Source of the DNA: Escallonia rubra
Taxonomy: Eukaryota; Streptophyta; Magnoliopsida; Escalloniales; Escalloniaceae
DNA: 64,000 bases
Direction of reading: 5' to 3'
Assembly (NCBI GenBank): GCA_033065855.1
Contig: JAVXUO010000406.1
Coordinates: forward strand, 1 to 64,000
Part shown: piece after piece, positions 1 to 64,000 of the stretch
Numbering within the stretch: the stretch's first letter is position 1
Layout of the letters: the number at the start of each line of letters is the position of its first letter
Notes under the pieces: generated by a model
Databases searched by the model: none
Told to the model about the DNA's origin: nothing
Seen by the model: the letters and a program-made list of their open reading frames with translations, nothing else
Position numbers and translations under genes: made by a program

Positions 1-15
1 ATGCAATTTACAAAG

Positions 16-47
<32 letters not shown>
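1..47. repeat. (TA)n microsatellite, left flank of MULE 1
   Basis: Positions 18-47 are almost pure TA. The same kind of tract flanks the right end of the element, so the MULE appears to have inserted inside a TA microsatellite. A target-site duplication cannot be delimited in such a tract. Confidence 0.9.
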
Positions 48-51
<4 letters not shown>

Positions 52-328
52 AGCTGATCCGTTGAGAGCGTGGGCAAAATAGGAGAAGTTGCAAACGCGA
101 TCTGACCGTCCATCCCGAAAGATGGACGGTCCAGATCGCGTATTTTTCAAAACCTGTCAGTCGTCCGCCATACTGTATGGCGGACGGGTTTTTTTACCAA
201 ATTGCCCCTCCGCCCCTGTCCGCTACACAGTAGCGCGGAGGGCATTAATGTCCTGATGGGAGACAGCAAAAAGTCGTCCGCGATACTGTATGGCGGACGG
301 CCCCTAGTCTGACACCTGTCAGGGCCTG
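48..328. repeat. Left TIR of MULE 1
   Basis: About 281 bp, near-identical to the reverse complement of 11264-11555. It contains a perfect 23-bp palindrome at 163-185 and imperfect ones around 218-240 and 275-297. Homology stops at about 328, in a short run of CTGACAC repeats present only on the left. Confidence 0.9.
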
Positions 329-1059
329 ACACCCCTGCCTGACACTGACCCCTGCCTGACACGAGACAGCAAAAAAGGTATCCGCTATACAGTAAGCGGA
401 ATAATTTCCACTACAGGAGCGCGGACAGGTGCTTCCCGTATACCCCCGAGGTTCCTGATTCTCAGCTCTCTTTCCTGAATTCTCAGCTCATCCCGCAAAA
501 TTCTCAAGCTCTTCCCGCAAAATTTTCTTCTCCTTCGGATTCACCTGGCTTCCATTTTCGGCTCCCCTCAAGCTTCTTCGAGTAAAACTTGCTTCAATCT
601 TCTTCACTCAAGCAAGGTAAGTTTCTCATCTCAGATATTTTCTGGGTGGATTGACTGATAAAGTATATTTTTTATTTTGGGCAAAAAAATATAAATTTCT
701 GATGATGTTCTAGAAATTAATTTGTTAACTTTAAAGAAGTTTATTGTAGTTAATTTTGAATTTTTTTAGGGGCGCTAACTGCGGCACATCTATCCTATTT
801 AAATTCGAATTTTTTGAGATACGTTTGTTGTATTTTGGCATGATGAATTTGTCTAACGCTCTTAGTAATTGTAATTTGTTATGTTCAATAAATCTATAAT
901 TAGCAAAATGGGAGACTTTTGAGATTATGTATATGGTATATTTGTCATCTTAAATAAAATTATTTCGTCACGATAATTTTAAGGTAATATTTTCAGTTGA
1001 AAATGTCATTTGATTGTTCAGCGTAGTCTATATTTCTACATATAGGGAGCTGTTTCACA
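329..1059 (+). promoter_or_regulatory. Upstream and leader region of MULE 1 transposase
   Basis: No ORF. The stretch opens with CTGACAC short repeats and one imperfect palindrome near 380-400. A leader intron is plausible: donor AAG|GTAAGT at 616/617 and acceptor ATAG at 1044-1045, fourteen bases before the ATG. The equivalent gene of MULE 3 shows the same arrangement. Inference only; no transcript data. Confidence 0.5.
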
Positions 1060-3357
1060 ATGTCTGATTTCGTGTCGAGCTCCAACACCCCCGTAGATGC
1101 TAGTGATCCGTATCTAGGACGAACCTTTCAAACATTGGAGGAAGCTGGAGAATGTTTCCGAGCGTATTCATTGAGGGTTGGATTTGGCATTAGAATAAAG
1201 ACTTCAAGAACGAGCAACATAACGAGAAAGATATGCTCTCGTATGTACGAGTGCCATAGGGGCAGAAACCCAGTGCAAAATGAGACACGCGTAGGCAACG
1301 AGGACAGTGATGACGAAATAGGCTATTCGCGCAGAAGACGGGACTTCTTTGCGCGAACGAATTGCCAGGTCAAGATGTTCGTAAGCTATAAACCCAAGCA
1401 AGATCATTGGCTTATTAGCAGCCTGGAACTGGCACACAATCACCCGTTAGTAACCCCTTCTAAGGTGAGTCAGATGCATCAACACAAGAAGATGGGTAAG
1501 GTCGCGAGGAGCCTCATTCACACAATGAGCGATGCGCGTCTAGGACCTACCGACATGATTAATGTTCTTGCTGAACAGGCCGGGGGAATTCAAAATTTAA
1601 ACTTTAACACGACAGACGTTCGTAACGCGGTCCGAACCCATAGACGAGCCGCGTATGACCTCAATGATGCTCAAGCCACAATGAGCCTATTGAAGCGGAT
1701 GCAGATGGAGGACCCGCAGTTTACCTTCGATTATAAACTTGACGACGAGCATCGAGTTAGCACAATTTTTTGGGTCGACGGTCGTTCCAGGCTTGCTTAT
1801 AAGCATTTTGGGGATGTCGTGACTTTCGACACCACATACCGTACCAACAAGTACTCGATGCCGTTTGCCCCTTTCACGGGGGTCAATCATCATTATCACT
1901 CCATCCTGTTCGGGTTCGCCTTGTTACGGGACGAGAGCGAGAGTTCTTTTGAATGGTTGTTTAGGGCGTGGCTGGAAGCCATGAACTTCAAAGCACCCAA
2001 CGTTATCATCACCGATCAAGATTTGGCAATGAAGAAGGCTATTGCCACCGTCTTCCCAGATACTCGACACAACTTGTGCACTTGGCACATAAGCAACAAA
2101 TACCCCGAACGTTTGCATCACGTGTACGCAAAGTTTCCAGACTTTAAACAGGATTTTGACACGTGCGTTAGCAAGTCGTTAACGATTGAGGAATTTGAGG
2201 AGAGGTGGGAAAAGCTTGTTCAGGATTACTCATTGCAAGACAACGGGTGGCTCCAGCACTTGTACGAGCTCAAAGAGCAATGGATTGGCGTTTACACGAG
2301 GAGGCATTTTTCTGCGGGCATGAGAACGACGGGCAGGAGTGAATCTATGAATGCCACTTTCGATAGTTACGTGGGTACAGCTACCAATTTGAAGAGTTTC
2401 GTCACATCCGCACAGAAAGCGGTTGCGTCGTTGTTCGTGAAAGAAAGGGCTGCAGACTTTGCAACCACGTACAAACAGAGGAGAAGGTTGCTTGAGACCC
2501 CGCTGGAGCTGAACGGTGCCAAAGTCTATACGAAGGAGATCTTCTTGCTATACCAAGTAGAGCTGCAGAAATCGGGACGGTACTGTATAAACAAGGTGGC
2601 AGAGAAGTCTACGCGTGAGTACAAGGTTTATTCGCTCGTGAATGACCTCGTTCCTGAGAAGCTGCGCAGAATGTATACGGTGAGCCACGACACATTGACG
2701 GACTCGGTGACATGTGTTTGCAAGAAGTTTGAGTTCCATGGCATCCTGTGTAGACACATTCTGCGCTTTTTCACCCAGAAGAATATCAGGACAATCCCCG
2801 ATAAATACGTCTTGCCACGGTGGACGAAAGGTGCAAACAGGTTGCACGGTACCATTGCTTTTCCGGAGCACCCGTATACTGACTTTGAAGAATCGGAGAC
2901 GTTGCGGTATAATCATCTGGTGACGAGTTTCACCCGTTTGTCCGTAAAGGCTGCTGCTTCAATGGTCGGTTATAAACATCTCCTCGAGGTAGCTCAGCAG
3001 CAAGAGCCCATCATCGACCAGTTGGAAGCAGCCGCTGTCACCAGTGCGATTGACACCGAGCCTACGACGGGGGTATCAGAAGATGACGAGCCGGGGGAGG
3101 AAGACGACAATGATATTTGTTTGTTGGACCCAATTATATCGCAAACGAAAGGCCGCAAGAGATCTACGCGGATGAAAAGCTCTATTGAAACGGCAACTCA
3201 ACCTAAAAAGCTGCGAAGGTGTGCATTGTGCAACAAAATGACCGACCACGACAAGCGGAACCATTACAAGGCACTGGGGATAAGTTCGGGGGGTTTGCAA
3301 GACGGGGAAGAAGGTGACGCCGAAGACGAGGACGAACAAGCTGCAGTGGACCTTTAA
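1060..3357 (+). CDS. FAR1/FHY3-type MULE transposase, intact ORF
   Basis: Single 765-codon ORF. Residues about 28-128 match a FAR1 DNA-binding domain (GECFRAYSLRVGFGIRIKT; Cys65, Cys102 and the HNH at 126-128 are likely zinc ligands). A MULE transposase core follows: VVTFDTTYRTNKY with Asp257, then IITDQDLAM with Asp319; Glu428 in GRSESMN is a candidate third catalytic acid. A SWIM zinc finger lies at about 552-566 (C-x-C ... C-x-H), and a C-terminal CALCNK...H....H knuckle (CX2CX5HX4H) follows an acidic stretch. The ATG is the first in frame and gives the complete N-terminus seen in FAR1-type proteins. The protein should bind the TIRs and catalyse cut-and-paste transposition in the nucleus. 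No stop or frameshift is present, unlike the homologue at 30262-32529, so it may be active. Confidence 0.93.
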   Translation: MSDFVSSSNTPVDASDPYLGRTFQTLEEAGECFRAYSLRVGFGIRIKTSRTSNITRKICSRMYECHRGRNPVQNETRVGNEDSDDEIGYSRRRRDFFARTNCQVKMFVSYKPKQDHWLISSLELAHNHPLVTPSKVSQMHQHKKMGKVARSLIHTMSDARLGPTDMINVLAEQAGGIQNLNFNTTDVRNAVRTHRRAAYDLNDAQATMSLLKRMQMEDPQFTFDYKLDDEHRVSTIFWVDGRSRLAYKHFGDVVTFDTTYRTNKYSMPFAPFTGVNHHYHSILFGFALLRDESESSFEWLFRAWLEAMNFKAPNVIITDQDLAMKKAIATVFPDTRHNLCTWHISNKYPERLHHVYAKFPDFKQDFDTCVSKSLTIEEFEERWEKLVQDYSLQDNGWLQHLYELKEQWIGVYTRRHFSAGMRTTGRSESMNATFDSYVGTATNLKSFVTSAQKAVASLFVKERAADFATTYKQRRRLLETPLELNGAKVYTKEIFLLYQVELQKSGRYCINKVAEKSTREYKVYSLVNDLVPEKLRRMYTVSHDTLTDSVTCVCKKFEFHGILCRHILRFFTQKNIRTIPDKYVLPRWTKGANRLHGTIAFPEHPYTDFEESETLRYNHLVTSFTRLSVKAAASMVGYKHLLEVAQQQEPIIDQLEAAAVTSAIDTEPTTGVSEDDEPGEEDDNDICLLDPIISQTKGRKRSTRMKSSIETATQPKKLRRCALCNKMTDHDKRNHYKALGISSGGLQDGEEGDAEDEDEQAAVDL

Positions 3358-3910
3358 TTTTTTGTACAACGTTATGACATTTGTAATAATTTTCGGAGGG
3401 ATAATTTTTCCTTCGAATGCTGGAAATATTAAAAATTGGAGAGAATGAGAGGCCATCGAATTAAATATAGTCTTTTATTTTTAAGTTATTTTTTTTGTAA
3501 GCCCCGTCCGCTATAAAATATAGCGGACGTCATCGAAGTAAAACTTTTGGCCTGCTTTTTCCTTGGTCTGCTTTTACGTCCGCTATACAATATAGCGGAC
3601 CTCATGAGCAGTAAAACTTTTGGTCTTCATTCACGTCCGCTATACAATATAGCGGATGTCATCGAAGAAAAACTTTTGGTCTTCATTTACGTCCGCTATA
3701 CAATATAGCGGACGTCATCGAAGAAAAACTTTTGGTGTCCGCTATATAAAGTGGTGGATAACTCTATCCTACTATATATATTAATCATATCGCTAAAGGG
3801 AACCTCTCTTTGTCTAGAACATCTACTGCCACTACTCTGTCTCCGGCACCCACATCTCCGGTGGCCCAGAACTCCGGCGTTAAACCGTCCTCCCCTCAAC
3901 GCCGACCTCG
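3358..3910. repeat. Tandem 23-bp palindromes between transposase and B3 gene
   Basis: Four palindromes with arms GTCCGCTATA and TATAGCGGAC lie at 3506-3528, 3578-3600, 3635-3657 and 3691-3713; the last copies form a 57-bp tandem unit ending in the spacer GTCATCGAAGAAAAACTTTT. A decayed fifth copy is at about 3736. The region also contains the transposase 3' flank (3358-3480) and a TATATATTA element near 3772-3780 that may be the TATA box of the B3 gene. Confidence 0.8.
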
Positions 3911-4379
3911 ATGGCTTCTGGATCGGAGACCACCAACGATTTTATTGGCAACTTGCACCTGGCAGGCAAACACTTTTTCAAAGTCATGATGCCGGGGTTT
4001 GAGAATGAACTTGTAGGCCATCCCTATTTCTCTGTATTTTCGTGTTTTAAAGGTTTGATGTTTTGGTTAAAAACTAACGTATTTTTTGTGTTGTGTTTGT
4101 TAGGACATACCGGAAGCCTTGACCAATCAATTTACAACAATTCATGACAGTGCAAGATTATATAGCCGCAAGGGGGCATGGCAGGTTGAAATCAAGCTGA
4201 AGCCCGGCCGACCCCAAAAAAAGCAATTCGCAGAGGGTTGGAACGTCTTCGTGCGCCAGCATGGCCTCGAACTCGGGGACTTTGTAGTGTTTGAACACCT
4301 TGGGTGGTGGGATTTTCAAGTTGTAATATTTGATCGGAGCACTTGTGAAAAAATTTCTTTCCCCCAATGTGAACCCTAA
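3911..4379 (+). CDS. Transposon-borne B3-domain DNA-binding protein, two exons
   Basis: Exons 3911-4012 and 4104-4379 join in frame across a phase 0 GT-AG intron (donor CTT|GTAGGC, acceptor TTAG|GACATA), giving about 125 aa. Almost the whole protein is one B3 domain: HFFKVMMPGF starts it, DIPEALTNQF begins exon 2, then GAWQVEIKL, FAEGWNVFVRQHGLELGDF, VVFEH and FQVVIFD. B3 domains are plant-specific sequence-specific DNA binders of the nucleus (ABI3/VP1, ARF, RAV, REM groups). Single-domain size and the GDFVVFE pattern are REM-like. It lies in the transposase orientation and between two palindrome clusters, so it may bind the element's own repeats; that is inference. MULEs 2 and 3 lack it. It could be a captured host gene. 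Confidence 0.85.
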
Positions 4380-4450
4380 TTTATTATTAATAAAATTATT
4401 TATGTTGTTGTTGAATCACCTCGAAATTTTTCCTCGCTTAATTGTGCTCA

Positions 4451-4568
4451 ATTGTGTCGTTTGAGATTCCCTCGATATATTGAGATCGTTGATTGTGAAT
4501 CGTACGTTAATTGTGTCGTTTGAGATTCCGTCGGTATATTGAGATCGTTGATTGTGAATCATACGTTC
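4451..4568. repeat. 59-bp tandem duplication downstream of B3 gene
   Basis: Two copies (4451-4509 and 4510-4568) of a unit beginning ATTGTGTCGTTTGAGATTCC differ at a few bases. Partial further copies flank them. No coding potential; the B3 transcript may end here. Confidence 0.8.
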
Positions 4569-4721
4569 TTTATTGTTTATCGATATTGAGGTTGTTGATT
4601 CTGACGCCAAAACAAGTCTTCGGGGCGCCAATTTATTAAAACAGCATTATGCTACAATGCGACTAAAACAAGCCAATTTATTAAAACTGCAGAACGCTAC
4701 AACTTCTAGCTCTACTAAATA

Positions 4722-5101
4722 GCGGACATAAGGGCCTCCGCTTAGGCCGGGGTTCGGGAAGGTCGGAACTAAGTGTCTGGTTCGTGCCAACCATTTTCTG
4801 GTCCAAGTTGCAGACAACGATCTGCTGCACCACTATGACGTAAGCTTCGTACTGTATTGTGCGGGCGTAGAACCACCGACTTTCTCTGCGGAACTGTCCG
4901 CTATACTATATAGCGGACATCTCGTAGGGACAATCAATTGTTCGAGACTTTGCCTCTGCGGGGATGTCCGCTATACTATATAGCGGACCTAGGAGAGAAA
5001 AATGGTTGTTTGCAACTTGGACCAGAACTGGTTGGGCACGGACCAGACACTTAGTTCCGACCTTCCCGAACCCCGGCCTAAGCGGAGGCCCTTATGTCCG
5101 C
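4722..5101. repeat. Long inverted repeat (95-bp arms) enclosing two palindromes
   Basis: 4722-4816 is the reverse complement of about 5006-5101 with only a few mismatches or gaps, all near the loop. The loop holds two perfect 23-bp palindromes at 4896-4918 and 4966-4988. As RNA this would form a long hairpin. The right arm ends 17 bp from the stop codon of the small gene at 5118. Confidence 0.9.
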
Positions 5102-5117
5102 GTCTAGAACTCGATCT

Positions 5118-5549
5118 TCAGGCATCTTCATCTGAAACTGGAGCATCGGAAACATTTCCTTCTTCGAAGCTCATGTCCCAGTATACTTGTGCTTCATTGT
5201 TGTTGCCATCTTCTTGTGCATCACGTGCCATACGACGTAAGTTATGCCTACTTTGACGAACTCGCATTCTATTATTTTCCTCGCGTATTCGATGAAGTGC
5301 CCTTTCAAGCTCCATGTGCGTAATTCGAGGCATGTTGATTGCCTTTTGTCGAGGTATGGGTATATTCATGCTCCGTGAATCAGCTATTAGGACCTCGTGT
5401 TCATTCATCCGATAAGACCATTCTGCACGTAATGTATTCACATAGCTTGATGAGTAACGCAAACTTGGACGCAAAGAATAGTGAAATTCATCTTCGCCGG
5501 CCCAGTAACGACCCATTGCTTCAAAAATATCTCGTGGAGTATATGACAT
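5118..5549 (-). CDS. Novel small protein A, paralogue of the gene at 5946
   Basis: 143-aa ORF with ATG at 5549 and TGA at 5118-5120. I do not recognise a family. It is clearly related to the divergent neighbour at 5946-6380: both share LR.EW.YR..E.E.L..D, then P.R.....M.R, then IR.ENNRM..R..R, and both end in an acidic tail (VSDEDA here, YMSNEE there). The central stretch RITHMELERALHRIREENNR is rich in Arg, Glu and Leu and could be helical or coiled-coil. Two independently diverged copies that keep the same conserved core argue that both are real genes. A TATATATA run near 5622-5635 sits about 75-85 bp upstream. No homologue is seen in MULEs 2 or 3. Confidence 0.7.
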   Translation of the reverse strand: MSYTPRDIFEAMGRYWAGEDEFHYSLRPSLRYSSSYVNTLRAEWSYRMNEHEVLIADSRSMNIPIPRQKAINMPRITHMELERALHRIREENNRMRVRQSRHNLRRMARDAQEDGNNNEAQVYWDMSFEEGNVSDAPVSDEDA

Positions 5550-5945
5550 TTCGAGAGTTGTTATGAAATTGGGAGTATATGTACATCACTCTATGCCCCT
5601 TGCAAAGAGCAATGCATGTACTTATATATATACTTTGAAACGGGACCCCATTTTGAAAGCGCTACAGTGTTAAGTTTATGAGATGTGACCCAACGTTGGC
5701 AATAGACTAGAGACTTGTCTTGTCACCAAAGAGAATTGTCTTGTCAAGAACGACTTGTCAACTTTATGACACGGGCATGCTGTTGTCTCCAACTATTGTC
5801 ATCTTCAATGTCCAGAGACTTGTCTTGTCACACGAGATAGACAGACTATTGTGTAGCTATCACACCAATTATATTGTGTATGGGTGTGTGGGCTTATTTA
5901 TATATGATAGCCATGCTCATCGCTTTAGAACCAAAACAAAGTTAA
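5550..5945. promoter_or_regulatory. Divergent promoter between small genes A and B
   Basis: 396 bp between two divergent ATGs, with a TATA-like run for each: 5622-5635 for the minus-strand gene and TTATTTATATA at about 5894-5905 for the plus-strand gene. A motif of the form GACTTGTCTTGTCA recurs between 5710 and 5835. Suggests shared control of the pair. Confidence 0.5.
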
Positions 5946-6380
5946 ATGGCAGGAGTTCCTGGGAGTTCTAGTCTGCGGGGACGTGAGACTGTGTGGTTGT
6001 TGTGTGAAAGGAACGACGACTACAAAGAAGTGAAGTACACGGATCCCAGAGAGTATTATTGCGGTTTACGGAGAGAATGGGCATATCGAGTTAAGGAATC
6101 AGAAGCGCTACACCAAGATCTCACCACGCTGAGTGCACCTGTGCCGCAACGTCGTTCACTTACTATGTCGCGGCGTAATGTTAAGCAGTGTAAGAAAGCT
6201 GTGCGCCAAATTCGTATGGAGAATAACCGGATGTTGCTGCGTAGAAAACGATTTTATATGCTTCAACTTGCGGAAGAAATGGCCGAGGCTAGTGGGAGGC
6301 AGCTCACATCAAACGAGAGAAACAATATTTTAACCAATGATCAGTACTTATCTGATGAGTATATGTCAAATGAAGAGTGA
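5946..6380 (+). CDS. Novel small protein B, paralogue of the gene at 5118
   Basis: 144-aa ORF with ATG at 5946 and TGA at 6378-6380. No family recognised. Conserved with the divergent gene A: LRREWAYRVKESEAL matches LRAEWSYRMNEHEVL, and VRQIRMENNRMLLRR matches LHRIREENNRMRVRQ; the central P.R....M.R element and acidic C-terminus also match. The basic, Arg-rich middle (about residues 60-100) followed by an acidic tail would suit a nucleic-acid or chromatin contact, but this is inference. N-terminal thirds of A and B have diverged. The 435-bp gene has no intron. Its location between the transposase/B3 block and the PMD-C48 gene marks it as MULE cargo or an accessory gene. Confidence 0.72.
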   Translation: MAGVPGSSSLRGRETVWLLCERNDDYKEVKYTDPREYYCGLRREWAYRVKESEALHQDLTTLSAPVPQRRSLTMSRRNVKQCKKAVRQIRMENNRMLLRRKRFYMLQLAEEMAEASGRQLTSNERNNILTNDQYLSDEYMSNEE

Positions 6381-6529
6381 TATATATATCTCTTTCTACT
6401 GCATGCTAGGATTTCATTCCAACCGGCACTCATCCACATGTCATTCTAATTGGTGTATCCCGTCTTTTGAAGCATGTAAAATGTTGGGAATATATGTTTC
6501 TAACTACATCCGTCGTACTATAATGGGGT

Positions 6530-6745
6530 AACTAGCATGCCTAAGGTGCAATGAGAAAAAAAAAGTGACATAAAAAATTACAACATTTTTCGCAAGCTAT
6601 AAATTTGGCCTCCCAGTGTGCGCGAATAGGCCCTTCGTAGGAAAACCAAAAAAATAAATTGTCTCGTTTATCGCCGAAATTCATAGAAATTGGCTATATA
6701 GCGTGCCTAAGGTGCAATGAGCAAAAAAAAAGTGACCAAAAAAAT
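6530..6745. repeat. Relic of the ~167-bp MULE repeat, inverted
   Basis: Read on the minus strand this stretch has the landmarks of the arrays in MULE 2 (13010-13930) and MULE 3 (32670-34500): a T-run then GCTCATTGCACC, TTAGGCACGCTA, TTTCGGCGA, AACGAGAC, GGTTTTCCTA and GAAGGGCCTATTCG. Just over one copy is left. Relative to the PMD-C48 gene it is inverted compared with the other two elements. Confidence 0.75.
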
Positions 6746-6756
6746 TACATATCTAT

Positions 6757-7290
6757 GTCCGCGATACTATATCGCGGACAGCCAAGCAGAATGTGGCCTC
6801 CCCAACACTTAGTTTTTTTTGGTCCTATCTACGTCCGCGATACTATATCGCGGACAGCCAAGCAGAATGTGGCCTCCCCAACACTTAGTTTTTTTTTGGG
6901 TCCTATCTACGTCCGCGATACTATATCGCGGACAGCCAAGCAGAATGTGGCCTCCCCAACACTTAGTTTTTTTTTTGGGTCCTATCTACGTCCGCGATAC
7001 TATATCGCGGACAGCCAAGCAGAATGTGGCCTCCCCAACACTTAGTTTTTTTTTGGTCCTATCTACGTCCGCGATACTATATCGCGGACAGCCAAGCAGA
7101 ATGTGGCCTCCCCAACACTTAGTTTTTTTTGGTCCTATCTACGTCCGCGATACTATATCGCGGACAGCCAAGCAGAATGTGGCCTCCCCAACACTTAGTT
7201 TTTTTTGGTCCTATCTACGTCCGCGATACTATATCGCGGACAGCCAAGCAGAATGTGGCCTCCATAACATTTTTTTTGGGGTCCTATCTA
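6757..7290. repeat. Tandem array of 76-79 bp units, each with a perfect palindrome
   Basis: Seven palindromes with arms GTCCGCGATA and TATCGCGGAC start at 6757, 6833, 6911, 6990, 7067, 7143 and 7219. The spacer (AGCCAAGCAGAATGTGGCCT and a T-run of variable length) is nearly identical between copies. ORFs across it are artefacts of the repeat. It lies 3' of both small gene B and the PMD-C48 gene. Confidence 0.95.
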
Positions 7291-7502
7291 GTCTCCCCTG
7301 CTGAAAGAAATCACACAGAACAAATAAAACACTCAGCTGAACAACACAACGATATCACTGAATCAAATCAATCGCATTCAACAACGATCACATCTCAGTC
7401 AACACAGATGAAATCGTCAATCGCATTCAAACGATAAGATTCAAGAAGTTTAAGGACAAATAGCCAAGTCAATATAGCGGACGTTATTATACGCAAACAT
7501 TG
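7291..7502. other. Spacer between palindrome array and PMD-C48 gene
   Basis: About 210 bp with repeated CAATCGCATTCAA (7368-7380 and 7418-7429) and a half palindrome TATAGCGGAC near 7474. Probably 3' flank of the PMD-C48 gene. No gene. Confidence 0.5.
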
Positions 7503-10500
7503 TCAATTACAGGGATTTACAATATATCTAATAGGTCTAGGCCGGCCATTGATAATTTGCCAAGCCATCCTATACCTAAAGCAGTCTATGCAGTCTTGGG
7601 TCCAGACGGTCTTCTTGAGGCTCTCCGACCGACAGATGTAATCCATGTACATGCAGAGGTAGACGCCGCAGTCCGAGGTATTAAGTTGCTTGGGCCTAGT
7701 CCTCTTCAATCGGAAAACAACCTCCCTATCGCCCGCTGCCCTCCCTCGGCTCTCTCGAGAACGCTCTCTATTGACCATGGCAGCAAATAGATTCTGCGAG
7801 TAAGAGGATAAGCATTAAACATTAAACATAGCAAACATAATACGATTAATCAGTTCTACATTATGCAAGTTACAATAAGAAGTAAACAGGCTCTTACCAT
7901 TGGATTCAACATCCCTAAGCCTACGTACATCTCAATCACACCAATCGCGTCCGTATCATCGTAGAGACTGTCAAGGACTGATACGGTATTCGTTACCGGT
8001 TCATAGCAAATCAAGAACCAGTGGGCATTAATTATAGCAGGGAGTAGAAACACATCCGCCACACTTGCGCGCTCTGGACTCGGCCGACCAAGATATGCGA
8101 GTAGGTTAGCGGACGGTCTCCACTTCATCTCGGCCTTCGCCTTTCTCGCCTGCTTCCTCGCCTTGTCCCACTCGTTAAAGTCTTGTACTAGCATATTGTG
8201 AAAGTAAGCGTCGAGAATAAAAATGCGCGGACCGTAGTTAGGCTGCTCCCGACTCCTTTGCCGCAGAATTTGCACGTAGTGCGAGATGACGAAGTTGTCT
8301 AACCACATCCCCGGCGCCAGCGTGGACAGTTCTTTCCACGAGACACTGTAATCCAAGCCCTGCGGGTTTTTCACGGCATACGACTCTTCGTCTGGGGGGG
8401 CCCGCTAAAATAACGGTGATGGATTAGGTGGTGTTTATGCGGCTTCAGGGGCCTGGCTGGATGCCCTTTCGGATATTGCCCTCGGGGGTCGACCGGTTGC
8501 TCTTGCCCTCCGCCGGGGGGCAAGAGCAACGGAAGAAATTGGCCTCCAACCAACGGATCGGCCGGCTGATAGTCGCCTTCGGGGGCCCCGGCCGGCTGAT
8601 AATCGCCTTCGGGGGCCCCTGCCGGCTGATATTGCTCGCCGGCCATTTCTTCCTCCCGCTGATATTGCCCTTCGGTGCCGCCAATCGGTCCCGCCCACGG
8701 GACAATGGGCAGTGCCTCGTTAAAACCGTATTGCCACTCTTGCGTGACTTGACTCTGAGAGAGGGGTTGGGGTTCCGGGAACAAATCGAAGGTCGGGCCG
8801 CTGTAATCGGCCCACGACGCTTGAGCATGTCCCATCCCCGGTACAGATGGACCACCAACTCCCTGGCTCACCCCTGAAGCTTGCCCGGAGGGATCAACGT
8901 TATACGGGCTGGCGCCCGTATAACCCATTCCCGGGCTGTCGACCGAAGACTGTCCCGATGCTTGCCGCACAAAATTCCCGCAGCCTATAGCCAGTGCAGC
9001 AGCCTGTTGGCGAAGATCCTCGCCCATTGCGCTCATCAGATCCTTCCGCTCACTCAACTTCTGGAAGAATGCAAGCGAGGCATTAACCTACATCCAAAGA
9101 GATAACAAATAAGTAACTTTAATCAGTTCTGATATATTGAAGACAAGTTGGGCAACTTACGAGATTGTATGCCATCTGCTCGTCGATCTGACCCCTAGGC
9201 GCATACCTCGCCCCGCGTTCAAAGTTGACTGGGGCTACTCTCCTCCGCGTGATGCGGGAGTACCACTCATCATACTCCGCGATGCTGATAACGGGGTCCG
9301 GCTCCGAGACGATGGCCGCCAGTGTGTCCTGCCAAGAAGTCCATAGCTCTAGTTCGGCCGCGCACAATTCTTGCGCATTGGCCTTGCCAAACCGCCCGAC
9401 ATCCGGTGGGTCCCTGTTAACCCTCATATCTGGGGCACCGGCGGGCAAACCCTGCTCCAACTCAAAATGGCGCATTGCTCGGTCTGGCAGCTGCCACTCT
9501 GCGACCTCGAAGTGGATGAGGGGTGTGCGCTGCAACCCGGATAGCGTGAAGACGAACGACTCTTCAACCCGTCGCGCCAAAACTATGTACGGTGCCCAAC
9601 GCAATTGGCCCGGAGATAGGCGGTCGAACTCCCCTCGATAGAACGTGATGTTGTGATGGGGATCGACTCTCCTGCGGTAGTGGCTATTATTCCGGCTGTA
9701 CTCCCAAGCACGCAACCGAGGCCACACTCTATCGGTTCCATCCCTACGCGTCGGTGAACCGGGAGCAAGGTGTTCATAAGACCACACCTGAAAAAATGGA
9801 CAAATTATATTTATATCGTCGATTCAACAAAAGCGAAAACAAAAAAAAAATTACGAAGACATGATTTATATGATATACCTGCAATAGCGAGAGACATGCA
9901 CATATGGCTTTGGAGTCGGGCCTCGTTGCCTTGTGCAATGCTCGGTACAGATACGAAAGAACCGCTGCACCCCATGCATAATCTCCAACCTCAGCCAGGT
10001 TACTCAACAACGGTAAATATTTCACGCTGGCCGTGTTCTTCGACGTCGTTGGGAATAAAATTGCCCCCATCACCCACCAGAGGAAGGCTTTTGTGTAAAG
10101 CACAAGCTCATGGCCCGTATAGTTTTCCGGCAATACCCCGTACGTATCTACCAACCATTTCAACTTTATACCACCACTGCTAAATTTATCCTGGGGTATC
10201 GAATGGAGGAAGTCCCTAGCGGTTCTCGTCTTCGTTGCTTCTGACGGAGGAGCAATTACCGGCAGCCCCGTCACCGGCAACCCTAAGATGAACCCTACAT
10301 CTTCTAGGGTAATTGCCAGCTCTCCGAGCGGGAAGTGAAACGTATTCGTTTCACTTCTCCACCTCTCAACAAGGGCACCTATCAAGGCCCGGTCAAGCTG
10401 TTGAAATATCTGCCCATGCGTGAAAATCCCAAACCCAATTCCACGCAGTATCCTCTTCTGGGCGGTGTTCAGTTTCCACGATACTATATCGCGAGATACT

Positions 10501-10699
10501 TCTACGGTGTTGACAAGTTCTCTTTCCTACGAATTAATAAATACAATTTAAGCGCTCTCAACGGTATATACAACGTTCGTAAGAATAAGAAAAGTTTATA
10601 AATAATGTATCTTACTCCACCATCCCATATGAGCGTACTGATATGGTTAGCTTGGTCGTATAACACGGATGGGTCTTCAGGTCCAGGGTTAAATTCCAT
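7503..10699 (-). CDS. PMD-C48 (Ulp1-like) cysteine protease fusion, five exons, one frameshift
   Basis: Exons (minus): 10616-10699, 9879-10526, 9161-9787, 7898-9087, 7503-7793; every intron is GT-AG and phase 0. About 946 aa. The N-terminus MEFNPGPEDPSVLYD opens a plant mobile domain (ALVERWRSETNTFHF, LEDVGFILGLPV, later VWSYEHL and PDRAMRHF). A Pro/Gln/Gly-rich linker (repeats of YQPAGAPEGD) follows, then a C48 peptidase: His in AHWFLIC, Asp in VLDSLY, Gln and Cys in KQLNTSDCGVYLC, so the catalytic set is complete. The exon 7898-9087 reads out of frame at a run of seven C (minus strand, 8394-8400); one base more would join the frames. This is a fresh frameshift or an assembly error. C48 enzymes cleave SUMO-type conjugates; PMD proteins such as MAIN/MAIL1 act in silencing and genome stability. 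Confidence 0.85.
8390..8402 (-). other. Homopolymer frameshift in the PMD-C48 gene
   Basis: On the minus strand the frame from the PMD/linker side runs through seven C and stops soon after at CCG TGA, while the protease frame picks up as DEESYAVKNPQGLDYSV immediately after the run. The exon length (1190) is one short of a multiple of three. No splice sites flank the shift. Confidence 0.8.
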
Positions 10700-11263
10700 T
10701 TTTTGCAACTGAAATTATGGAAAAACCTTCTCAGTTTGGATTTTACGTTTTGGATTTTGATAATAAGAAGCGAAACTACGACGCTAGCACATGCATAATA
10801 CATATAACGAGTTAGCACATGAATGATACGTACAATGTTAGCATATGTACTCATATGTATAAATATATATACTATTACGGAATCGGATTTTGCAAACGCT
10901 TGCACAAGAACAAGAACATACATATATAAAACGCAATATTCATCTTAACCGAATATTACAGACAAAAAATCGTAGATTTTGTGAACTTACGTGATCGATT
11001 TAGGGTATATTGAACACCGGAATGTCGCCGATATGCTTGCCAACGCCGGTGGTAAAGACTGGATATTGCGTAGAAAGTGTATATTTTGTGAGTGGAGAAG
11101 AGTGGTGCCGTAGTTACTACCGTAGTTACTGCCGTTTGCAAGTATACTGAACGTCCGCAATACAGTACCGCGGATGGCGATACGTCCGCTAAACTATATA
11201 GCGGACACTGTTGACGTGACAGAAAGGACCTGATAACCGTCATTGCCAAAAAAACTGACGGGA
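10700..11263 (-). promoter_or_regulatory. Promoter and leader of the MULE 1 PMD-C48 gene
   Basis: On the minus strand a leader intron is plausible: donor GTAAGTTCAC at about 10985-10990 and acceptor TTTCAG just before 10710. Two palindromes lie at 11153-11175 (imperfect) and 11184-11206 (one mismatch), between the leader and the right TIR. No other gene. Confidence 0.5.
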
Positions 11264-11551
11264 CAGGCCCTGACAGGTGTCAGACTAGGGGCCGTCCGCG
11301 ATACAGTATCGCGGACGACTTTTTGCTGTCTCCCATCAGGACATTAATGCCCTCCGCGCTACTGTGTAGCGGACAGGCGCGGAGGGGCAATTTGGTAAAA
11401 AAACCCGTCCGCCATACTGTATGGCGGACGTCTGACAGGTTTTGAAAAAGACGCGATCTGGACCGTCCATGGACCGTCCATCTTTCGGGATGGACGGTCA
11501 GATCGCGTTTGCAACTTCTCCTATTTTGCCCACGCTCTCAACGGATCAGCT

Positions 11552-11555
<4 letters not shown>
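11264..11555. repeat. Right TIR of MULE 1
   Basis: 292 bp, inverted copy of 48-328, differing mainly by an extra 11-bp GGACCGTCCAT duplication near 11461-11482 and single bases. Perfect palindromes at 11294-11316 (arms GTCCGCGATAC / GTATCGCGGAC) and 11407-11429 (GTCCGCCATAC / GTATGGCGGAC). Confidence 0.92.
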
Positions 11556-11615
<60 letters not shown>

Positions 11616-11628
11616 GTCTATATATATG

Positions 11629-11722
<94 letters not shown>

Positions 11723-11726
11723 TATA

Positions 11727-11770
<44 letters not shown>

Positions 11771-11793
11771 TACATATATACACACACACACAC

Positions 11794-11826
<33 letters not shown>
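11556..11826. repeat. Compound (TA)n/(TG)n/(CA)n microsatellite between MULE 1 and MULE 2
   Basis: About 270 bp of alternating purine-pyrimidine DNA with TA, TG and CA blocks, including inverted CA/TG runs near 11780-11806. It abuts the ends of both MULEs. Repeated I-Y ORFs here are meaningless. Confidence 0.95.
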
Positions 11827-12780
11827 GGGCCGATCCCTGTCTACCGGTGGGAAAATAAGGTTTTCTCCACCGAACCACTGCTAAGAGCAGCGGTTGGGAG
11901 CGATTTAGAATAAAACCAACCGCAACAAAGTGTTGCGGTTGGAATTATTTTCCAAAACCGCAATTGTTGACCACCAAAGTTCAATTGTTGACCACCAAAG
12001 TACAAAGTCCACCAAAGCCGCAATTGTTGACCACAAAATACCAAAGTCCAACCGCAACTCTTTGTTGCGGTTGGCACCAATTCGCCTAAGCCAACCGCAT
12101 CTCTTGCGTTCCCCCCCCCCTCTCCCCACACGTGGTCCCCCCTTTATAAAAAATAGCTAGACATTTTTTTTTGTCAAAGTACGAAACAGAGACCCTAGTT
12201 ATTTTTAAAAGATCTATATCAGGGAAAAATTTCAGTTTTTTCCAAAGAGTGCAAAGGGGTTAACTGATACGGGGATCCTTGTAACTTTGCAGTGTAATTT
12301 AAAATATCAAGCTAGCGCGATTTCGCGCGAAACTTTTATGAGAACCCTAGGATGCTGGGAAGTTCTATTCCCCAGGAATTCGGGCCATTCCGAAGTCGTT
12401 AGCTATTTTTTTGGCCGAATGGCCTTTTAAGCACTCGATCTGAACACCAGTTCGGGATTTTTCGGCGAAAAGTCCGTACAATACTTTTTAGATAAAAAAT
12501 GAATTCAGGAAACCTAAAATGGCGTTTCAAAGAACTTTTGAGATTTTCTGATGCCATGGGGCATTTTGGTAATTTGCCACCCCAAGAGGGGTATTTTGGT
12601 AATTTTACGGTGTCAAGTTTTTCAGAGGACTTTTCAGTCCAGAAATGTAAGTAAAACACCTGAAAGGTTGTTTTGAAGCTGGTTTGGGGCGTTAGGGTGA
12701 CAATGAACCCCGAGGACATTTCGGTAATTTGCCGCCCATCGGGGGTATTTTGGTAACTTAATTAGACAGTTTTTTCACGA
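11827..12780. repeat. Left arm of MULE 2 with AACCGC palindromes
   Basis: Palindromes with CCAACCGC/GCGGTTGG arms: 11872-11898 (one mismatch), 11917-11942 (inner AACA-AAG-TGTT) and 12048-12074 (inner AAC/GTT). CAATTGTTGACCACCAAAGT is repeated between 11960 and 12030. A CACGTG box is at about 12128. From 12160 on it carries one subterminal unit (GACCCTAGTTA, GCTAGCGCGATTTCGCGCGA, CCGAACTGGTGTTC on the minus strand) shared with the right arm and with MULE 3. Confidence 0.85.
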
Positions 12781-12839
12781 ATTTATAAAAAATAGCTAGA
12801 ATTAGATTTTTCCAAAGTGCAAAAAAGAGACCCTAGTTA

Positions 12840-13004
12840 TGGTTAATGTTTCAGTTGTATAAATTGAGGAGGACGATGATGAGGAAGAGTGTTAGGGTTA
12901 ATGTTTCAGTTGTATAAATTGAACTTTTATAATGTTTAAATTTGTGATTTGGTTTGTGGAATCTTTAATTTGTGATTTGGTTTTGGATTATTGATATTTT
13001 TGGT
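12840..13004 (+). pseudogene. Residual 3' end of a deleted MULE transposase
   Basis: 12866-13004 matches 32529-32690 of MULE 3: GAGGAGGACGATGATGAGGA, the terminal TTAGGGTTAATGTTTCAGTT and the following AT-rich 3' flank (TTTGTGATTTGGTTTGTGGA). In MULE 3 this lies at and after the transposase stop codon. Here it is joined directly to the subterminal repeat at about 12840, so everything from the leader to the last codons of the transposase is deleted. A short duplication of GGTTAATGTTTCAGTTGTAT (12840 and 12897) marks the junction. Confidence 0.8.
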
Positions 13005-13935
13005 AACCCCGTATTCGCACACACTTTAGCGCCCAATTCATAGCTTGCGAAAAATTACGTAATTTTTTTTGTCACTTTTTTTTTGCTCATTGCACCTCAG
13101 GCACGCTAGTTAGCCCATTTGTAAGAATTTCGACGAAAAACGAGACACATTATTTTTTGGGTTTTCCTATGAAGGGCCTATTCGGGCACACTTTAGGGCC
13201 CAATTCATAGCTTCAGAGAAAAAAGTTGTAATTTTTTTGTCACCTTTTTTTCACTCATTGCACCTCAGGCACGCTAGTTAGCCCATTCTTATGTATTTCG
13301 GCGAAAAAGGAGCCACGTTATTTTTTGGGTTTTCCTATGAAGGGCCTATTCGGGCACACTTTAGGGCCCAATTCATAGTTTGCGAAAAATTAGGTAATTG
13401 TTTTTGTCACTTTTTTTCGCTCATTGCACCTCAGGCATGCTAGTTAGCCCATTTGTAAGAATTTCGGCGAAAAACGAGACACATTATTTTTTGGGTTTTT
13501 CTATTAAAGGCCTATTTGGGCACACTTTATGGCCCAATTTATAGCTTGCGAAAAAAGTTTTAATTTTTTTTGTCACTTTATTTTCTCTCATTGCACCTCA
13601 GGCACGCTAGTTAGCCCATTTGTAAGAATTTCGGCGAAAAACGAGACACATTATTTTTTGGATTTTCCTATGAATGGCCTATTCGGGCACACTTTAGGGC
13701 CCAATTCATAGCTTGCGAAAAAAGTTGTAATTTTATTTGTCACTTTTTTTTTGCTCATTGCACCTCAGGCACGCTAGTTAGCCCATTCTTATGTATTTCG
13801 GCGAAAAAGGAGCCACGTTATTTTTTGGGTTTTCATATGAAGGGCCTATTTGCGCACACTTTAGTGCCAAATTCAATGCTTGCGAAAAATTATGTACATT
13901 TTTTTTTCAATGTTCTTTGCTCATTGCACTTTAGC
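13005..13935. repeat. ~167-bp tandem repeat array of MULE 2
   Basis: About five and a half copies; the landmark CACACTTTAGGGCCCAATTC recurs near 13022, 13188, 13354, 13521, 13688 and 13856. Each copy also has GCTCATTGCACC, GGCACGCTAGTTAGCCCAT and TTTCGGCGAAAAA. The array ends against the stop codon of the PMD-C48 pseudogene. Confidence 0.93.
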
Positions 13936-13939
13936 TACG

Positions 13940-16318
13940 CTAGTTAGGATAATGGTAATGAAGGCGTCTAGCTTCATTCTTTTTCAGCTCCCAGGCTATC
14001 CTATACCTCAACGTCAAGGCATCTTTCCTAGTCCACGACGTATATTTGAGCACCTCCGAGCGAGCAATGTAGTCCATGTACTTGAGGACGTAAATCCCGC
14101 AATCGTGACTGTTATATTGTTTTGGTCGGTCTTGTATCATCGCGACCGTCCAAGGCTCTACCGTCGAATTCCTGGTGATGGTCTCACTCGAATAATCTTG
14201 GCACGCTAGCGAGAGGATAGTAGTTTGCATCCAACAATAAAAAAGGTCATCAAGCCTATATAACAAGAAGAATATACTATGAGCCAAGGTCAAAAAATAA
14301 AAAACCTAACCACTGCAGTGATGTACTCGCTGTACATCTGTGCCAGCTTCCGTCTAGGTCTGTCCTCCCTTAGGTTATCATACATCTGTGCCAGCTTCCG
14401 TCTAGGTCCCACACCTTATTCTGGGGCTGAGAGTCGTACGCGTCAGGAGGCAAGCGAATAGACGGATCCCAGAATTCCCTCTGGGGCTGAGAGTCGTACG
14501 CGTCAGGAGGCAAGCGACTAGACAGCTCCCACACCACACTCTGGGGCAAAGAGTCGTACGCGTCATGAGGCAAGCGACTAGACGGATCCCAGAATTCCCT
14601 CTGGGGCTGAGAGTCGTACGCGTCAGGAGGCAAGCGACTAAACGGCTCCCCTTGGTAACCCCGGTACGCAAGACTAAAGTTGTGAACTTCAGTCTTGTAC
14701 CTCTCAATGGACCTCTTGAGATCGTCAGGAGCCTGCGCGACAAACCAGTCAAACCCCTCCAGCGGCTTGAACACGTCAGTGCCCTAGTCAACCTAAAAAA
14801 CATGCATAGAAAATATGGCTAATCATTTCAGGCATGATCGATAAGGTGCACAAATAAAAATTGAAACAACACTAGCATGACTTACAATGCTCAATGCCCA
14901 GAACTGGTCATAGACCTCACGTGGCGCATACGATGTTTTCCTCACCTGGGAAGGGCGATGTCACCTTGAGAAACCATTGTAAGTAGTCCTCAGTACTGAT
15001 GCCGTCGTGCTTCAGCGATACAAGGCTATCATACCTTTCCTGCCATGTATTCCACTGTTGCACCTCGTCCTTCAACAAATTCAAGGCATCAGCCACCTCG
15101 AAGTTCGGCCCTCGACCACTCCTGTATGGCCGCATGTCTACAGCGGGTTTTGGTATCCCTTGTAGACAGCCAGCTTGCCTCATAGCTCGATCGGGCATCT
15201 AAAACTCACATTCTTCGAAGTGAATAAGTGGCACCCGAACCAAACCTGCCAGCACGTACGACACCGGAAGTTGCCAGCACCACTCATCCAACCGATGCAT
15301 CATCTTGCCATATAGCTGCCACGTCACCTGGGATGCATCCAATATCTCTAGTTCCCCCCGATTGAACTTTAGATGGTGGTGAGGCTCTACCCGTTTCCTC
15401 CTTCGGTTGGTCGTAGGCCCCCAGGCCCACACCCTAGGCCACGTCTTATCGGAATCTACCCACAGTTGTGGACGACCTGTGGGTAGCCTCTCGTAAGACC
15501 AAACCTGTGAATGCAAACATTATATGTAATTAGTAATTAATCACGAATATATTGACACGTCAAAACAAGAATATAAATGCTCATACCTGTAATAGAGTCA
15601 GGCAGGCGGCAATGGACTTGGCACCGTTTCTCGTAGCCTTATGCAGTGCTCGATATAGGTGCGCAAGGATAGTTGAACCCCACGAATACGAGTATACCTC
15701 CTCAAGATCCTCCAAGAACACCATATACTTCGGATGCACCGTGTTTTTCGAATGCGTCGGAAGTAATATAACTCCAATAATATACAGAAGGAATGCCTTC
15801 GTATACGTCACGAAATCATGAGGAGTGTATTCATCCGATAGCAATTCGTACTGCTCTCTCAGCCATTTAAGTTTGATGCCGTTTGTTGTAAGAGCTTCCC
15901 TCGGAATTCCCGGAAAATACTGCCTAGCCATATTCGCTATGGATGCAGACGTTTTGCTCAAAGTAATGGGTCTGCCGTGACATGGGATTCCAAGTATAAA
16001 TCCGACGTCCTCTAATGTAATAGTCATTTCACCAAACCGGAAGTGAAATGAGTTTGTCTCGCTCCTCCATCGTTCAACTAGAGCGGATATGAGGCAATCG
16101 TCGTGTCGAGACCAAATCCCGCAATCGGTGAACATAGATAAATTTTGCCGGTGTAATAGTTGTATTTGTTCCTCGTTTAGTACCCACTCTTCGAGGTGAC
16201 TTGTGCTTTGAATTGTTTCCAAAACACCCCTATCGACACCGTCAAATACGTGCCTCGCGACGTGGTCATCGTCATCGTATAGGACTGATGTATCATGAGG
16301 TCCGGGGTTGAAATCCAT
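13940..16318 (-). pseudogene. PMD-C48 protease pseudogene of MULE 2
   Basis: Homologous to 34559-37411. Exons (minus) by comparison: 15587-16318, 14886-15504, 14311-14792, about 13940-14224. ATG (MDFNPGPHDTSVLYD) and the first PMD exon are intact; the MULE 1 intron after FDG is absent. Damage: TAG at 15199-15201 after HFEECEF; a 14-bp net deletion and frameshift near 14950-14965; TAG at 14784-14786 in the second codons of the next exon; loss of about 475 bp that held the catalytic His and Asp; splice acceptor AG changed to AA at 14225. The Cys exon is open (QYNSHDCGIYVLKYMDYIAR). The linker holds four 60-bp coding repeats (RLPPDAYDSQPQ) and a duplicated 45-bp segment at 14335-14405. Confidence 0.88.
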
Positions 16319-17439
16319 ATCTCTAAGAACAAAATATAATCGCAAACCAACTTAGCGTCCATAATATTTACATTCCAAAACTGTAACTGAATCTTTAACC
16401 TAGCTTACCAACACATTAGCAATAGTCATTATCTCATTATTTCAATGTATTAACACCATTCCTCACTTCCCATCACTCCGAACGCTTAATTACGCGCGTT
16501 CACTAAAATTTAGCGCCAACGTGGCAATTTACCAATATACCCCCTGATGGCGGCTACACCACCAACACCTCAAAACCGCTTTAAAACTATTTTTTAAATG
16601 TATTACATCAATTATATACCAAATATTTCCTCAGAAGATTTTAAAAGGGATGAGTTAACAAAAATTGCCCCCAACTTATGCAAAACACTCCCTAGCAGCC
16701 ATCGCCCCAACAAACATCTCAGAACAACTTTAAAATAACTTTCCGGGTGTCCAACACCCCTTCCTGAACTAAAATTCATTCGGGAAATTTTACAAGCTGG
16801 TTCAGTTACCAAAATACCCCCGATGGGCGGTAAATTACCGAAATGCCCCCGGGGGTTCATTGTCACCCTAACGCCCCAAATCAGCTTCAAAACAACCTTT
16901 CAGGTGTTTTACTTACATTTCTGGACTGAAAAGTCCTCTGAAAAACTTGACACCGTAAAATTACCAAAATACCCCTCTCGGGGTGGCAAATTACCAAAAT
17001 GTCCCCTGGCATAAAAAAATCTCAAAAGTGCTTTGAAACGCTATTTTAGGTTTCCTGAATTCATTCTTGATCTAAAAAGTATTGTACGGACTTTTCGCCG
17101 AAAAATCCCGAACCGGTGTCCGGATCGAGTGCTTAAAAGGCCGTTCGGCCAAAAAAATAGCTAACGACTTCGGAATGGCCCGAATTCCTGGGGAATGGAA
17201 CTTCCCAGCATCCTAGGGTTCTCATAAAAGTTTCGCGCGAAATCGCGCTAGCTTGATATTTTAAATTACACTGCAAAGTTACAAGGTTCCCCGTATCAGT
17301 TAGCCCCTTTTCAGTCTTTCGAAATATTTGAAACTTTTCCCTGATATAGATATTTTAAAAATAACTAGGGTCTCTTTTTTTCACTTTGAAAAAATCTAAT
17401 TCTAGCTATTTTTTTATAAATTCATGAAAAAACTGTCTA
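16319..17439. repeat. Right interior of MULE 2: upstream of PMD-C48 and first subterminal unit
   Basis: 16319-16560 matches 37412-37640 of MULE 3 (leader acceptor TTCTTAG on the minus strand, AACCAACTTAGCGTCCATAA). 16560-17439 is a degenerate subterminal repeat unit with runs such as TTACCAAAATACCCC and the GCGCGAAATCGCGCTAGC core at about 17236-17253. No gene. Confidence 0.75.
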
Positions 17440-18377
17440 ATTAAGTTACCAAAATACCCCCGATGGGCGGCAAATTACCGAAATGCCCCCGGGGGTTCAT
17501 TGTCACCCTAACGCCCCAAACCAGCCTCAAAACAACCTTTCAGGTGTTTTACTTACATTTCTGGACTGAAAAGTCTGAAAAACTAACATCGTAAAATTAC
17601 CAAAATACCCCTCTCGGGGTGTCAAATTACCAAAATGCCCCCTGGCATCAGAAAATCTCAAAAGTGCTTTGAAACGCTATTTTAGGTTTCCTGAATTCAT
17701 TCTTGATCTAAAAAGTATTGTACGGACTTTTCGCCGAAAAATCCCGAACCGGTGTCCGGATCGAGTGCTTAAAAGGCCGTTCGGCCAAAAAAATAGCTAA
17801 CGACTTCGGAATGGCCCAAATTCCTGGGGAATGGAACTTCCCAGCATCCTAGGGTTCTCATAAAAGTTTCGCGCGAAATCGCGTTAGCTTGATATTTTAA
17901 ATTACACTGTAAAGTTACAAGGATCCCCGTATCAATTATCCCCTTTGCACTCTTTGGAAAAATCTGAATTTTTTCCCTGATATAGATATTTTAAAAATAA
18001 CTAGGGTCTCTGTTTCGTACTTTGACAAAATCTAGCTCTAGCTATTTTTTATAAATGTGGGGGGGGGGGGGGGACCACGTGTGGGGAGGGGGCACCACGG
18101 GGGGGGGGGGGGGGAACCGCAACTAAGAGATGCTGTGTGGGCGAATTGGTGCCAACCGCAACAAAGAGTTGCGGTTGGACTTTGGTATTTTGTGGTCAAC
18201 AATTGCGGCTTTGGTGGACTTTGTACTTTGGTGGTCAACAATTGGACTTTGGTGGTCAACAATTGCGGTTTTGGAAAATAATTCCAACCGCAACACTTTG
18301 TTGCGGTTGGTTTTATTCTAAATCACTCCCAACCGCTGCTAAGAGCAGCGGTTCGGTGGAGATAGACAGAGATCGGC

Positions 18378-18380
<3 letters not shown>
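17440..18380. repeat. Right arm of MULE 2
   Basis: Second, nearly identical copy of the ~620-bp subterminal unit (compare 16810 onward), then a G-run at 18057-18116 with a CACGTG box near 18076, then the inverted copy of the left tip. Palindromes: 18156-18178, 18286-18310 and a perfect one with arms AACCGCTGCT/AGCAGCGGTT at about 18333-18356. Confidence 0.85.

Positions 18381-18408
<28 letters not shown>
18381..18408. repeat. (TA)n at right end of MULE 2
   Basis: 28 bp of TA repeat, the likely target of MULE 2 insertion. Confidence 0.9.
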
Positions 18409-18412
<4 letters not shown>

Positions 18413-18465
18413 GCCAGATCGCGTTTGCAAGATCTCCTATTTTGCTACCGCTCTCAACGGATCAG

Positions 18466-18537
<72 letters not shown>

Positions 18538-18594
18538 CTGATCCGTTGAGAGCGGTAGCAAAATAGGAGATCTTGCAAACGCGATCTGGCTGTC
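18409..18594. repeat. Perfect 62-bp inverted MULE ends around a TA tract
   Basis: 18409-18470 and 18533-18594 are exact reverse complements. Both are MULE 1-type terminal sequence (GATCCGTTGAGAGCGGTAGC in one orientation) and their outer tips face each other across 62 bp of pure TA (18471-18532). Ordinary insertion puts element DNA inward of its tips; here two tips point at one another. Confidence 0.92.
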
Positions 18595-18840
18595 CATCCT
18601 GAAAGATGGACGGCCCAGATCGCGCCTTTTTCGAATACTGTCAGTCGTCCGCGACACTATGTCGCGGACGGACTTTTTTACCTTTTTGCCCCTCCGCCCG
18701 TCTGCTACACTGTATCGCGGACGGTTCAAATCTTTTTTTTACGTTTTTTTTAAGTACGTCCGCTACATAATGTAGCGGACTATTTTTTGATAAAAATACC
18801 CTCCTGTTCCATCCGCTACATTATGTAGCGGACGAGTAGA
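18533..18840. mobile_element. Left-end fragment of a MULE 1-type element
   Basis: Starts GAGAGCTGATCCGTTGAGAG and follows the MULE 1 TIR (AGATGGACGG, CAGATCGCG, CCCCTCCGCCC) with divergence. It carries perfect palindromes at 18647-18669 and 18758-18780 and a near-perfect one at 18811-18833. MULE similarity fades after about 18840 into CT-rich DNA. No transposase follows. Confidence 0.75.
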
Positions 18841-19569
18841 CAGACACTACTTTTTTTTTTCTCTTTCTCTGTCCTTTCTCTCATTGTCCTTCTGACATCT
18901 CTCTCTCTCTCTCTCGTTTCTCTCACTGTCCTCATTTTCCTGTTCTTCCTCAACCACAGCAACAACAACAGAGGATGAAGAAGAAGTGGTGGGTTCAATT
19001 TCTCTCTCTCTCTCGCGAGCATAATTTGTTGTTTAAAACCTTGACAGTTCCAACGGGATTGCAAACATGGTGAGAGAAAAGAGAGAGAAAGGAGAGAGAA
19101 AGTGTCTGTAAAGGAGCCATTCTTTAAGCAAAGTCCAACTGGTGTTTGAAATCAACCACGAATAAAATTACCATTGACAAAAATATGTTGAGGACGAATG
19201 GTTGATCAACCTGTAATGTTTATCATGTTTACTTGTGCTATGTTCAGGATATGCTATACATTATAAATATGTTAATCATGTATTCTTATTATATTAGGAT
19301 CTAATATATGCCACGTGTTACACATCTATTGTCTGCACTTGTTCATGATGTGATTGAATGCTTTGTGTGAATAGATGTATAGAAATCTTGCTGAGTTGGT
19401 AAAACTCACTCTTAAAGAGTTGTCAGTACATCATTTATTATGAAAGCCCTAATATGAGAGGTCACCTTATAATCAGAAACAATACATCACATAAGCAACT
19501 TCATAGTACATCAAAACACCACATCTTGTCATAAGAGAGACAAGATCACAAGTTCAAATTCAATAGCGT
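18841..19569. other. Spacer with CT-rich microsatellites, no gene
   Basis: CT/GA-rich stretches at 18850-18925 and 19000-19105, then unique AT-rich sequence. I see no coding region or recognisable repeat boundary. Confidence 0.6.
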
Positions 19570-21370
19570 TCATGTACAGATGCCATTTGATGCCAAGGAA
19601 AGTGGGTTCGCAATAGACGTGGAGGTGCCACAAGGAATGCAGTCCGAGTCAGATGCCAAGTATGTTAATGTGGGACACAGCAAGGGTGGAGCAAGGGCAG
19701 AGACCAGGGGCTTCCCAGACAGAGCCTCAGGGTGGCAGTGCTGCGGGGCGATGGCGCAGGGTGAATACAAGACGACAGTCACAGTCCGATGCTTAGGTCC
19801 AGAGTCAAGGTCCTATATGTTTCTCTCTCTAGGATTCAAGAGTGAGAAAGTGATTTTTTTTTTGAAAATGTTCATCGGTCTCAAATGAATTCTTAAAACC
19901 CCTATTTATAGAGGTTGAGATGATATTGTTATCACGCGACACGTGGTACCTCGTGAGTGACACGTCACAGGGATCCACCGGTGCCGGTGCTCCATGGACT
20001 GTCAATCGCATATTCACCCGGCCTGCTTCGTACAACGTCGCTCTGTCAGTCTGAAAAGACTGGCTCCCACAGTGCTGGTGTGGCCAGAGAACCCCCTTGA
20101 TTTAGCCACCAATCCAAGCCCTTGCAGAGTCCCACAGGCCTGGCAGCAGTGGGAAAGACCCGACGCCCAACTGCCAAGCGGACTAGGCGCGATGCCCTCC
20201 AGAGACCTGCTCCCGTCTTGGAGTGACCTGGGGGTCATAGTCCCTAGGCCCCTAGTGCCGGAGCACGTAGGCAGTCACGCAGACACCTTGGTGGAGATAG
20301 TGTACCGGAGGAGTCGCCTATTTCGCGGGCTGAGGTAGCATCTCAGAAGAGTCGTCTACCTGGCGGAAGGGGAGTCTTCATGCCGGAGCACTTGGTACTC
20401 CCTGGCAGAGATAGTGTCTTAGAGAACGAACCTATCCCGGCGGGTGAGTTGTTGTACCGGAGCACTCAGAGCGCGTCAAGGTAGCATCCCAGAGGAACCG
20501 TCTACCTGACGGGCCGAGGTAGCATCCCGGAGGAGCTGTCTACTTGGCGGAAAGGGAGTTGAAAAGCTCCATGGCGGAGATAGTATCCCGGAGGAGTCGC
20601 CTATCCCCGCGGGTGAGTCCTTGTGCCTGAGCACGTGAAGGTAGCATCCTGGAGGAGCCGTCAACCCGATGGGCCGAGGTAGCATCCCGGACGAGCCGTC
20701 TACTTGACGGAAGATGAGTTTTCATGCCGGAGCACTTAGAGCTCCCTGGCGGAGATAGTGTCCCGGAGGAGTCGCCTATCCCCGTGGGATGCTGCACACT
20801 TCAGAGAATGGGTCAAAGCATGTTCCACGACCAAGGCAAAGTGCGCATGGTGTGGTAAAAGGATGGACCAACGCAAGGTGCGTGGTAGTGTAATAAAGAG
20901 CCAGGGGGCGCGACTGTATCAGCGGCGCGACGCATGGGTGCGATATGGTGCTGGGGGCACGGTAGTGTGATAGAGAGCCTGGGGGCGCGGCTGTGTCAGC
21001 GCCGCGACGCATGGGCGCGGCGGAGTGTTGAAGTGCGATGCGCGGGCACCGGCGATGGGGGTCGCAGAGACGGCGCGAGGGCGCGGGGCGACGAGCGTCG
21101 CGGCGTGCAGGCGACGAGGGTCGCGGAGACGACGACGGGCGACGGGCAACAGGGGTAGCTGAGACTGGCTCCCGGGCGATGAGCGTCGCGGAATTGGCGC
21201 GCGGACGGGGGCGACGAGTGTCGCGAACGAGCATGGTCCCTTGAAGAGATCAGTCAAGGTGCTAAGGGAGGAGGCCAAAGGCCAACCCTTGGGGGAAGGC
21301 CAATACCAACCCTTAGGGGGAGGCCAAGGCCAACCCCAAGGGAAAGGCCAAGGCCAACCTCCTTGGGCAA
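19570..21370. mobile_element. LTR-like retroelement repeat with internal tandem units
   Basis: Homologous to 59370-61130 in the same orientation (GATGCCAAGTATGTTAATGT versus GATGCCTAGTATGATAATGT; GCTGGTGTGGC with the following AGGGAACGCC-like stretch; CCGGAGCAC modules). A TATA-like CTATTTATAG is at about 19902. From about 20270 to 20800 a GC-rich module (GAGGTAGCATCCCGGAGGAG) is repeated many times. 21040-21240 is a GCGACGAGCGTCGCGG-type repeat and 21250-21370 a ~35-bp AAGGCCAACCC repeat. U3-like promoter plus repeats suggest a long LTR; no gag/pol is seen, so solo LTR or non-coding derivative. Boundaries are uncertain. Confidence 0.55.
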
Positions 21371-21969
21371 GTGCCAAGGCGTGCCGACGGGCGAGGTTCG
21401 AAGTGTGATGAGGCGTCGTGCAAGAATGAATTTCTTAGTGTCGAAGTAACGTGGAAAAAGTGAAAAGTGCATGTGACAGAGCGTACACTTTTTTGCCAAT
21501 TGGAAGCGTTGAAAATTGACTCTTGACTGTGTCAACGTGTCGCATAAAATATGACTCTCAGTGGGCCTTTGGGTGCGACCAGAATAGGTTGAGAACACCC
21601 TTCAAACACAAACTTCAAACCAAAGGAGCTTTAATGACCTGTAGAAAAGTTCCCAAGGCTTCCTTAATTCATATATAAAATTAGCAACAAATATGGAAAA
21701 GCATACTGTATCCTACTTTGGGCAAATATGGCAAGAAACCAAAGTGCAAAACGTGGCAAGGAACCAAATTGCAAGCACACGAAACAGGGTTCTTTGGAAA
21801 AGCTTTCCGGCAACTCAGTTACAACTTACAAGGTGTAGGTGCATTGACCAGGTTGTATTAGTCCAAGTTTTGAAACGTAGAAGAGAAGAATACCATCATG
21901 GATGAAATCATAGTTTGTACCATTAATGTCTTTCACAAAATACCATCTACAACTTTCAGAAAATACTTA
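21371..21969. other. Spacer 3' of the GT47 gene, no gene
   Basis: Unique sequence of about 600 bp; the last few hundred bases are probably 3' UTR and downstream flank of the minus-strand GT47 gene. No coding region seen. Confidence 0.6.
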
Positions 21970-24900
21970 CTATGAAAACTTTACATTGAGCCTCCTGAGC
22001 CACACCGAGTGAAACACCATGTACAACAAATCATACGGCTTAGCCGGTCGATGAACCATAAAATGTCGTTGCACCTGCAATACTAGCTTCTGCTTTTTCA
22101 AGTACTCTGTCATAGAAATCCCTTCCAAGATCACCTTAATTTCTGGTATCCTTGCGACTGGAATATGAATCGAGAACTGGCTCCAATCAAGAACATCGCT
22201 GAATGGTAGGACATAGGAGTCGGAAATGATAACAGGGACACAACCAGCGTAAATAGATTCGACAACTCTAGGGCTTGCTACTTCATATCCACTAGGGCAT
22301 AAACAAAACTTTGTTCGACCCATTAGTTCAAAGTAATTTAGGTTTTTAGGGAGGTAATCGTGAACTTGGACGTCTTGGTCTTTGTCTTTCCAGTACTGAA
22401 AGAGTCGTTCTCTTACATGACCATGACAACCACCGGCGAAGAAGGCGAGGATCGAACGGTTGTTAGGGGCTCGGCCGAGACGAGGTGGTCCTAGGTCCTT
22501 GTAAGGGATTTTTATTTCTGGCAGTGAGACATCTCTAGCCGGTCGGAAACCTTCAGATGCGTTGGCATTGCAAAGAACTCTGATGAAGTTCTTGTATAGT
22601 GTGGGGTTTGCTGTTGAGACATCTGGTCCCTAGAGTGCCACATGAAAAAAAGTGCAGTACACAGTGAGTCCAATGTTATATTATTCGTAAAAGTCAACTT
22701 CAGATGTTTTCAGCTATATTAAAAATTCTCCGATGGTACTACTTCAGTCAAGAATCGTCAAGTGATCTGTTCAGTAGCTCACAAAATCACAGAATGTTAC
22801 AGCTGTTTTGTTCTAAAGAGGTCCTCTTTTATGGCAAGTGAGGTTCTATCAATTTCTGACATAATTTGTAGAACTAGCAAGTGTAAAGAACCTCCCAAGT
22901 TCTACTGTTCCATCATTTGATATTGCATTCACTTGAAAAATTCCACAGCTTTTCCTACTGCGATGAATATATGATAAAACTCCAAAGTCATGATCTAAGA
23001 CGCTATTAATAGAGAAGAAATTAAATAGAAAGTCTAATAAGATGAAACCGTACTCTAATACCATAATATTAGCATAACTGCATCCAATCCCCGATTTGGG
23101 CTCTAAGCTGAATTACTGATCACTATAGTAATACGTGTAACTGTGTCTTACGTATGTTTTGTGTATGTCTGTGTGTGGGTGTGTGAGCATTTGTAATGCA
23201 CCAAGAAGTTGAAGATGAAGGCATACCCAGTCGTGGCAGCTAACAAAGAAATGATCAGCTCCACTGCTTCTATTCCAGTATGTATATTTCTTCGACAAGA
23301 TGTCAATGTAATCCGTAACAACATTTTGCAGGCGACCACGATGATAATCCACGTGAGGTTTGTAGAGGTACTTAAGAATCCTCACTACGCTGACAGGAAC
23401 AAAAAATGCAAGGGCTTCATCAGGGTGTCGTGCCAGAAACGCGCTCTTACCACTCTCCATTTCATCAATGAACTGTCCCTCTGTGGAGTAGATGTCTTTC
23501 ATTGGTCCTGCATGAAACAGAGGTGGCTCTCCTTCCTGGTATACCCACACTTTGAACCGCTTTTCCATTTCTATGTGGCTCCTGATGATAGAATTAGCAT
23601 ATAATTGAGGATTGCTGGTTCAAAGTGAATTTAAACGACATATCATATCCAGTAAAATTAAAATCTAACAAACACACAAACACAAGTAGTTTTTCATCAT
23701 CCATAAGTTTACTTTGCACCGTTGACATTGCCAGAACTTACTGAGCTCATCTCGTGCTCATCCGGTTAGTGGCAAGTTAGAGAGACTTGATGGATGTTAA
23801 TTTTTAACATGAATTTGTTCATCTCTCTTTTAGTGAGATCACGTACTCCAAACAAATGGTTCTTTTAGTGATGACTGAGATGAGAATACATACAAAAAGA
23901 AAATGATAAAATAAAAATTGCAGATTTGGAACTTAAATCCCTGGTGAACCTTATTTGGCCTGTTTTCTCGGATTCAACTCGATCTTTGCAATAGAGCTTT
24001 AGTCTGCATAATGATCATTTATCAACCCTTTGTTTTTTAACCCAAAGTTTGGTTTAGGTAGTCGACCACTCGACCCACAACCAAGGCCTAAACCTGGCTT
24101 CGCCTGTTCTCTCTGATAGTTTGAACTTCACATTTAGTTTTGTTATGAAGTTTTGCACAACATTTAAGACTTGCTTGATATCAGAGCCGTGTATCAAATT
24201 GAATGTAGTCGAACTAATTTAAAGTTCCATATAGTAGTAACACAGCTATACAGCGAATGGTAACTTGATAATACTGCATTCAGTAGTCACGCTGATACCT
24301 AATTAAGATCAGTTAACAAATTCGGACTAGGTAAGGAATAAGGGCTTTGCTTGCTATCAGACTCGTGAGGTGAATGAACTAAAACTTGGAATTAACACGA
24401 GGTAGACTAATCCTATCTTTATCTCGTTTTGTATCTCTTTTTGCACAACAACAACAACAAAACTAAAATTATGACACGAGGTTGAGCAGCTCTATCTTAG
24501 ACTTGATTCTGCCTATTTAACACCAACACTTTTGATGTCTAATAAATACCACGCAGTAAATCTACTAGGAAGAAAGGAGAATCATAGGGATGGTGACAGC
24601 TTTTTTCTGTACACTCCGTACATATACTCCCATCTTCATTAACGTAGATTTGGGTCTGAATAGATATTGAAGTAAGTTGCTGTCTTCATGTGTGAGTCAC
24701 GAATACTTCTATGCAAGTCCTTTATGGCTGTAGTCCCATTAAATTGGAACATGCTGGTCCAAACCCATCACCAATTCACCATGCTACCTTGCTTCGTGTA
24801 GTCAATTTTAATCTTCCATAAATCAAGACCGTCCAATAAATTTTACATCCGTATGGATTCACTTCGACTTTTCAGTTAGATCAATGTAGATTCATATGGA

Positions 24901-26010
24901 TTCACCATCGCTTTGACTGCTTACCGTATTCACTTTGTTTTGTAGATTGAAGCAAAATCTCTTGCTTTAGAAGCGATATTTCACCTCTATAAAAGGAAAT
25001 TACCAGAATGATCAACTAATATCATTGACCTGCAACTTCTGTTTTGAATCAACTTTCTTGAAAGACCACAAGTGTACCCTTATACCATGCTAGAAGCATA
25101 GTAAAAGTTTCCATCAGCTTGATTGCCCTGCTTGGTCACGTTTCAAGGCTTTGGCAATTTCCGCACATTTTCCAGTTGGACCTTATTGTCACTAATGCAC
25201 TTTTAGAGCCCAAAAAAGGCAAAGGTGCGGCTGGAGTCCGCAAATTCTTTCTTCTGGAATTCAAAAGGGCAACGTCTTCTACTTGTTTTAGAGTTGTTCT
25301 AACATGTTGCTTACAGGATTTTTGCTCTCTTAACTTGACTAAACTCAAAATACAACACCAGGAATTCGCATAAAATGATAAAACAACAATCTAATTAGCA
25401 AAAAAAAATGTATCATAGTCAAGGAGAGATTTACTGGTGAAAGGCGTAAGGGTTTCTGTAAATCGATCCTCTGGGGACGAAACGCTCATCCTTGTACGAC
25501 ATGTAACTCCGTGTTCGAACTGCTTCTCTTATAGCCCCCCGAGCTTTTGCCAAACCCTCTTCTGCCCTATATACTTGGTCGCTCTTCTGCACCTTTGGCA
25601 CAAAAAAATTCTAAATTAAGAAATGTAGGTTTACACCTCTAAATTAAAGAAAAAAAAAAGACAGAAAAATGAATAAAGGGCAGCTCAATTTGCTCCATTT
25701 TTCTCATTTTTCTAGACGATACAACATATTTAACATTGAAGCTATACATTAGTGACAAATATCAACATCATGAGTGCTCTATACATCGTAAACCACTCAC
25801 CCTAGAAGCAGTAGAGCCATTAAACAAGTCTTTTGCTCCCAAAGATAGAGCTTCGTCCGTGCTTCTTACTAGGGTTTGATTATGAGTGGAAAAAATGGAA
25901 GAGAGAGAGAAGGAAATGATGTCAAAATGGGAATTAAGGCAAGAAAAGAAGAGAAGGAGAAAGACAGAAGGGTAGACCAGAAATGGAGTAGGGAAACTAA
26001 CGCTGGCCAT
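21970..26010 (-). CDS. Exostosin-family (GT47) glycosyltransferase, four exons, intact
   Basis: Exons (minus): 25801-26010, 25435-25592, 23227-23614, 21970-22629; all GT-AG, total 471 codons plus stop with no lesion. N-terminal [20 protein letters not shown] is a type II signal anchor for the Golgi. Exon 2 gives [14 protein letters not shown] and [11 protein letters not shown], exon 3 [20 protein letters not shown] and [14 protein letters not shown] ending [13 protein letters not shown], exon 4 [15 protein letters not shown], then [34 protein letters not shown] and [10 protein letters not shown]. These are hallmarks of plant exostosin-type GT47 proteins of the At5g11130/At5g25310 kind, which build cell-wall polysaccharides in the Golgi lumen; the exact sugar transferred is unknown. 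The 1.8-kb intron 23615-25434 holds nothing recognised. MULE 3 begins 532 bp upstream of the ATG. Confidence 0.9.
22630..23226 (-). other. Intron 3 of the GT47 gene
   Basis: Donor GTATGC after TGG at 23227, acceptor CTAG before GGACCAGAT at 22629, phase 0. Contains GT-rich microsatellite near 23155-23190. No gene inside. Confidence 0.85.
23615..25434 (-). other. Intron 2 of the GT47 gene
   Basis: Donor GTAAAT at 25429-25434, acceptor CAG at 23615-23617; the codon split is CA|C. The 1.8 kb of AT-rich sequence shows no ORF with recognisable similarity and no clear transposon ends. Confidence 0.8.
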
Positions 26011-26481
26011 GGCTTTTCTCAAGGGTTTTTGGATATATATTTCAGCTCATGTCTCCTCATTTCTAGGGTTTTGGAGAAGGTGACAGTATACATACATGAG
26101 ATATAGAGAAGACCAGGTAGAGGAAGTTGAGTGAATCTCAATGACCCATTTCAGCAAAAGTCAAATCTTTTTCAACTATGTCTCGCTATGTTGTGGACTT
26201 TACGTGCTTGAAGCGGACTTGCGATCCTTATCATTCAAGCGGCGGTATTATTGGCTTTTAAGCCAACATGTTTCTGAAGTCAACGGACTTATAGAACTGA
26301 TTTTTTGCAACATCTTTTTCTTCCCTTTTATTGTGAGGTTAAACGTACCTTTCTATTACCTCAATCCAACAAAGATTTTACATCTTCAAGCGGTCGAGTA
26401 ACAAATTTAAGTACATCAAAACAAAAATTGAAGATTTGGTTACGATTAGAAATCTACTTTTTGATCTTCATCCATGGATCC

Positions 26482-26540
<59 letters not shown>

Positions 26541-26542
26541 CA
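26011..26542 (-). promoter_or_regulatory. Proximal promoter of GT47 gene, ending in (CT)n(TA)n
   Basis: 532 bp between the GT47 start codon and the tip of MULE 3. A CT microsatellite (about 26479-26507) runs into a TA tract (to about 26535) that abuts the MULE. On the minus strand a TATATCT stretch near 26098-26105 may serve as TATA box. Confidence 0.5.
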
Positions 26543-26985
26543 GGGGCCCGATCCACACCCACCGGTGGATAAAAAAATTTTCTCCGCCCAACCGCATGTA
26601 AGAGAAGCGGTTAGGTACGATTTCTTTTTGTCGTGGGCCCCACCACAAAAAAGCACTCCTTTTTTTTTTAGCCCAACCGCATGTAAGAGAAGCGGTTGGG
26701 TATGATTATCTTTTTGACGTGGGCCCCACCACAAAAAACCACTCCACCCAACCGCTTCTCTTATACGCGGTTGGGACAATTTTTTTTTTTAACATTTTGC
26801 CCGACCGCTTCTCTTAGAAGCGGTTGGTAAGCACTTTTTTTTTTAACAATTTTTTTAAAAAACCAACCGCATATAAGAGAAGCGGTTGGTGGCTTTTGCG
26901 TAACTTTTTTTTGGGTGGCTCCCACACAAAAAATTTCAGATTTTTTGGTTGGCTCCCACAAAAAAAAAAAAATTTTCAAGCACAA
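26543..26985. repeat. Outer left TIR of MULE 3 with AACCGC palindromes
   Basis: Imperfect and perfect palindromes with AACCGC/GCGGTT arms recur at about 26580-26612, 26671-26700, 26748-26775, 26803-26827 (perfect core ACCGCTTCT/AGAAGCGGT) and 26863-26890, separated by CCCAC-rich spacers. The matching right-hand part is absent. Confidence 0.85.
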
Positions 26986-27310
26986 GCCTGCCACGTGGCG
27001 TCCCCCACGACTGCCACGTGGCCCAACCGCGTGAAGGGGCGCCGGTTGGTTGATGGCCCTGCCACGTGGCCTCCCCCGCGCCTGCCACGTGGCCCAACCG
27101 CGTGAAGGGGCGCCGGTTGGGCGATGGCCCTGCCACGTGGCCTCCCCCGCGCCTGCCACGTGGCCCAACCGTATGAAGGGGCGCCGGTTGGGGCGATGGC
27201 CCTGCCACGTGGCCTCCCCGCGCCTGCCACGTGGCCCACCGCGTGAAGGGGCCCCGCGGCTTCCCCTCCCCCTGCCACGTGGTGCCCCCCCCCCCACGCG
27301 CGTCCTTCCC
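26985..27310. promoter_or_regulatory. CACGTG (G-box) array in left TIR of MULE 3
   Basis: GCCACGTGGC occurs about nine times between 26990 and 27282, alternating with a second palindrome type (CAACCG ... CGGTTG, inner GCGTGAAGGGGCGC). CACGCGC, the published FHY3/FAR1 binding site core, is at 27295-27301. CACGTG is the G-box core bound by bHLH and bZIP factors. The mirror array is at 39232-39555. Confidence 0.85.
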
Positions 27311-30261
27311 TCCCCCGTGACTGTCCTTCCCTCCCCCGTGACTGTCCTTCCAAATTTTTTTTTGCAGCCTATTCGGGCACTTTGCAGAGACCACTCACGG
27401 GGTATTTTTTTTCCCTCTTTTTCTTCTCTCTTCCTCACTTTTCTCTCTTTATAATCCCCTCCCCCCAACCCTTCTTCTCCACACTTCTTCTCCACAAACC
27501 AAAAAATTTTAGCGCTAGAAGATCGGTGGATAATCGCTAGAAGATCGGTAGATTTTTCTTCAAATACATCAAGTCACAACAAGTAAGTATTTTGAATTTC
27601 CTTATAATTCAATGTTAGGTTTATACAAATCAGCGTATTACATTTATAGCGATTCAAAATAGCGTATTACATTTATAGACAGTTTTTCACGAATTTATAA
27701 AAAATAACTAGAGCGAGATTTTGCCAAAGTACAAAAAAGAGACCCTAGTTATTCTAAAAGGATCTGTATCAGGTAAAAAGTTCAGATTGTTCCAAAGACT
27801 GTAAAGGGGCTAACTGATACGGGGAACCGTGTACCTTCGCAGTCTAATTTAAAATACCAAGCTAGCGCGATTTCGCGCGAAACTTTTACGAGAACCCTAG
27901 GATGTTGGGAAGTTCCATTCCCCAGGATTTCGGGTCATTCCAGAGCCGTTAGCTATTTTTTTGCCCGAACGGCCCTTTCAGCGCTCGCCCTTTAATTAGA
28001 CAGTTTTTTCACGGATTTATAAAAAATAGCTAGAGCGTGATTTGGCCAAAGTGTAAAACAGAGACCCTAGTTATTCTGAAAGGATCTGTATCAGGTAAAA
28101 ATTTCAGATTTTTCCAAAGACTGTAAAGGGGCTAACTGATACGGGGAACCGTGTACCTTCGCAGTCTAATTTAGAATACCAAGCTAGCGCGATTTCGCGC
28201 GAAACTTTTACGAGAACCCTAGGATGTTGGGAAGTTCCACGCCCCAGGATTTCGCACCATTCCTGAGCCGTTAGCAATTTTTTTGGCCGAACGGCCCTTT
28301 CAGCGCTCGCCCTTTAATTAGACAGTTTTTTCACAGATTTATAAAAACTAGCTAGAGCGTGATTTGGCCAAAGTACAAAACAAAGACCCTAGTTATTCTG
28401 AAAGGATCTGTATGAGGTAAAACGTTCAGATTTTTCCAAAGACTGTAAAGGGGCTAACTGATACGGGGAACCGTGTACCTTCGCAGTCTAATTTAAAATA
28501 CCAAGCTAGCGCGATTTCGCGCGAAACTTTTACGAGAACCCTAGGATGTTGGGAAGTTCCATTCCCCAGGATTTCGCACCATTCCGGAGCCGTTAGCTAT
28601 TTTTTTGGCCGAACGGCCCTTTCAGCGCTCGCCCATTAATTAGATAGTTTTTTCATTGTTTTATAAAAAATAGCTAGAGCAGGATTTGGCCATAGTGGAA
28701 ATCAGAGACCCTAGTTATTCTGAGAGGATCTGTATCAGGTACAAATTTCAGATTTTTCCAAAGACTGTAAAGGGTCTCACTGATACGGGGAACCGTGTAC
28801 CTTCGTAGTCTAATTTAAAATACCAAGCTAGCGCGATTTCGCGCGAAACTTTTAGGAGACCCCTAGGATGTTGGGAAGTTCCATTCCCCAGGATTTCGCG
28901 CCATTCCGGAGCCGTTAGCTATTTGTTTGGCCGAACGGCCTTTTCAGCGCTCGATCCGGACACCGGTTCGCGATTTTTGCGCAAAAAATCCGTAAAGTAC
29001 TCTTTAGGCCAAGGATGAACTCACGAAGCGTAAAGTAGCATTTCGAGGCACCTTTGAGATTTTTCCTGATGCCAGGGGCATTTTGGTAATTTGCCACCAT
29101 GCGAGGGGTGTTTCGGTAATTTTCCCGCGCCAAGTTTTTAATTAGACAGTTTTAGTCCAGGAATGTAATCACAAAACCTGAAATGTTGTTTTGAAGCTGG
29201 TTCGGGGGCGTTGGGGTGGTAGTGAACCCCCGGGGGCATTTCGGTAATTTGCCGCTCATCGGGGACTATTTTGCTAGGAAGGATCCAGCTTAAAGGGCCA
29301 TACCTTAAAATAACTTTTAGTTCAGCAAAGGGTGTCAGACACCCGAAAACTTTTATTGTTCCGGGTGAATTCAGGAACTTGTGACGCACCGGCGATGACT
29401 GCCAAGGGGTATTTTGCATAAGTAGCGGGTGTTTTGGTAACTTTCCCCGTTTAAATTTTTTCCTCATATATTTGGTATATAATTGACGTAATACATTTAA
29501 AAACTTGACTTCAAAGCGGTTTTGAGGTCTTGGGGGTGTAGGGGCCATCGGGGGGTATATTGCTATATAACCACGTTGGCGCTAAATTCAGTGAGAACTA
29601 GCGTAATTAAGCGTACGGAGTGGTGGGAAGTGAGGATTTGTTTTAATACGTTGAAATAATGACTATTGCTAATGTGTTGGTAAGCTAGGTTAAAGATCCT
29701 GGAATGTAGTTTTGGAATGTAAATATTAGAACCTGATAGTAAACCCCCTGGGGCATTTCGGTAATTTGCCGCTCATCGGGGGCTATTTTGTGAGGAAGGA
29801 TCGAGGTTAGAGGGTCGTATCTTAAAATATGTTTTGGGTGAGCAAAGGGTGTCAGACACCCGAAAACTTATTTTGTCCCGGATGAATTCAGGAAGCTTAA
29901 AATGCCGTTTCAAAGCACTCCGAACGATTTTTTGATGCCAGGGGGCATTTTTAGTTAAGTCGCAGCCCCGAGGGGGGTATTTTCGTAATTTTGCAGCGTT
30001 AAATTTTGTAAAGGACTTCTTAGTCCAGAAATGTAAGCAAAGCACCTGAAAGGTTGTTTTCAAGCTGATTTGGGACGTTAGGGTGATAATGAACTCCCCG
30101 GGGGCATTTTGCTAATTTGCCGCTCGTCGGGGGCTATTTTGATAATTTTACATTATACGAATTTTTCCAGCAATTACGTTTAAATAATTTCTATTCTTCT
30201 TTTATTTCTATGACTTGTTGATAATCGTATTGGTTTTTATTTTTTAGATTTCAGTATAAAT
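27311..30261 (+). promoter_or_regulatory. Leader exon and long leader intron of MULE 3 transposase, with subterminal repeats
   Basis: A CT-rich leader (27400-27580) ends in donor CAACAA|GTAAGT at 27582/27583; acceptors TTTTAG at 30247 or TTTCAG at 30254 lie just before the ATG. Inside the putative intron are tandem subterminal units beginning GACAGTTTTTTCAC at 27679, 27999, 28321 and 28643 (about 320 bp each), each with GCTAGCGCGATTTCGCGCGA, followed by diverged units to about 30150. No gene. Confidence 0.65.
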
Positions 30262-32529
30262 ATGGATGCAACTGGAGGAAATATTTTTTGTGAAGGTTCT
30301 GATCCACCTTACTTGGGTCAAGTTTTTCAAACACTGGACGAAGTCGAAGCATACTACAGAGCATATTCGAAAACGATGGGTTTCGGTATTAGAACTAAGA
30401 CGACTAGAAAACGGGTGAATACCGATCAAATTGGTGCAAGGTTATTTGAGTGTCATAGAGGAGCACCGTATGTACCCCCGGTCGTTCAGATCAGTGACGA
30501 AGGGACAACAAGACAAAGAAAACGGGACACATTTCCGGGTACCGGCTGCAAAGCCCATGTGTATGCAGTACACCAGAAAAATGAAAACCATTGGGATTTG
30601 ACGGCTGTGGAGCTGAGACATAATAATAAGTTTTGCACCGCTAGTATGATTGGTCAAATTCATCAACACCGATAAATAAGCGCGGCACACAGACAACTGA
30701 TTTCAACAATGGCCGACGCTAAAATTCCACCTTCTAAGATGATGGGGGTTTTCTCAAGCCAGGCTGGGGGGATTGACAAGTTGACTTTCAACGAAGTTGA
30801 CCTTCGAAATGAACTCCGTGCTCAGAGGAGAGAGTCTTTCGGTCAGATCGATTCTCAAGCTACACTTGATATCTTCAGGTGCCTTCAGAGTGAGAATTCT
30901 GGATTTTTCTACAGTCTCCAAGTGGATGATGAGGACCGCATTAGTACTATATTTTGGGCGGACCCCTGTTCTAGAGCTGCTTACCAAAATTTTGGGGATG
31001 TTGTGACATTTGACACCACATACCGCACCAATAAGTACTCTATGCCTTTTGCTCCGTTCACCGGGGTGAACCACCACTATCAGTCAATCTCATTTGGCTT
31101 TGCCCTGCTTAGGGATGAGACGGATGAGTCATTTACGTGGTTATTTGAAACGTGGCTTAAAGCAATGTACCATATTCCTCCAAAGACCATCATCACCGAC
31201 CAAGATCTGGCAATGAAAAATGCAATCGCTAAGGTCCTTCCAGATACTCACCATGGCCTGTGCACATGGCACATAAGCAACAAATATCCCGAACGGCTTC
31301 ACAATGTATATGCAAACCATCCGTCATTCAGGACTGACTTTAATACATGTGTGAAGAAATCGTTGACGGTAGACGTGTTCGAGGAGAGGTGGGCCACATT
31401 AATGGATGACTACGGTTTGCACAATCATGGATGGTTACAATCGTTGTATGAGCTCAAGACACAGTGGGTCGGTGCCTACACCAAGAAGTTTTTTGCAGCC
31501 GGAATGACTACGACATCGAGAAGCGAAGCTATGAATTCATTCTTTGATGGGTACGTAGGCCAGTCTTCAAGTATAGCGGAGTTTGTACTAGAGATGCAGA
31601 AAGCCCTTGAGAGGCAATTGTACCGTGAGAGAGAAGCCGACGCGGCTATAGTTTACAGAGAAGGAGCAATACTACTTTGTTTAACTTTGGAGGCTCATTC
31701 TGCTCAAGTCTATACGAAGGAAATGTTTCGACAGTTTCAAGAGGAACTATTAAAGTCGAATCAATATGGCATGACAAAGTTGCACGAGTTTTCCACCAGA
31801 GATCTCAAGGTTTATGCTTTGAAAAATGTGACGAATTATGCCAATCCGTGCTCTTCGTCGGCTCCGAGGAACAGAAGACATTTTACCGTAGCTAAATGTA
31901 TGGACACCGGGTTGGTAAATTGCAACTGTCAACTGTTTGAGCATAAAGGTATACTTTGTCGACATGCGTTGAGGGTTTTGAGCGCCAAGAATGCAACTCA
32001 AATCCCTCCACAGTATATCTTGGAACGGTGGACGAAGGAAGCCAATAGAGTCCACGGTCACATTCCTTACGTGCCCAGTGTTTCAGTTGATTTCAGGCAA
32101 TCTGAGGCGCTGCGATATAATCATCTTTGTAACATCATGCACGGTTTATCAATGGATGCAGCGTCAACATTTGATGGGTACACTTATCAAGTTGAAGCAG
32201 CCGCACGGGATCATGCTAAGCATGCACAGTTTAGGATGGCATTACCAGAAAGCCGGGACCCTCGACCGACTCCAGCCGGTAGATTCAATCGAGCCAAACA
32301 GCCAGTCATTGACGGCACTAGCATGCAAGGTGAGGAGGACGACAAGGTTTTTGATCCAATTATTTCTCAAACAAAAGGGCGAAAACGAGAAATGCGCATG
32401 AAGAATCCGATTGAAAAAGCAACGGGTCAAAAAAAATTGCGAAAGTGTGCGTTGTGTAATAAGATGACTGATCATGACAAGAGAAACCATTATAAAGTGT
32501 TAGGTATCGAACCTGACAGTATGGTCTAG
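30262..32529 (+). pseudogene. FAR1-type MULE transposase of MULE 3, one in-frame stop
   Basis: 755 codons read through in one frame apart from TAA at 30673-30675 (codon 138), where MULE 1 has Lys in MHQHKKMGK. N-terminal part: FAR1 domain (VEAYYRAYSKTMGFGIRTKT, FECHRGA, GCKA) but the HNH zinc ligand pair reads HNN at 120-122. C-terminal part from Met150: VVTFDTTYRTNKY (Asp251), ITDQDLAM, SRSEAMN, SWIM finger CNCQLFEHKGILCRH and CALCNK...H....H knuckle; the end diverges from MULE 1. Everything after the stop is open, so the decay is recent; readthrough or internal initiation at 30709 would give a protein without the DNA-binding domain. Confidence 0.9.
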
Positions 32530-34500
32530 GAGGACGATGAGGAGGAAGGGTGTTAGGGTTAATGTTTCAGTTGTATAACGAATAACTTTTATAATGTTTA
32601 AATTTGTGATTTGATTTGTTGAATCTTTAATTTGTGATTTGGTTTGTGGATTATTGAAATTTTTTGAATGGCATATTCGCGCACGCTTTAGCGCCCAATT
32701 CATAGCTTCCTGAAAAATCTTGTAATTTGTTTTGTTCATTGCACTTTAGACATGCTTTAGGGGCCAGTTCATAACGTTCGAAAAATCTTGTAAATTTTTT
32801 TGTGACTTTTTTTTCGCTCATTGCACATGAGGCGCGCTAGTTAGCCCATTCTTATGTATTTCGGCGAAAAACGAGACACGTTATTTTTTCGGTTTTCCTA
32901 TGAAGGGCCTATTCGGGCACACTTTAGGGGTCAATTCATAACGTTCGAAAAATCTTGTAAATTTTTTTGTGACTTTTTTTTTCGCTCATTGCACATGAGG
33001 CGCGCTAGTTAGCCCATTCTTATGTATTTCGGCGAAAAATATAAGAATCGTTATTTTTCGGTTTTCCTATGAAGGGCCTATTCGGGCACGCTTTAGGGGC
33101 CAATTCATAACGTTCGAAAAATCTTGTAAATTTTTTTGTCACTTTTTTTTCGCTCATTGCACATGAGGCGCGCTAGTTAGCCCATTTTTATTTATTTCGG
33201 CGAAAAACGAGACACGTTATTTTTTCGGTTTTCCTACGAAGGGCCTATTCGGGCACACTTTAGGGGCCAATTCATAACGTTCGAAAAATCTTGTAAATTT
33301 TTTTGTCACTTTTTTTTCGCTCATTGCACATGAGGCGCGCTAGTTAGCCCATTCTTATGTATTTCGGCGAAAAACGAGACACGTGATTTTTTCGGTTTTC
33401 CTACGAAGGGCCTATTCGGGCAGAAAATATAGAACCTATAAGGGAAAAGATAATAAAAATTACTAGTTTTAGAATCTAGTTGGACCAAAAATTTTCTTTT
33501 TTTCGAGTTATTGTGTGATAACTTTTTTCTTCTCATTCATTCAAAATATTATGTGAATGAACCTATTACGAAATCTAATGAGTTAAAATGAAAGTAAAGG
33601 GGTTTATTTTATAAGATCATTGTTCGCTCTAAAATAGAAAATGGACTTTAGGGGCCAATTCATAACGTTCGAAAAATCTTGTAAATTTTTTTGTGACTTT
33701 TTTTTCGCTCATTGCACATGAGGCGCGCTAGTTAGCCCATTCTTATGTATTTCGGCGAAAAACGAGACACGTTATTTTTTCGGTTTTCCTATGAAGGGCC
33801 TATTCGGGCACACTTTAGGGGCCAATTCATAACGTTCGAAAAATCTTGTAAATTTTTTTGTGACTTTTTTTTCGCTCATTGCACATGAGGCGCGCTAGTT
33901 AGCCCATTCTTATGTATTTCGGCGAACAACGAGACACGTTATTTTTTCGGTTTTCCTATGAAGGGCCTATTCGGGCACACTTTAGGGGCCAATTCATAAC
34001 GTTCGAAAAATCTTGTAAATTTTTTTGTGACTTTTTTTTCGCTCATTGCACATGAGGCGCGCTAGTTAGCCCATTCTTATGTATTTCGGCGAAAAACGAG
34101 ACACGTTATTTTTTCGGTTTTCCTATGAAGGGCCTATTCGGGCACACTTTAGGGGCCAATTCATAACGTTCGAAAAATCTTGTAAATTTTTTGTGACTTT
34201 TTTTCCGCTCATTGCACATGAGGCGCGCTAGTTAGCCCATTCTTATGTATTTCGGCGAACAACGAGACACGTTATTTTTTCGGTTTTCCTATGAAGGGCC
34301 TATTCGGGCACACTTTAGGGGTCAATTCATAACGTTCGAAAACTCTTGTAAATGTGTTTGTGAGTTTTTTTTCGCTCATTGCACATGAGGCGCGCTAGTT
34401 AGCCCATTCTTATGTATTTCGGCGAACAACGAGACACGTTATTTTTTCGAATGCGTCATATGAACTGTATATTCGCGCACATTTTAGCGCCAAAAAAATA
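32530..34500. repeat. ~167-bp tandem array of MULE 3
   Basis: About ten copies with landmarks AGGGGCCAATTCATAACGTT, GCTCATTGCACATGAGGCGC, GCTAGTTAGCCCATTC and TTTCGGCGAAAAACGAGACA. 32530-32690 before it is the transposase 3' flank. The array is broken by an unrelated 221-bp insert at 33423-33643. It ends 60 bp from the stop codon of the PMD-C48 gene, as in MULE 2. Confidence 0.93.
33423..33643. other. Unrelated AT-rich insert within the tandem array
   Basis: About 221 bp (from AGAAAATATAGAACCTATAA to AAATAGAAAATGG) interrupt one repeat unit; the repeat resumes at ACTTTAGGGG. The insert has no inverted ends or poly-A. Its composition resembles plastid intergenic DNA, but I cannot confirm that. 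Confidence 0.6.
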
Positions 34501-34558
34501 GCATGCGAAAAATTATGTACATTTCTTTTTGGTACAGTTTTTTGTAACATCACAGCAG

Positions 34559-37411
34559 CTAGCCACGCACGTCAGGATAATGGTAATGAAGTCGTCTGGC
34601 TTCATTCTTTTTCAGTTCCCAGGCTATCCTATACCTAAACGTCAAGGCATCCTTCCTAGTCCACGAGGAGTGTTTGAGCACTTCCGAGCGAGCAATGTAG
34701 TCCATGTACTTGAGGACGTAAATCCCGCAATCGTTACCGTTAAATTGCTTTGGTCGGTCCTTTATCATCACGACCGTCCAAGGCTCCCCCCGTGGCCGTC
34801 CGCACGCTAGCGAGAGGACAGTAGTCTGCATCCAACAATAAAATCGAGAATCAAGCCTATGAAACAACAACAATATACTATGAGCCAAGGTCAAAAAATA
34901 AAAACTAACCACTAAAGTGATGTAGTCGTTGTACATCTGTGCCAGCAGCTGTCCAGGCTCGTCCTCCCTTAGGCTATCGTATATGTGAACCGTTCTGAAC
35001 GCTGGATGGAGAACTAATAGGAACCAGTGGTGCCCATGAAGACAAGGTATCATGATAAGGTTCGCATCAGCAGCGGGACATTGATACTCTGCGTTCATAA
35101 TGGATAACACGTTTCGACCTGGTTTCCAATTATTCCTGTTGCCCCCTTGCCTCCATTCATGGAATCCCCGGATCGCTAATTCCATAAAATGAGTGGGATA
35201 CATGTTAAGCTTACAGTATTCAGAATGGTTAAATTGATGCTCTCTAATCCGGAGCAGATCTATGTAAGCGTTGATGACAAAATTTGAAAGATCTGTCTCC
35301 GGCGCCAACATTCTGATATCCGAATGACCTAGGTGTGTCCCAAGAGGGAAGTCTGTTGAATTGACAGGCTCATGCCCGAAGTAGTGCCGGTCGATCCAAC
35401 CCATCTTCTCCGGCCTCAATGGCTTCGTCGCTTGTCCTTTGTTCGACCGGAATCTTGGGCGCGAGGCATGGATTCCTACTTGGGGAACCTGACTCTGGCA
35501 CTGAGAGTCGTATGCGTCAGGAGGAGGGCGACTATACGGCTCCCACACCTGACTCGAAGTTCCGTAGTCGTACGCGTCAGGAGGAGGGCGACTAGACGGC
35601 TCCCACACCTGACTCGAAGTTCGGTAGTCGTACGCGTCAGGAGGAGGGCGACTAGACGGCTCCCACACCTGACTCTGGGCCTGATAGTCGTAAGCGTCAG
35701 GAGGAGGGCGACTAGACGGCTCCCCTTGGTAACCCCGGTACGCAAGACTAAAGTTTTGAACATCAGTCTTGTACCTCTCAATGGACCTCTTGATATTGTC
35801 AGGAGCCTGTGCGACAAACCAGTCAAACGACTCCAGCTGCTTGAACACGTCAGTGGCCTGGTCAACCTAAAAAACATGCATAGAAAATATGGCTAATCAT
35901 TTCATTTGATGGTCGATACGCGTGCGCAAACAAATTATCAAACAACACTAGCATGACTTACAATGGCCAATGCCCAGAACTGGTCATAGACCTCACGTGG
36001 CGCATACGATTTGGTCCTCACTTGGGAAGGGCGAGTCACCCTCGTGCGCGTCACCCTGAGAAACCACTGTAAGTAGTCCTCAGTACTGATGCCGTCGTGC
36101 TTCAGCGATACAAGGCTGTCATACGTTTCCTGCCAGGTATTCCATTGTTGCACCTCGTCACCCAACACAGTCAAGGCATTAGCCACCTCGAAGTTCGGCC
36201 CTCGACCACCCCTGTATGGCCGCATGTCTACAGCGGGTTTCGGAATCCCTTGTGGACAGCCAGCTTGCTTCATAGCTCTATCGCGCATCTGAAACTCACA
36301 TTCTTCGAAGTGAATGAGCGGCACCCGAACCAAACCTGCAAGCACGTACGACACCGGAAGTTGCCAACACAACTCATCCAACAGATGCATCACCTTGTCA
36401 TATGGCTGCCACGCCACCTGGTATGCATCCAGCATCTCTAGTTCCCCCCGATAGAACTGTAGATGGTTGTGAGGGTCTACCCGTCTCCTCCTCCGGTTGG
36501 TCGGAGGCCCCCAGGCCCACACCCTAGGCCACGTCTCATCGGAATCTACCAACGGTTGTGGACGACCCGTGGGTAGCCTCTCGTAAGACCAAACCTGTGA
36601 ACGCAAATATTATATGGAATTAGTAATGAATCCCGAATATATTGACTAAGGATCCGGGTAAGAAAATAAATGCTCATACCTGTAATAGAGTCAGGCAGGC
36701 GGCAATGGACTTGGCACCGTTTCTCGTAGCCTTATGCAGTGCTCGATATAGGTGCGCAAGGACAGCTGAACCCCACGAATACGAGTATACCTCGTCAAGA
36801 TCCTCCAATAACACCATATACTTCGGATGCACCGTGTTTTTCGAATGCGTCGGAAGTAATATGGCTCCAATAATATACAGAAGGTATGCCCTCGTATACG
36901 TCACGAAATCATGACAAGTGTATTCATCCGGTAGCACGCCATACTGCTCTCTCAGCCATTTAAGCTTGACGCCGTTTGTTGTAAGAGCTGCCCTTGGAAT
37001 TTCCAGAAAATAATGCCTAGCCATATTCGCTACGGATGCAGACGACACGCTCAGAGTAACGGGTCTGCCGTGACATGGGATTCCAAGTATATATCCGACG
37101 TCCTCTAACGTAACAGTCATTTCACCAAACCGGAAATGAAATGAGTTCGTCTCGCTCCTCCATCGTTCAACTAGAGCGGATATAAGGCAATCGTCGTGTC
37201 GATACCATTTACCGCACTCCGTCAACAGTCTTCAATTTTGACCGTGTATAAGGGCTTTTTGTTCCTCGTTTAGTACCCACTCTTCAATTCCTCTTGTGGT
37301 TTGAATTGTTTCCAAAACACCCCTATCGACACCGTCAAATACGTGCCTCGCGACGTGGTCATCGTCATCGTATAAGATTGATGTATCATGAGGTCCGGGG
37401 TTGAAATCTAT
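34559..37411 (-). pseudogene. PMD-C48 protease gene of MULE 3, start lost and one stop
   Basis: Exons (minus): 36680-37411, 35962-36594, 34910-35866, 34559-34825; all lengths are multiples of three and all introns phase 0 (862 codons). Two lesions: the ATG seen in MULE 2 is ATA (37409-37411), and codon 60 is TGA (37232-37234). Otherwise open: PMD (ALVERWRSETNSFHFRFGEM, VWSYERLPTGRP), a linker with four 60-bp coding repeats (SSRPPPDAYDY), MGWIDRHYFGHEP, then C48 domain with His in GHHWFLLVL, Asp in HIYDSL, Gln and Cys in KQFNGNDCGIYVL. The protease half is complete, so a downstream start could still give protein. The MULE 1 intron after FDG is absent. Confidence 0.9.
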
Positions 37412-39592
37412 ATCTCTAAGAACAAAATATAATCGTAAACCAACTTAGCGTCCATAATATTTACATTCCAAAACTACATTCCTGGATCTTTAACCTAGCT
37501 TACCAACACATTAGCAATAGTCATTATTTCAATGTATTAAAACAAATCCTCACTTCCCACCACTCCGAACGCTTAATTACGCTAGTTCTCACTGAATTTA
37601 GCGCCAACGTGGTTATATAGCAATATACCCCCCGATGGCCCCTACACCCCCAAGACCTCAAAACCGCTTTGAAGTCAAGTTTTTAAATGTATTACGTCAA
37701 TTATATACCAAATATATCATGAAAAAGTTTAAAGGGGGAAAGTTACCAAAACACCCGGTACTTATGCAAAATACCCCATGGCAGTCCCCGTGGGTGCGTC
37801 ACAAGTTCCTGAATTCACCCGGAACAATAAAAGTTTTCGGGTGTCTGACACCCTTTGCTGAACTAAAAGTTATTTTAAGGTATGGCCCTTTAAGCTGGAT
37901 CCTTCCTAGCAAAATAGTCCTCGATGAGCGGCAAATTACCGAAATGCCCCCGGGGGTTCACTATCACCCGAACGCACCCGATCCAGCTTCAAAACAACAT
38001 TTCAGGTTCTGTGATTAAATTCCTTGACTACAACTGTCTAATTAAAAACTTGGCGCGGGAAAATTACCGAAACACCCCTCGCGGGGTGGCAAATTACCGA
38101 AATGCCCCTGGCATCAGGAAAAATCTCAAAGGTGCCTCGAAATGCTACTTTACGCTTCGTGAGTTCATCATTGGCCTAAAAAGTACTTTACGGATTTTTC
38201 GCGCAAAAATCGCGAACCGGTGTCCGGATCGAGCGCTGAAAGGGCCGTTCGGCCAAAAAAATAGGTAACGGCTCCGGAATGGCGCAAAATCCTGGGGAAT
38301 GGAACGTCCCAACATCCTAGGGTTCTCGTAAAAGTTTCGCGCGAAATCGCGCTAGCTTGGTATTTTAAATTAGACTGCGAAGGTACACGGTTCCCCGTAT
38401 CAGTTAGGCGCTTTATAGTCTTTGGAAAAATATGAACTTTTTACCTGATACAGATCCTTTCAGAATAACTAGGGTCTCTGTTTTGCACTTTGGCCAAATC
38501 ACGCTCTAGCTATTTTTTATAAATTCGTGAAAAAACTGTCTAATTAAAGTGTGATCGCTGAAAGGGCCTTTCGCCCAAAACAATAGCGAACGGCTCCGGA
38601 ATGACCCGAAATCCTGAGGAATGGAACTTCCCAACATCCTAGGGTTCTCGTAAAAGTTTCGCGCGAAATCGCGCTAGCTTGGTATTTTAAATTAGACTGC
38701 GAAGGTACACGGTTCCCCGTATCAGTTAGCCCCTTTACAGTCTTTGGAAAAATCTGATATTTTTACCTGATATAGATCCTTTCAGAATAACTAGGGTCTC
38801 TTTTTTGCACTTTGGCAAAATCTTGCTCTAGTTATTTTTTATAAATTCGTGAAAAACTGTCTATAAATGTAATACGCTATTTTGAATCGCTATAAATGTA
38901 ATACGCTAAATGTAATACGCTGATTTGTATAAACCTGACATTGAATTATAAGGAAATTCAAAATACTTACTTGTTGTGACTTGATGTATTTGAAGAAAAA
39001 TCTACCGATCTTCTAGCGATTATCCACCGATCTTCTAGCGCTAAAATTTTTTGGTTTGTGGAGAAGAAGTGTGGAGAAGAAGGGTTGGGGGGAGGGGATT
39101 ATACATAGATATACGTGAGGGAGAGAGAAGAAAAAAGAGGGAAAAAAAATACCCCGTGAGTGGTCTCTGCAAAGTGCCCGAATAGGCTGCAAAAAAAAAT
39201 TTGGAAGGACAGTCACGGGGGAGGGAAGGACGCGCGTGGTGGGGGGGGGCGCCACGTGGCAGGGGAAAGGGCAAGCCGCGGGGCCCCTTCACGCGGTGGG
39301 CCACGTGGCAGGCGAGGGGTGGCCACGTGGCAGGGCCATCGCCCCAACCGGCGCCCCTTCATGCGGTTGGGCCACGTGGCAGGTGCGGGGGAGGCCACGT
39401 GGCAAGGCCAGGGCCCGAACCGGCGCCCCTGCATGCGGTTGGGCCACGTGGCAGGCGCTGGGGAGGCCACGTGGCAGGGCCATCAACCAACCGGCGCCCC
39501 TTCACGCGGTTGGGCCACGTGGCAGTCGTGGGGGACGCCACGTGGCAGGCTTGTGCTCGATTTTTTTTTTTTTGTGCGAGCCAACCAAAAAA
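37412..39592 (-). promoter_or_regulatory. Right arm of MULE 3: leader and promoter of the PMD-C48 gene
   Basis: Mirror of 26930-30150 though shorter. On the minus strand a leader exon ends CAACAA|GTAAGT at 38971/38970 and an acceptor TTCTTAG lies at 37416-37419, so a 1.56-kb leader intron holds two subterminal units (about 38220-38540 and 38540-38870). The G-box array is at 39250-39550 and CACGCGC (as GCGCGTG) at 39232-39238. No gene. Confidence 0.7.
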
Positions 39593-40444
39593 TATGAAAA
39601 CTTCATGAGTTTGACGTTTGATGCGAAATAATGATGAAGTGTCCGGAGAAAAATGAGCCTGTAAAGGGCTAGTGAACTAAAAAGGTCATTAGGCCAATTA
39701 ACAACTCCTCACATGCTGATATTGTGCTCTCCATGGGATGAAAATCATACCGCTACTTATTAGTCATGGAACTCCAAATCGAAAAAAAGAGAAGAAAAGA
39801 CTAGTTCTTTGACAGTGAAATGACATATTGAAGGCAACAAATATGTAAAATTCAGTTACAATATTTTACAGAAAGGTATATATATGGCAATTGAGGCTTG
39901 TGAGTGGTTGTAACAAGAAAGAATTATTATTTCGATGAACGTTATTTCAAGCAAGAGAAATTTGCGAAAAGAAAAAATTACTAAGAAGGAAGTTGGGCGG
40001 GTTGCTAGAACACCGCCGGCTAGTGTACGCGGAAAGTTGATGGACGAACCTACCACAGAAGAATCTTTAGCTCTGATACCATGTTAAATTATCATTTGTT
40101 ATAAAAGTTTAAGCCGTTACATAACGGGCTCAATAATGTACCATGCGTAAGACTCTCCCCCCAAGTGCAAGTCCCCAATTACAGGTGGAGAGACAAATCA
40201 AAGTGCACCACCACCATGTGTACGAATAAACTGAATTCAAATTACACTATTATAAAGGGTGACCAAATATGCAAGCGGGAAGAATCTAAGCCAAGACTTT
40301 GTCGTATCAGAACTCTGATATTATATAAAAACATAGAAAAAAATGATAGCAAATAAGTTATACAATTTACCACTAATGGTTTATATAGGAAGAAATGATA
40401 ACAGATAAGTTATACTGAGTGTAAGATAATGTGAAAGATAAAAA
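39593..40444. other. Spacer between MULE 3 and CACTA element, with PBS-like motif
   Basis: No gene. GCTCTGATACCATG at 40073-40086 read on the minus strand is TGGTATCAGAGC, the usual tRNA-Met primer-binding sequence of plant LTR elements, preceded by TTTAACA. A minus-strand LTR could therefore start at about 40085 and run right, but I cannot define its other end. This DNA replaces the expected left parts of the CACTA element. Confidence 0.45.
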
Positions 40445-41044
40445 ATGATAGCAATTCTCGGCTACTGTTATGCCGAGAATTGCATGGATTTTTACGGAGA
40501 GTTAGATGAGATTGTTGAGCTAACATATCTGGGTTCCCAAAACCGCCTGGTAATGTTCAAGTGTACGTGGTTCGATGTCACATGCAGCAGAGGAATCCGT
40601 GTTAGCTCTCAAGGGATTGTAGATGTCAATGTCAAGTCAAGACTTGCATCAGACGAGCCCTTTGTGTTTGCTAGTCAAGCTGTACAAGTCTTTTACGCGG
40701 AGGACGTCGCCAATCCCAAATCTCATTGGTATACAACTATCAAGTCCAAGAAATTGCCCGTGACATATGACAGTGAGCTAGACTCCTTTCAAGCCGACCA
40801 ACCACGTGTCTTGTTCCCTGTTGAGGTCAACAACGAGGAGGACGATCTTCCTCTTCCAACAACACTTCTTGTGGGAGAAGAAGTCGTAGATGATGACGCG
40901 GAAGATGTTGAAAGTGTTGGAGATGATGTGACCGAGTCTACTGATGAAGAGGATGAATTAGAAGATGAAGAGGACGACGAGTCCCACGAAGAAGAGGGCG
41001 ACGAGGATAGTGATGAAGATGATTCGCAAACTGAAAATGATTGA
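40445..41044 (+). pseudogene. C-terminal part of a CACTA TNP2-type transposase (DUF4216)
   Basis: 199-codon ORF. MDFYGELDEIVELTYLGSQN, RLVMFKCTWFDV, DEPFVFASQAVQVFYAEDV and HWYTTIKSK match the DUF4216 domain that follows the catalytic region of plant En/Spm transposases. The last 60 residues are almost purely acidic (EDDESHEEEGDEDSDEDD). The catalytic transposase domain that should come before it is missing; the ORF starts where similarity begins, so the gene is 5' truncated at about 40440. It is followed in the same strand by the Transposase_24 gene, the normal CACTA order. Confidence 0.85.
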
Positions 41045-41220
41045 CTTGTAATGTTGTAACATCACGGGAAAAATGTAGTAACATTTTAGAACTTGGTGTT
41101 TATTGATGTGTTTTTGCACATTCGTTCATATATATATATATAGTGCCGATGATGATTTATGCCTAAATTATTGTTTTTCACGTGTTAATGTCTTTGTATA
41201 TAATCTATATGAAGTCAGAT
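41045..41220. other. Intergenic spacer within the CACTA element
   Basis: 176 bp with a short TA run at 41131-41142 that may act as TATA region for the next gene. Confidence 0.5.
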
Positions 41221-42831
41221 ATGGATAGGATACGGGCTATTCGTGGCCGGGCTGGACGCCGAGCTGCTTCCTCCCCGGTTAGTCCCACCTCGTCATTGCC
41301 TACTGATGACGAGGCACAGAGTGATCGCGGACAGCCATCGGGGGCCCAGCCCCAGCTGTCGCCGTCACCGTCGCCCCAGCCATCGCCGTCGCCCCAGCCA
41401 TCGCCGTCGCCCCAGCCGTCTCCATCTTCCGTGGGTTCTACCTCAGGTATAGTTGATAACGGTGTTTCCTACATTTTCGCTAGCCTTATATTTGAATTGT
41501 ATTAATGTCTGTGTTTTGTAGGATCTCGACGAGGCCGTGGTCCGACACGCGGGGTACGCATCGACCCCCAGCGTAAACAGAGAGTTACGCTCACGCAGGA
41601 GGGCCTGTAAGTACTAAAAATATCACCTCATGCCTTATGCCTAAAAATTTTGGGTGTTAATTTATATTTGAACTGTATTAATTAATTTAATTACTTATTT
41701 GGCAGGATCCTGGAGAATATGGCGAGGACGAAGATCGGCGTTCTTGTGAAGGGCCGATTCTTCGAGCCACGCCTGTACTGGAAGGAATGGGATGCCGCTG
41801 CGAGGGAGGCCCTATGGGAGGAGTGGCTGGTACGGTGAAGTATTTTTTTCAGCGTTAGTAAATGTTAAATTACAGTTTGTTTTATGTTGTTAATTTGTGT
41901 TATTGAATGCATTACAGGAGGGGTTCACGTTTGATACGCCTGAGCAGCAGGGACTGGGGCAGCAGGCTTTCTTTAATTACATCGGCAAGAATTACCGCCG
42001 ATGGCTCCACGATGCACGGGACCGGGCGAAGAGGGCGCTGCCCGCGGGTGCCCCGATGACGGACATGACGAAATATCCCCCACATTGGATATCTCACCGT
42101 GTATGGGGGGAGATGATAGATCGGTGGGCTGCGGATCCAGGTTGGGACGCCAAGAGTAAGAGCGGGGCTCAGAACAGACAGAACAGAGATCCGACGCACA
42201 CGGGGGGGTCGGTGCCACACGACATCGTCCGACATATGAACGCGGTCGAGCACCCGGATCTAGAGGAGGATGAGGTCATAGCTCTGACCTATACTCAGAC
42301 GCACGTGCGGAAGAAGGACAAGGACGAGACGCACCAGGCGGGCGACTATATTTCAGATATTGCCCGGCGGATCGATGTGAGTCAATTTATTTAAGTTAAT
42401 CTGTTTCTTTCTATCCTCGATGTCTGTTTCGTTAATTAATGCCATAACATATCGTTAAACCACTATTTTTGCAGGCCTCGTATGAACAGCTAAGGGGGTC
42501 CGAGCAGCAGTCCGGACAGCCATCAGCGTCCACTAGTACGGCTGCGAGTACTGGGGGGTTGAAGCGATGGCTGGATACGCCGGAGGTCGTGAATCGGCCG
42601 AAAGGCCGCATACGCGGCCTGCCTAGCACGACTCCTCGTGCCGTGATAGGAGCGTCCTCACCCCCTGCTGCCCCTCCACAGACACCGGCTCCTCGGCCTC
42701 AGTTGCACGAGGAGGATATCGAGCGCATTGCTACAGTGGTGTGCCGGATGATCAGGGAGCAGGGCACTGCTGGACTAGCCGCCCCGGCCCCGGATCAGCA
42801 GGATCCAGATCCGGGACTTGGGAACCCCTGA
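41221..42831 (+). CDS. CACTA-associated Transposase_24 (Ptta/En/Spm) protein, five exons, intact
   Basis: Exons 41221-41446, 41522-41606, 41706-41829, 41918-42376, 42475-42831; all GT-AG and in frame, 416 aa. Ser-Pro-rich N-terminus with six SPSPQPSP-type repeats (residues about 40-68), a basic RGRGPTRG stretch, then KIGVLVKGRFFEPRLYWKEW, KNYRRWLHDARDRAK, YPPHWISHRVWGEMIDRW, SGAQNRQNRDPTHTGGSVPH and DEVIALTYTQTHVRKKD, which fit the plant Transposase_24 family. A C-terminal HEEDIERIATVVCRMIREQ helix may be for dimerisation. Such proteins are the TNPA-like partners of CACTA transposases and bind subterminal repeats. It is open throughout, though its partner transposase is broken. Confidence 0.85.
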
Positions 42832-43074
42832 TGAGCCCCTTCCCGTGCCCGTTCCTAGCTTCCCCCCCTCCCTGCGCCCGGGTTGTACTCTTCTCCCCTC
42901 TCCTAACCGGCTATCTCCGGTTCTCGGCTTGTACATGTATTAGTTTCTTTTATAATAAATATTTTTTCTAATTGATTATATATATTTTTTCTGTATTTTG
43001 CTTATTGCGCGTTGTTGTTGAGAATTGTATTTCTGTACAGGTTTAGGTAATTGAAAAAAAAAAAAATTTAAAAA

Positions 43075-43440
43075 AATATTGACTTTTGGCGACGGATTTA
43101 TTCCGTCGCTAAAATATTCCTTTCAATTAAATATTTAGCGACGGAATATTCCGTCGCTAAATATGTAATCCGTCGCTAATTGGACAAAAAAGAAAATAAA
43201 TTAAAATTTCTAAAAATATAATTAGCGACGGATATTCCGTCGCTAATGAAAAATAAATCCGTCGGTAAAAATCACATATTTAGCGACGGATTTAAAAATT
43301 CCGTCGCTAAACTATTAGTGACGGGCTTTTATACGAGGGATTTTTAGCGACGGTGAATCCGTCGCTAATTCCTTTAGCGACGGATTTTGGGCTTTTAGCG
43401 ACGGATTTACCTGTCGCTAAAAGTCTGTTTTCTTGTAGTG
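43075..43440. repeat. CACTA right terminus with subterminal repeats
   Basis: The stretch ends TCTGTTTTCTTGTAGTG at 43440, the inverse of CACTACAAGAAAACAG. Inside it TTTAGCGACGGATT and CCGTCGCTAA alternate more than a dozen times in both orientations, as expected for subterminal transposase sites. 42832-43074 is the 3' flank of the Transposase_24 gene. Confidence 0.92.
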
Positions 43441-44985
43441 TTATATCTAGCTTCCCAATCTTCATTGATATGTGTTCCTAAGCATTATCTCACATGCTCC
43501 ATAGTTAGTGATGCCCATTTAAATCAATGTTGTTTTTTATATTTATTTCGAAGTGTGGTCATGAAACGTATTAGGATCCTTTATCGGAAGACGACAACAA
43601 ATCGAGGCGATATTTGTCACTAAAGAGGTTTTAGCAACATAAGCAATGACGACTTTCTCATGATACTTTTGATTGACAACTACATTTATTTATAGAGCTA
43701 CAACTTGTGCACGTTGGACAGGCCCGATGGTCGGATCATGCCTAGCCCATTATATATAAAAAAACCCGTGCTCATGTCCAACCTTATCCATTTACGGGCT
43801 GAATATGAAAATTATGGTGGACACAAGCTGGACAGGGTGGACATGGCTGCCCACATGTTGTCCATGATTACAAATTGATTTTGATTTGCTGAAATTTGAA
43901 TCATATCAATAGTTATTCAAGTCTAATAATTAGTCCTGAATTTTTGTTTACCTAGCTAATTTTTAAGCATATCAATTACCATATAAGTATATGGAGAAAA
44001 GTATAATGAAGTTCCAAAATAATTTCAAATATTAGCATGTAAATAATGTTTTAGCACAAAATAAACAAAAAGAAAAATACACAAGTCTCGACTCCTATAA
44101 TAAGAAACAAAGTAGAAAGAAAGAAGTTTTCAAAAGGTCTTCAAACTCATATGCAAGGATCTTGAAGACTAAAGAAAAAAGAGTGTGTGTATATATTGTA
44201 CAGATAAAATTAATATTCATAACTTAGGTTGTATACAAGTTGGATGTGCTGGAAACCTGACGGACCGGACGGGCCTTCAAATATTTTTGCCTATATCAAA
44301 CCTATATTTGTTACGGGACCAAAATTTTGTACCTACGTCTATCACGGTCTCTGTAAAAGTAAACACAAGCCCATATTTCTACGAGATGGCATAGATTGTC
44401 AACAATTGCAGTCCAAATTGCAACCTCCTAAGAAAAAATAGGATACTTTTCATGCTCAACCGGCCATGTGCAGTTTGAAAAAACATACGTACAATACAAC
44501 GGCCTCATTTACATGCCACTATCCAATAAAGTAACACTAAGATGCCAAGTAGGATCCTCGTCACCATATATCACCGTTAGAACTGAACCAGGAACACAGA
44601 CGACGCCCATGGATTCATGCATCCACATCAACATAATTGAACTGCGTTCCGTCCATTGCGAACTAAAACAATGGCTAATGGCTCGGCCATCACGAACCAT
44701 CCTGACGGGGGCGCACCTCTACGGCAGCACCGTCGACCTACTAGAATTTGGGACAAGATTCCACTGCAGCACCATCGACCTCCTTGAATGGCAGTTGATG
44801 TAACGTGGTCATCAACTGCCATTCTGCTGGAAAAACTAAACTTTGTTACTATTTTTTTTCTAGCAATGAATAAGGTGAGATGAGGCCAAAATAAACAAAA
44901 TGTAACTGAGCGCAACATGACTAGCCTATAGAAGAAAGAACAACCCATTGTGTTTGTCACTTGAATACCTAGGTACATGCCATGC
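43441..44985. other. Spacer, no gene recognised
   Basis: About 1.5 kb of AT-rich sequence. GACAGGCCCGATGG and GGACAAGCTGGACAGGGTGGACATGG-like text at about 43700-43870 resembles hAT-type non-autonomous ends but no pair of ends is found. The open frames at 44470-44980 show no family. Confidence 0.5.
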
Positions 44986-47900
44986 TTAAATTTTAATGCG
45001 ATCCCTGGTGAGTTGAAGTTCAGTGATCACATCACTGATGGCCATTCTTTCCCTTGGCAATTCCACAGAACAAGCAATTCCAACCCTAAAAACTGAAGAA
45101 AGGCACTTCTCAAAATTATCAAATGTTGGTGGTTTCCTGCCTTGAAACGTTCCACTCGTTGTCTCTTCTTCCTCTCCTTCATTTTTGAGAAGTATGGGAT
45201 CCAAAATCTCCATAACCCGGTCCGGCGTAGCCATCTTAACAAAGGTCTGAAGGCTTAGATCGTCACGAAACATATCATCGGTGGGTCTTTTCCCTTTAAA
45301 TATCTCCAGTACGAGGATTCCGTAGCTGTACAAGTTACCATATGTGGAAACCTCACAACCCATCCCATACTCGGCATAGTTGACCATACAAGTGTTAGTT
45401 CCTGTATACTCTTTCTTTGGCAATTTAAATGGCTTGATAGACTAACTCTATTTATTTTATTTTCCACTAGCCCATAGCATAATTTTGAGTAATTTGAAGT
45501 TTGCTTCCTACAGAATATTCCCTAACTTCTGATCTCTTTCAATTGATTTAGGTGGTCTCTACTCTAATCTATTGTTAGTAACGAAGCAGATGCATAACGT
45601 TGCATTAATAGCAGATATCAAGGGGAGAGAGAGGCCGTAAGAGGGAAAGACAAAGTGATGAAGAAAGATAACCTGGAGCAGCATATCCAATAGTCCCCTT
45701 TTATTCCCATGGAACTGTGTTGGTGTCCAGAAATTATGTCTGGTCTCTGGCAGAAATCTTGCCAACCCAAACTCACCAACGTGAGCAACTAATTCTTTGT
45801 CCAACAAAATGTTACTGGGCTTGAGATCACAATGGACCAGCGACGTTCCACTATGTTGATGAAGATAATCAATTGCACAAGCCACATCAATAGCAATATT
45901 TAGCCTTTGCAGTAATGTTAAACTTCTAGGCTCCTCGTTCTAACCACCAACTCTAGGACTCCGATGCAACCAACTATCCAAGCTTCCATTCTCCATGTAT
46001 GCATAAACAAGCGCCTTGAAATCGTTACCTTGAAAAGCAATGCTTGAACAGATAGCGAAGATCTTCTCAAGATTCCGATGCCTAATACTTCGCAAGGCTT
46101 CACACTCATGAATGAAACTCTTGGTAGCGCCCCCAACATCAAGGTTGAGTACCTTCACCGCTACAACTTTTTCATACTTCTCTAGAGTTCCTTTATACAC
46201 GGAACTGAACTTTTTCCCGAACCAATCAAATTGGTTTGAGAGAACCCGTCAGTCGCTTTATGAAGACTTCCATACGAAACTTTTGGGAGCATATCCTTTT
46301 TTGGAAATCGTGATGGACAAAACCTGATTGATATGTCTCCTTTTGTAAACGAAAACATAAAGGAGGACAAAAATAAGTACCATGATCCCTCAAGCTATTG
46401 GTATGACCAGTCTTAGTACATGGAAGACTTTATACTTCTTTGAAACTTCTTTGATGGTGCATTTAGGCAACTGTAGTTCGATCTGGAACACCCCCACAAA
46501 GCTTTATATTTCCATCCAAAGCAATTCTGCTTGAATCGTTGAGAATTCAATCTAGCGGCACCTCACCATCAAAGCCATTGAAAGAGATATTCAAACCTTG
46601 CAAAAAGGGAAAGCTGCCCAAATAGCTTGGGATTTTCCCAGTCAAGTTGTTGCTAGAAAGATCTAGGAACTCAAGACCTCGTAAAGAGCTTAAAGATGGA
46701 GGAATGCCTCCTCGAAATGAGTTACCAGCAATAAAGAAGCCCGCCAAACTCCTGCAACCGCCAAGACTACCCGAAATTTCACCTGACAGTTTTTTATTGG
46801 AAACGTCAAATGAATTCAAATTTCCAAAGTCACTTTCCCCCAGGAGAAGGAGACCTGTTAAACGGTTGTGTGACAGGTTGAAAGCTTTCGATAAGGAAGA
46901 TATACCGAAAATATCTTTGGGTATGTTACCATTGAGGTTGTTTCCAGATAGATCCAAGAAAAACAAATTTTTGCAATTCCCGATGCTAGATGGTATGCTA
47001 CCCTGGAGATTGTTTGCATCTAAATAAAGTTCGATCAGTAAGGTTAAATTTCCCGAAGAAGATGGAATGTCCCCAGATAATTTGGTTCCCGAGAGACCCA
47101 TTAACCTGAGTTTTTGAAGATTCCCAATTGAATCAGGAATACTGCCTGTGAATTGGCTGAACCCTAAAGCAAGCACCTCTAAGTTGGCAAGCTTCCATAT
47201 CTCAGCAGGAATGTTTCCATGTATCTGATTTTTCTGTATATTAAAGACTCGAAGTGTTGAAAAGTTTCCGATCAATTTGGGGAGAACCCCTCCAAGACGA
47301 TTGTCGTGCATACTTAGAACATCTAATTTTGTACAATTGACTAACGAGGGCAAAAAGTTCAAGTCATCAGCTTCCCCATCTCCTAGGTTGTTAAAATCAA
47401 GTGCAAGCCACTCCAGATTTCTATGAAAGTTAGGCACTTTTCCAGTAAATCCGTTTACACTTAATCCGAGCCTCGTTAGCTGCGATGCATTTGATATAGT
47501 AACAGGAATAGGTCCAGTAAATTTATTTACTGCAACATTTAACCATGTGAGTCTTGGAAGAGTTAGGCCCACGTCTGAAGCAAGTCTACCGTTAATTTGG
47601 TTCACGAGAAAATCAATCATTTCTAGAGATGACACATTGAATATTGACGGAGGGAGCGTACCAGAAAGCTTATTCATGTAGAATCTGAGATACCGCAAAT
47701 ACCTTAAGAGCCCTAAAGTATCCGGAACACTTCCCTGGAAATTGTTTCCTGCTCCTGAAATGTGTTGTAGGCTCCATATATTACCGAGAGAAGCCGGTAT
47801 TCCTCCTGTAAGATTTTTGTTGTCCATTATCAAGATCTCCGTCTTTGACAACGATTGAAACTCCAAAGGTATGTTGCCCATAAGTCTATTCCCACCGAAA

Positions 47901-48151
47901 TCAAGGTATCTAATATTTAGGCACCGTGAAATATTTGAAGGAATTTCAGATGAAAATGAATTGTTTGCAAGTACTGATATCTGCAATCTTGATAATGATA
48001 ACCGTCCGATTTCTTGAGGGATTTTTCCAATGATGTCATTGTCATTTAGAACAATCCCCCTAAGAAAGCTCATATTACCTATGGCAATACAATTGCTATG
48101 ACGCGTTGGAGCCTTGAGCCACAAGTTACACCTTCCCACATACAGAAATGA
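44986..48151 (-). pseudogene. LRR receptor-like kinase (subfamily XII type) pseudogene, 5' cut by CACTA
   Basis: Read right to left: HFCMWEGVTCGS (N-terminal cap) abuts the CACTA end at 48152; a frameshift near 48080-48100; about 18 LRRs (48090-46550; for example NNLQGSIPSSIGNCKNLFFL); KLCGG and ELQLPKCTIKEVSKKYKVF; a transmembrane segment (GIMVLIFVLLYVF, with TGA just before it near 46395); kinase domain with [21 protein letters not shown] at about 45942, HCDLKPSNILL, EFGLARFLPET (DFG changed to EFG) and a frameshift before GTIGYAAP; last exon YGMGCEVSTYGNLYSYG to the stop at 44986. Intact relatives (EFR, Xa21, At3g47570-like) are plasma-membrane pattern-recognition receptors. At least two stops, three frameshifts and loss of the signal peptide make this non-functional. 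Confidence 0.9.
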
Positions 48152-48285
48152 CACTACAAGAAAACAGGTTTTTAGTGACGGAATTTGGCTCCGTTACTAA
48201 AATTCCGTCACCTAAAAAGGCTTTTAGTGACGGAATTTGCTCCGTCACTAAAATTCCGTCACCTAAAACTAACCAATGATAAGAT
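48152..48285. mobile_element. CACTA-type left terminus inserted in the LRR kinase
   Basis: Begins CACTACAAGAAAACAGG at 48152, same tip as the element ending at 43440, then repeats of TTTTAGTGACGGAATTTG and CCGTCACTAAAATTCCGTCA. No matching right end is found to the right within the window, so this is a broken end or an element whose other end is unrecognised. Subterminal motif is GTGACGGA here versus GCGACGGA at 43080-43440, so the families differ. Confidence 0.85.
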
Positions 48286-49640
48286 GTAAAAATTAATATA
48301 AATTTAGTGACCAAATAATTCTTTGCTAGAAGTTTTGGCGACTAAATATCTAATTTTGATTATNTTTTTGTTTTTTTTTTAGCTTTGGAGAAAAGCCCCA
48401 AATGTATAATCTTAGGGCTTTTTTTTCTTTCATTTCCCTCTCCCTCTTTGAGCTCCCGCCGCCATCTTCAATTCCCCAAAGCTCTCACCACCGCCCCCTT
48501 CCTTTCTCCCCATTCCGTCACCGCCGGCCGATCTTTCACCTTCGCCCCCCGCATCCACTGCCTCTCTCTCGATCTTTCACTGCCGACCCCTCCCTCCGGC
48601 ATCCATCTGCCCAGTACGTCCAACGCCGCCTCAACCTTGTTTCGTCAAGAAAGCAGTTGGCGCCTTTTAGGAGAGCAATCTCTTCAAATTGCTAACAATT
48701 TCTAATATGTACGCATGAGAACTTGAAGATCTCGAGGCAAGGTTGCTAATTTTTACTTAATCTCATGTTTTTGGTGCAAATTTTCTTTTGGCAAAGTTGA
48801 ATTCTTGACGGGTTGGTTGTTGAATTACACACGATTAGTTTGTGGCGAAATTGTAAGTTCTAATTTTCAAGAATTTGTGTTGGTTAACAATCTTTATGAA
48901 TAATTTGAGCACAACAGTCCCTTCAATTGTGAAACTATCTAATTTGAACTATCTTAACTATTATCGACCTCTTGGCACTTTCGTGGAGAGCCTCGTCTCA
49001 CCTAACAGTAGCAATGGTAAGGGTATAAAGAAGAGTGAAGAGAAAAAGAAGAAGTGAAGATTGACATTGGTCCTATAGTTTGTTTCTCTGTGTGGGAGAA
49101 ATTCCATATAAATGATATGGTAGCTAATGAAAGTAGACTGCTTAGGTCGCCTAGCTAATTGCTTAGATGTGACTTTCAGAAAGCTTTCGGTGATTCCTCC
49201 CCAAAACTTTGAATAGCCATTCGAAACGATAACCACTTGCGGTGAATCTGTTATTTTTTTCCGAGTAAAATCAGCAATTAACTTTGAACTTTTGCTTTCT
49301 CAAAGGTTGGAGTCTTAATCATTTACCAAAGTAACAGTAGAAGATCCAATCCGCAGCCATGAAAGAGGTATCGTATTTATCTTCTCTCTCACTGGAACAA
49401 TTTGCTTGATTTCGTCATTTTTTGCTTATTATTGGATTCTGTTTGCGCATAGAATTTCTATCAATCATCAAGAACTATATGGACTCATCAATTCACAAGA
49501 AATGGCAAACACCCAGATCAGAAGTTCGAACTAGGGCATGCGTATTGTTTGCACTACAAAATATATTTTTTACTAATAAGTTCACTTTGATTAAATGCCA
49601 CTAAATGGCATTTACTTTTTATTATTTCTGAAGAAATAAA
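48286..49640. other. Region beyond the CACTA end: CT-rich leader-like sequence, no gene recognised
   Basis: Contains one ambiguous base (n at 48364), a CT/CCG-rich stretch 48400-48620 like a plant 5' UTR or a captured gene fragment, and AT-rich sequence. Short open frames (48385-48705, 49422-49604) show no family. Confidence 0.5.
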
Positions 49641-50300
49641 GGAAGATTCAAGAAGTGAAAGAAACCAACTTCTGAAAATGTGACCCTATTGATAAGGGAT
49701 CATTGTGGTTGGTTACTTATTAGTTGGGTAGTTATTTTCTAAGTGGGTAGTTTCTTGTAATGGTAGTTATTTTCTACAAAACCTCTAGTATAAATATTGG
49801 GTCAAAGAAGAAAAGGAGGACACACACAATCAATCATCAACTAGACAAATTAGTCTTTTTCTTTCTTTAGTTTAGAGGCTTTTGCTGCCATCGATAGGAA
49901 GTTTAGTTTCCAGACTTGGAAAGTTTGCTGTGTAAACATTCACAATCAATCGAAGCTCTCTTTGTCATTTATGGGCGCGTAGTCTTTTACATGCAATTTC
50001 CATCTGTTCGTCAAAGTTTCTCGCTTTCAAGGAAGTCCTCAGGCCCGAGGGGCCAAAAAGATCCCGCACTTTTAATCGATCGTGCCGCCGGCGCACCGAT
50101 CGATAGTGATAAATGTGTTCATAAGCCATCCTCATTTTATCCGGGCTTGGGACTGGCTGCATGTAAACAAACAGGCGAAGTTACTTATGTTTTTATATAT
50201 ATGGAAAAATATCTATCTTGCTTGTAAAATCTTTTATATATATAATTTGTGAAAAAATTTATTCTTAAAACTTGAGAAAAGAAAAATAAAAAGAAATTAC
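49641..50300. other. LTR-like fragment and spacer
   Basis: 49690-49900 has the look of a Copia-type LTR: three related copies of TAGTTATTTTCTA / GGTAGTT, CCTCTAGTATAAATATTGGG (TATA plus start region) and ACACACAATCAATC. No partner LTR or PBS is found. The rest is featureless. Confidence 0.35.
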
Positions 50301-52259
50301 CTAATCATCCGGAAGTACTTCAACGTCCGAGTCACTGCTCTTCCTATCATCAATCGGTCTATCTTGCTCGCGATATTTCGCCTCAAGATAATCCTTTCAA
50401 CATACACATAGCTCGAGCGACTCGGGGTTAAGACAACTCCTCCTGTAATCCAAAACCCTCCCGCTCGCTGAAAATGCTGACTCTGAAACAACCGTGGAGG
50501 CTTGCACTGGTAGTACATCCCGTGCAATTTGGGATAAAGTTTTATACATGTTTTGATTTTGTTTCCAAAAATTTAACAAATTAAAATTAACATGTTCTTG
50601 CATTAATAAATCAAAAAAATGATCACCATTGGAATATACACCAATCTTATTAAAAAAAGGAAAAAGTAGACGAACCTGCAGAATTAGAAGTACCTTCACC
50701 AGGTAGTTGTCTTGCTACTAGATGTTCAAAGCCCTTAAGGTATGGCGCATAATACCTCTCAGCAGTCGATGATGAAGCTCACCCGCGCACATCAACAAAA
50801 TTACAATAGAGGTTGAATAGTTCCTTAAATGTCTTGCTCACTTTCCTGTGTGTTTGGTTGTGTCTGCTATTGGGTAGCACATTAATCTCGATATCTCTTG
50901 TATCGAGACGTTCACGCCATGCAACTTTAACCTAGGATCTAAACAAGTAGCCACAACAAAAACAACAGGCAGTTCACTCCAATATTTATTAAACTTTTTA
51001 TCCATAACTTTTCCGAAAGGGTCCTATATATTTCCATTTTGTTAACATTGTAGCCATCTTGAGAATTTCTATTACAGTGAGAGGAGAGGCGGGACAGTAC
51101 GTACCAGACAATAAATTGGTAAACGTGAAAATACCTTAAAAAATTCAGCTAGATGTGTAACCATCTGCCATCCCGTGGGAGTTGGCAAGCCGGCTGGGAA
51201 CGAGGTTAGTAGAAAATGCATATAGACTTTTTTGTATGCCAGAATATGTAAAAGCATATGATATGTAGAGTTGCACCTATGGACCACATTTGTAAGTGGT
51301 CTACTGCGAGACATATTATATTGAACACAAAACGCTTTAAATTATTGTGTTCTCAGACCCGAACTATTAACATACGCTGTCATACCCCTCATTTTAAGAA
51401 GAATATCTCCTGCAGCAGCTAAATCATCTTGAACAATTAAATTAATTATATGACAAACACAACGAACATGAAATAATTTACCAAAAAGTACCGGTTTGAG
51501 GCTCTCCTCTAAAGCATCAACAGCAGCTGCATTGTTAGTAGAATTATCAAAACTAATACTCATAATCTTATCCTTTAATTTAAACGTGGTACATGCTTTA
51601 AGTATAATAGTAGTAACGTTAATTCCATCATGCGAAAAAGGAAAGAATTCGAAAGCGATGGTTCTCTTGTTCATAATCCAATCTGCATCAATCCAATGGG
51701 CCGTCACACAAGCATAACTAACAAAAGTAAACGGAGATTGCCAAATATCAAAAGAAAGACTAACTTTACCATCAAAATTATCGAAATAATCGATCAGGCG
51801 TGCTTTAGCAGCATTATACTGCTAGAATGCATCGGATCTAGTTGTGTTTCTATGAACCTTTTTGTACAAAGGTTGCACGTAGGTGTTCACATATCTAGAG
51901 TGCTTAGCATTATTGGCAAAACTAAAGGCTTGTTTATTATGAATAAAAAATTCAACAAGACCGTCTATTTGCTCTCGCTGATTATAAACAAATAACTTAC
52001 CGTTAAAATATAACAGCGTTTGGCTAGGTTCGACGTGGCCTTGTCGAGGTGCACACTGAGGGTAATGTCTGTTAAGATGTCCATTACCACTACCAGTGGA
52101 AACTAATTTAGCACGGTACTTACATCGAGCTTTTCGGACGCCGTCCACCGTAATCTCATCAAAATGATTCCAACACTCGGCTTTCTTTTTTTTCACCTTT
52201 TGGACTTCTGGCTGACTACCGAAAGGATTGCTCGGCCTTTCTCCATCACGACCGCTCAT
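50301..52259 (-). pseudogene. hAT transposase pseudogene
   Basis: Fragments on the minus strand in the correct order: an N-terminal BED-type finger (ECWNHFDEITVDGVRKARCKY, GNGHLNRHYPQC) in which the second Cys of C-x2-C is Arg; core text TAHWIDADWIMNKRTIAFEF, ISFDNSTNNAAAVDALEESL and HVRCVCHIINLIVQDDL (51342-51707); and the C-terminal hAT dimerisation domain LPVQASTVVSESAFSASGRV, LDYRRSCLNPESLE (50397-50699), then TGA and a remnant tail to TAG at 50301. Several frame breaks and stops separate the pieces. It is of the RICESLEEPER/DAYSLEEPER-like plant hAT kind and non-functional. Confidence 0.88.
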
Positions 52260-53249
52260 CGGGTTAACATTATGCCACGGAGTAGTAGCTTCGCCAACCG
52301 AGCTGCGTCCTTGACTAAAATGAGTGCTATCTTGTGAAGGCGTGTATTCAATATCTGGAATGTTTTGATTGAACTTCCAATTGGCTTAGGTATCTATCAT
52401 ACAGCCTGTACTCATTCGTCTAGGAACGAATGGTTGTATAATGCTTGGATTGGTGTTTGTGATGGTCGTGGTGGTGGTGCTTGTGCTGGTGGTGGTGTTT
52501 TTTGTGATGATGATCCACGCTTCAATTTCTTCAATATTGCAGTCATATTTGACACTAAACTTTTTTACTAGATTGGAAAATAAAACTAGAGCAGTAATAA
52601 GTAATTAGAAATAACAATTAAAAAGAATTAAAGAGTAACAAATGAATAAGAGTAATTAGTAATTCAAAATTGGAGAGAGTTAGTAATTAAAAAGAATTTA
52701 GTAATAGTAATTAATAAATAAGAATTCACTAATTACTAATTACTAATTAGTAAACAAAATAATTAGAGAGTAACAAATGAATAAGAGGAGTAGCTAGTAA
52801 TTGGAATTTAGCAAGAGTAGTAATTAGTAAACAAGAGTACTAATTAGTAAACAAGAGTAGTAATTAGCAAGAGTAGTAATTGGAGAGGGAAATAGTAGCA
52901 AAGCTTGTAGAAATGTAGAATGTTTAGATAAGAGAGAGTAAGAAGATTGGTGTGAAATTTTTGAAAGAAAGGGTGCAAATTTATAGATTTTTTAAAGTCC
53001 ACAAAAGACCAAAATGCCCCTTAAAATTTGTCGTTTATAGGTTTTGGGGAGGGTAGAAGTGTAAAAAACTTTAAAAGAGTTGGAAAATTTAAGTTGGACC
53101 AAAATACCCCCCAAACTAGCCGTTAAATTGGTGTTGGGGGAGGGGGTAAAGTGGAATTTAGGGAAATAATGAGGAATATGGCCGTTGGGGGGAAAAGAGG
53201 GGGGTGAATAATTTTGAAAATACGTGGGGCATGTCACTTTAGGGCCAGA
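52260..53249. other. hAT 5' region: AT-rich simple repeats
   Basis: Includes AGTAATTAGTAAACAAGAGT-type short tandem repeats (52560-52880) and a ~70-bp CCAAAATGCCCC-like repeat at 52980-53120. No gene. Confidence 0.6.
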
Positions 53250-53469
53250 AATCGGGCAAAAAAACAGGCCGAAGCCCGAGTCAAAATCGGGTCAGCCCAT
53301 TTTTTAGGCCGGGTTTGACCCGAACTTTTTATACAAATCTCTAGCCTGGTCCAAGCCCTAGTTCAAAGCCCTAAAAACACGGCCCGCTACTGTTCATATA
53401 TTATGCCGGGCCAAAAACGGGCCGGGTCGGGCCAACTCGCTAGCCGCCGGGCTCTTTTGATACCTCTAT
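53250..53469. repeat. Probable hAT terminus with GGGCCGGG subterminal motifs
   Basis: Dense GGGCC/GGCCC motifs, ending CCGCCGGGCTCTTTTGATACCTCTA. Read inward this starts TAGAGGTATCAAAAGAGCCC, a typical plant hAT tip. It meets the MuDR-type transposase ORF at 53470, which suggests the hAT inserted into that MULE. The other hAT tip is not found near 50300. Confidence 0.65.
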
Positions 53470-54336
53470 GTGAAGGCATACAATGTTGATGACTTTAACC
53501 TTGTCATGAGTCAAATGAAGGACTGCTCACCAGAAGCAGCTGAAGGGTTGAGTGGGCATAGGTTAGAGAGTTGGGCTAGGCATACTTTTAACCATGCTGT
53601 TAAGAATGAGCATGTAACTAACAACATTGTTGAGTCCTTCAATAATTTGCTAGGGAACTTGAGGGGAAAACTTGTGTTGTCTTTGGTTGATACTATTAGA
53701 ACTAGGTTGATGTCCAAGGTGCATGAAAGGTTTGAAAAGGCTACCTCTTGGAATGGTAAGGTAGCTCCCAAGATAATGAAAAAATGCAATCAAGCAATTG
53801 CTCAGTCTAGGCATTGTAACATAGTGATGTGTGTTGGGGGTACAAAATTTGAGGTGGTTGATCTTGGGAAGGTGCATGTGGTTGATCTTCAAAGGAGGAG
53901 TTGTTGTTATAGGGTTTGGAATATAATTGGCATACCTTGCAAGCATGCAACAGCATGCATCAATACAAGAAGAATGGATGTATTAGATTTTGTGGATGTA
54001 TGCTATAGCAGGGACACATACTTAAAGACCTATGGTGGGGTCATGCACCCAGTGCATGATGAGTCCTAATGGCAGCCAGCTCCAGGGGATCCCTTGCAAC
54101 CTCCACCATTAGAAAGGTTGCCTGGAAGGCCAAGAAAAGAGAGGAAAAAGGCTGTTGATGAACCTGCTAAGGAAGGCAAGAGGTCATGCACCATAAAATG
54201 TGCAATTTGCAAGGAAATTGGGCATAACAAAAGGACCTGTCAGAGGGCACCTGTGAGAGGCATTAGTAGGGGCACTGCTGCAAGGAATGAAAGGGGTGGC
54301 AGCTGGTGGCAATCAAGTGGGATGCAATCAAGTTAG
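53470..54336 (+). pseudogene. C-terminal half of a MuDR-type MULE transposase
   Basis: Frame runs from KAYNVDDFNLVMSQMKDCSP through HAVKNEHVTNNIVESFNNLL and a SWIM finger (RSCCYRVWNIIGIPCKH) to TAA at 54067-54069, then continues in the same frame as a Pro-rich and basic tail with a CCHC zinc knuckle CAICKEIGHNKRTC to 54336. The tail normally belongs to MuDR-type proteins, so the TAA is a premature stop. The DDE region and N-terminus are missing at the hAT junction. This family is distinct from the FAR1-type MULEs on the left. Confidence 0.9.
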
Positions 54337-55310
54337 TATAAATATGGATGTAAGTGTACTAACTGTGGTGGTTTTTATTTGGATTTACTATGATTTAGTG
54401 TACTTTTGATTAAATGTACTTTTCAACTTTTGAACAGGGAGGACCTGATTGGGGGGGGGGCTCCTAGTCAAGGAACCATGCCTTAACAGCTGAAGTTAAA
54501 GTCACAGTGTGAATAGGTTAACTGTAGGTTACAGTTAGGTTGACTACAAGATTCAAATTGTAAACTTTATCTTTTAGTCAACATTAATGCTTTTATAGTG
54601 TTGATCAACATTTGGATGATTTTAACATTTGGATGATGTAAACTCTATTTGCACAATGTTAACATTTGATGATGGATGATGTTCTTACTTATTTGCACAG
54701 CCCTGTTCGACAACATGTTGTGCAATGTGTTAGAGGCATTGGTTAGGACAGGTTGTGTTTGTGTATATGAGTTTGAAAATTGTAGCTGGTAGAATTTTTG
54801 CATGGTTAGAGGAGGTTGGGTATGCAGTTGTGTGTTTGAACAGTCATGAGTTGAGCAGGTTGTGTGTTTGAACAGTCATGTATTGAGCAGGTTGTGTATT
54901 GTGTTGGGGACTTGGTTTGTGTACTTGGCTTGTGTATTGTGTTGGGGACTTGAATTGAGTAGGTTGTGACCTACATTTTGTGGTTGGACCACTTGATGAG
55001 GTTGTTTGTGCTGTAGTCTTTGTGCAATGTGCACAAACCACAAAAATCTTCAGAAGGCTACACAGTCATTTTGTGATCAAATAACCAACATCCTCATTTG
55101 CCTAGAAAATTTCATTACAGTCATAGATACTTCATTCAAATTGCATTACAGTCATTACATGAACCCTAGAAAATTACACGATGCCAAAATTCAGAAGGCT
55201 ACATTAGTTGCATTACATAACCATACACCAAATTTCTCATTTGTTAATGACAAAAATTATCATCATCATACACATCCATGAGGAAATTAAAGAACAAATA
55301 ACCAACATCT
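54337..55310. other. Spacer between MuDR-type ORF and GRF ORF
   Basis: AT-rich, with a ~33-bp repeat AGTTGAGCAGGTTGTGTGTT at 54846-54900 and GTTGGGGACTTG duplicated at about 54903 and 54941. No gene. Confidence 0.6.
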
Positions 55311-55790
55311 TCAACATGCTTGATTAGACTCAATTAACTGTAATTTTTGTCTCCTTACAGCTTCATTTGTCTCAAGCAACTGCATCTTTGATTCTTTATT
55401 GGTTTTAGGCCTTTGAATTTCTTCATAAACATTAGGTGAACAGATGATTGACCTTCCACTTGGCTTCAATGTTGTTCTATCAGGATTGCACCAATTAAAC
55501 ATGTTACATCCACCACTTGCAGAAGTGAAGAACAACTTCCCCTTACTTGGCTTTTCATCAGATTCAAAAATTTTAAGACTTGCCCTCTTTCTACACCAGC
55601 AACTTATGTAATTAAACCTTAGATCCAACCATTCCTCACTATTTCCTGACCTTGATATTTTTTGGTTAGAATGGAAAGAATGAAGGGAAGGAAGAAAGGG
55701 AAGAACAAGGAGAAAGAAAAGGGTCTGCAAAGGGGAAAGAGAAAGAAGAAGAAGAATAAAAACCCTAAAGGGCAAGGGGGTTTTATTCAA
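55311..55790 (-). CDS. GRF-type zinc-finger-like ORF carried by the MuDR-type MULE
   Basis: 159-codon ORF. SCWCRKRASLKIFESDEKPS, KGKLFFTSASGGCNMFNWCN aligns with the GRF zinc finger (C-x-C ... GR.F..C ... C.FF.W), but the third Cys position reads FFTSAS, so a zinc ligand appears lost. The C-terminal stretch KESKMQLLETNEAVRRQKLQ is a likely coiled coil, as in plant GRF-type small proteins. The first 45 residues are hydrophobic and low-complexity and look like translated leader; the true start is unclear. It is convergent with the MuDR-type transposase and inside the same element. Possibly degenerate. Confidence 0.6.
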   Translation of the reverse strand: MNKTPLPFRVFILLLLSLSPLQTLFFLLVLPFLPSLHSFHSNQKISRSGNSEEWLDLRFNYISCWCRKRASLKIFESDEKPSKGKLFFTSASGGCNMFNWCNPDRTTLKPSGRSIICSPNVYEEIQRPKTNKESKMQLLETNEAVRRQKLQLIESNQAC

Positions 55791-55819
55791 GAAAGGGAGG
55801 GTAGTTTGGGGATGAAAAA

Positions 55820-55991
55820 ATAAAAAAGTAAGGTGTCAGGGAATCTCCAAACGGAGTTAGGGTCCACGTCACATTTGTGTAGCTCCGTGAAATGCGGGTA
55901 CAAACCTCAGAGAGCGGGGTGTAATTAGAAAAGATAGGGGGTCCGTGTGTAGTTTAGGGCAAACCTCAGGGGTGCCGTGTGTAATTTACCC
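55820..55991. repeat. Right TIR of the MuDR-type MULE
   Basis: The strand ends CCTCAGGGGTGCCGTGTGTAATTTACCC; read inward this is GGGTAAATTACACACGGCAC, a common plant MULE tip. A second copy of the CAAACCTCAG / GTGTAATT text lies at about 55900-55925. The left TIR is not in view because the element is cut by the hAT. Confidence 0.7.
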
Positions 55992-57844
55992 AATCAAAAA
56001 AGCCAAAAGTTTCAACGGGTAGCACGTTAAAATCTGTCCATTTTCTTTAAAGTTTGTGAAAAGTCAAGCTAAGCGATTGAGATGTGGCCGAGGGAGTGTA
56101 CGATAAGCAGAGCAATAAAGGCAACAAAGCGCAACAATAGCTTCTTTGTTCGACACATCATCAAATTATGTTTCTAATGTGATGTAAAATTTATAAAAAC
56201 TATATGTTAAACATAATAGTGTAGCTAAATGTCTCTAAAAACTATAAGAGGGATCCTATTTTCTTAATGAATTTACTCGCAGTTTAGTGCTGTCTAAATT
56301 AATAGGCCTCAAACAATTATGAAGCCAATTTGAGACATTTTTTAAATTTTCTATCTAATCAACATACTTTATTTGAACTATTATATATTGGAAAACACTC
56401 CTTGACATGAAATAATAAGGCATAAGTAAAATAGTAAAAAGAACTTAAGAGGTTTAATTGAAAAAAACAACACATTGGTTGGAGTTTATATTTAACTTTT
56501 ATAAATTGAATTTCAGACAATCTATCATGATAGGCCCTAAGTTATTAGTTCTATAAAGCTTGAATTGCAACCTAGTACTTGTTTAATTTTCTTAATGATT
56601 ATAGTAGCCTATTGCACCTTAAAAACTCTTTGAAGCTAAAGAAAAAAAATAAAATTCCAAAGGACATATAGCTCTATCATTTTATAACCATAACTACAAT
56701 TGCATGTGCTATTGAGCTCTACAAGTTATCAAACATGACTATTCTATTACTCTAAATCCCAAGTGAATATGCATTTGATTGCTACTTGGCGATATAAATC
56801 AAAGCCTTAAAGAAAGAAGATACTTTTACATTTGAAAGTATTCCATAACAATCTAATGACCATGTAATCATCTTCAATCTTACTAATATTTGATACATTA
56901 CAATGTTTGTTATATATCATGTTTGTATCTAGATAAGTTAGTGATTCTTTGGAACAGTGATTCCCAATGAGGATAAGAAAGGACTATGACATTTTGTCAT
57001 TCCAAACATAAAGATCTCTTAACCTAACATTTCATATAGAACTTCAAAAGGAAAATTTGAATGCTTCAGCGACGGGAAGACAACGCTAATTACTAATGTG
57101 CGAGATCTAAAGAGTATGTTAAGAAAGACTACATGTTGAAACACTGAAGGAGCCAAATAGTAGATCCATGATAGGTACGTGAAGCTATTACTGAGGCCAG
57201 TAACTAACATGTCTAATAGGACTTCAGTTCTTCACAAAGTTGCGAGATATATGAGTTGATGGATAATTAGTTACTCAGTCGTGATTGAATTGGGTACTAA
57301 TCTTATTCTTTAGAACTCAAACAATGCTTCATCAACACATGTAGTTTTAGCAAATTTAGATGTGTCTTAAAAAGATGTTCACCTCTTTGTTTGTCTCATC
57401 TTATGCAGTATGCATTAGTACACTTTTTAGAGATTTATAATATATTTTATCAGCTAATCCAAGCTTGACTCGGGTTCTTAGGCTAGTATATACATTAAAT
57501 CTCAAATTGAATTTAGCCTAGTCAAGTGTGATCGCTTAACTATATGCTCCAAAGTTGACTCAAAACCTGGCTCGAAATTTATGCTCGTTCTCGTGCTCAG
57601 CTTAACTCACAACCTAATAGCTCGGCCCTATTTTCACAGCCCAAATAATCATGTTTTCGTGTTGCCAAGATTACTTACTTGTTTGTAAGTTGGTAGAAAT
57701 GTTTTTTACAAGTTAATGAAACTATAGGCTTTGCAAGTTGTGTATTGAGAGCGAGCTAATATAGGCTATGCATTGTGCATGGCAGTTAGTAATAAGGCCA
57801 TTTCTATCAACTAAGAGTTCCATATGTTGTTTTCTTATCTCATA
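55992..57844. other. AT-rich spacer, no gene recognised
   Basis: 1.85 kb without a credible ORF, tandem repeat or transposon end. Confidence 0.6.
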
Positions 57845-58912
57845 TGAGTTACAAAATGGGCGGGTGGGTTGGGTTTGGATATAAATGAATTGGGTTGGGG
57901 CTAAATGGGTGATTGACCCATTTAAACCTGTTAAGTTTAGTTACGGGTTAAATTGATCACTTTTTAAAATGGGTTGGTTTTACCCTTGCCCAATAATTAA
58001 CCATATAAATCCAATCAAGTTTTTTCAACTCTCATCCACTTTACCATACTTGCACCCGGCATTGTCATTGCCATGACAGGACCTGCTGTCTCGCCACCAC
58101 TGCACCTTCCTCGGCTGTCGCCACGCCCATTTCCACCTTCATCATTGCCATGCCCCTACCCACCTTCGCCGCCGTCACGCCAAAATTGCCTCAATAGCCA
58201 AGGCCACAACCACCACTGCCATGGCCCAATTGTCACCACATCCACCAGAAGAACAACAATCACCATCACTACCAGTCCCCCATTACCAAATCCATAACCA
58301 CACCACCGCCACAACACTATAACCGCCATCATACCCACCACAACCACCACGAGTCCAGCACCATAACCACCATCATTCTACCACAACAAACACAAAAAGT
58401 TGCTAAGTCAACCATCACACTGTAGAAGATTTAAAATTCTTCCCTAAAAACTACAGATGTGCTAAATCTGCAACAGTAACGCCATCTCACCATCGCCTGC
58501 CAACATTGTCGGGCTATCACCATGCCATCGTTGCTACTATGTCGTATCATAGCTTATGGAGTACTGGTGGTGCTTGGTCATTTGTTGGGTCGTGTTCTTA
58601 TGGTGGTGATGTGATGAAAGGGTGGTGGCTGAGGGGATGACAGCAGTCAATGGCGACGCCGATAGTGGGTGATCGAGTCTTTAGTTGTATGACTGGTTTT
58701 ATGACTCGCCAAGTAAATTGTAGGTTACTAAGCTTATTATGATTAGTTGGGCACCCATTTAAAAAACATTTAAATCGATGGCTAATTGGGTTAAACATTT
58801 ACTGATCCATTTGGCCCATTTATTTAATCGGTGGGTATAGGTGATTTTTAAGTGGGCAGATTTGGACTGATAAATTGGTTTGGGTTACAAAATGCCACCT
58901 CTAGTATTTTAG
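57845..58912. mobile_element. hAT-like non-autonomous element
   Basis: The right end read inward is AGAGGTGGCATTTTGTAACC, followed by CCAAACC; the left has GAGTTACAAAATGGGCGGGT and GGGTTGGGTTTGG. Both carry dense GGGTT/AACCC and CCATTTA motifs typical of hAT subterminal DNA. The interior has a CCA/CAC-rich stretch (58070-58380) that gives spurious Pro/His-rich frames. No transposase. Confidence 0.45.
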
Positions 58913-59369
58913 GGTGGTATTACGTCTTCAGGATGATAAAGACTTGAGCCGATTTTTGTGATAACTTGATATTGTATTCCATGTTAGCCTGTTTGTAACA
59001 AACTCTCATGCAAACTTTACGGTTATAACTACTAGGAAAGAAAATTCTATAGGCTTAGTTCAATGTAAGATATAAGAAGTCTTTCGGTTTGTTGTTGCGC
59101 TCGTTTCAAGTTTTGGGAAGTTCAACAAATCATGGTGCTACTTTTCTCTTGTGCTTGAAAAAGGGTACAATATATCCAAGGAAAAAGAAAAAAGCTAGGC
59201 ATACTTATATGAATAACAAGCTAACCGAAAAAAGGAAGACACTCTGTAATAAAAGTTTTGAACGACAAACTACAACGAATGCAATAAAATTGTCCTTATG
59301 TCCGAATAAAAAGCTAGACACTTTATATTTCCTCATAGTCTGAATAAAATGATGCTAGCTAAGATATGG
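58913..59369. other. Spacer, no gene
   Basis: Unique sequence without recognised features. Confidence 0.5.
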
Positions 59370-61130
59370 TTTGTAGTAGATGCAGCGGTGCCACAAGTAT
59401 ATGATCCGACTCAGATGCCTAGTATGATAATGTGGGATTTGGCAAGGCCATGAGCAAGGCAAGAATAAAGGTGACCTAGGAAACACTGCTAGATTGGAAG
59501 TACGGTAGGTTCATAGGGGCAAAGCCTATACCGGGCCGATGGTCACGCGTCCAACATCCAACATCCAGTGCTAGGGTCCAAAGTCAGGTCTAATGCTTAT
59601 CTTCTTTCTCTCACTAGAATTCTTTAACTCTGAATTTTTGCAATAAGAAAGTTAAATCGTCAAGGGCTGTCAAAATGAGTTCTTAAGTCCACCATTAATA
59701 GGTACTTGAAAGTGCCTTATATTTAAATGACACGTGGTGGTCCCTAGTGGTACAACCTCATCTTGGACACAGTGTTCTGTCGGACCATCGAATTGTTGTA
59801 CTCATTTGACTGCCCCATACCACTTCAACCTGACAAACCAAGAAGACTGACTCATATAATGCTGGTGTGGCAAGGGAACGCCCTAGATCCAGTAACCTGT
59901 CCAATATTCTCGCTAGGTCCAATGAAGACTCAAAGAGACAAAGAAAACCTAGCAGTAGTAGGGAAAGGCAGATGTTTGACTACCAGGAAAACTAGGTACA
60001 ATGCCCTGTGATGACCTGCTCTCGCCTTAAAGTAACAGAGGGTCATAATGCTTAAGGGTTCCTTAGGACACTAATGAACCAAGTTGTTCATGAACTGCTC
60101 GTGGTTCGTTCCCCAAAAAATCGTTCAAGTTCATTTGTGTAATAAACGAATCGAACATGAACAAATTTTTAGAGCTCATTTATTAAACGAGCCAAGCATG
60201 AACATTCCAAAATGTTCATGAATGTGTTCGTGAACGGCTCGTCTGGATAATAACTTAATTATAATATGTTCAAAACCCAAAATCCATATAACATAATTGT
60301 AATATTAATTAGTTTAAACTTGGAAGCCCTAAAATCAGTTAGATAATTGGATAAAGTAAGGTGTAGTTCTGATTTGAAAATAATCATTTTGAACAAGGAC
60401 ACGAGTTTTCAAATTTGAGTTCGGTTTGTATAAATAAATGAACAAAGTTGAGGAGAGCACGAGCTTTGTGAATTACGAAGGAGTTCAAACAAAATTTTGA
60501 AGATTAAACGAACACGAACACAAACATGAGCATGACCTGAAACTAAACGAATGAGTTTAAGCATGCCTCTATTTGGCTCGAAGTCGGACTGTACACAGTT
60601 CTAGCTGGGTTCTGATGAAGAGCCCCCGGTGCCAGAGCACATAAACAATCATGAATTTACCCTAGCAAAGATAGTGTTTTGGATTAGTTGTCTATCCTGC
60701 GGTGAGTCGTTGAGCTGGAATACTCGTAGAGTGACGAGGTATTATTGTGGAGAAGTCACCAACCAAATGGGGTGATGTAGTATTCCGGAGAAGTTGTCTA
60801 CCGGATGGGCCAAGACAATGTCCCAAAAAAGTCGCCTACCTAACAAAAGAGCAGTCTTCATGTTGGAGCACTCGAAGCTCCCTAGTAGAGACAGTGCCAT
60901 GGGAAATCGTCTACTTCGTGACTAGTTTTTTTGCCAGAGCACTCAAAACGCACCGAGGTAATGTCTATGATGAACTGCCTATGAAAGGTGTCTAGGTAGT
61001 GTCTCGAAAGAGTCTCATATCTGACAGAAGTGGAGTCTTAGTGCTGATGCATTTGGACCTCCCTGGTAGATATGGCACCATGGGAAGTCACATATCTTGT
61101 TAGTTTTTCCAGAGTACTGAGTGCATTGGA
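59370..61130. mobile_element. Diverged copy of the LTR-like repeat at 19570-21370
   Basis: Same order of blocks as the left copy: GATGCAGCGGTGCCACAAGT, GACACGTGGTGGTCC, AATGCTGGTGTGGC, ATGACCTGCTCTCGCCTTAA, then many CCAGAGCAC / GAGATAGTG / GTCGCCTA-type modules. A ~540-bp AT-rich stretch (60060-60600) with GTTCATGAA and AACGAACA motifs is absent from the left copy and may be a separate insertion. No coding region. Confidence 0.5.
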
Positions 61131-64000
61131 GGCAGTATCTCGAAGGATTTGCGTACTTGATAGGAAAAGATAGTGTTAAGAGAGGTAGCCTTCATGACAT
61201 AATTGGAGTCCTCGTGCCAGAGCAGTTGGAGCTCCATAAGGTAGTGACTGATGGATGTAGTGTTAGGGCATGTAGAATGGAGATGGCGAGGTGCAAGGGC
61301 ATGGCGTATAGATGTTGTTCCAGCAAACACAAGACGGAAATAGCTTAGCATAAGGGCGTCTTAAATGGGTGCTATGTCAGGGGAACGTCTAGATAGTGCA
61401 TGGGTGTAACTGGTATAGATAATGCACGGAGCATGTGGTGTAAGGACAGTGTGTAGGCACGACCGGTGGACGTCATGGTATGGGTGCAGTACTAGACATA
61501 GTGGCACAACATGGAACATGGCATGCCCAACCACCTAAAATTGTCCAAGTGTCAACCTACCCATATGTACAAGGATGGAGCATGGGAATAGTTAAATGTA
61601 TTTCATGGTAGGTTGTCAAAGGGTAGTAGGGGTTTATGAAATCCAATGAAGTTAGTTTTAGTATTAAGGTGAGTGACACGAGCCAATAGGTGCTACACGA
61701 GTATGAGGTAGGTTTGAAAGGGAGATAGGAAATTGGAGTTAGAAACTGGCCCAAAGAAGGAGTTGTTGGAGTGAGGTTGGCGTGGTTCCCATGAATGGGC
61801 GACCAAGGTTCATGCTAGATGGGGTGTACACCGAGTGGCCAAGGAGAGTAGACGGCCCAAAGGGTGCATGCCACCTGACGGCTGCCCTATGAGGGTTTGC
61901 CTTGGACTAGGTGGCTTGGAAAAAGGTGGGTTAGAAGGGAGCTTGTTTGGTGTTGGTAAGGTGTAAGGAGGTAAGAAGGTGTAGGTATCATGAGGAGGAC
62001 CCCCTAACTCGGCGGCTACCCAAAATATAGCCCCCCCGGGTAGGCAAGCAAGTGGCAGAGAGCTATACCCAAGCGGCGAGTGTGCCCCTCGATCGGCAGC
62101 TAAGGGTACCTGAGAGGGAGAAGAGGTTGGTAACACACGTGGCATGCTCTAGGTTGGCCGAAACAAAAGTGTTGAAGTTTGACGGTTGAGTATTTGCAAA
62201 CGTGCCTACGATAACGGGTCCTTAATCTCGCGAAATACGCATAGTCAAGATGGACTAATAACATAAGCCCTTCTAGATTGTACATATAGAGGAGTGATTG
62301 GGCGCGTAGCCCATACAAACTTTCTAGTGCACAAGAAAAAGTACATTTGATCAATTATGGTGACTTAAAGCATCATATAGGAAGAATTATCTTGGGAGAT
62401 GTCAGGGGCTAGTTGTGATGTTGACGAACAACAAACTTATTTTTTTGGTTTGAATTCCAGACAGATACTCCCATCAGAGACCTATTTGTTAAGGGTGTGT
62501 TTTGTAGAGACCATATCTGTTTGAAAATGCACTTGAGGTGGTGAAAGGTGTTGACTTGCCAGAGATCGTCAAAAAGAAAAATGTTGAGGAGTTATGTGTA
62601 CGTGGCGCTATAATTAATCCAGCAAAAGCAAAATTTAGGCCCCTGCAGTTCTTGAGGACATAGTCCTATTGTCTTATGATGGAGGCAATAGTTAAGCTTT
62701 AGCAGGTCTTCCTTCGTAAGCTCAATTTTGATAAAATAGGGTTGTAAATTTTTCCTTAATTCAATCTTTTAGAAGTTCCTTGACTGTGTTCAAGTCTCAT
62801 GGGTACGTAGTTGAGAGAAACTCCAACTATTTTCTCTTGTCAGGGCACTTTTCGCCTTCTTAGGACTGGCACTACCAATTAATATAGAAGTTGTCTTTAT
62901 CACTGACCACTTCCACCGTAGCGATCAGGTCATTATGTGCCTGGAGTTTTGAGGTCTTTGACGGGCTACCAGAGTCATAAGTGCATCATACAACTTCTTT
63001 GAGACGTCCCCGAGATATGTGTCATTATAGAATTTCAAGGTAGACCATGTAGATGTCTCTGACGTTCTTGATACAGTTGGCCACTAGGGTCTCATCCTTA
63101 TTGAATCCAATGCATTACAAGCATTGTATTCAGGTCAAGTAGAGTATTAGAAGTTAGGGAAAGTAAGTGAAAGCAAGTCAGAGGCAGGATAGATATTCAG
63201 CTGTTGGTTCGTTGGATCTGGTTAATTTTAGTATTTATGAGTTTTTACAGAGCTTCGAACTAAGGGAATTGGGGGGTGGTGCTGCCAAGTGGATGTTGTT
63301 GTAACGCCAGACCAAGTTGGCCAGGAATGAGTGAATGGTCATAGTTGTGGCCACCACGCTTTCTATGGTCGATAAAGGTGACGTGTATCTACGACTAAGG
63401 ATTGGGAGAACCGAGGTGCAGCGGTCGTGAAACTAGGACTCGAGTTATGTAGAGGAACCAGTCAAGGTCTATAAGGCTGAACTTGAGTAGCAGGGCCATC
63501 CCGAGACTTATGGCGAGCAAGAAGAAAAGGAAAATGAGCTCTTAAAAGATGGGGTGCTTATAGGTAAGATTTTGGATAGAATTTCACATGTCAGAAAAAC
63601 AACTACAAGAAAATGGGAGAGTCATTCGAGGTTTGTGATGGCAAAAGTGAGGCATTGGACCGTAGCCTCGACAACAACAACATTGATGCATCCATCTAGG
63701 GAGTCTCTCTTCCTTGTCCTTGAGGTGGTGTCCCTTGGATGGTTGGTTGAAGGCCTTGGACAGGGGATGAACGGTATTACGATGCTCACCATCCTCAATA
63801 GAGTTGCAGAACATGATGCCATGGAAGTGGTTTACCAGTTACCTATGGAGGTGCTACAAAGAGTATAGTTTGAGTCAAATATCAAGTATGAGTGATGGGT
63901 CACAGAGCAAGTAAAAGGACAAGGGCAGAAACAAAAGCAACCTAGACAGAGCCTAAAGAATGAGAGTGTCGTTAGGGCTAGAAACCAAATTGAGTTGGTC
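61131..64000. other. Degenerate repeat DNA to the window end
   Basis: Continues the LTR-like sequence, with GGCATGGCGTA / ATGGGTGCAGT-type text as at 20840-21010. Short open frames, such as 63554-63868, have no recognised family. It may be the interior of an old non-coding retroelement. No gene can be supported. Confidence 0.45.

Follow-up and report, generated by a model that had tools for sequence, protein, structure and literature searches.

Thousands of copies of a mirror-image 23-bp DNA site with fixed spacing in a family of MULE transposons

CACTA elements carry many short subterminal repeats, often in both orientations, that are bound by the element protein TNPA; the motif of TNPA consists of a single 12-bp unit, the repeats are limited to the element ends, and transposases in general usually require sites near the ends only. 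In the MULE VANDAL21 of Arabidopsis, the motif VANC21 (YAGTATTAY) is repeated mainly in noncoding parts and evolves by tandem repeats, with arrays that differ among copies and related families; the word "palindrome" is absent from the main text describing it (PMC5735166). MuTAnT elements have a Jittery-like transposase and insert into TA microsatellites, AutoMuTAnT contains one ORF, the TIR search mask is GGGGTTTGCTAGAACA, and the part of that work covered here describes no internal dyads of 23 bp (PMC4486113). Groups other than the Jittery/FAR1 type are listed with a PMD gene in antisense (PMC6446971). The FHY3/FAR1 proteins work on DNA as homo- or heterodimers and recognize the site CACGCGC (PMC6000157).

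In the 64-kb stretch of DNA analysed here (hereafter the window), element A resembles several of these systems. It has the transposase domain and the TIRs of the MULE superfamily, the FAR1 N-terminal and SWIM C-terminal domains of the Jittery/FAR1 type, the MuTAnT-like location between TA microsatellites, and the VANC-type arrangement of motif arrays in noncoding regions, as none of the window's 19 exact sites lies within the eight ORFs taken as its genes. However, its TIR reads GGGAGCTGATCCG and does not match the MuTAnT mask; it additionally encodes B3, Ulp1, and PMD proteins and two small ORFs, and it contains internal 23-bp dyads. These dyads have rigid spacing, in contrast to the VANC21 motif in its one orientation, and they also occur internally, unlike the end-confined repeats of CACTA/TNPA. 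A dimerising FAR1 domain protein is known for FHY3/FAR1 and proposed here for element A, but the FHY3/FAR1 site is a single motif and not a spaced dyad, as far as described in the accessible text (PMC6000157). The features of element A and its neighbours are as follows.

About 50 to 11556, plus strand: element A, a MULE transposon between TA microsatellites (TIRs by eye and alignment)
50 to 150, plus strand: left TIR of element A, about 100 bp, inner limit approximate
163 to 298, no strand: left-end sites 163 (C-G) and 276 (G.G mismatch), with degenerate site 218 between them
1060 to 3357, plus strand: transposase of 765 aa with FAR1, MULE, and SWIM domains (Pfam)
3506 to 3759, no strand: array upstream of the B3 gene, with exact sites 3506, 3578, and 3691 (T-A) and degenerate sites 3635 and 3737
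3911 to 4378, plus strand: B3-domain gene, exons 3911-4012 and 4104-4376, with one inferred intron (Pfam, tblastn)
4722 to 5101, no strand: foldback with 100-nt arms that are 92% complementary, with sites 4896 and 4966 inside
5118 to 5549, minus strand: small protein of 143 aa, no Pfam match, related to 5946-6380
5946 to 6380, plus strand: small protein of 144 aa, no Pfam match
6750 to 7290, no strand: tandem array of a 76-bp unit, containing seven identical G-C sites
7856 to 8374, minus strand: Ulp1-type peptidase (C48) fragment (Pfam)
9119 to 10385, minus strand: plant mobile domain (PMD) gene in two ORFs (Pfam)
11184 to 11429, no strand: right-end sites 11184, 11294 (G-C), and 11407 (C-G), with degenerate site 11352, and 11153 just before
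11456 to 11556, minus strand: right TIR of element A, inner limit approximate
11918 to 12072, no strand: left part of element B, which carries sister palindromes (AACCGC-N11-GCGGTT) at 11918 and 12050
18154 to 18353, no strand: sister palindromes at 18154, 18286, and 18331, right end of element B
18533 to 18833, plus strand: beginning of another A-type element, containing sites 18647 and 18758 and degenerate sites 18700 and 18811
26590 to 26887, no strand: sister palindromes at 26590, 26675, 26750, and 26865, left end of element B-prime
30262 to 32529, plus strand: B-prime transposase, two ORFs split by a stop, comprising a FAR1 N part and a MULE/SWIM part (Pfam)

The TIR of element A begins with GGGAGCTGATCCGTTGAGAGCG at both ends, spans about 100 bp, and reads GGGAGCTGATCCGTTGAG in the alignment of copies. 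The first 421 bases have at least 41 near-full-length genomic matches, the window included (40 of 2,665 first-look candidates were scored). TA repeats adjoin the start in most of 30 aligned copies, with exceptions (e.g., L025 and L028), and the TA repeats that flank element A would mask a target-site duplication of 8-11 bp. The transposase matches the MULE domain PF10551 (E 9.8e-33), FAR1 PF03101 at the N-terminus (E 2.1e-13), and SWIM PF04434 at the C-terminus (E 3.6e-5); a search against solved structures gave no sequence matches up to E 1. Across 59 scored transposase copies, identity was 98-100%, and 51 had no internal stop. B3 (PF02362) was found on the joined exons with E 1.9e-9, and the two small proteins are 35% identical over 78 aa (E 7e-16). 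The families named by Pfam in element A are B3, Ulp1, PMD-type, and transposase only, and no VANC gene was identified among them; three mechanical ORFs (6659-7437) that cross the 76-bp array have no Pfam match, and homologues of this array are present in other element copies. The exact sites stand between the genes, partly as arrays.

The 23-bp sites are real and far above chance. In the 566-Mb genome, GTCCGC-N11-GCGGAC was found 19,579 times, against two in the backward control, and the spacer was exactly 11 in 19,579 of the 19,932 GTCCGC/GCGGAC matches with spacers of 0-30; the 353 matches with another spacer exceed the 185 of the control. The window contains 36 copies of CCGC-N11-GCGG, against at most two for any other spacer from 5 to 19. 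Within the first 50 sites, A10 was present in 100/100 arms and A8 in 93/100. Among the papers listed for 10-mers of the site, none concerned plant transposons as judged by title and abstract start, and no MULE with palindromic internal sites was recognised in literature covered in the same way.

A first-pass annotation of the window had reported at least fifteen such sites whose two arms covary at pairs 7/17 and 9/15, and had read this as selection for a symmetric site or hairpin, or as a copying process that renews palindromes. Its coordinates and pair states are correct, and the exact sites number 19. Pair 7/17 is G-C in nine, T-A in seven, and C-G in two, and pair 9/15 is T-A in 16 and C-G in two; two exact-arm sites that it omitted break the pattern, namely, 276 (G.G at 7/17) and 11184 (A.A at 9/15). 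At 14 of the 19 sites, the arms do not match at pair 11/13, and broken arms occur at 218, 380, 3635, 3737, 11153, 11352, 18700, and 18811. Tandem copying of a single 76-bp unit accounts for seven of the nine G-C sites.

The genome-wide counts covered G at pair 7/17 and T at pair 9/15, and there the covariation did not hold up: mismatched arms are more common than compensated ones at both pairs, a result that the annotation itself had named as refuting its claim. At 7/17, G-C sites number 631 and sites with a single-arm G 4,043; at 9/15, there are 5,325 T-A sites and 6,272 with a single-arm T. Matched sites do exceed the 359 expected under independence at 7/17 (1.8-fold, phi 0.12) and the 3,656 expected at 9/15 (1.5-fold, phi 0.35). 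The two arms frequently carry different inner letters, so the matched changes claimed earlier are largely a small-sample effect.

The arms were also dealt among the sites of the same element, with each inner 11-mer counted once per element and 4000 shuffles. Within the window, 9/10 sites were matched at 7/17 versus 3.4 expected, which 5/4000 shuffles reach, so that matching there is unusual; outside the window it is not, with 38/64 matched versus 39.4 expected, although at 9/15 this within-locus test still gave 46 versus 39.6, reached in 81/4000 shuffles. An initial within-locus test had given 48 versus 39.6 at 7/17, an excess due in large part to tandem copies within the window itself. The remaining window-free sets gave 15 versus 17.6, 30 versus 32.6, and 50 versus 46.8 at 7/17, and 22 versus 17.9, 35 versus 30.5, and 57 versus 52.4 at 9/15. 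Loci L053-L068 had been picked mainly for G at position 7; taken alone, the biased loci gave matches far below those of dealt arms (51 versus 75.2 at 7/17; 50 versus 79.1 at 9/15), as is inevitable with mismatched arrays. Site samples with flanks were drawn from few contigs. A set of 51 representatives less than 80% alike, among them the window and loci selected for a G at position 7, gave 35 matched versus 24.8 at 9/15 (2/2000 shuffles) and 33 versus 28.0 at 7/17 (42/2000). Much of this arm-arm association, though not clearly all of it, can be explained by shared descent together with a half-site preference common to the family. Symmetry ends at position 1/23: in the same representatives, the pair just outside (0/24) was matched in 24 versus 22.4 expected, and flanking pairs 0/24 to -10/34 were at chance level. 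Among the matches listed (first 100), pair 1/23 was A-T in 14 sites and changed in one arm in 72, and any excess of A-T at this pair could be explained by age and CpG decay.

Whole arrays are either matched or mismatched among copies with nearly identical transposases. The 76-78 bp array occurs as T.C (copies C26 and C25), T.C with A.A (C63), G-C (window and C103), and G-C with A.A (C400). In all of these copies it follows, at a distance of 3.4-3.8 kb, transposases with 99-100% protein identity, and only that of C25 has an internal stop; in C63, whose array has both mismatches, the transposase departs from that of the window at 6/2,295 bases. Decay in dead copies only is thus untenable as the source of mismatches in this array. 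The arrays of L053 and L054 (11 and 18 anchored units) likewise have a mismatched consensus and a 99-100% identical transposase.

The other part of the earlier proposal, constraint on a symmetric site, is supported by the rigid spacing and by arms that are more conserved than the subterminal flanks. In an alignment of 30 left ends (the window plus 29 out of 40 further near-full-length copies, right end excluded), minority letters amounted to 6/720 in the arms, 22/660 in the interior, 227/5,307 in the subterminal flanks, 51/3,028 in the TIR, 15/689 in degenerate site 218, and 9/660 in degenerate site 380, i.e., the arm rate is about one fifth of that of the flanks and one half of that of the TIR. 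Since the TIR and these degenerate sites are rather constant too, the constancy of the left-end arms is only partly special, and since site 218 is exact in 1/30 aligned copies and site 380 in 0/30, single sites are dispensable. Between the consensuses of nine arrays, differences numbered 1/108 in the arms, 10/99 in the interior, and 14/108 and 20/135 in the flanks; within arrays, the interior (30/891) resembled the arms (29/972), with 99/972 and 159/1,215 in the flanks. In L035-L068, 81/99 arm changes were C>T or G>A.

The sister elements share the geometry. AACCGC-N11-GCGGTT occurs 3,980 times in the genome, and the spacer is exactly 11 in 3,980 of 4,355 AACCGC/GCGGTT matches; the other 375 are at the control level of 415. 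The B-prime transposase is 37% identical to that of element A in the FAR1 N part and 53% in the MULE/SWIM part, and its FAR1 domain is recognised on 30262-30672 (E 5.1e-12). With tblastn, B3 and the small proteins had no second match in the window outside element A. In unique sequences of family B, 24/34 were matched at 8/16 versus 15.1 expected and 18/34 at 7/17 versus 12.7. Pair 11/13 of family B was matched in 2/50 versus 19.8 expected.

On sequence grounds, the 23-bp sites are probably two half-sites read on double-stranded DNA by an element-encoded dimer, with the FAR1 domain of the transposase as the most likely candidate binder. Two identical half-sites, approximately GTCCGC-N-A-Y-A, would be held at a fixed distance and kept for the letters GTCCGC, A8, and A10 more than for arm-to-arm pairing, with positions 7, 9, and 11 tolerant and often unlike between arms. 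New states would spread via copying of tandem units and transposition of the whole element, and the diverged sister transposase would go with AACCGC half-sites at unchanged spacing. As sites lie between genes and not only at element ends, they probably serve transcription or anti-silencing in addition to transposition. The presence of a FAR1 domain in both A and B-prime counts for the transposase as binder. Against it count the many internal sites of element A and the known FHY3/FAR1 site, CACGCGC rather than GTCCGC (in the accessible text of PMC6000157), and the residual association at 9/15, and at 8/16 and 7/17 in family B, runs against simple half-site independence. It is possible, if doubtful, that a B3 protein, a small protein, or a host factor reads the dyad as a VANC-like anti-silencing target instead: the sites lie between genes in tandem arrays that differ among copies, as reported for VANC21 motifs in the accessible part of PMC5735166, and one array is found upstream of the B3 start, at a distance of about 150-400 bases, but the B-prime copy in the window has the geometry without a tblastn match to B3 or the small proteins, and the nine-base VANC21 motif is reported there as arrayed in one orientation.

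That the sites are functionless passengers of transposition and tandem duplication, with inherited symmetry, agrees with homogenised arrays, with arm changes that mostly resemble cytosine deamination, and with end sites 218 and 380, which decayed as the family spread; it is nevertheless unlikely given the low rate of arm minority letters relative to flanks and TIR, the CCGC-N11-GCGG geometry common to two elements with 53% identical transposases, and the stop of symmetry at 1/23. Template switching within the palindrome, which would renew arms and make matched changes, could account for rare extended palindromes in which the flank is seemingly copied across, namely, in L038 (7 extra pairs at units 695 and 843) and in L040 (12 extra pairs at site 366). 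Yet extension of at least 7 pairs occurs in only these three of 304 sites (locus overlaps included), flanking pairs are at chance in the 51 representatives, and one-arm changes persist over whole arrays; pairing does not extend past 1/23 save in these two unrelated places, and the copying process proposed earlier is very improbable as a general cause and is retained as a rare contributor. A selected DNA cruciform or RNA hairpin whose paired positions change together could draw on the matched sites of the window and on the excesses over independence genome-wide and in the representatives. It was dropped as the main account and appears most improbable, as one-arm states outnumber matched ones and pair 10/14 was A-T in 50/50 sampled sites, whereas a hairpin would allow swaps; the rigid loop length, the unmatched 11/13 of family B, and the mismatched L053 and L054 arrays beside near-identical transposases also speak against it.

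With the dimer reading, the claim of compensatory evolution gives way to a testable binding model, for which nature provides a variant series beside nearly the same transposase (arrays T-A, T.C, T.C with A.A, G-C, and G-C with A.A). The case also advises caution, as matched changes in the repeated sites of one window may stem from few founder sites. A pair of families that share their geometry but not their half-sites could allow the specificity of a FAR1-type domain to be mapped. Tentatively, related plant MULEs may encode a dimeric DNA-binding protein (the transposase FAR1 domain or B3) with a half-site specificity that evolves under a fixed dyad spacing of 11, giving family-specific addresses for anti-silencing or expression. 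If true, the exact targets within a single genome, roughly 20,000 and 4,000 in number, would be a palindromic counterpart of the VANC system.

The window holds 19 exact copies of a 23-bp site, GTCCGC-N11-GCGGAC, in which positions 7/17, 8/16, 9/15, 10/14 and 11/13 face each other between the arms (below, a hyphen denotes a matched pair and a dot a mismatch). The sites belong to element A, a MULE transposon.

Features of element A
about 50-11,556: MULE transposon, TA repeats on both flanks
transposase with FAR1, MULE and SWIM domains (Pfam)
B3 protein, two exons
two small proteins, related to each other
Ulp1-type peptidase (Pfam)
plant mobile domain (PMD) gene (Pfam)

None of the 19 sites lies inside the eight gene ORFs assigned to the element, and a 76-bp array with its seven sites is crossed by three mechanical ORFs (6659-7437) without a Pfam match. 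MuTAnT inserts in TA microsatellites, as element A does (PMC4486113), and antisense PMD genes are given in a table of MULE groups (PMC6446971). Judging from its transposases, the family is recent, since the 59 copies scored among 4,761 first-look candidates are 98-100% identical and 51 have no internal stop. At 18409-18594, a TA microsatellite lies between two A-type element ends that face each other and form an inverted repeat with 91-nt arms.

In the scanned genome (566,129,122 bases in 3,222 contigs, containing the window), the site occurs 19,579 times, compared with 2 for a backward control. When spacers of 0 to 30 were allowed, 19,579 of 19,932 matches had exactly 11; the 353 others exceed the control for all spacers (185). 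The sister elements B and B-prime carry AACCGC-N11-GCGGTT instead, with nine exact copies and none at spacers 7-10 or 12-15 in the window, and 3,980 genome-wide (control 7); at any spacer there are 4,355, of which the 375 not at 11 are about control level (415). Between A and B-prime, transposase identity is 53% over 604 residues and 37% for the N-terminal part, which in each contains a FAR1 domain (Pfam E-values 2.1e-13 for A and 5.1e-12 for B-prime). The two diverged elements thus have CCGC-N11-GCGG in common, and their symmetric difference lies in the two outer bases.

The first-pass annotation had claimed compensated arm changes at 7/17 and 9/15. Its coordinates and pair states were correct when the 19 sites were re-extracted, and these two pairs match at the sites it listed, but not at two exact-arm sites it omitted, 276 (G.G at 7/17) and 11184 (A.A at 9/15); 11/13 is mismatched at 14 of the 19. 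The pattern is nevertheless real for the window, because 7/17 is matched at 9 of 10 distinct sites there, against 3.4 expected with re-dealt arms. Genome-wide, the claim fails for G at 7/17 and T at 9/15 by the refuting result that the annotation itself had named, as mismatched arms are at least as common as compensated ones: G at 7 or its mirror (2,789 + 2,516 = 5,305 of 39,158 arms) gives 631 G-C sites and 4,043 with G in one arm only, and T at 9 or its mirror (8,534 + 8,388 = 16,922 arms) gives 5,325 T-A sites and 6,272 with one arm only. Matched states still exceed independence, 1.76-fold for G-C (359 predicted) and 1.46-fold for T-A (3,656 predicted). Among the first 50 sites by contig order, matches versus those predicted were 35 and 34.3 at 7/17, 43 and 43.4 at 8/16, 40 and 28.7 at 9/15, and 29 and 24.1 at 11/13; 10/14 was matched in all 50.

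Arms were also re-dealt among sites of one locus, using 16 of the loci L035-L052 outside the window (64 sites, each inner sequence once, at most two arm mismatches). Here, 7/17 was matched 38 times (39.4 expected) and 9/15 46 times (39.6 expected; 81 of 4000 shuffles reach 46). A set of 51 representatives with less than 80% similarity to one another, among them the window and some loci selected for G at 7, gave 33 matches at 7/17 (28.0 expected; 42 of 2000 shuffles) and 35 at 9/15 (24.8 expected; 2 of 2000). Outside the window, 7/17 thus shows little or no coupling and 9/15 a moderate degree of it. For family B (34 distinct sequences), matches are above chance at 8/16 (24 versus 15.1) and 7/17 (18 versus 12.7), at chance level at 10/14 (15 versus 15.9) and far below it at 11/13 (2 versus 14.4).

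Arrays homologous to the 76-bp array at 6750-7290 are present in other element copies and differ in state: most units of L053, L058 and L059 are T.C, but their first unit is T-A, a state also found in L038; L054 has T.C plus A.A; the window and L055 have G-C; and L056 and L057 have G-C plus A.A. Five copies (C26, C25, C63, C103, C400) have the array 3.4-3.8 kb beyond a transposase of 99-100% identity, with a stop in C25 only; that of C63, whose array has both mismatches, differs from the window's at 6 of 2,295 bases. T-A, T.C and G-C are thus each a single change apart, and in recent copies mismatched states have come to occupy entire arrays. Site 276 shows a similar mix of matched and mismatched states among 30 aligned left ends (C-G 22, G.G 4, G-C 2, C.A 2); at site 163, every one of these copies has C-G.

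For these left ends, minority letters were counted by region: 6/720 for the arms of sites 163 and 276 and 22/660 for their interiors, 51/3,028 for the TIR, 15/689 for degenerate site 218, 9/660 for degenerate site 380, and 227/5,307 for subterminal flanks. Between nine array consensuses, 1/108 arm cells differ, 10/99 interior cells, and 14/108 and 20/135 flank cells; within arrays, arms (29/972) and interior (30/891) are equally constant and flanks less so (99/972 and 159/1,215). Of 99 arm changes in L035-L068, 81 replace C by T or G by A, the signature of cytosine deamination. Pairing beyond the site, from 0/24 to -10/34, is at chance level in the 51 representatives. Copying between arms is possible, though rare, because long extended palindromes occur in two unrelated cases, L038 (688-724 and 836-872, 7 further pairs) and L040 (354-400, 12 further pairs), which give the impression of a flank copied across to the opposite side.

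Other repeats were also observed. In L038:1-1250, units of ~75 bp alternate GTCCGC..GCGGAC and ATCCGC..GCGGAT sites, the asymmetric centre being mostly inverted between the two types and the spacers remaining in one orientation. Element B-prime has 322-bp tandem units (27676-28953 and 38234-38863), to which phrases in element B are similar by eye (about 12150-12760 and 17000-18050). B and B-prime have 167-bp tandem arrays (13012-13947 and 32755-34449), and element A has, by eye, a degenerate inverted copy at ~6530-6750, directly before the 76-bp array. A further palindrome family with varying spacers (TTTAGCGACGGA...TCCGTCGCTAAA and TTTTAGTGACGGA...TCCGTCACTAAAA) lies at 43131-43423 and 48222-48254 and resembles CACTA subterminal repeats.

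The data agree with a dyad of two half-sites at fixed spacing, as would be read by a protein dimer on double-stranded DNA, with each half-site kept mainly for its own letters. The transposase FAR1 domain is the candidate DNA-binding domain common to A and B-prime; the B3 and small proteins have no further match within the window. FHY3 and FAR1 descend from transposases of this kind; they act as both homo- and heterodimers, and their binding motif is CACGCGC (PMC6000157). Many element A sites are internal and arrayed, as are the VANC21 motifs of VANDAL21 (PMC5735166), and by this analogy a putative role of the sites in expression or anti-silencing is plausible, though unproven.
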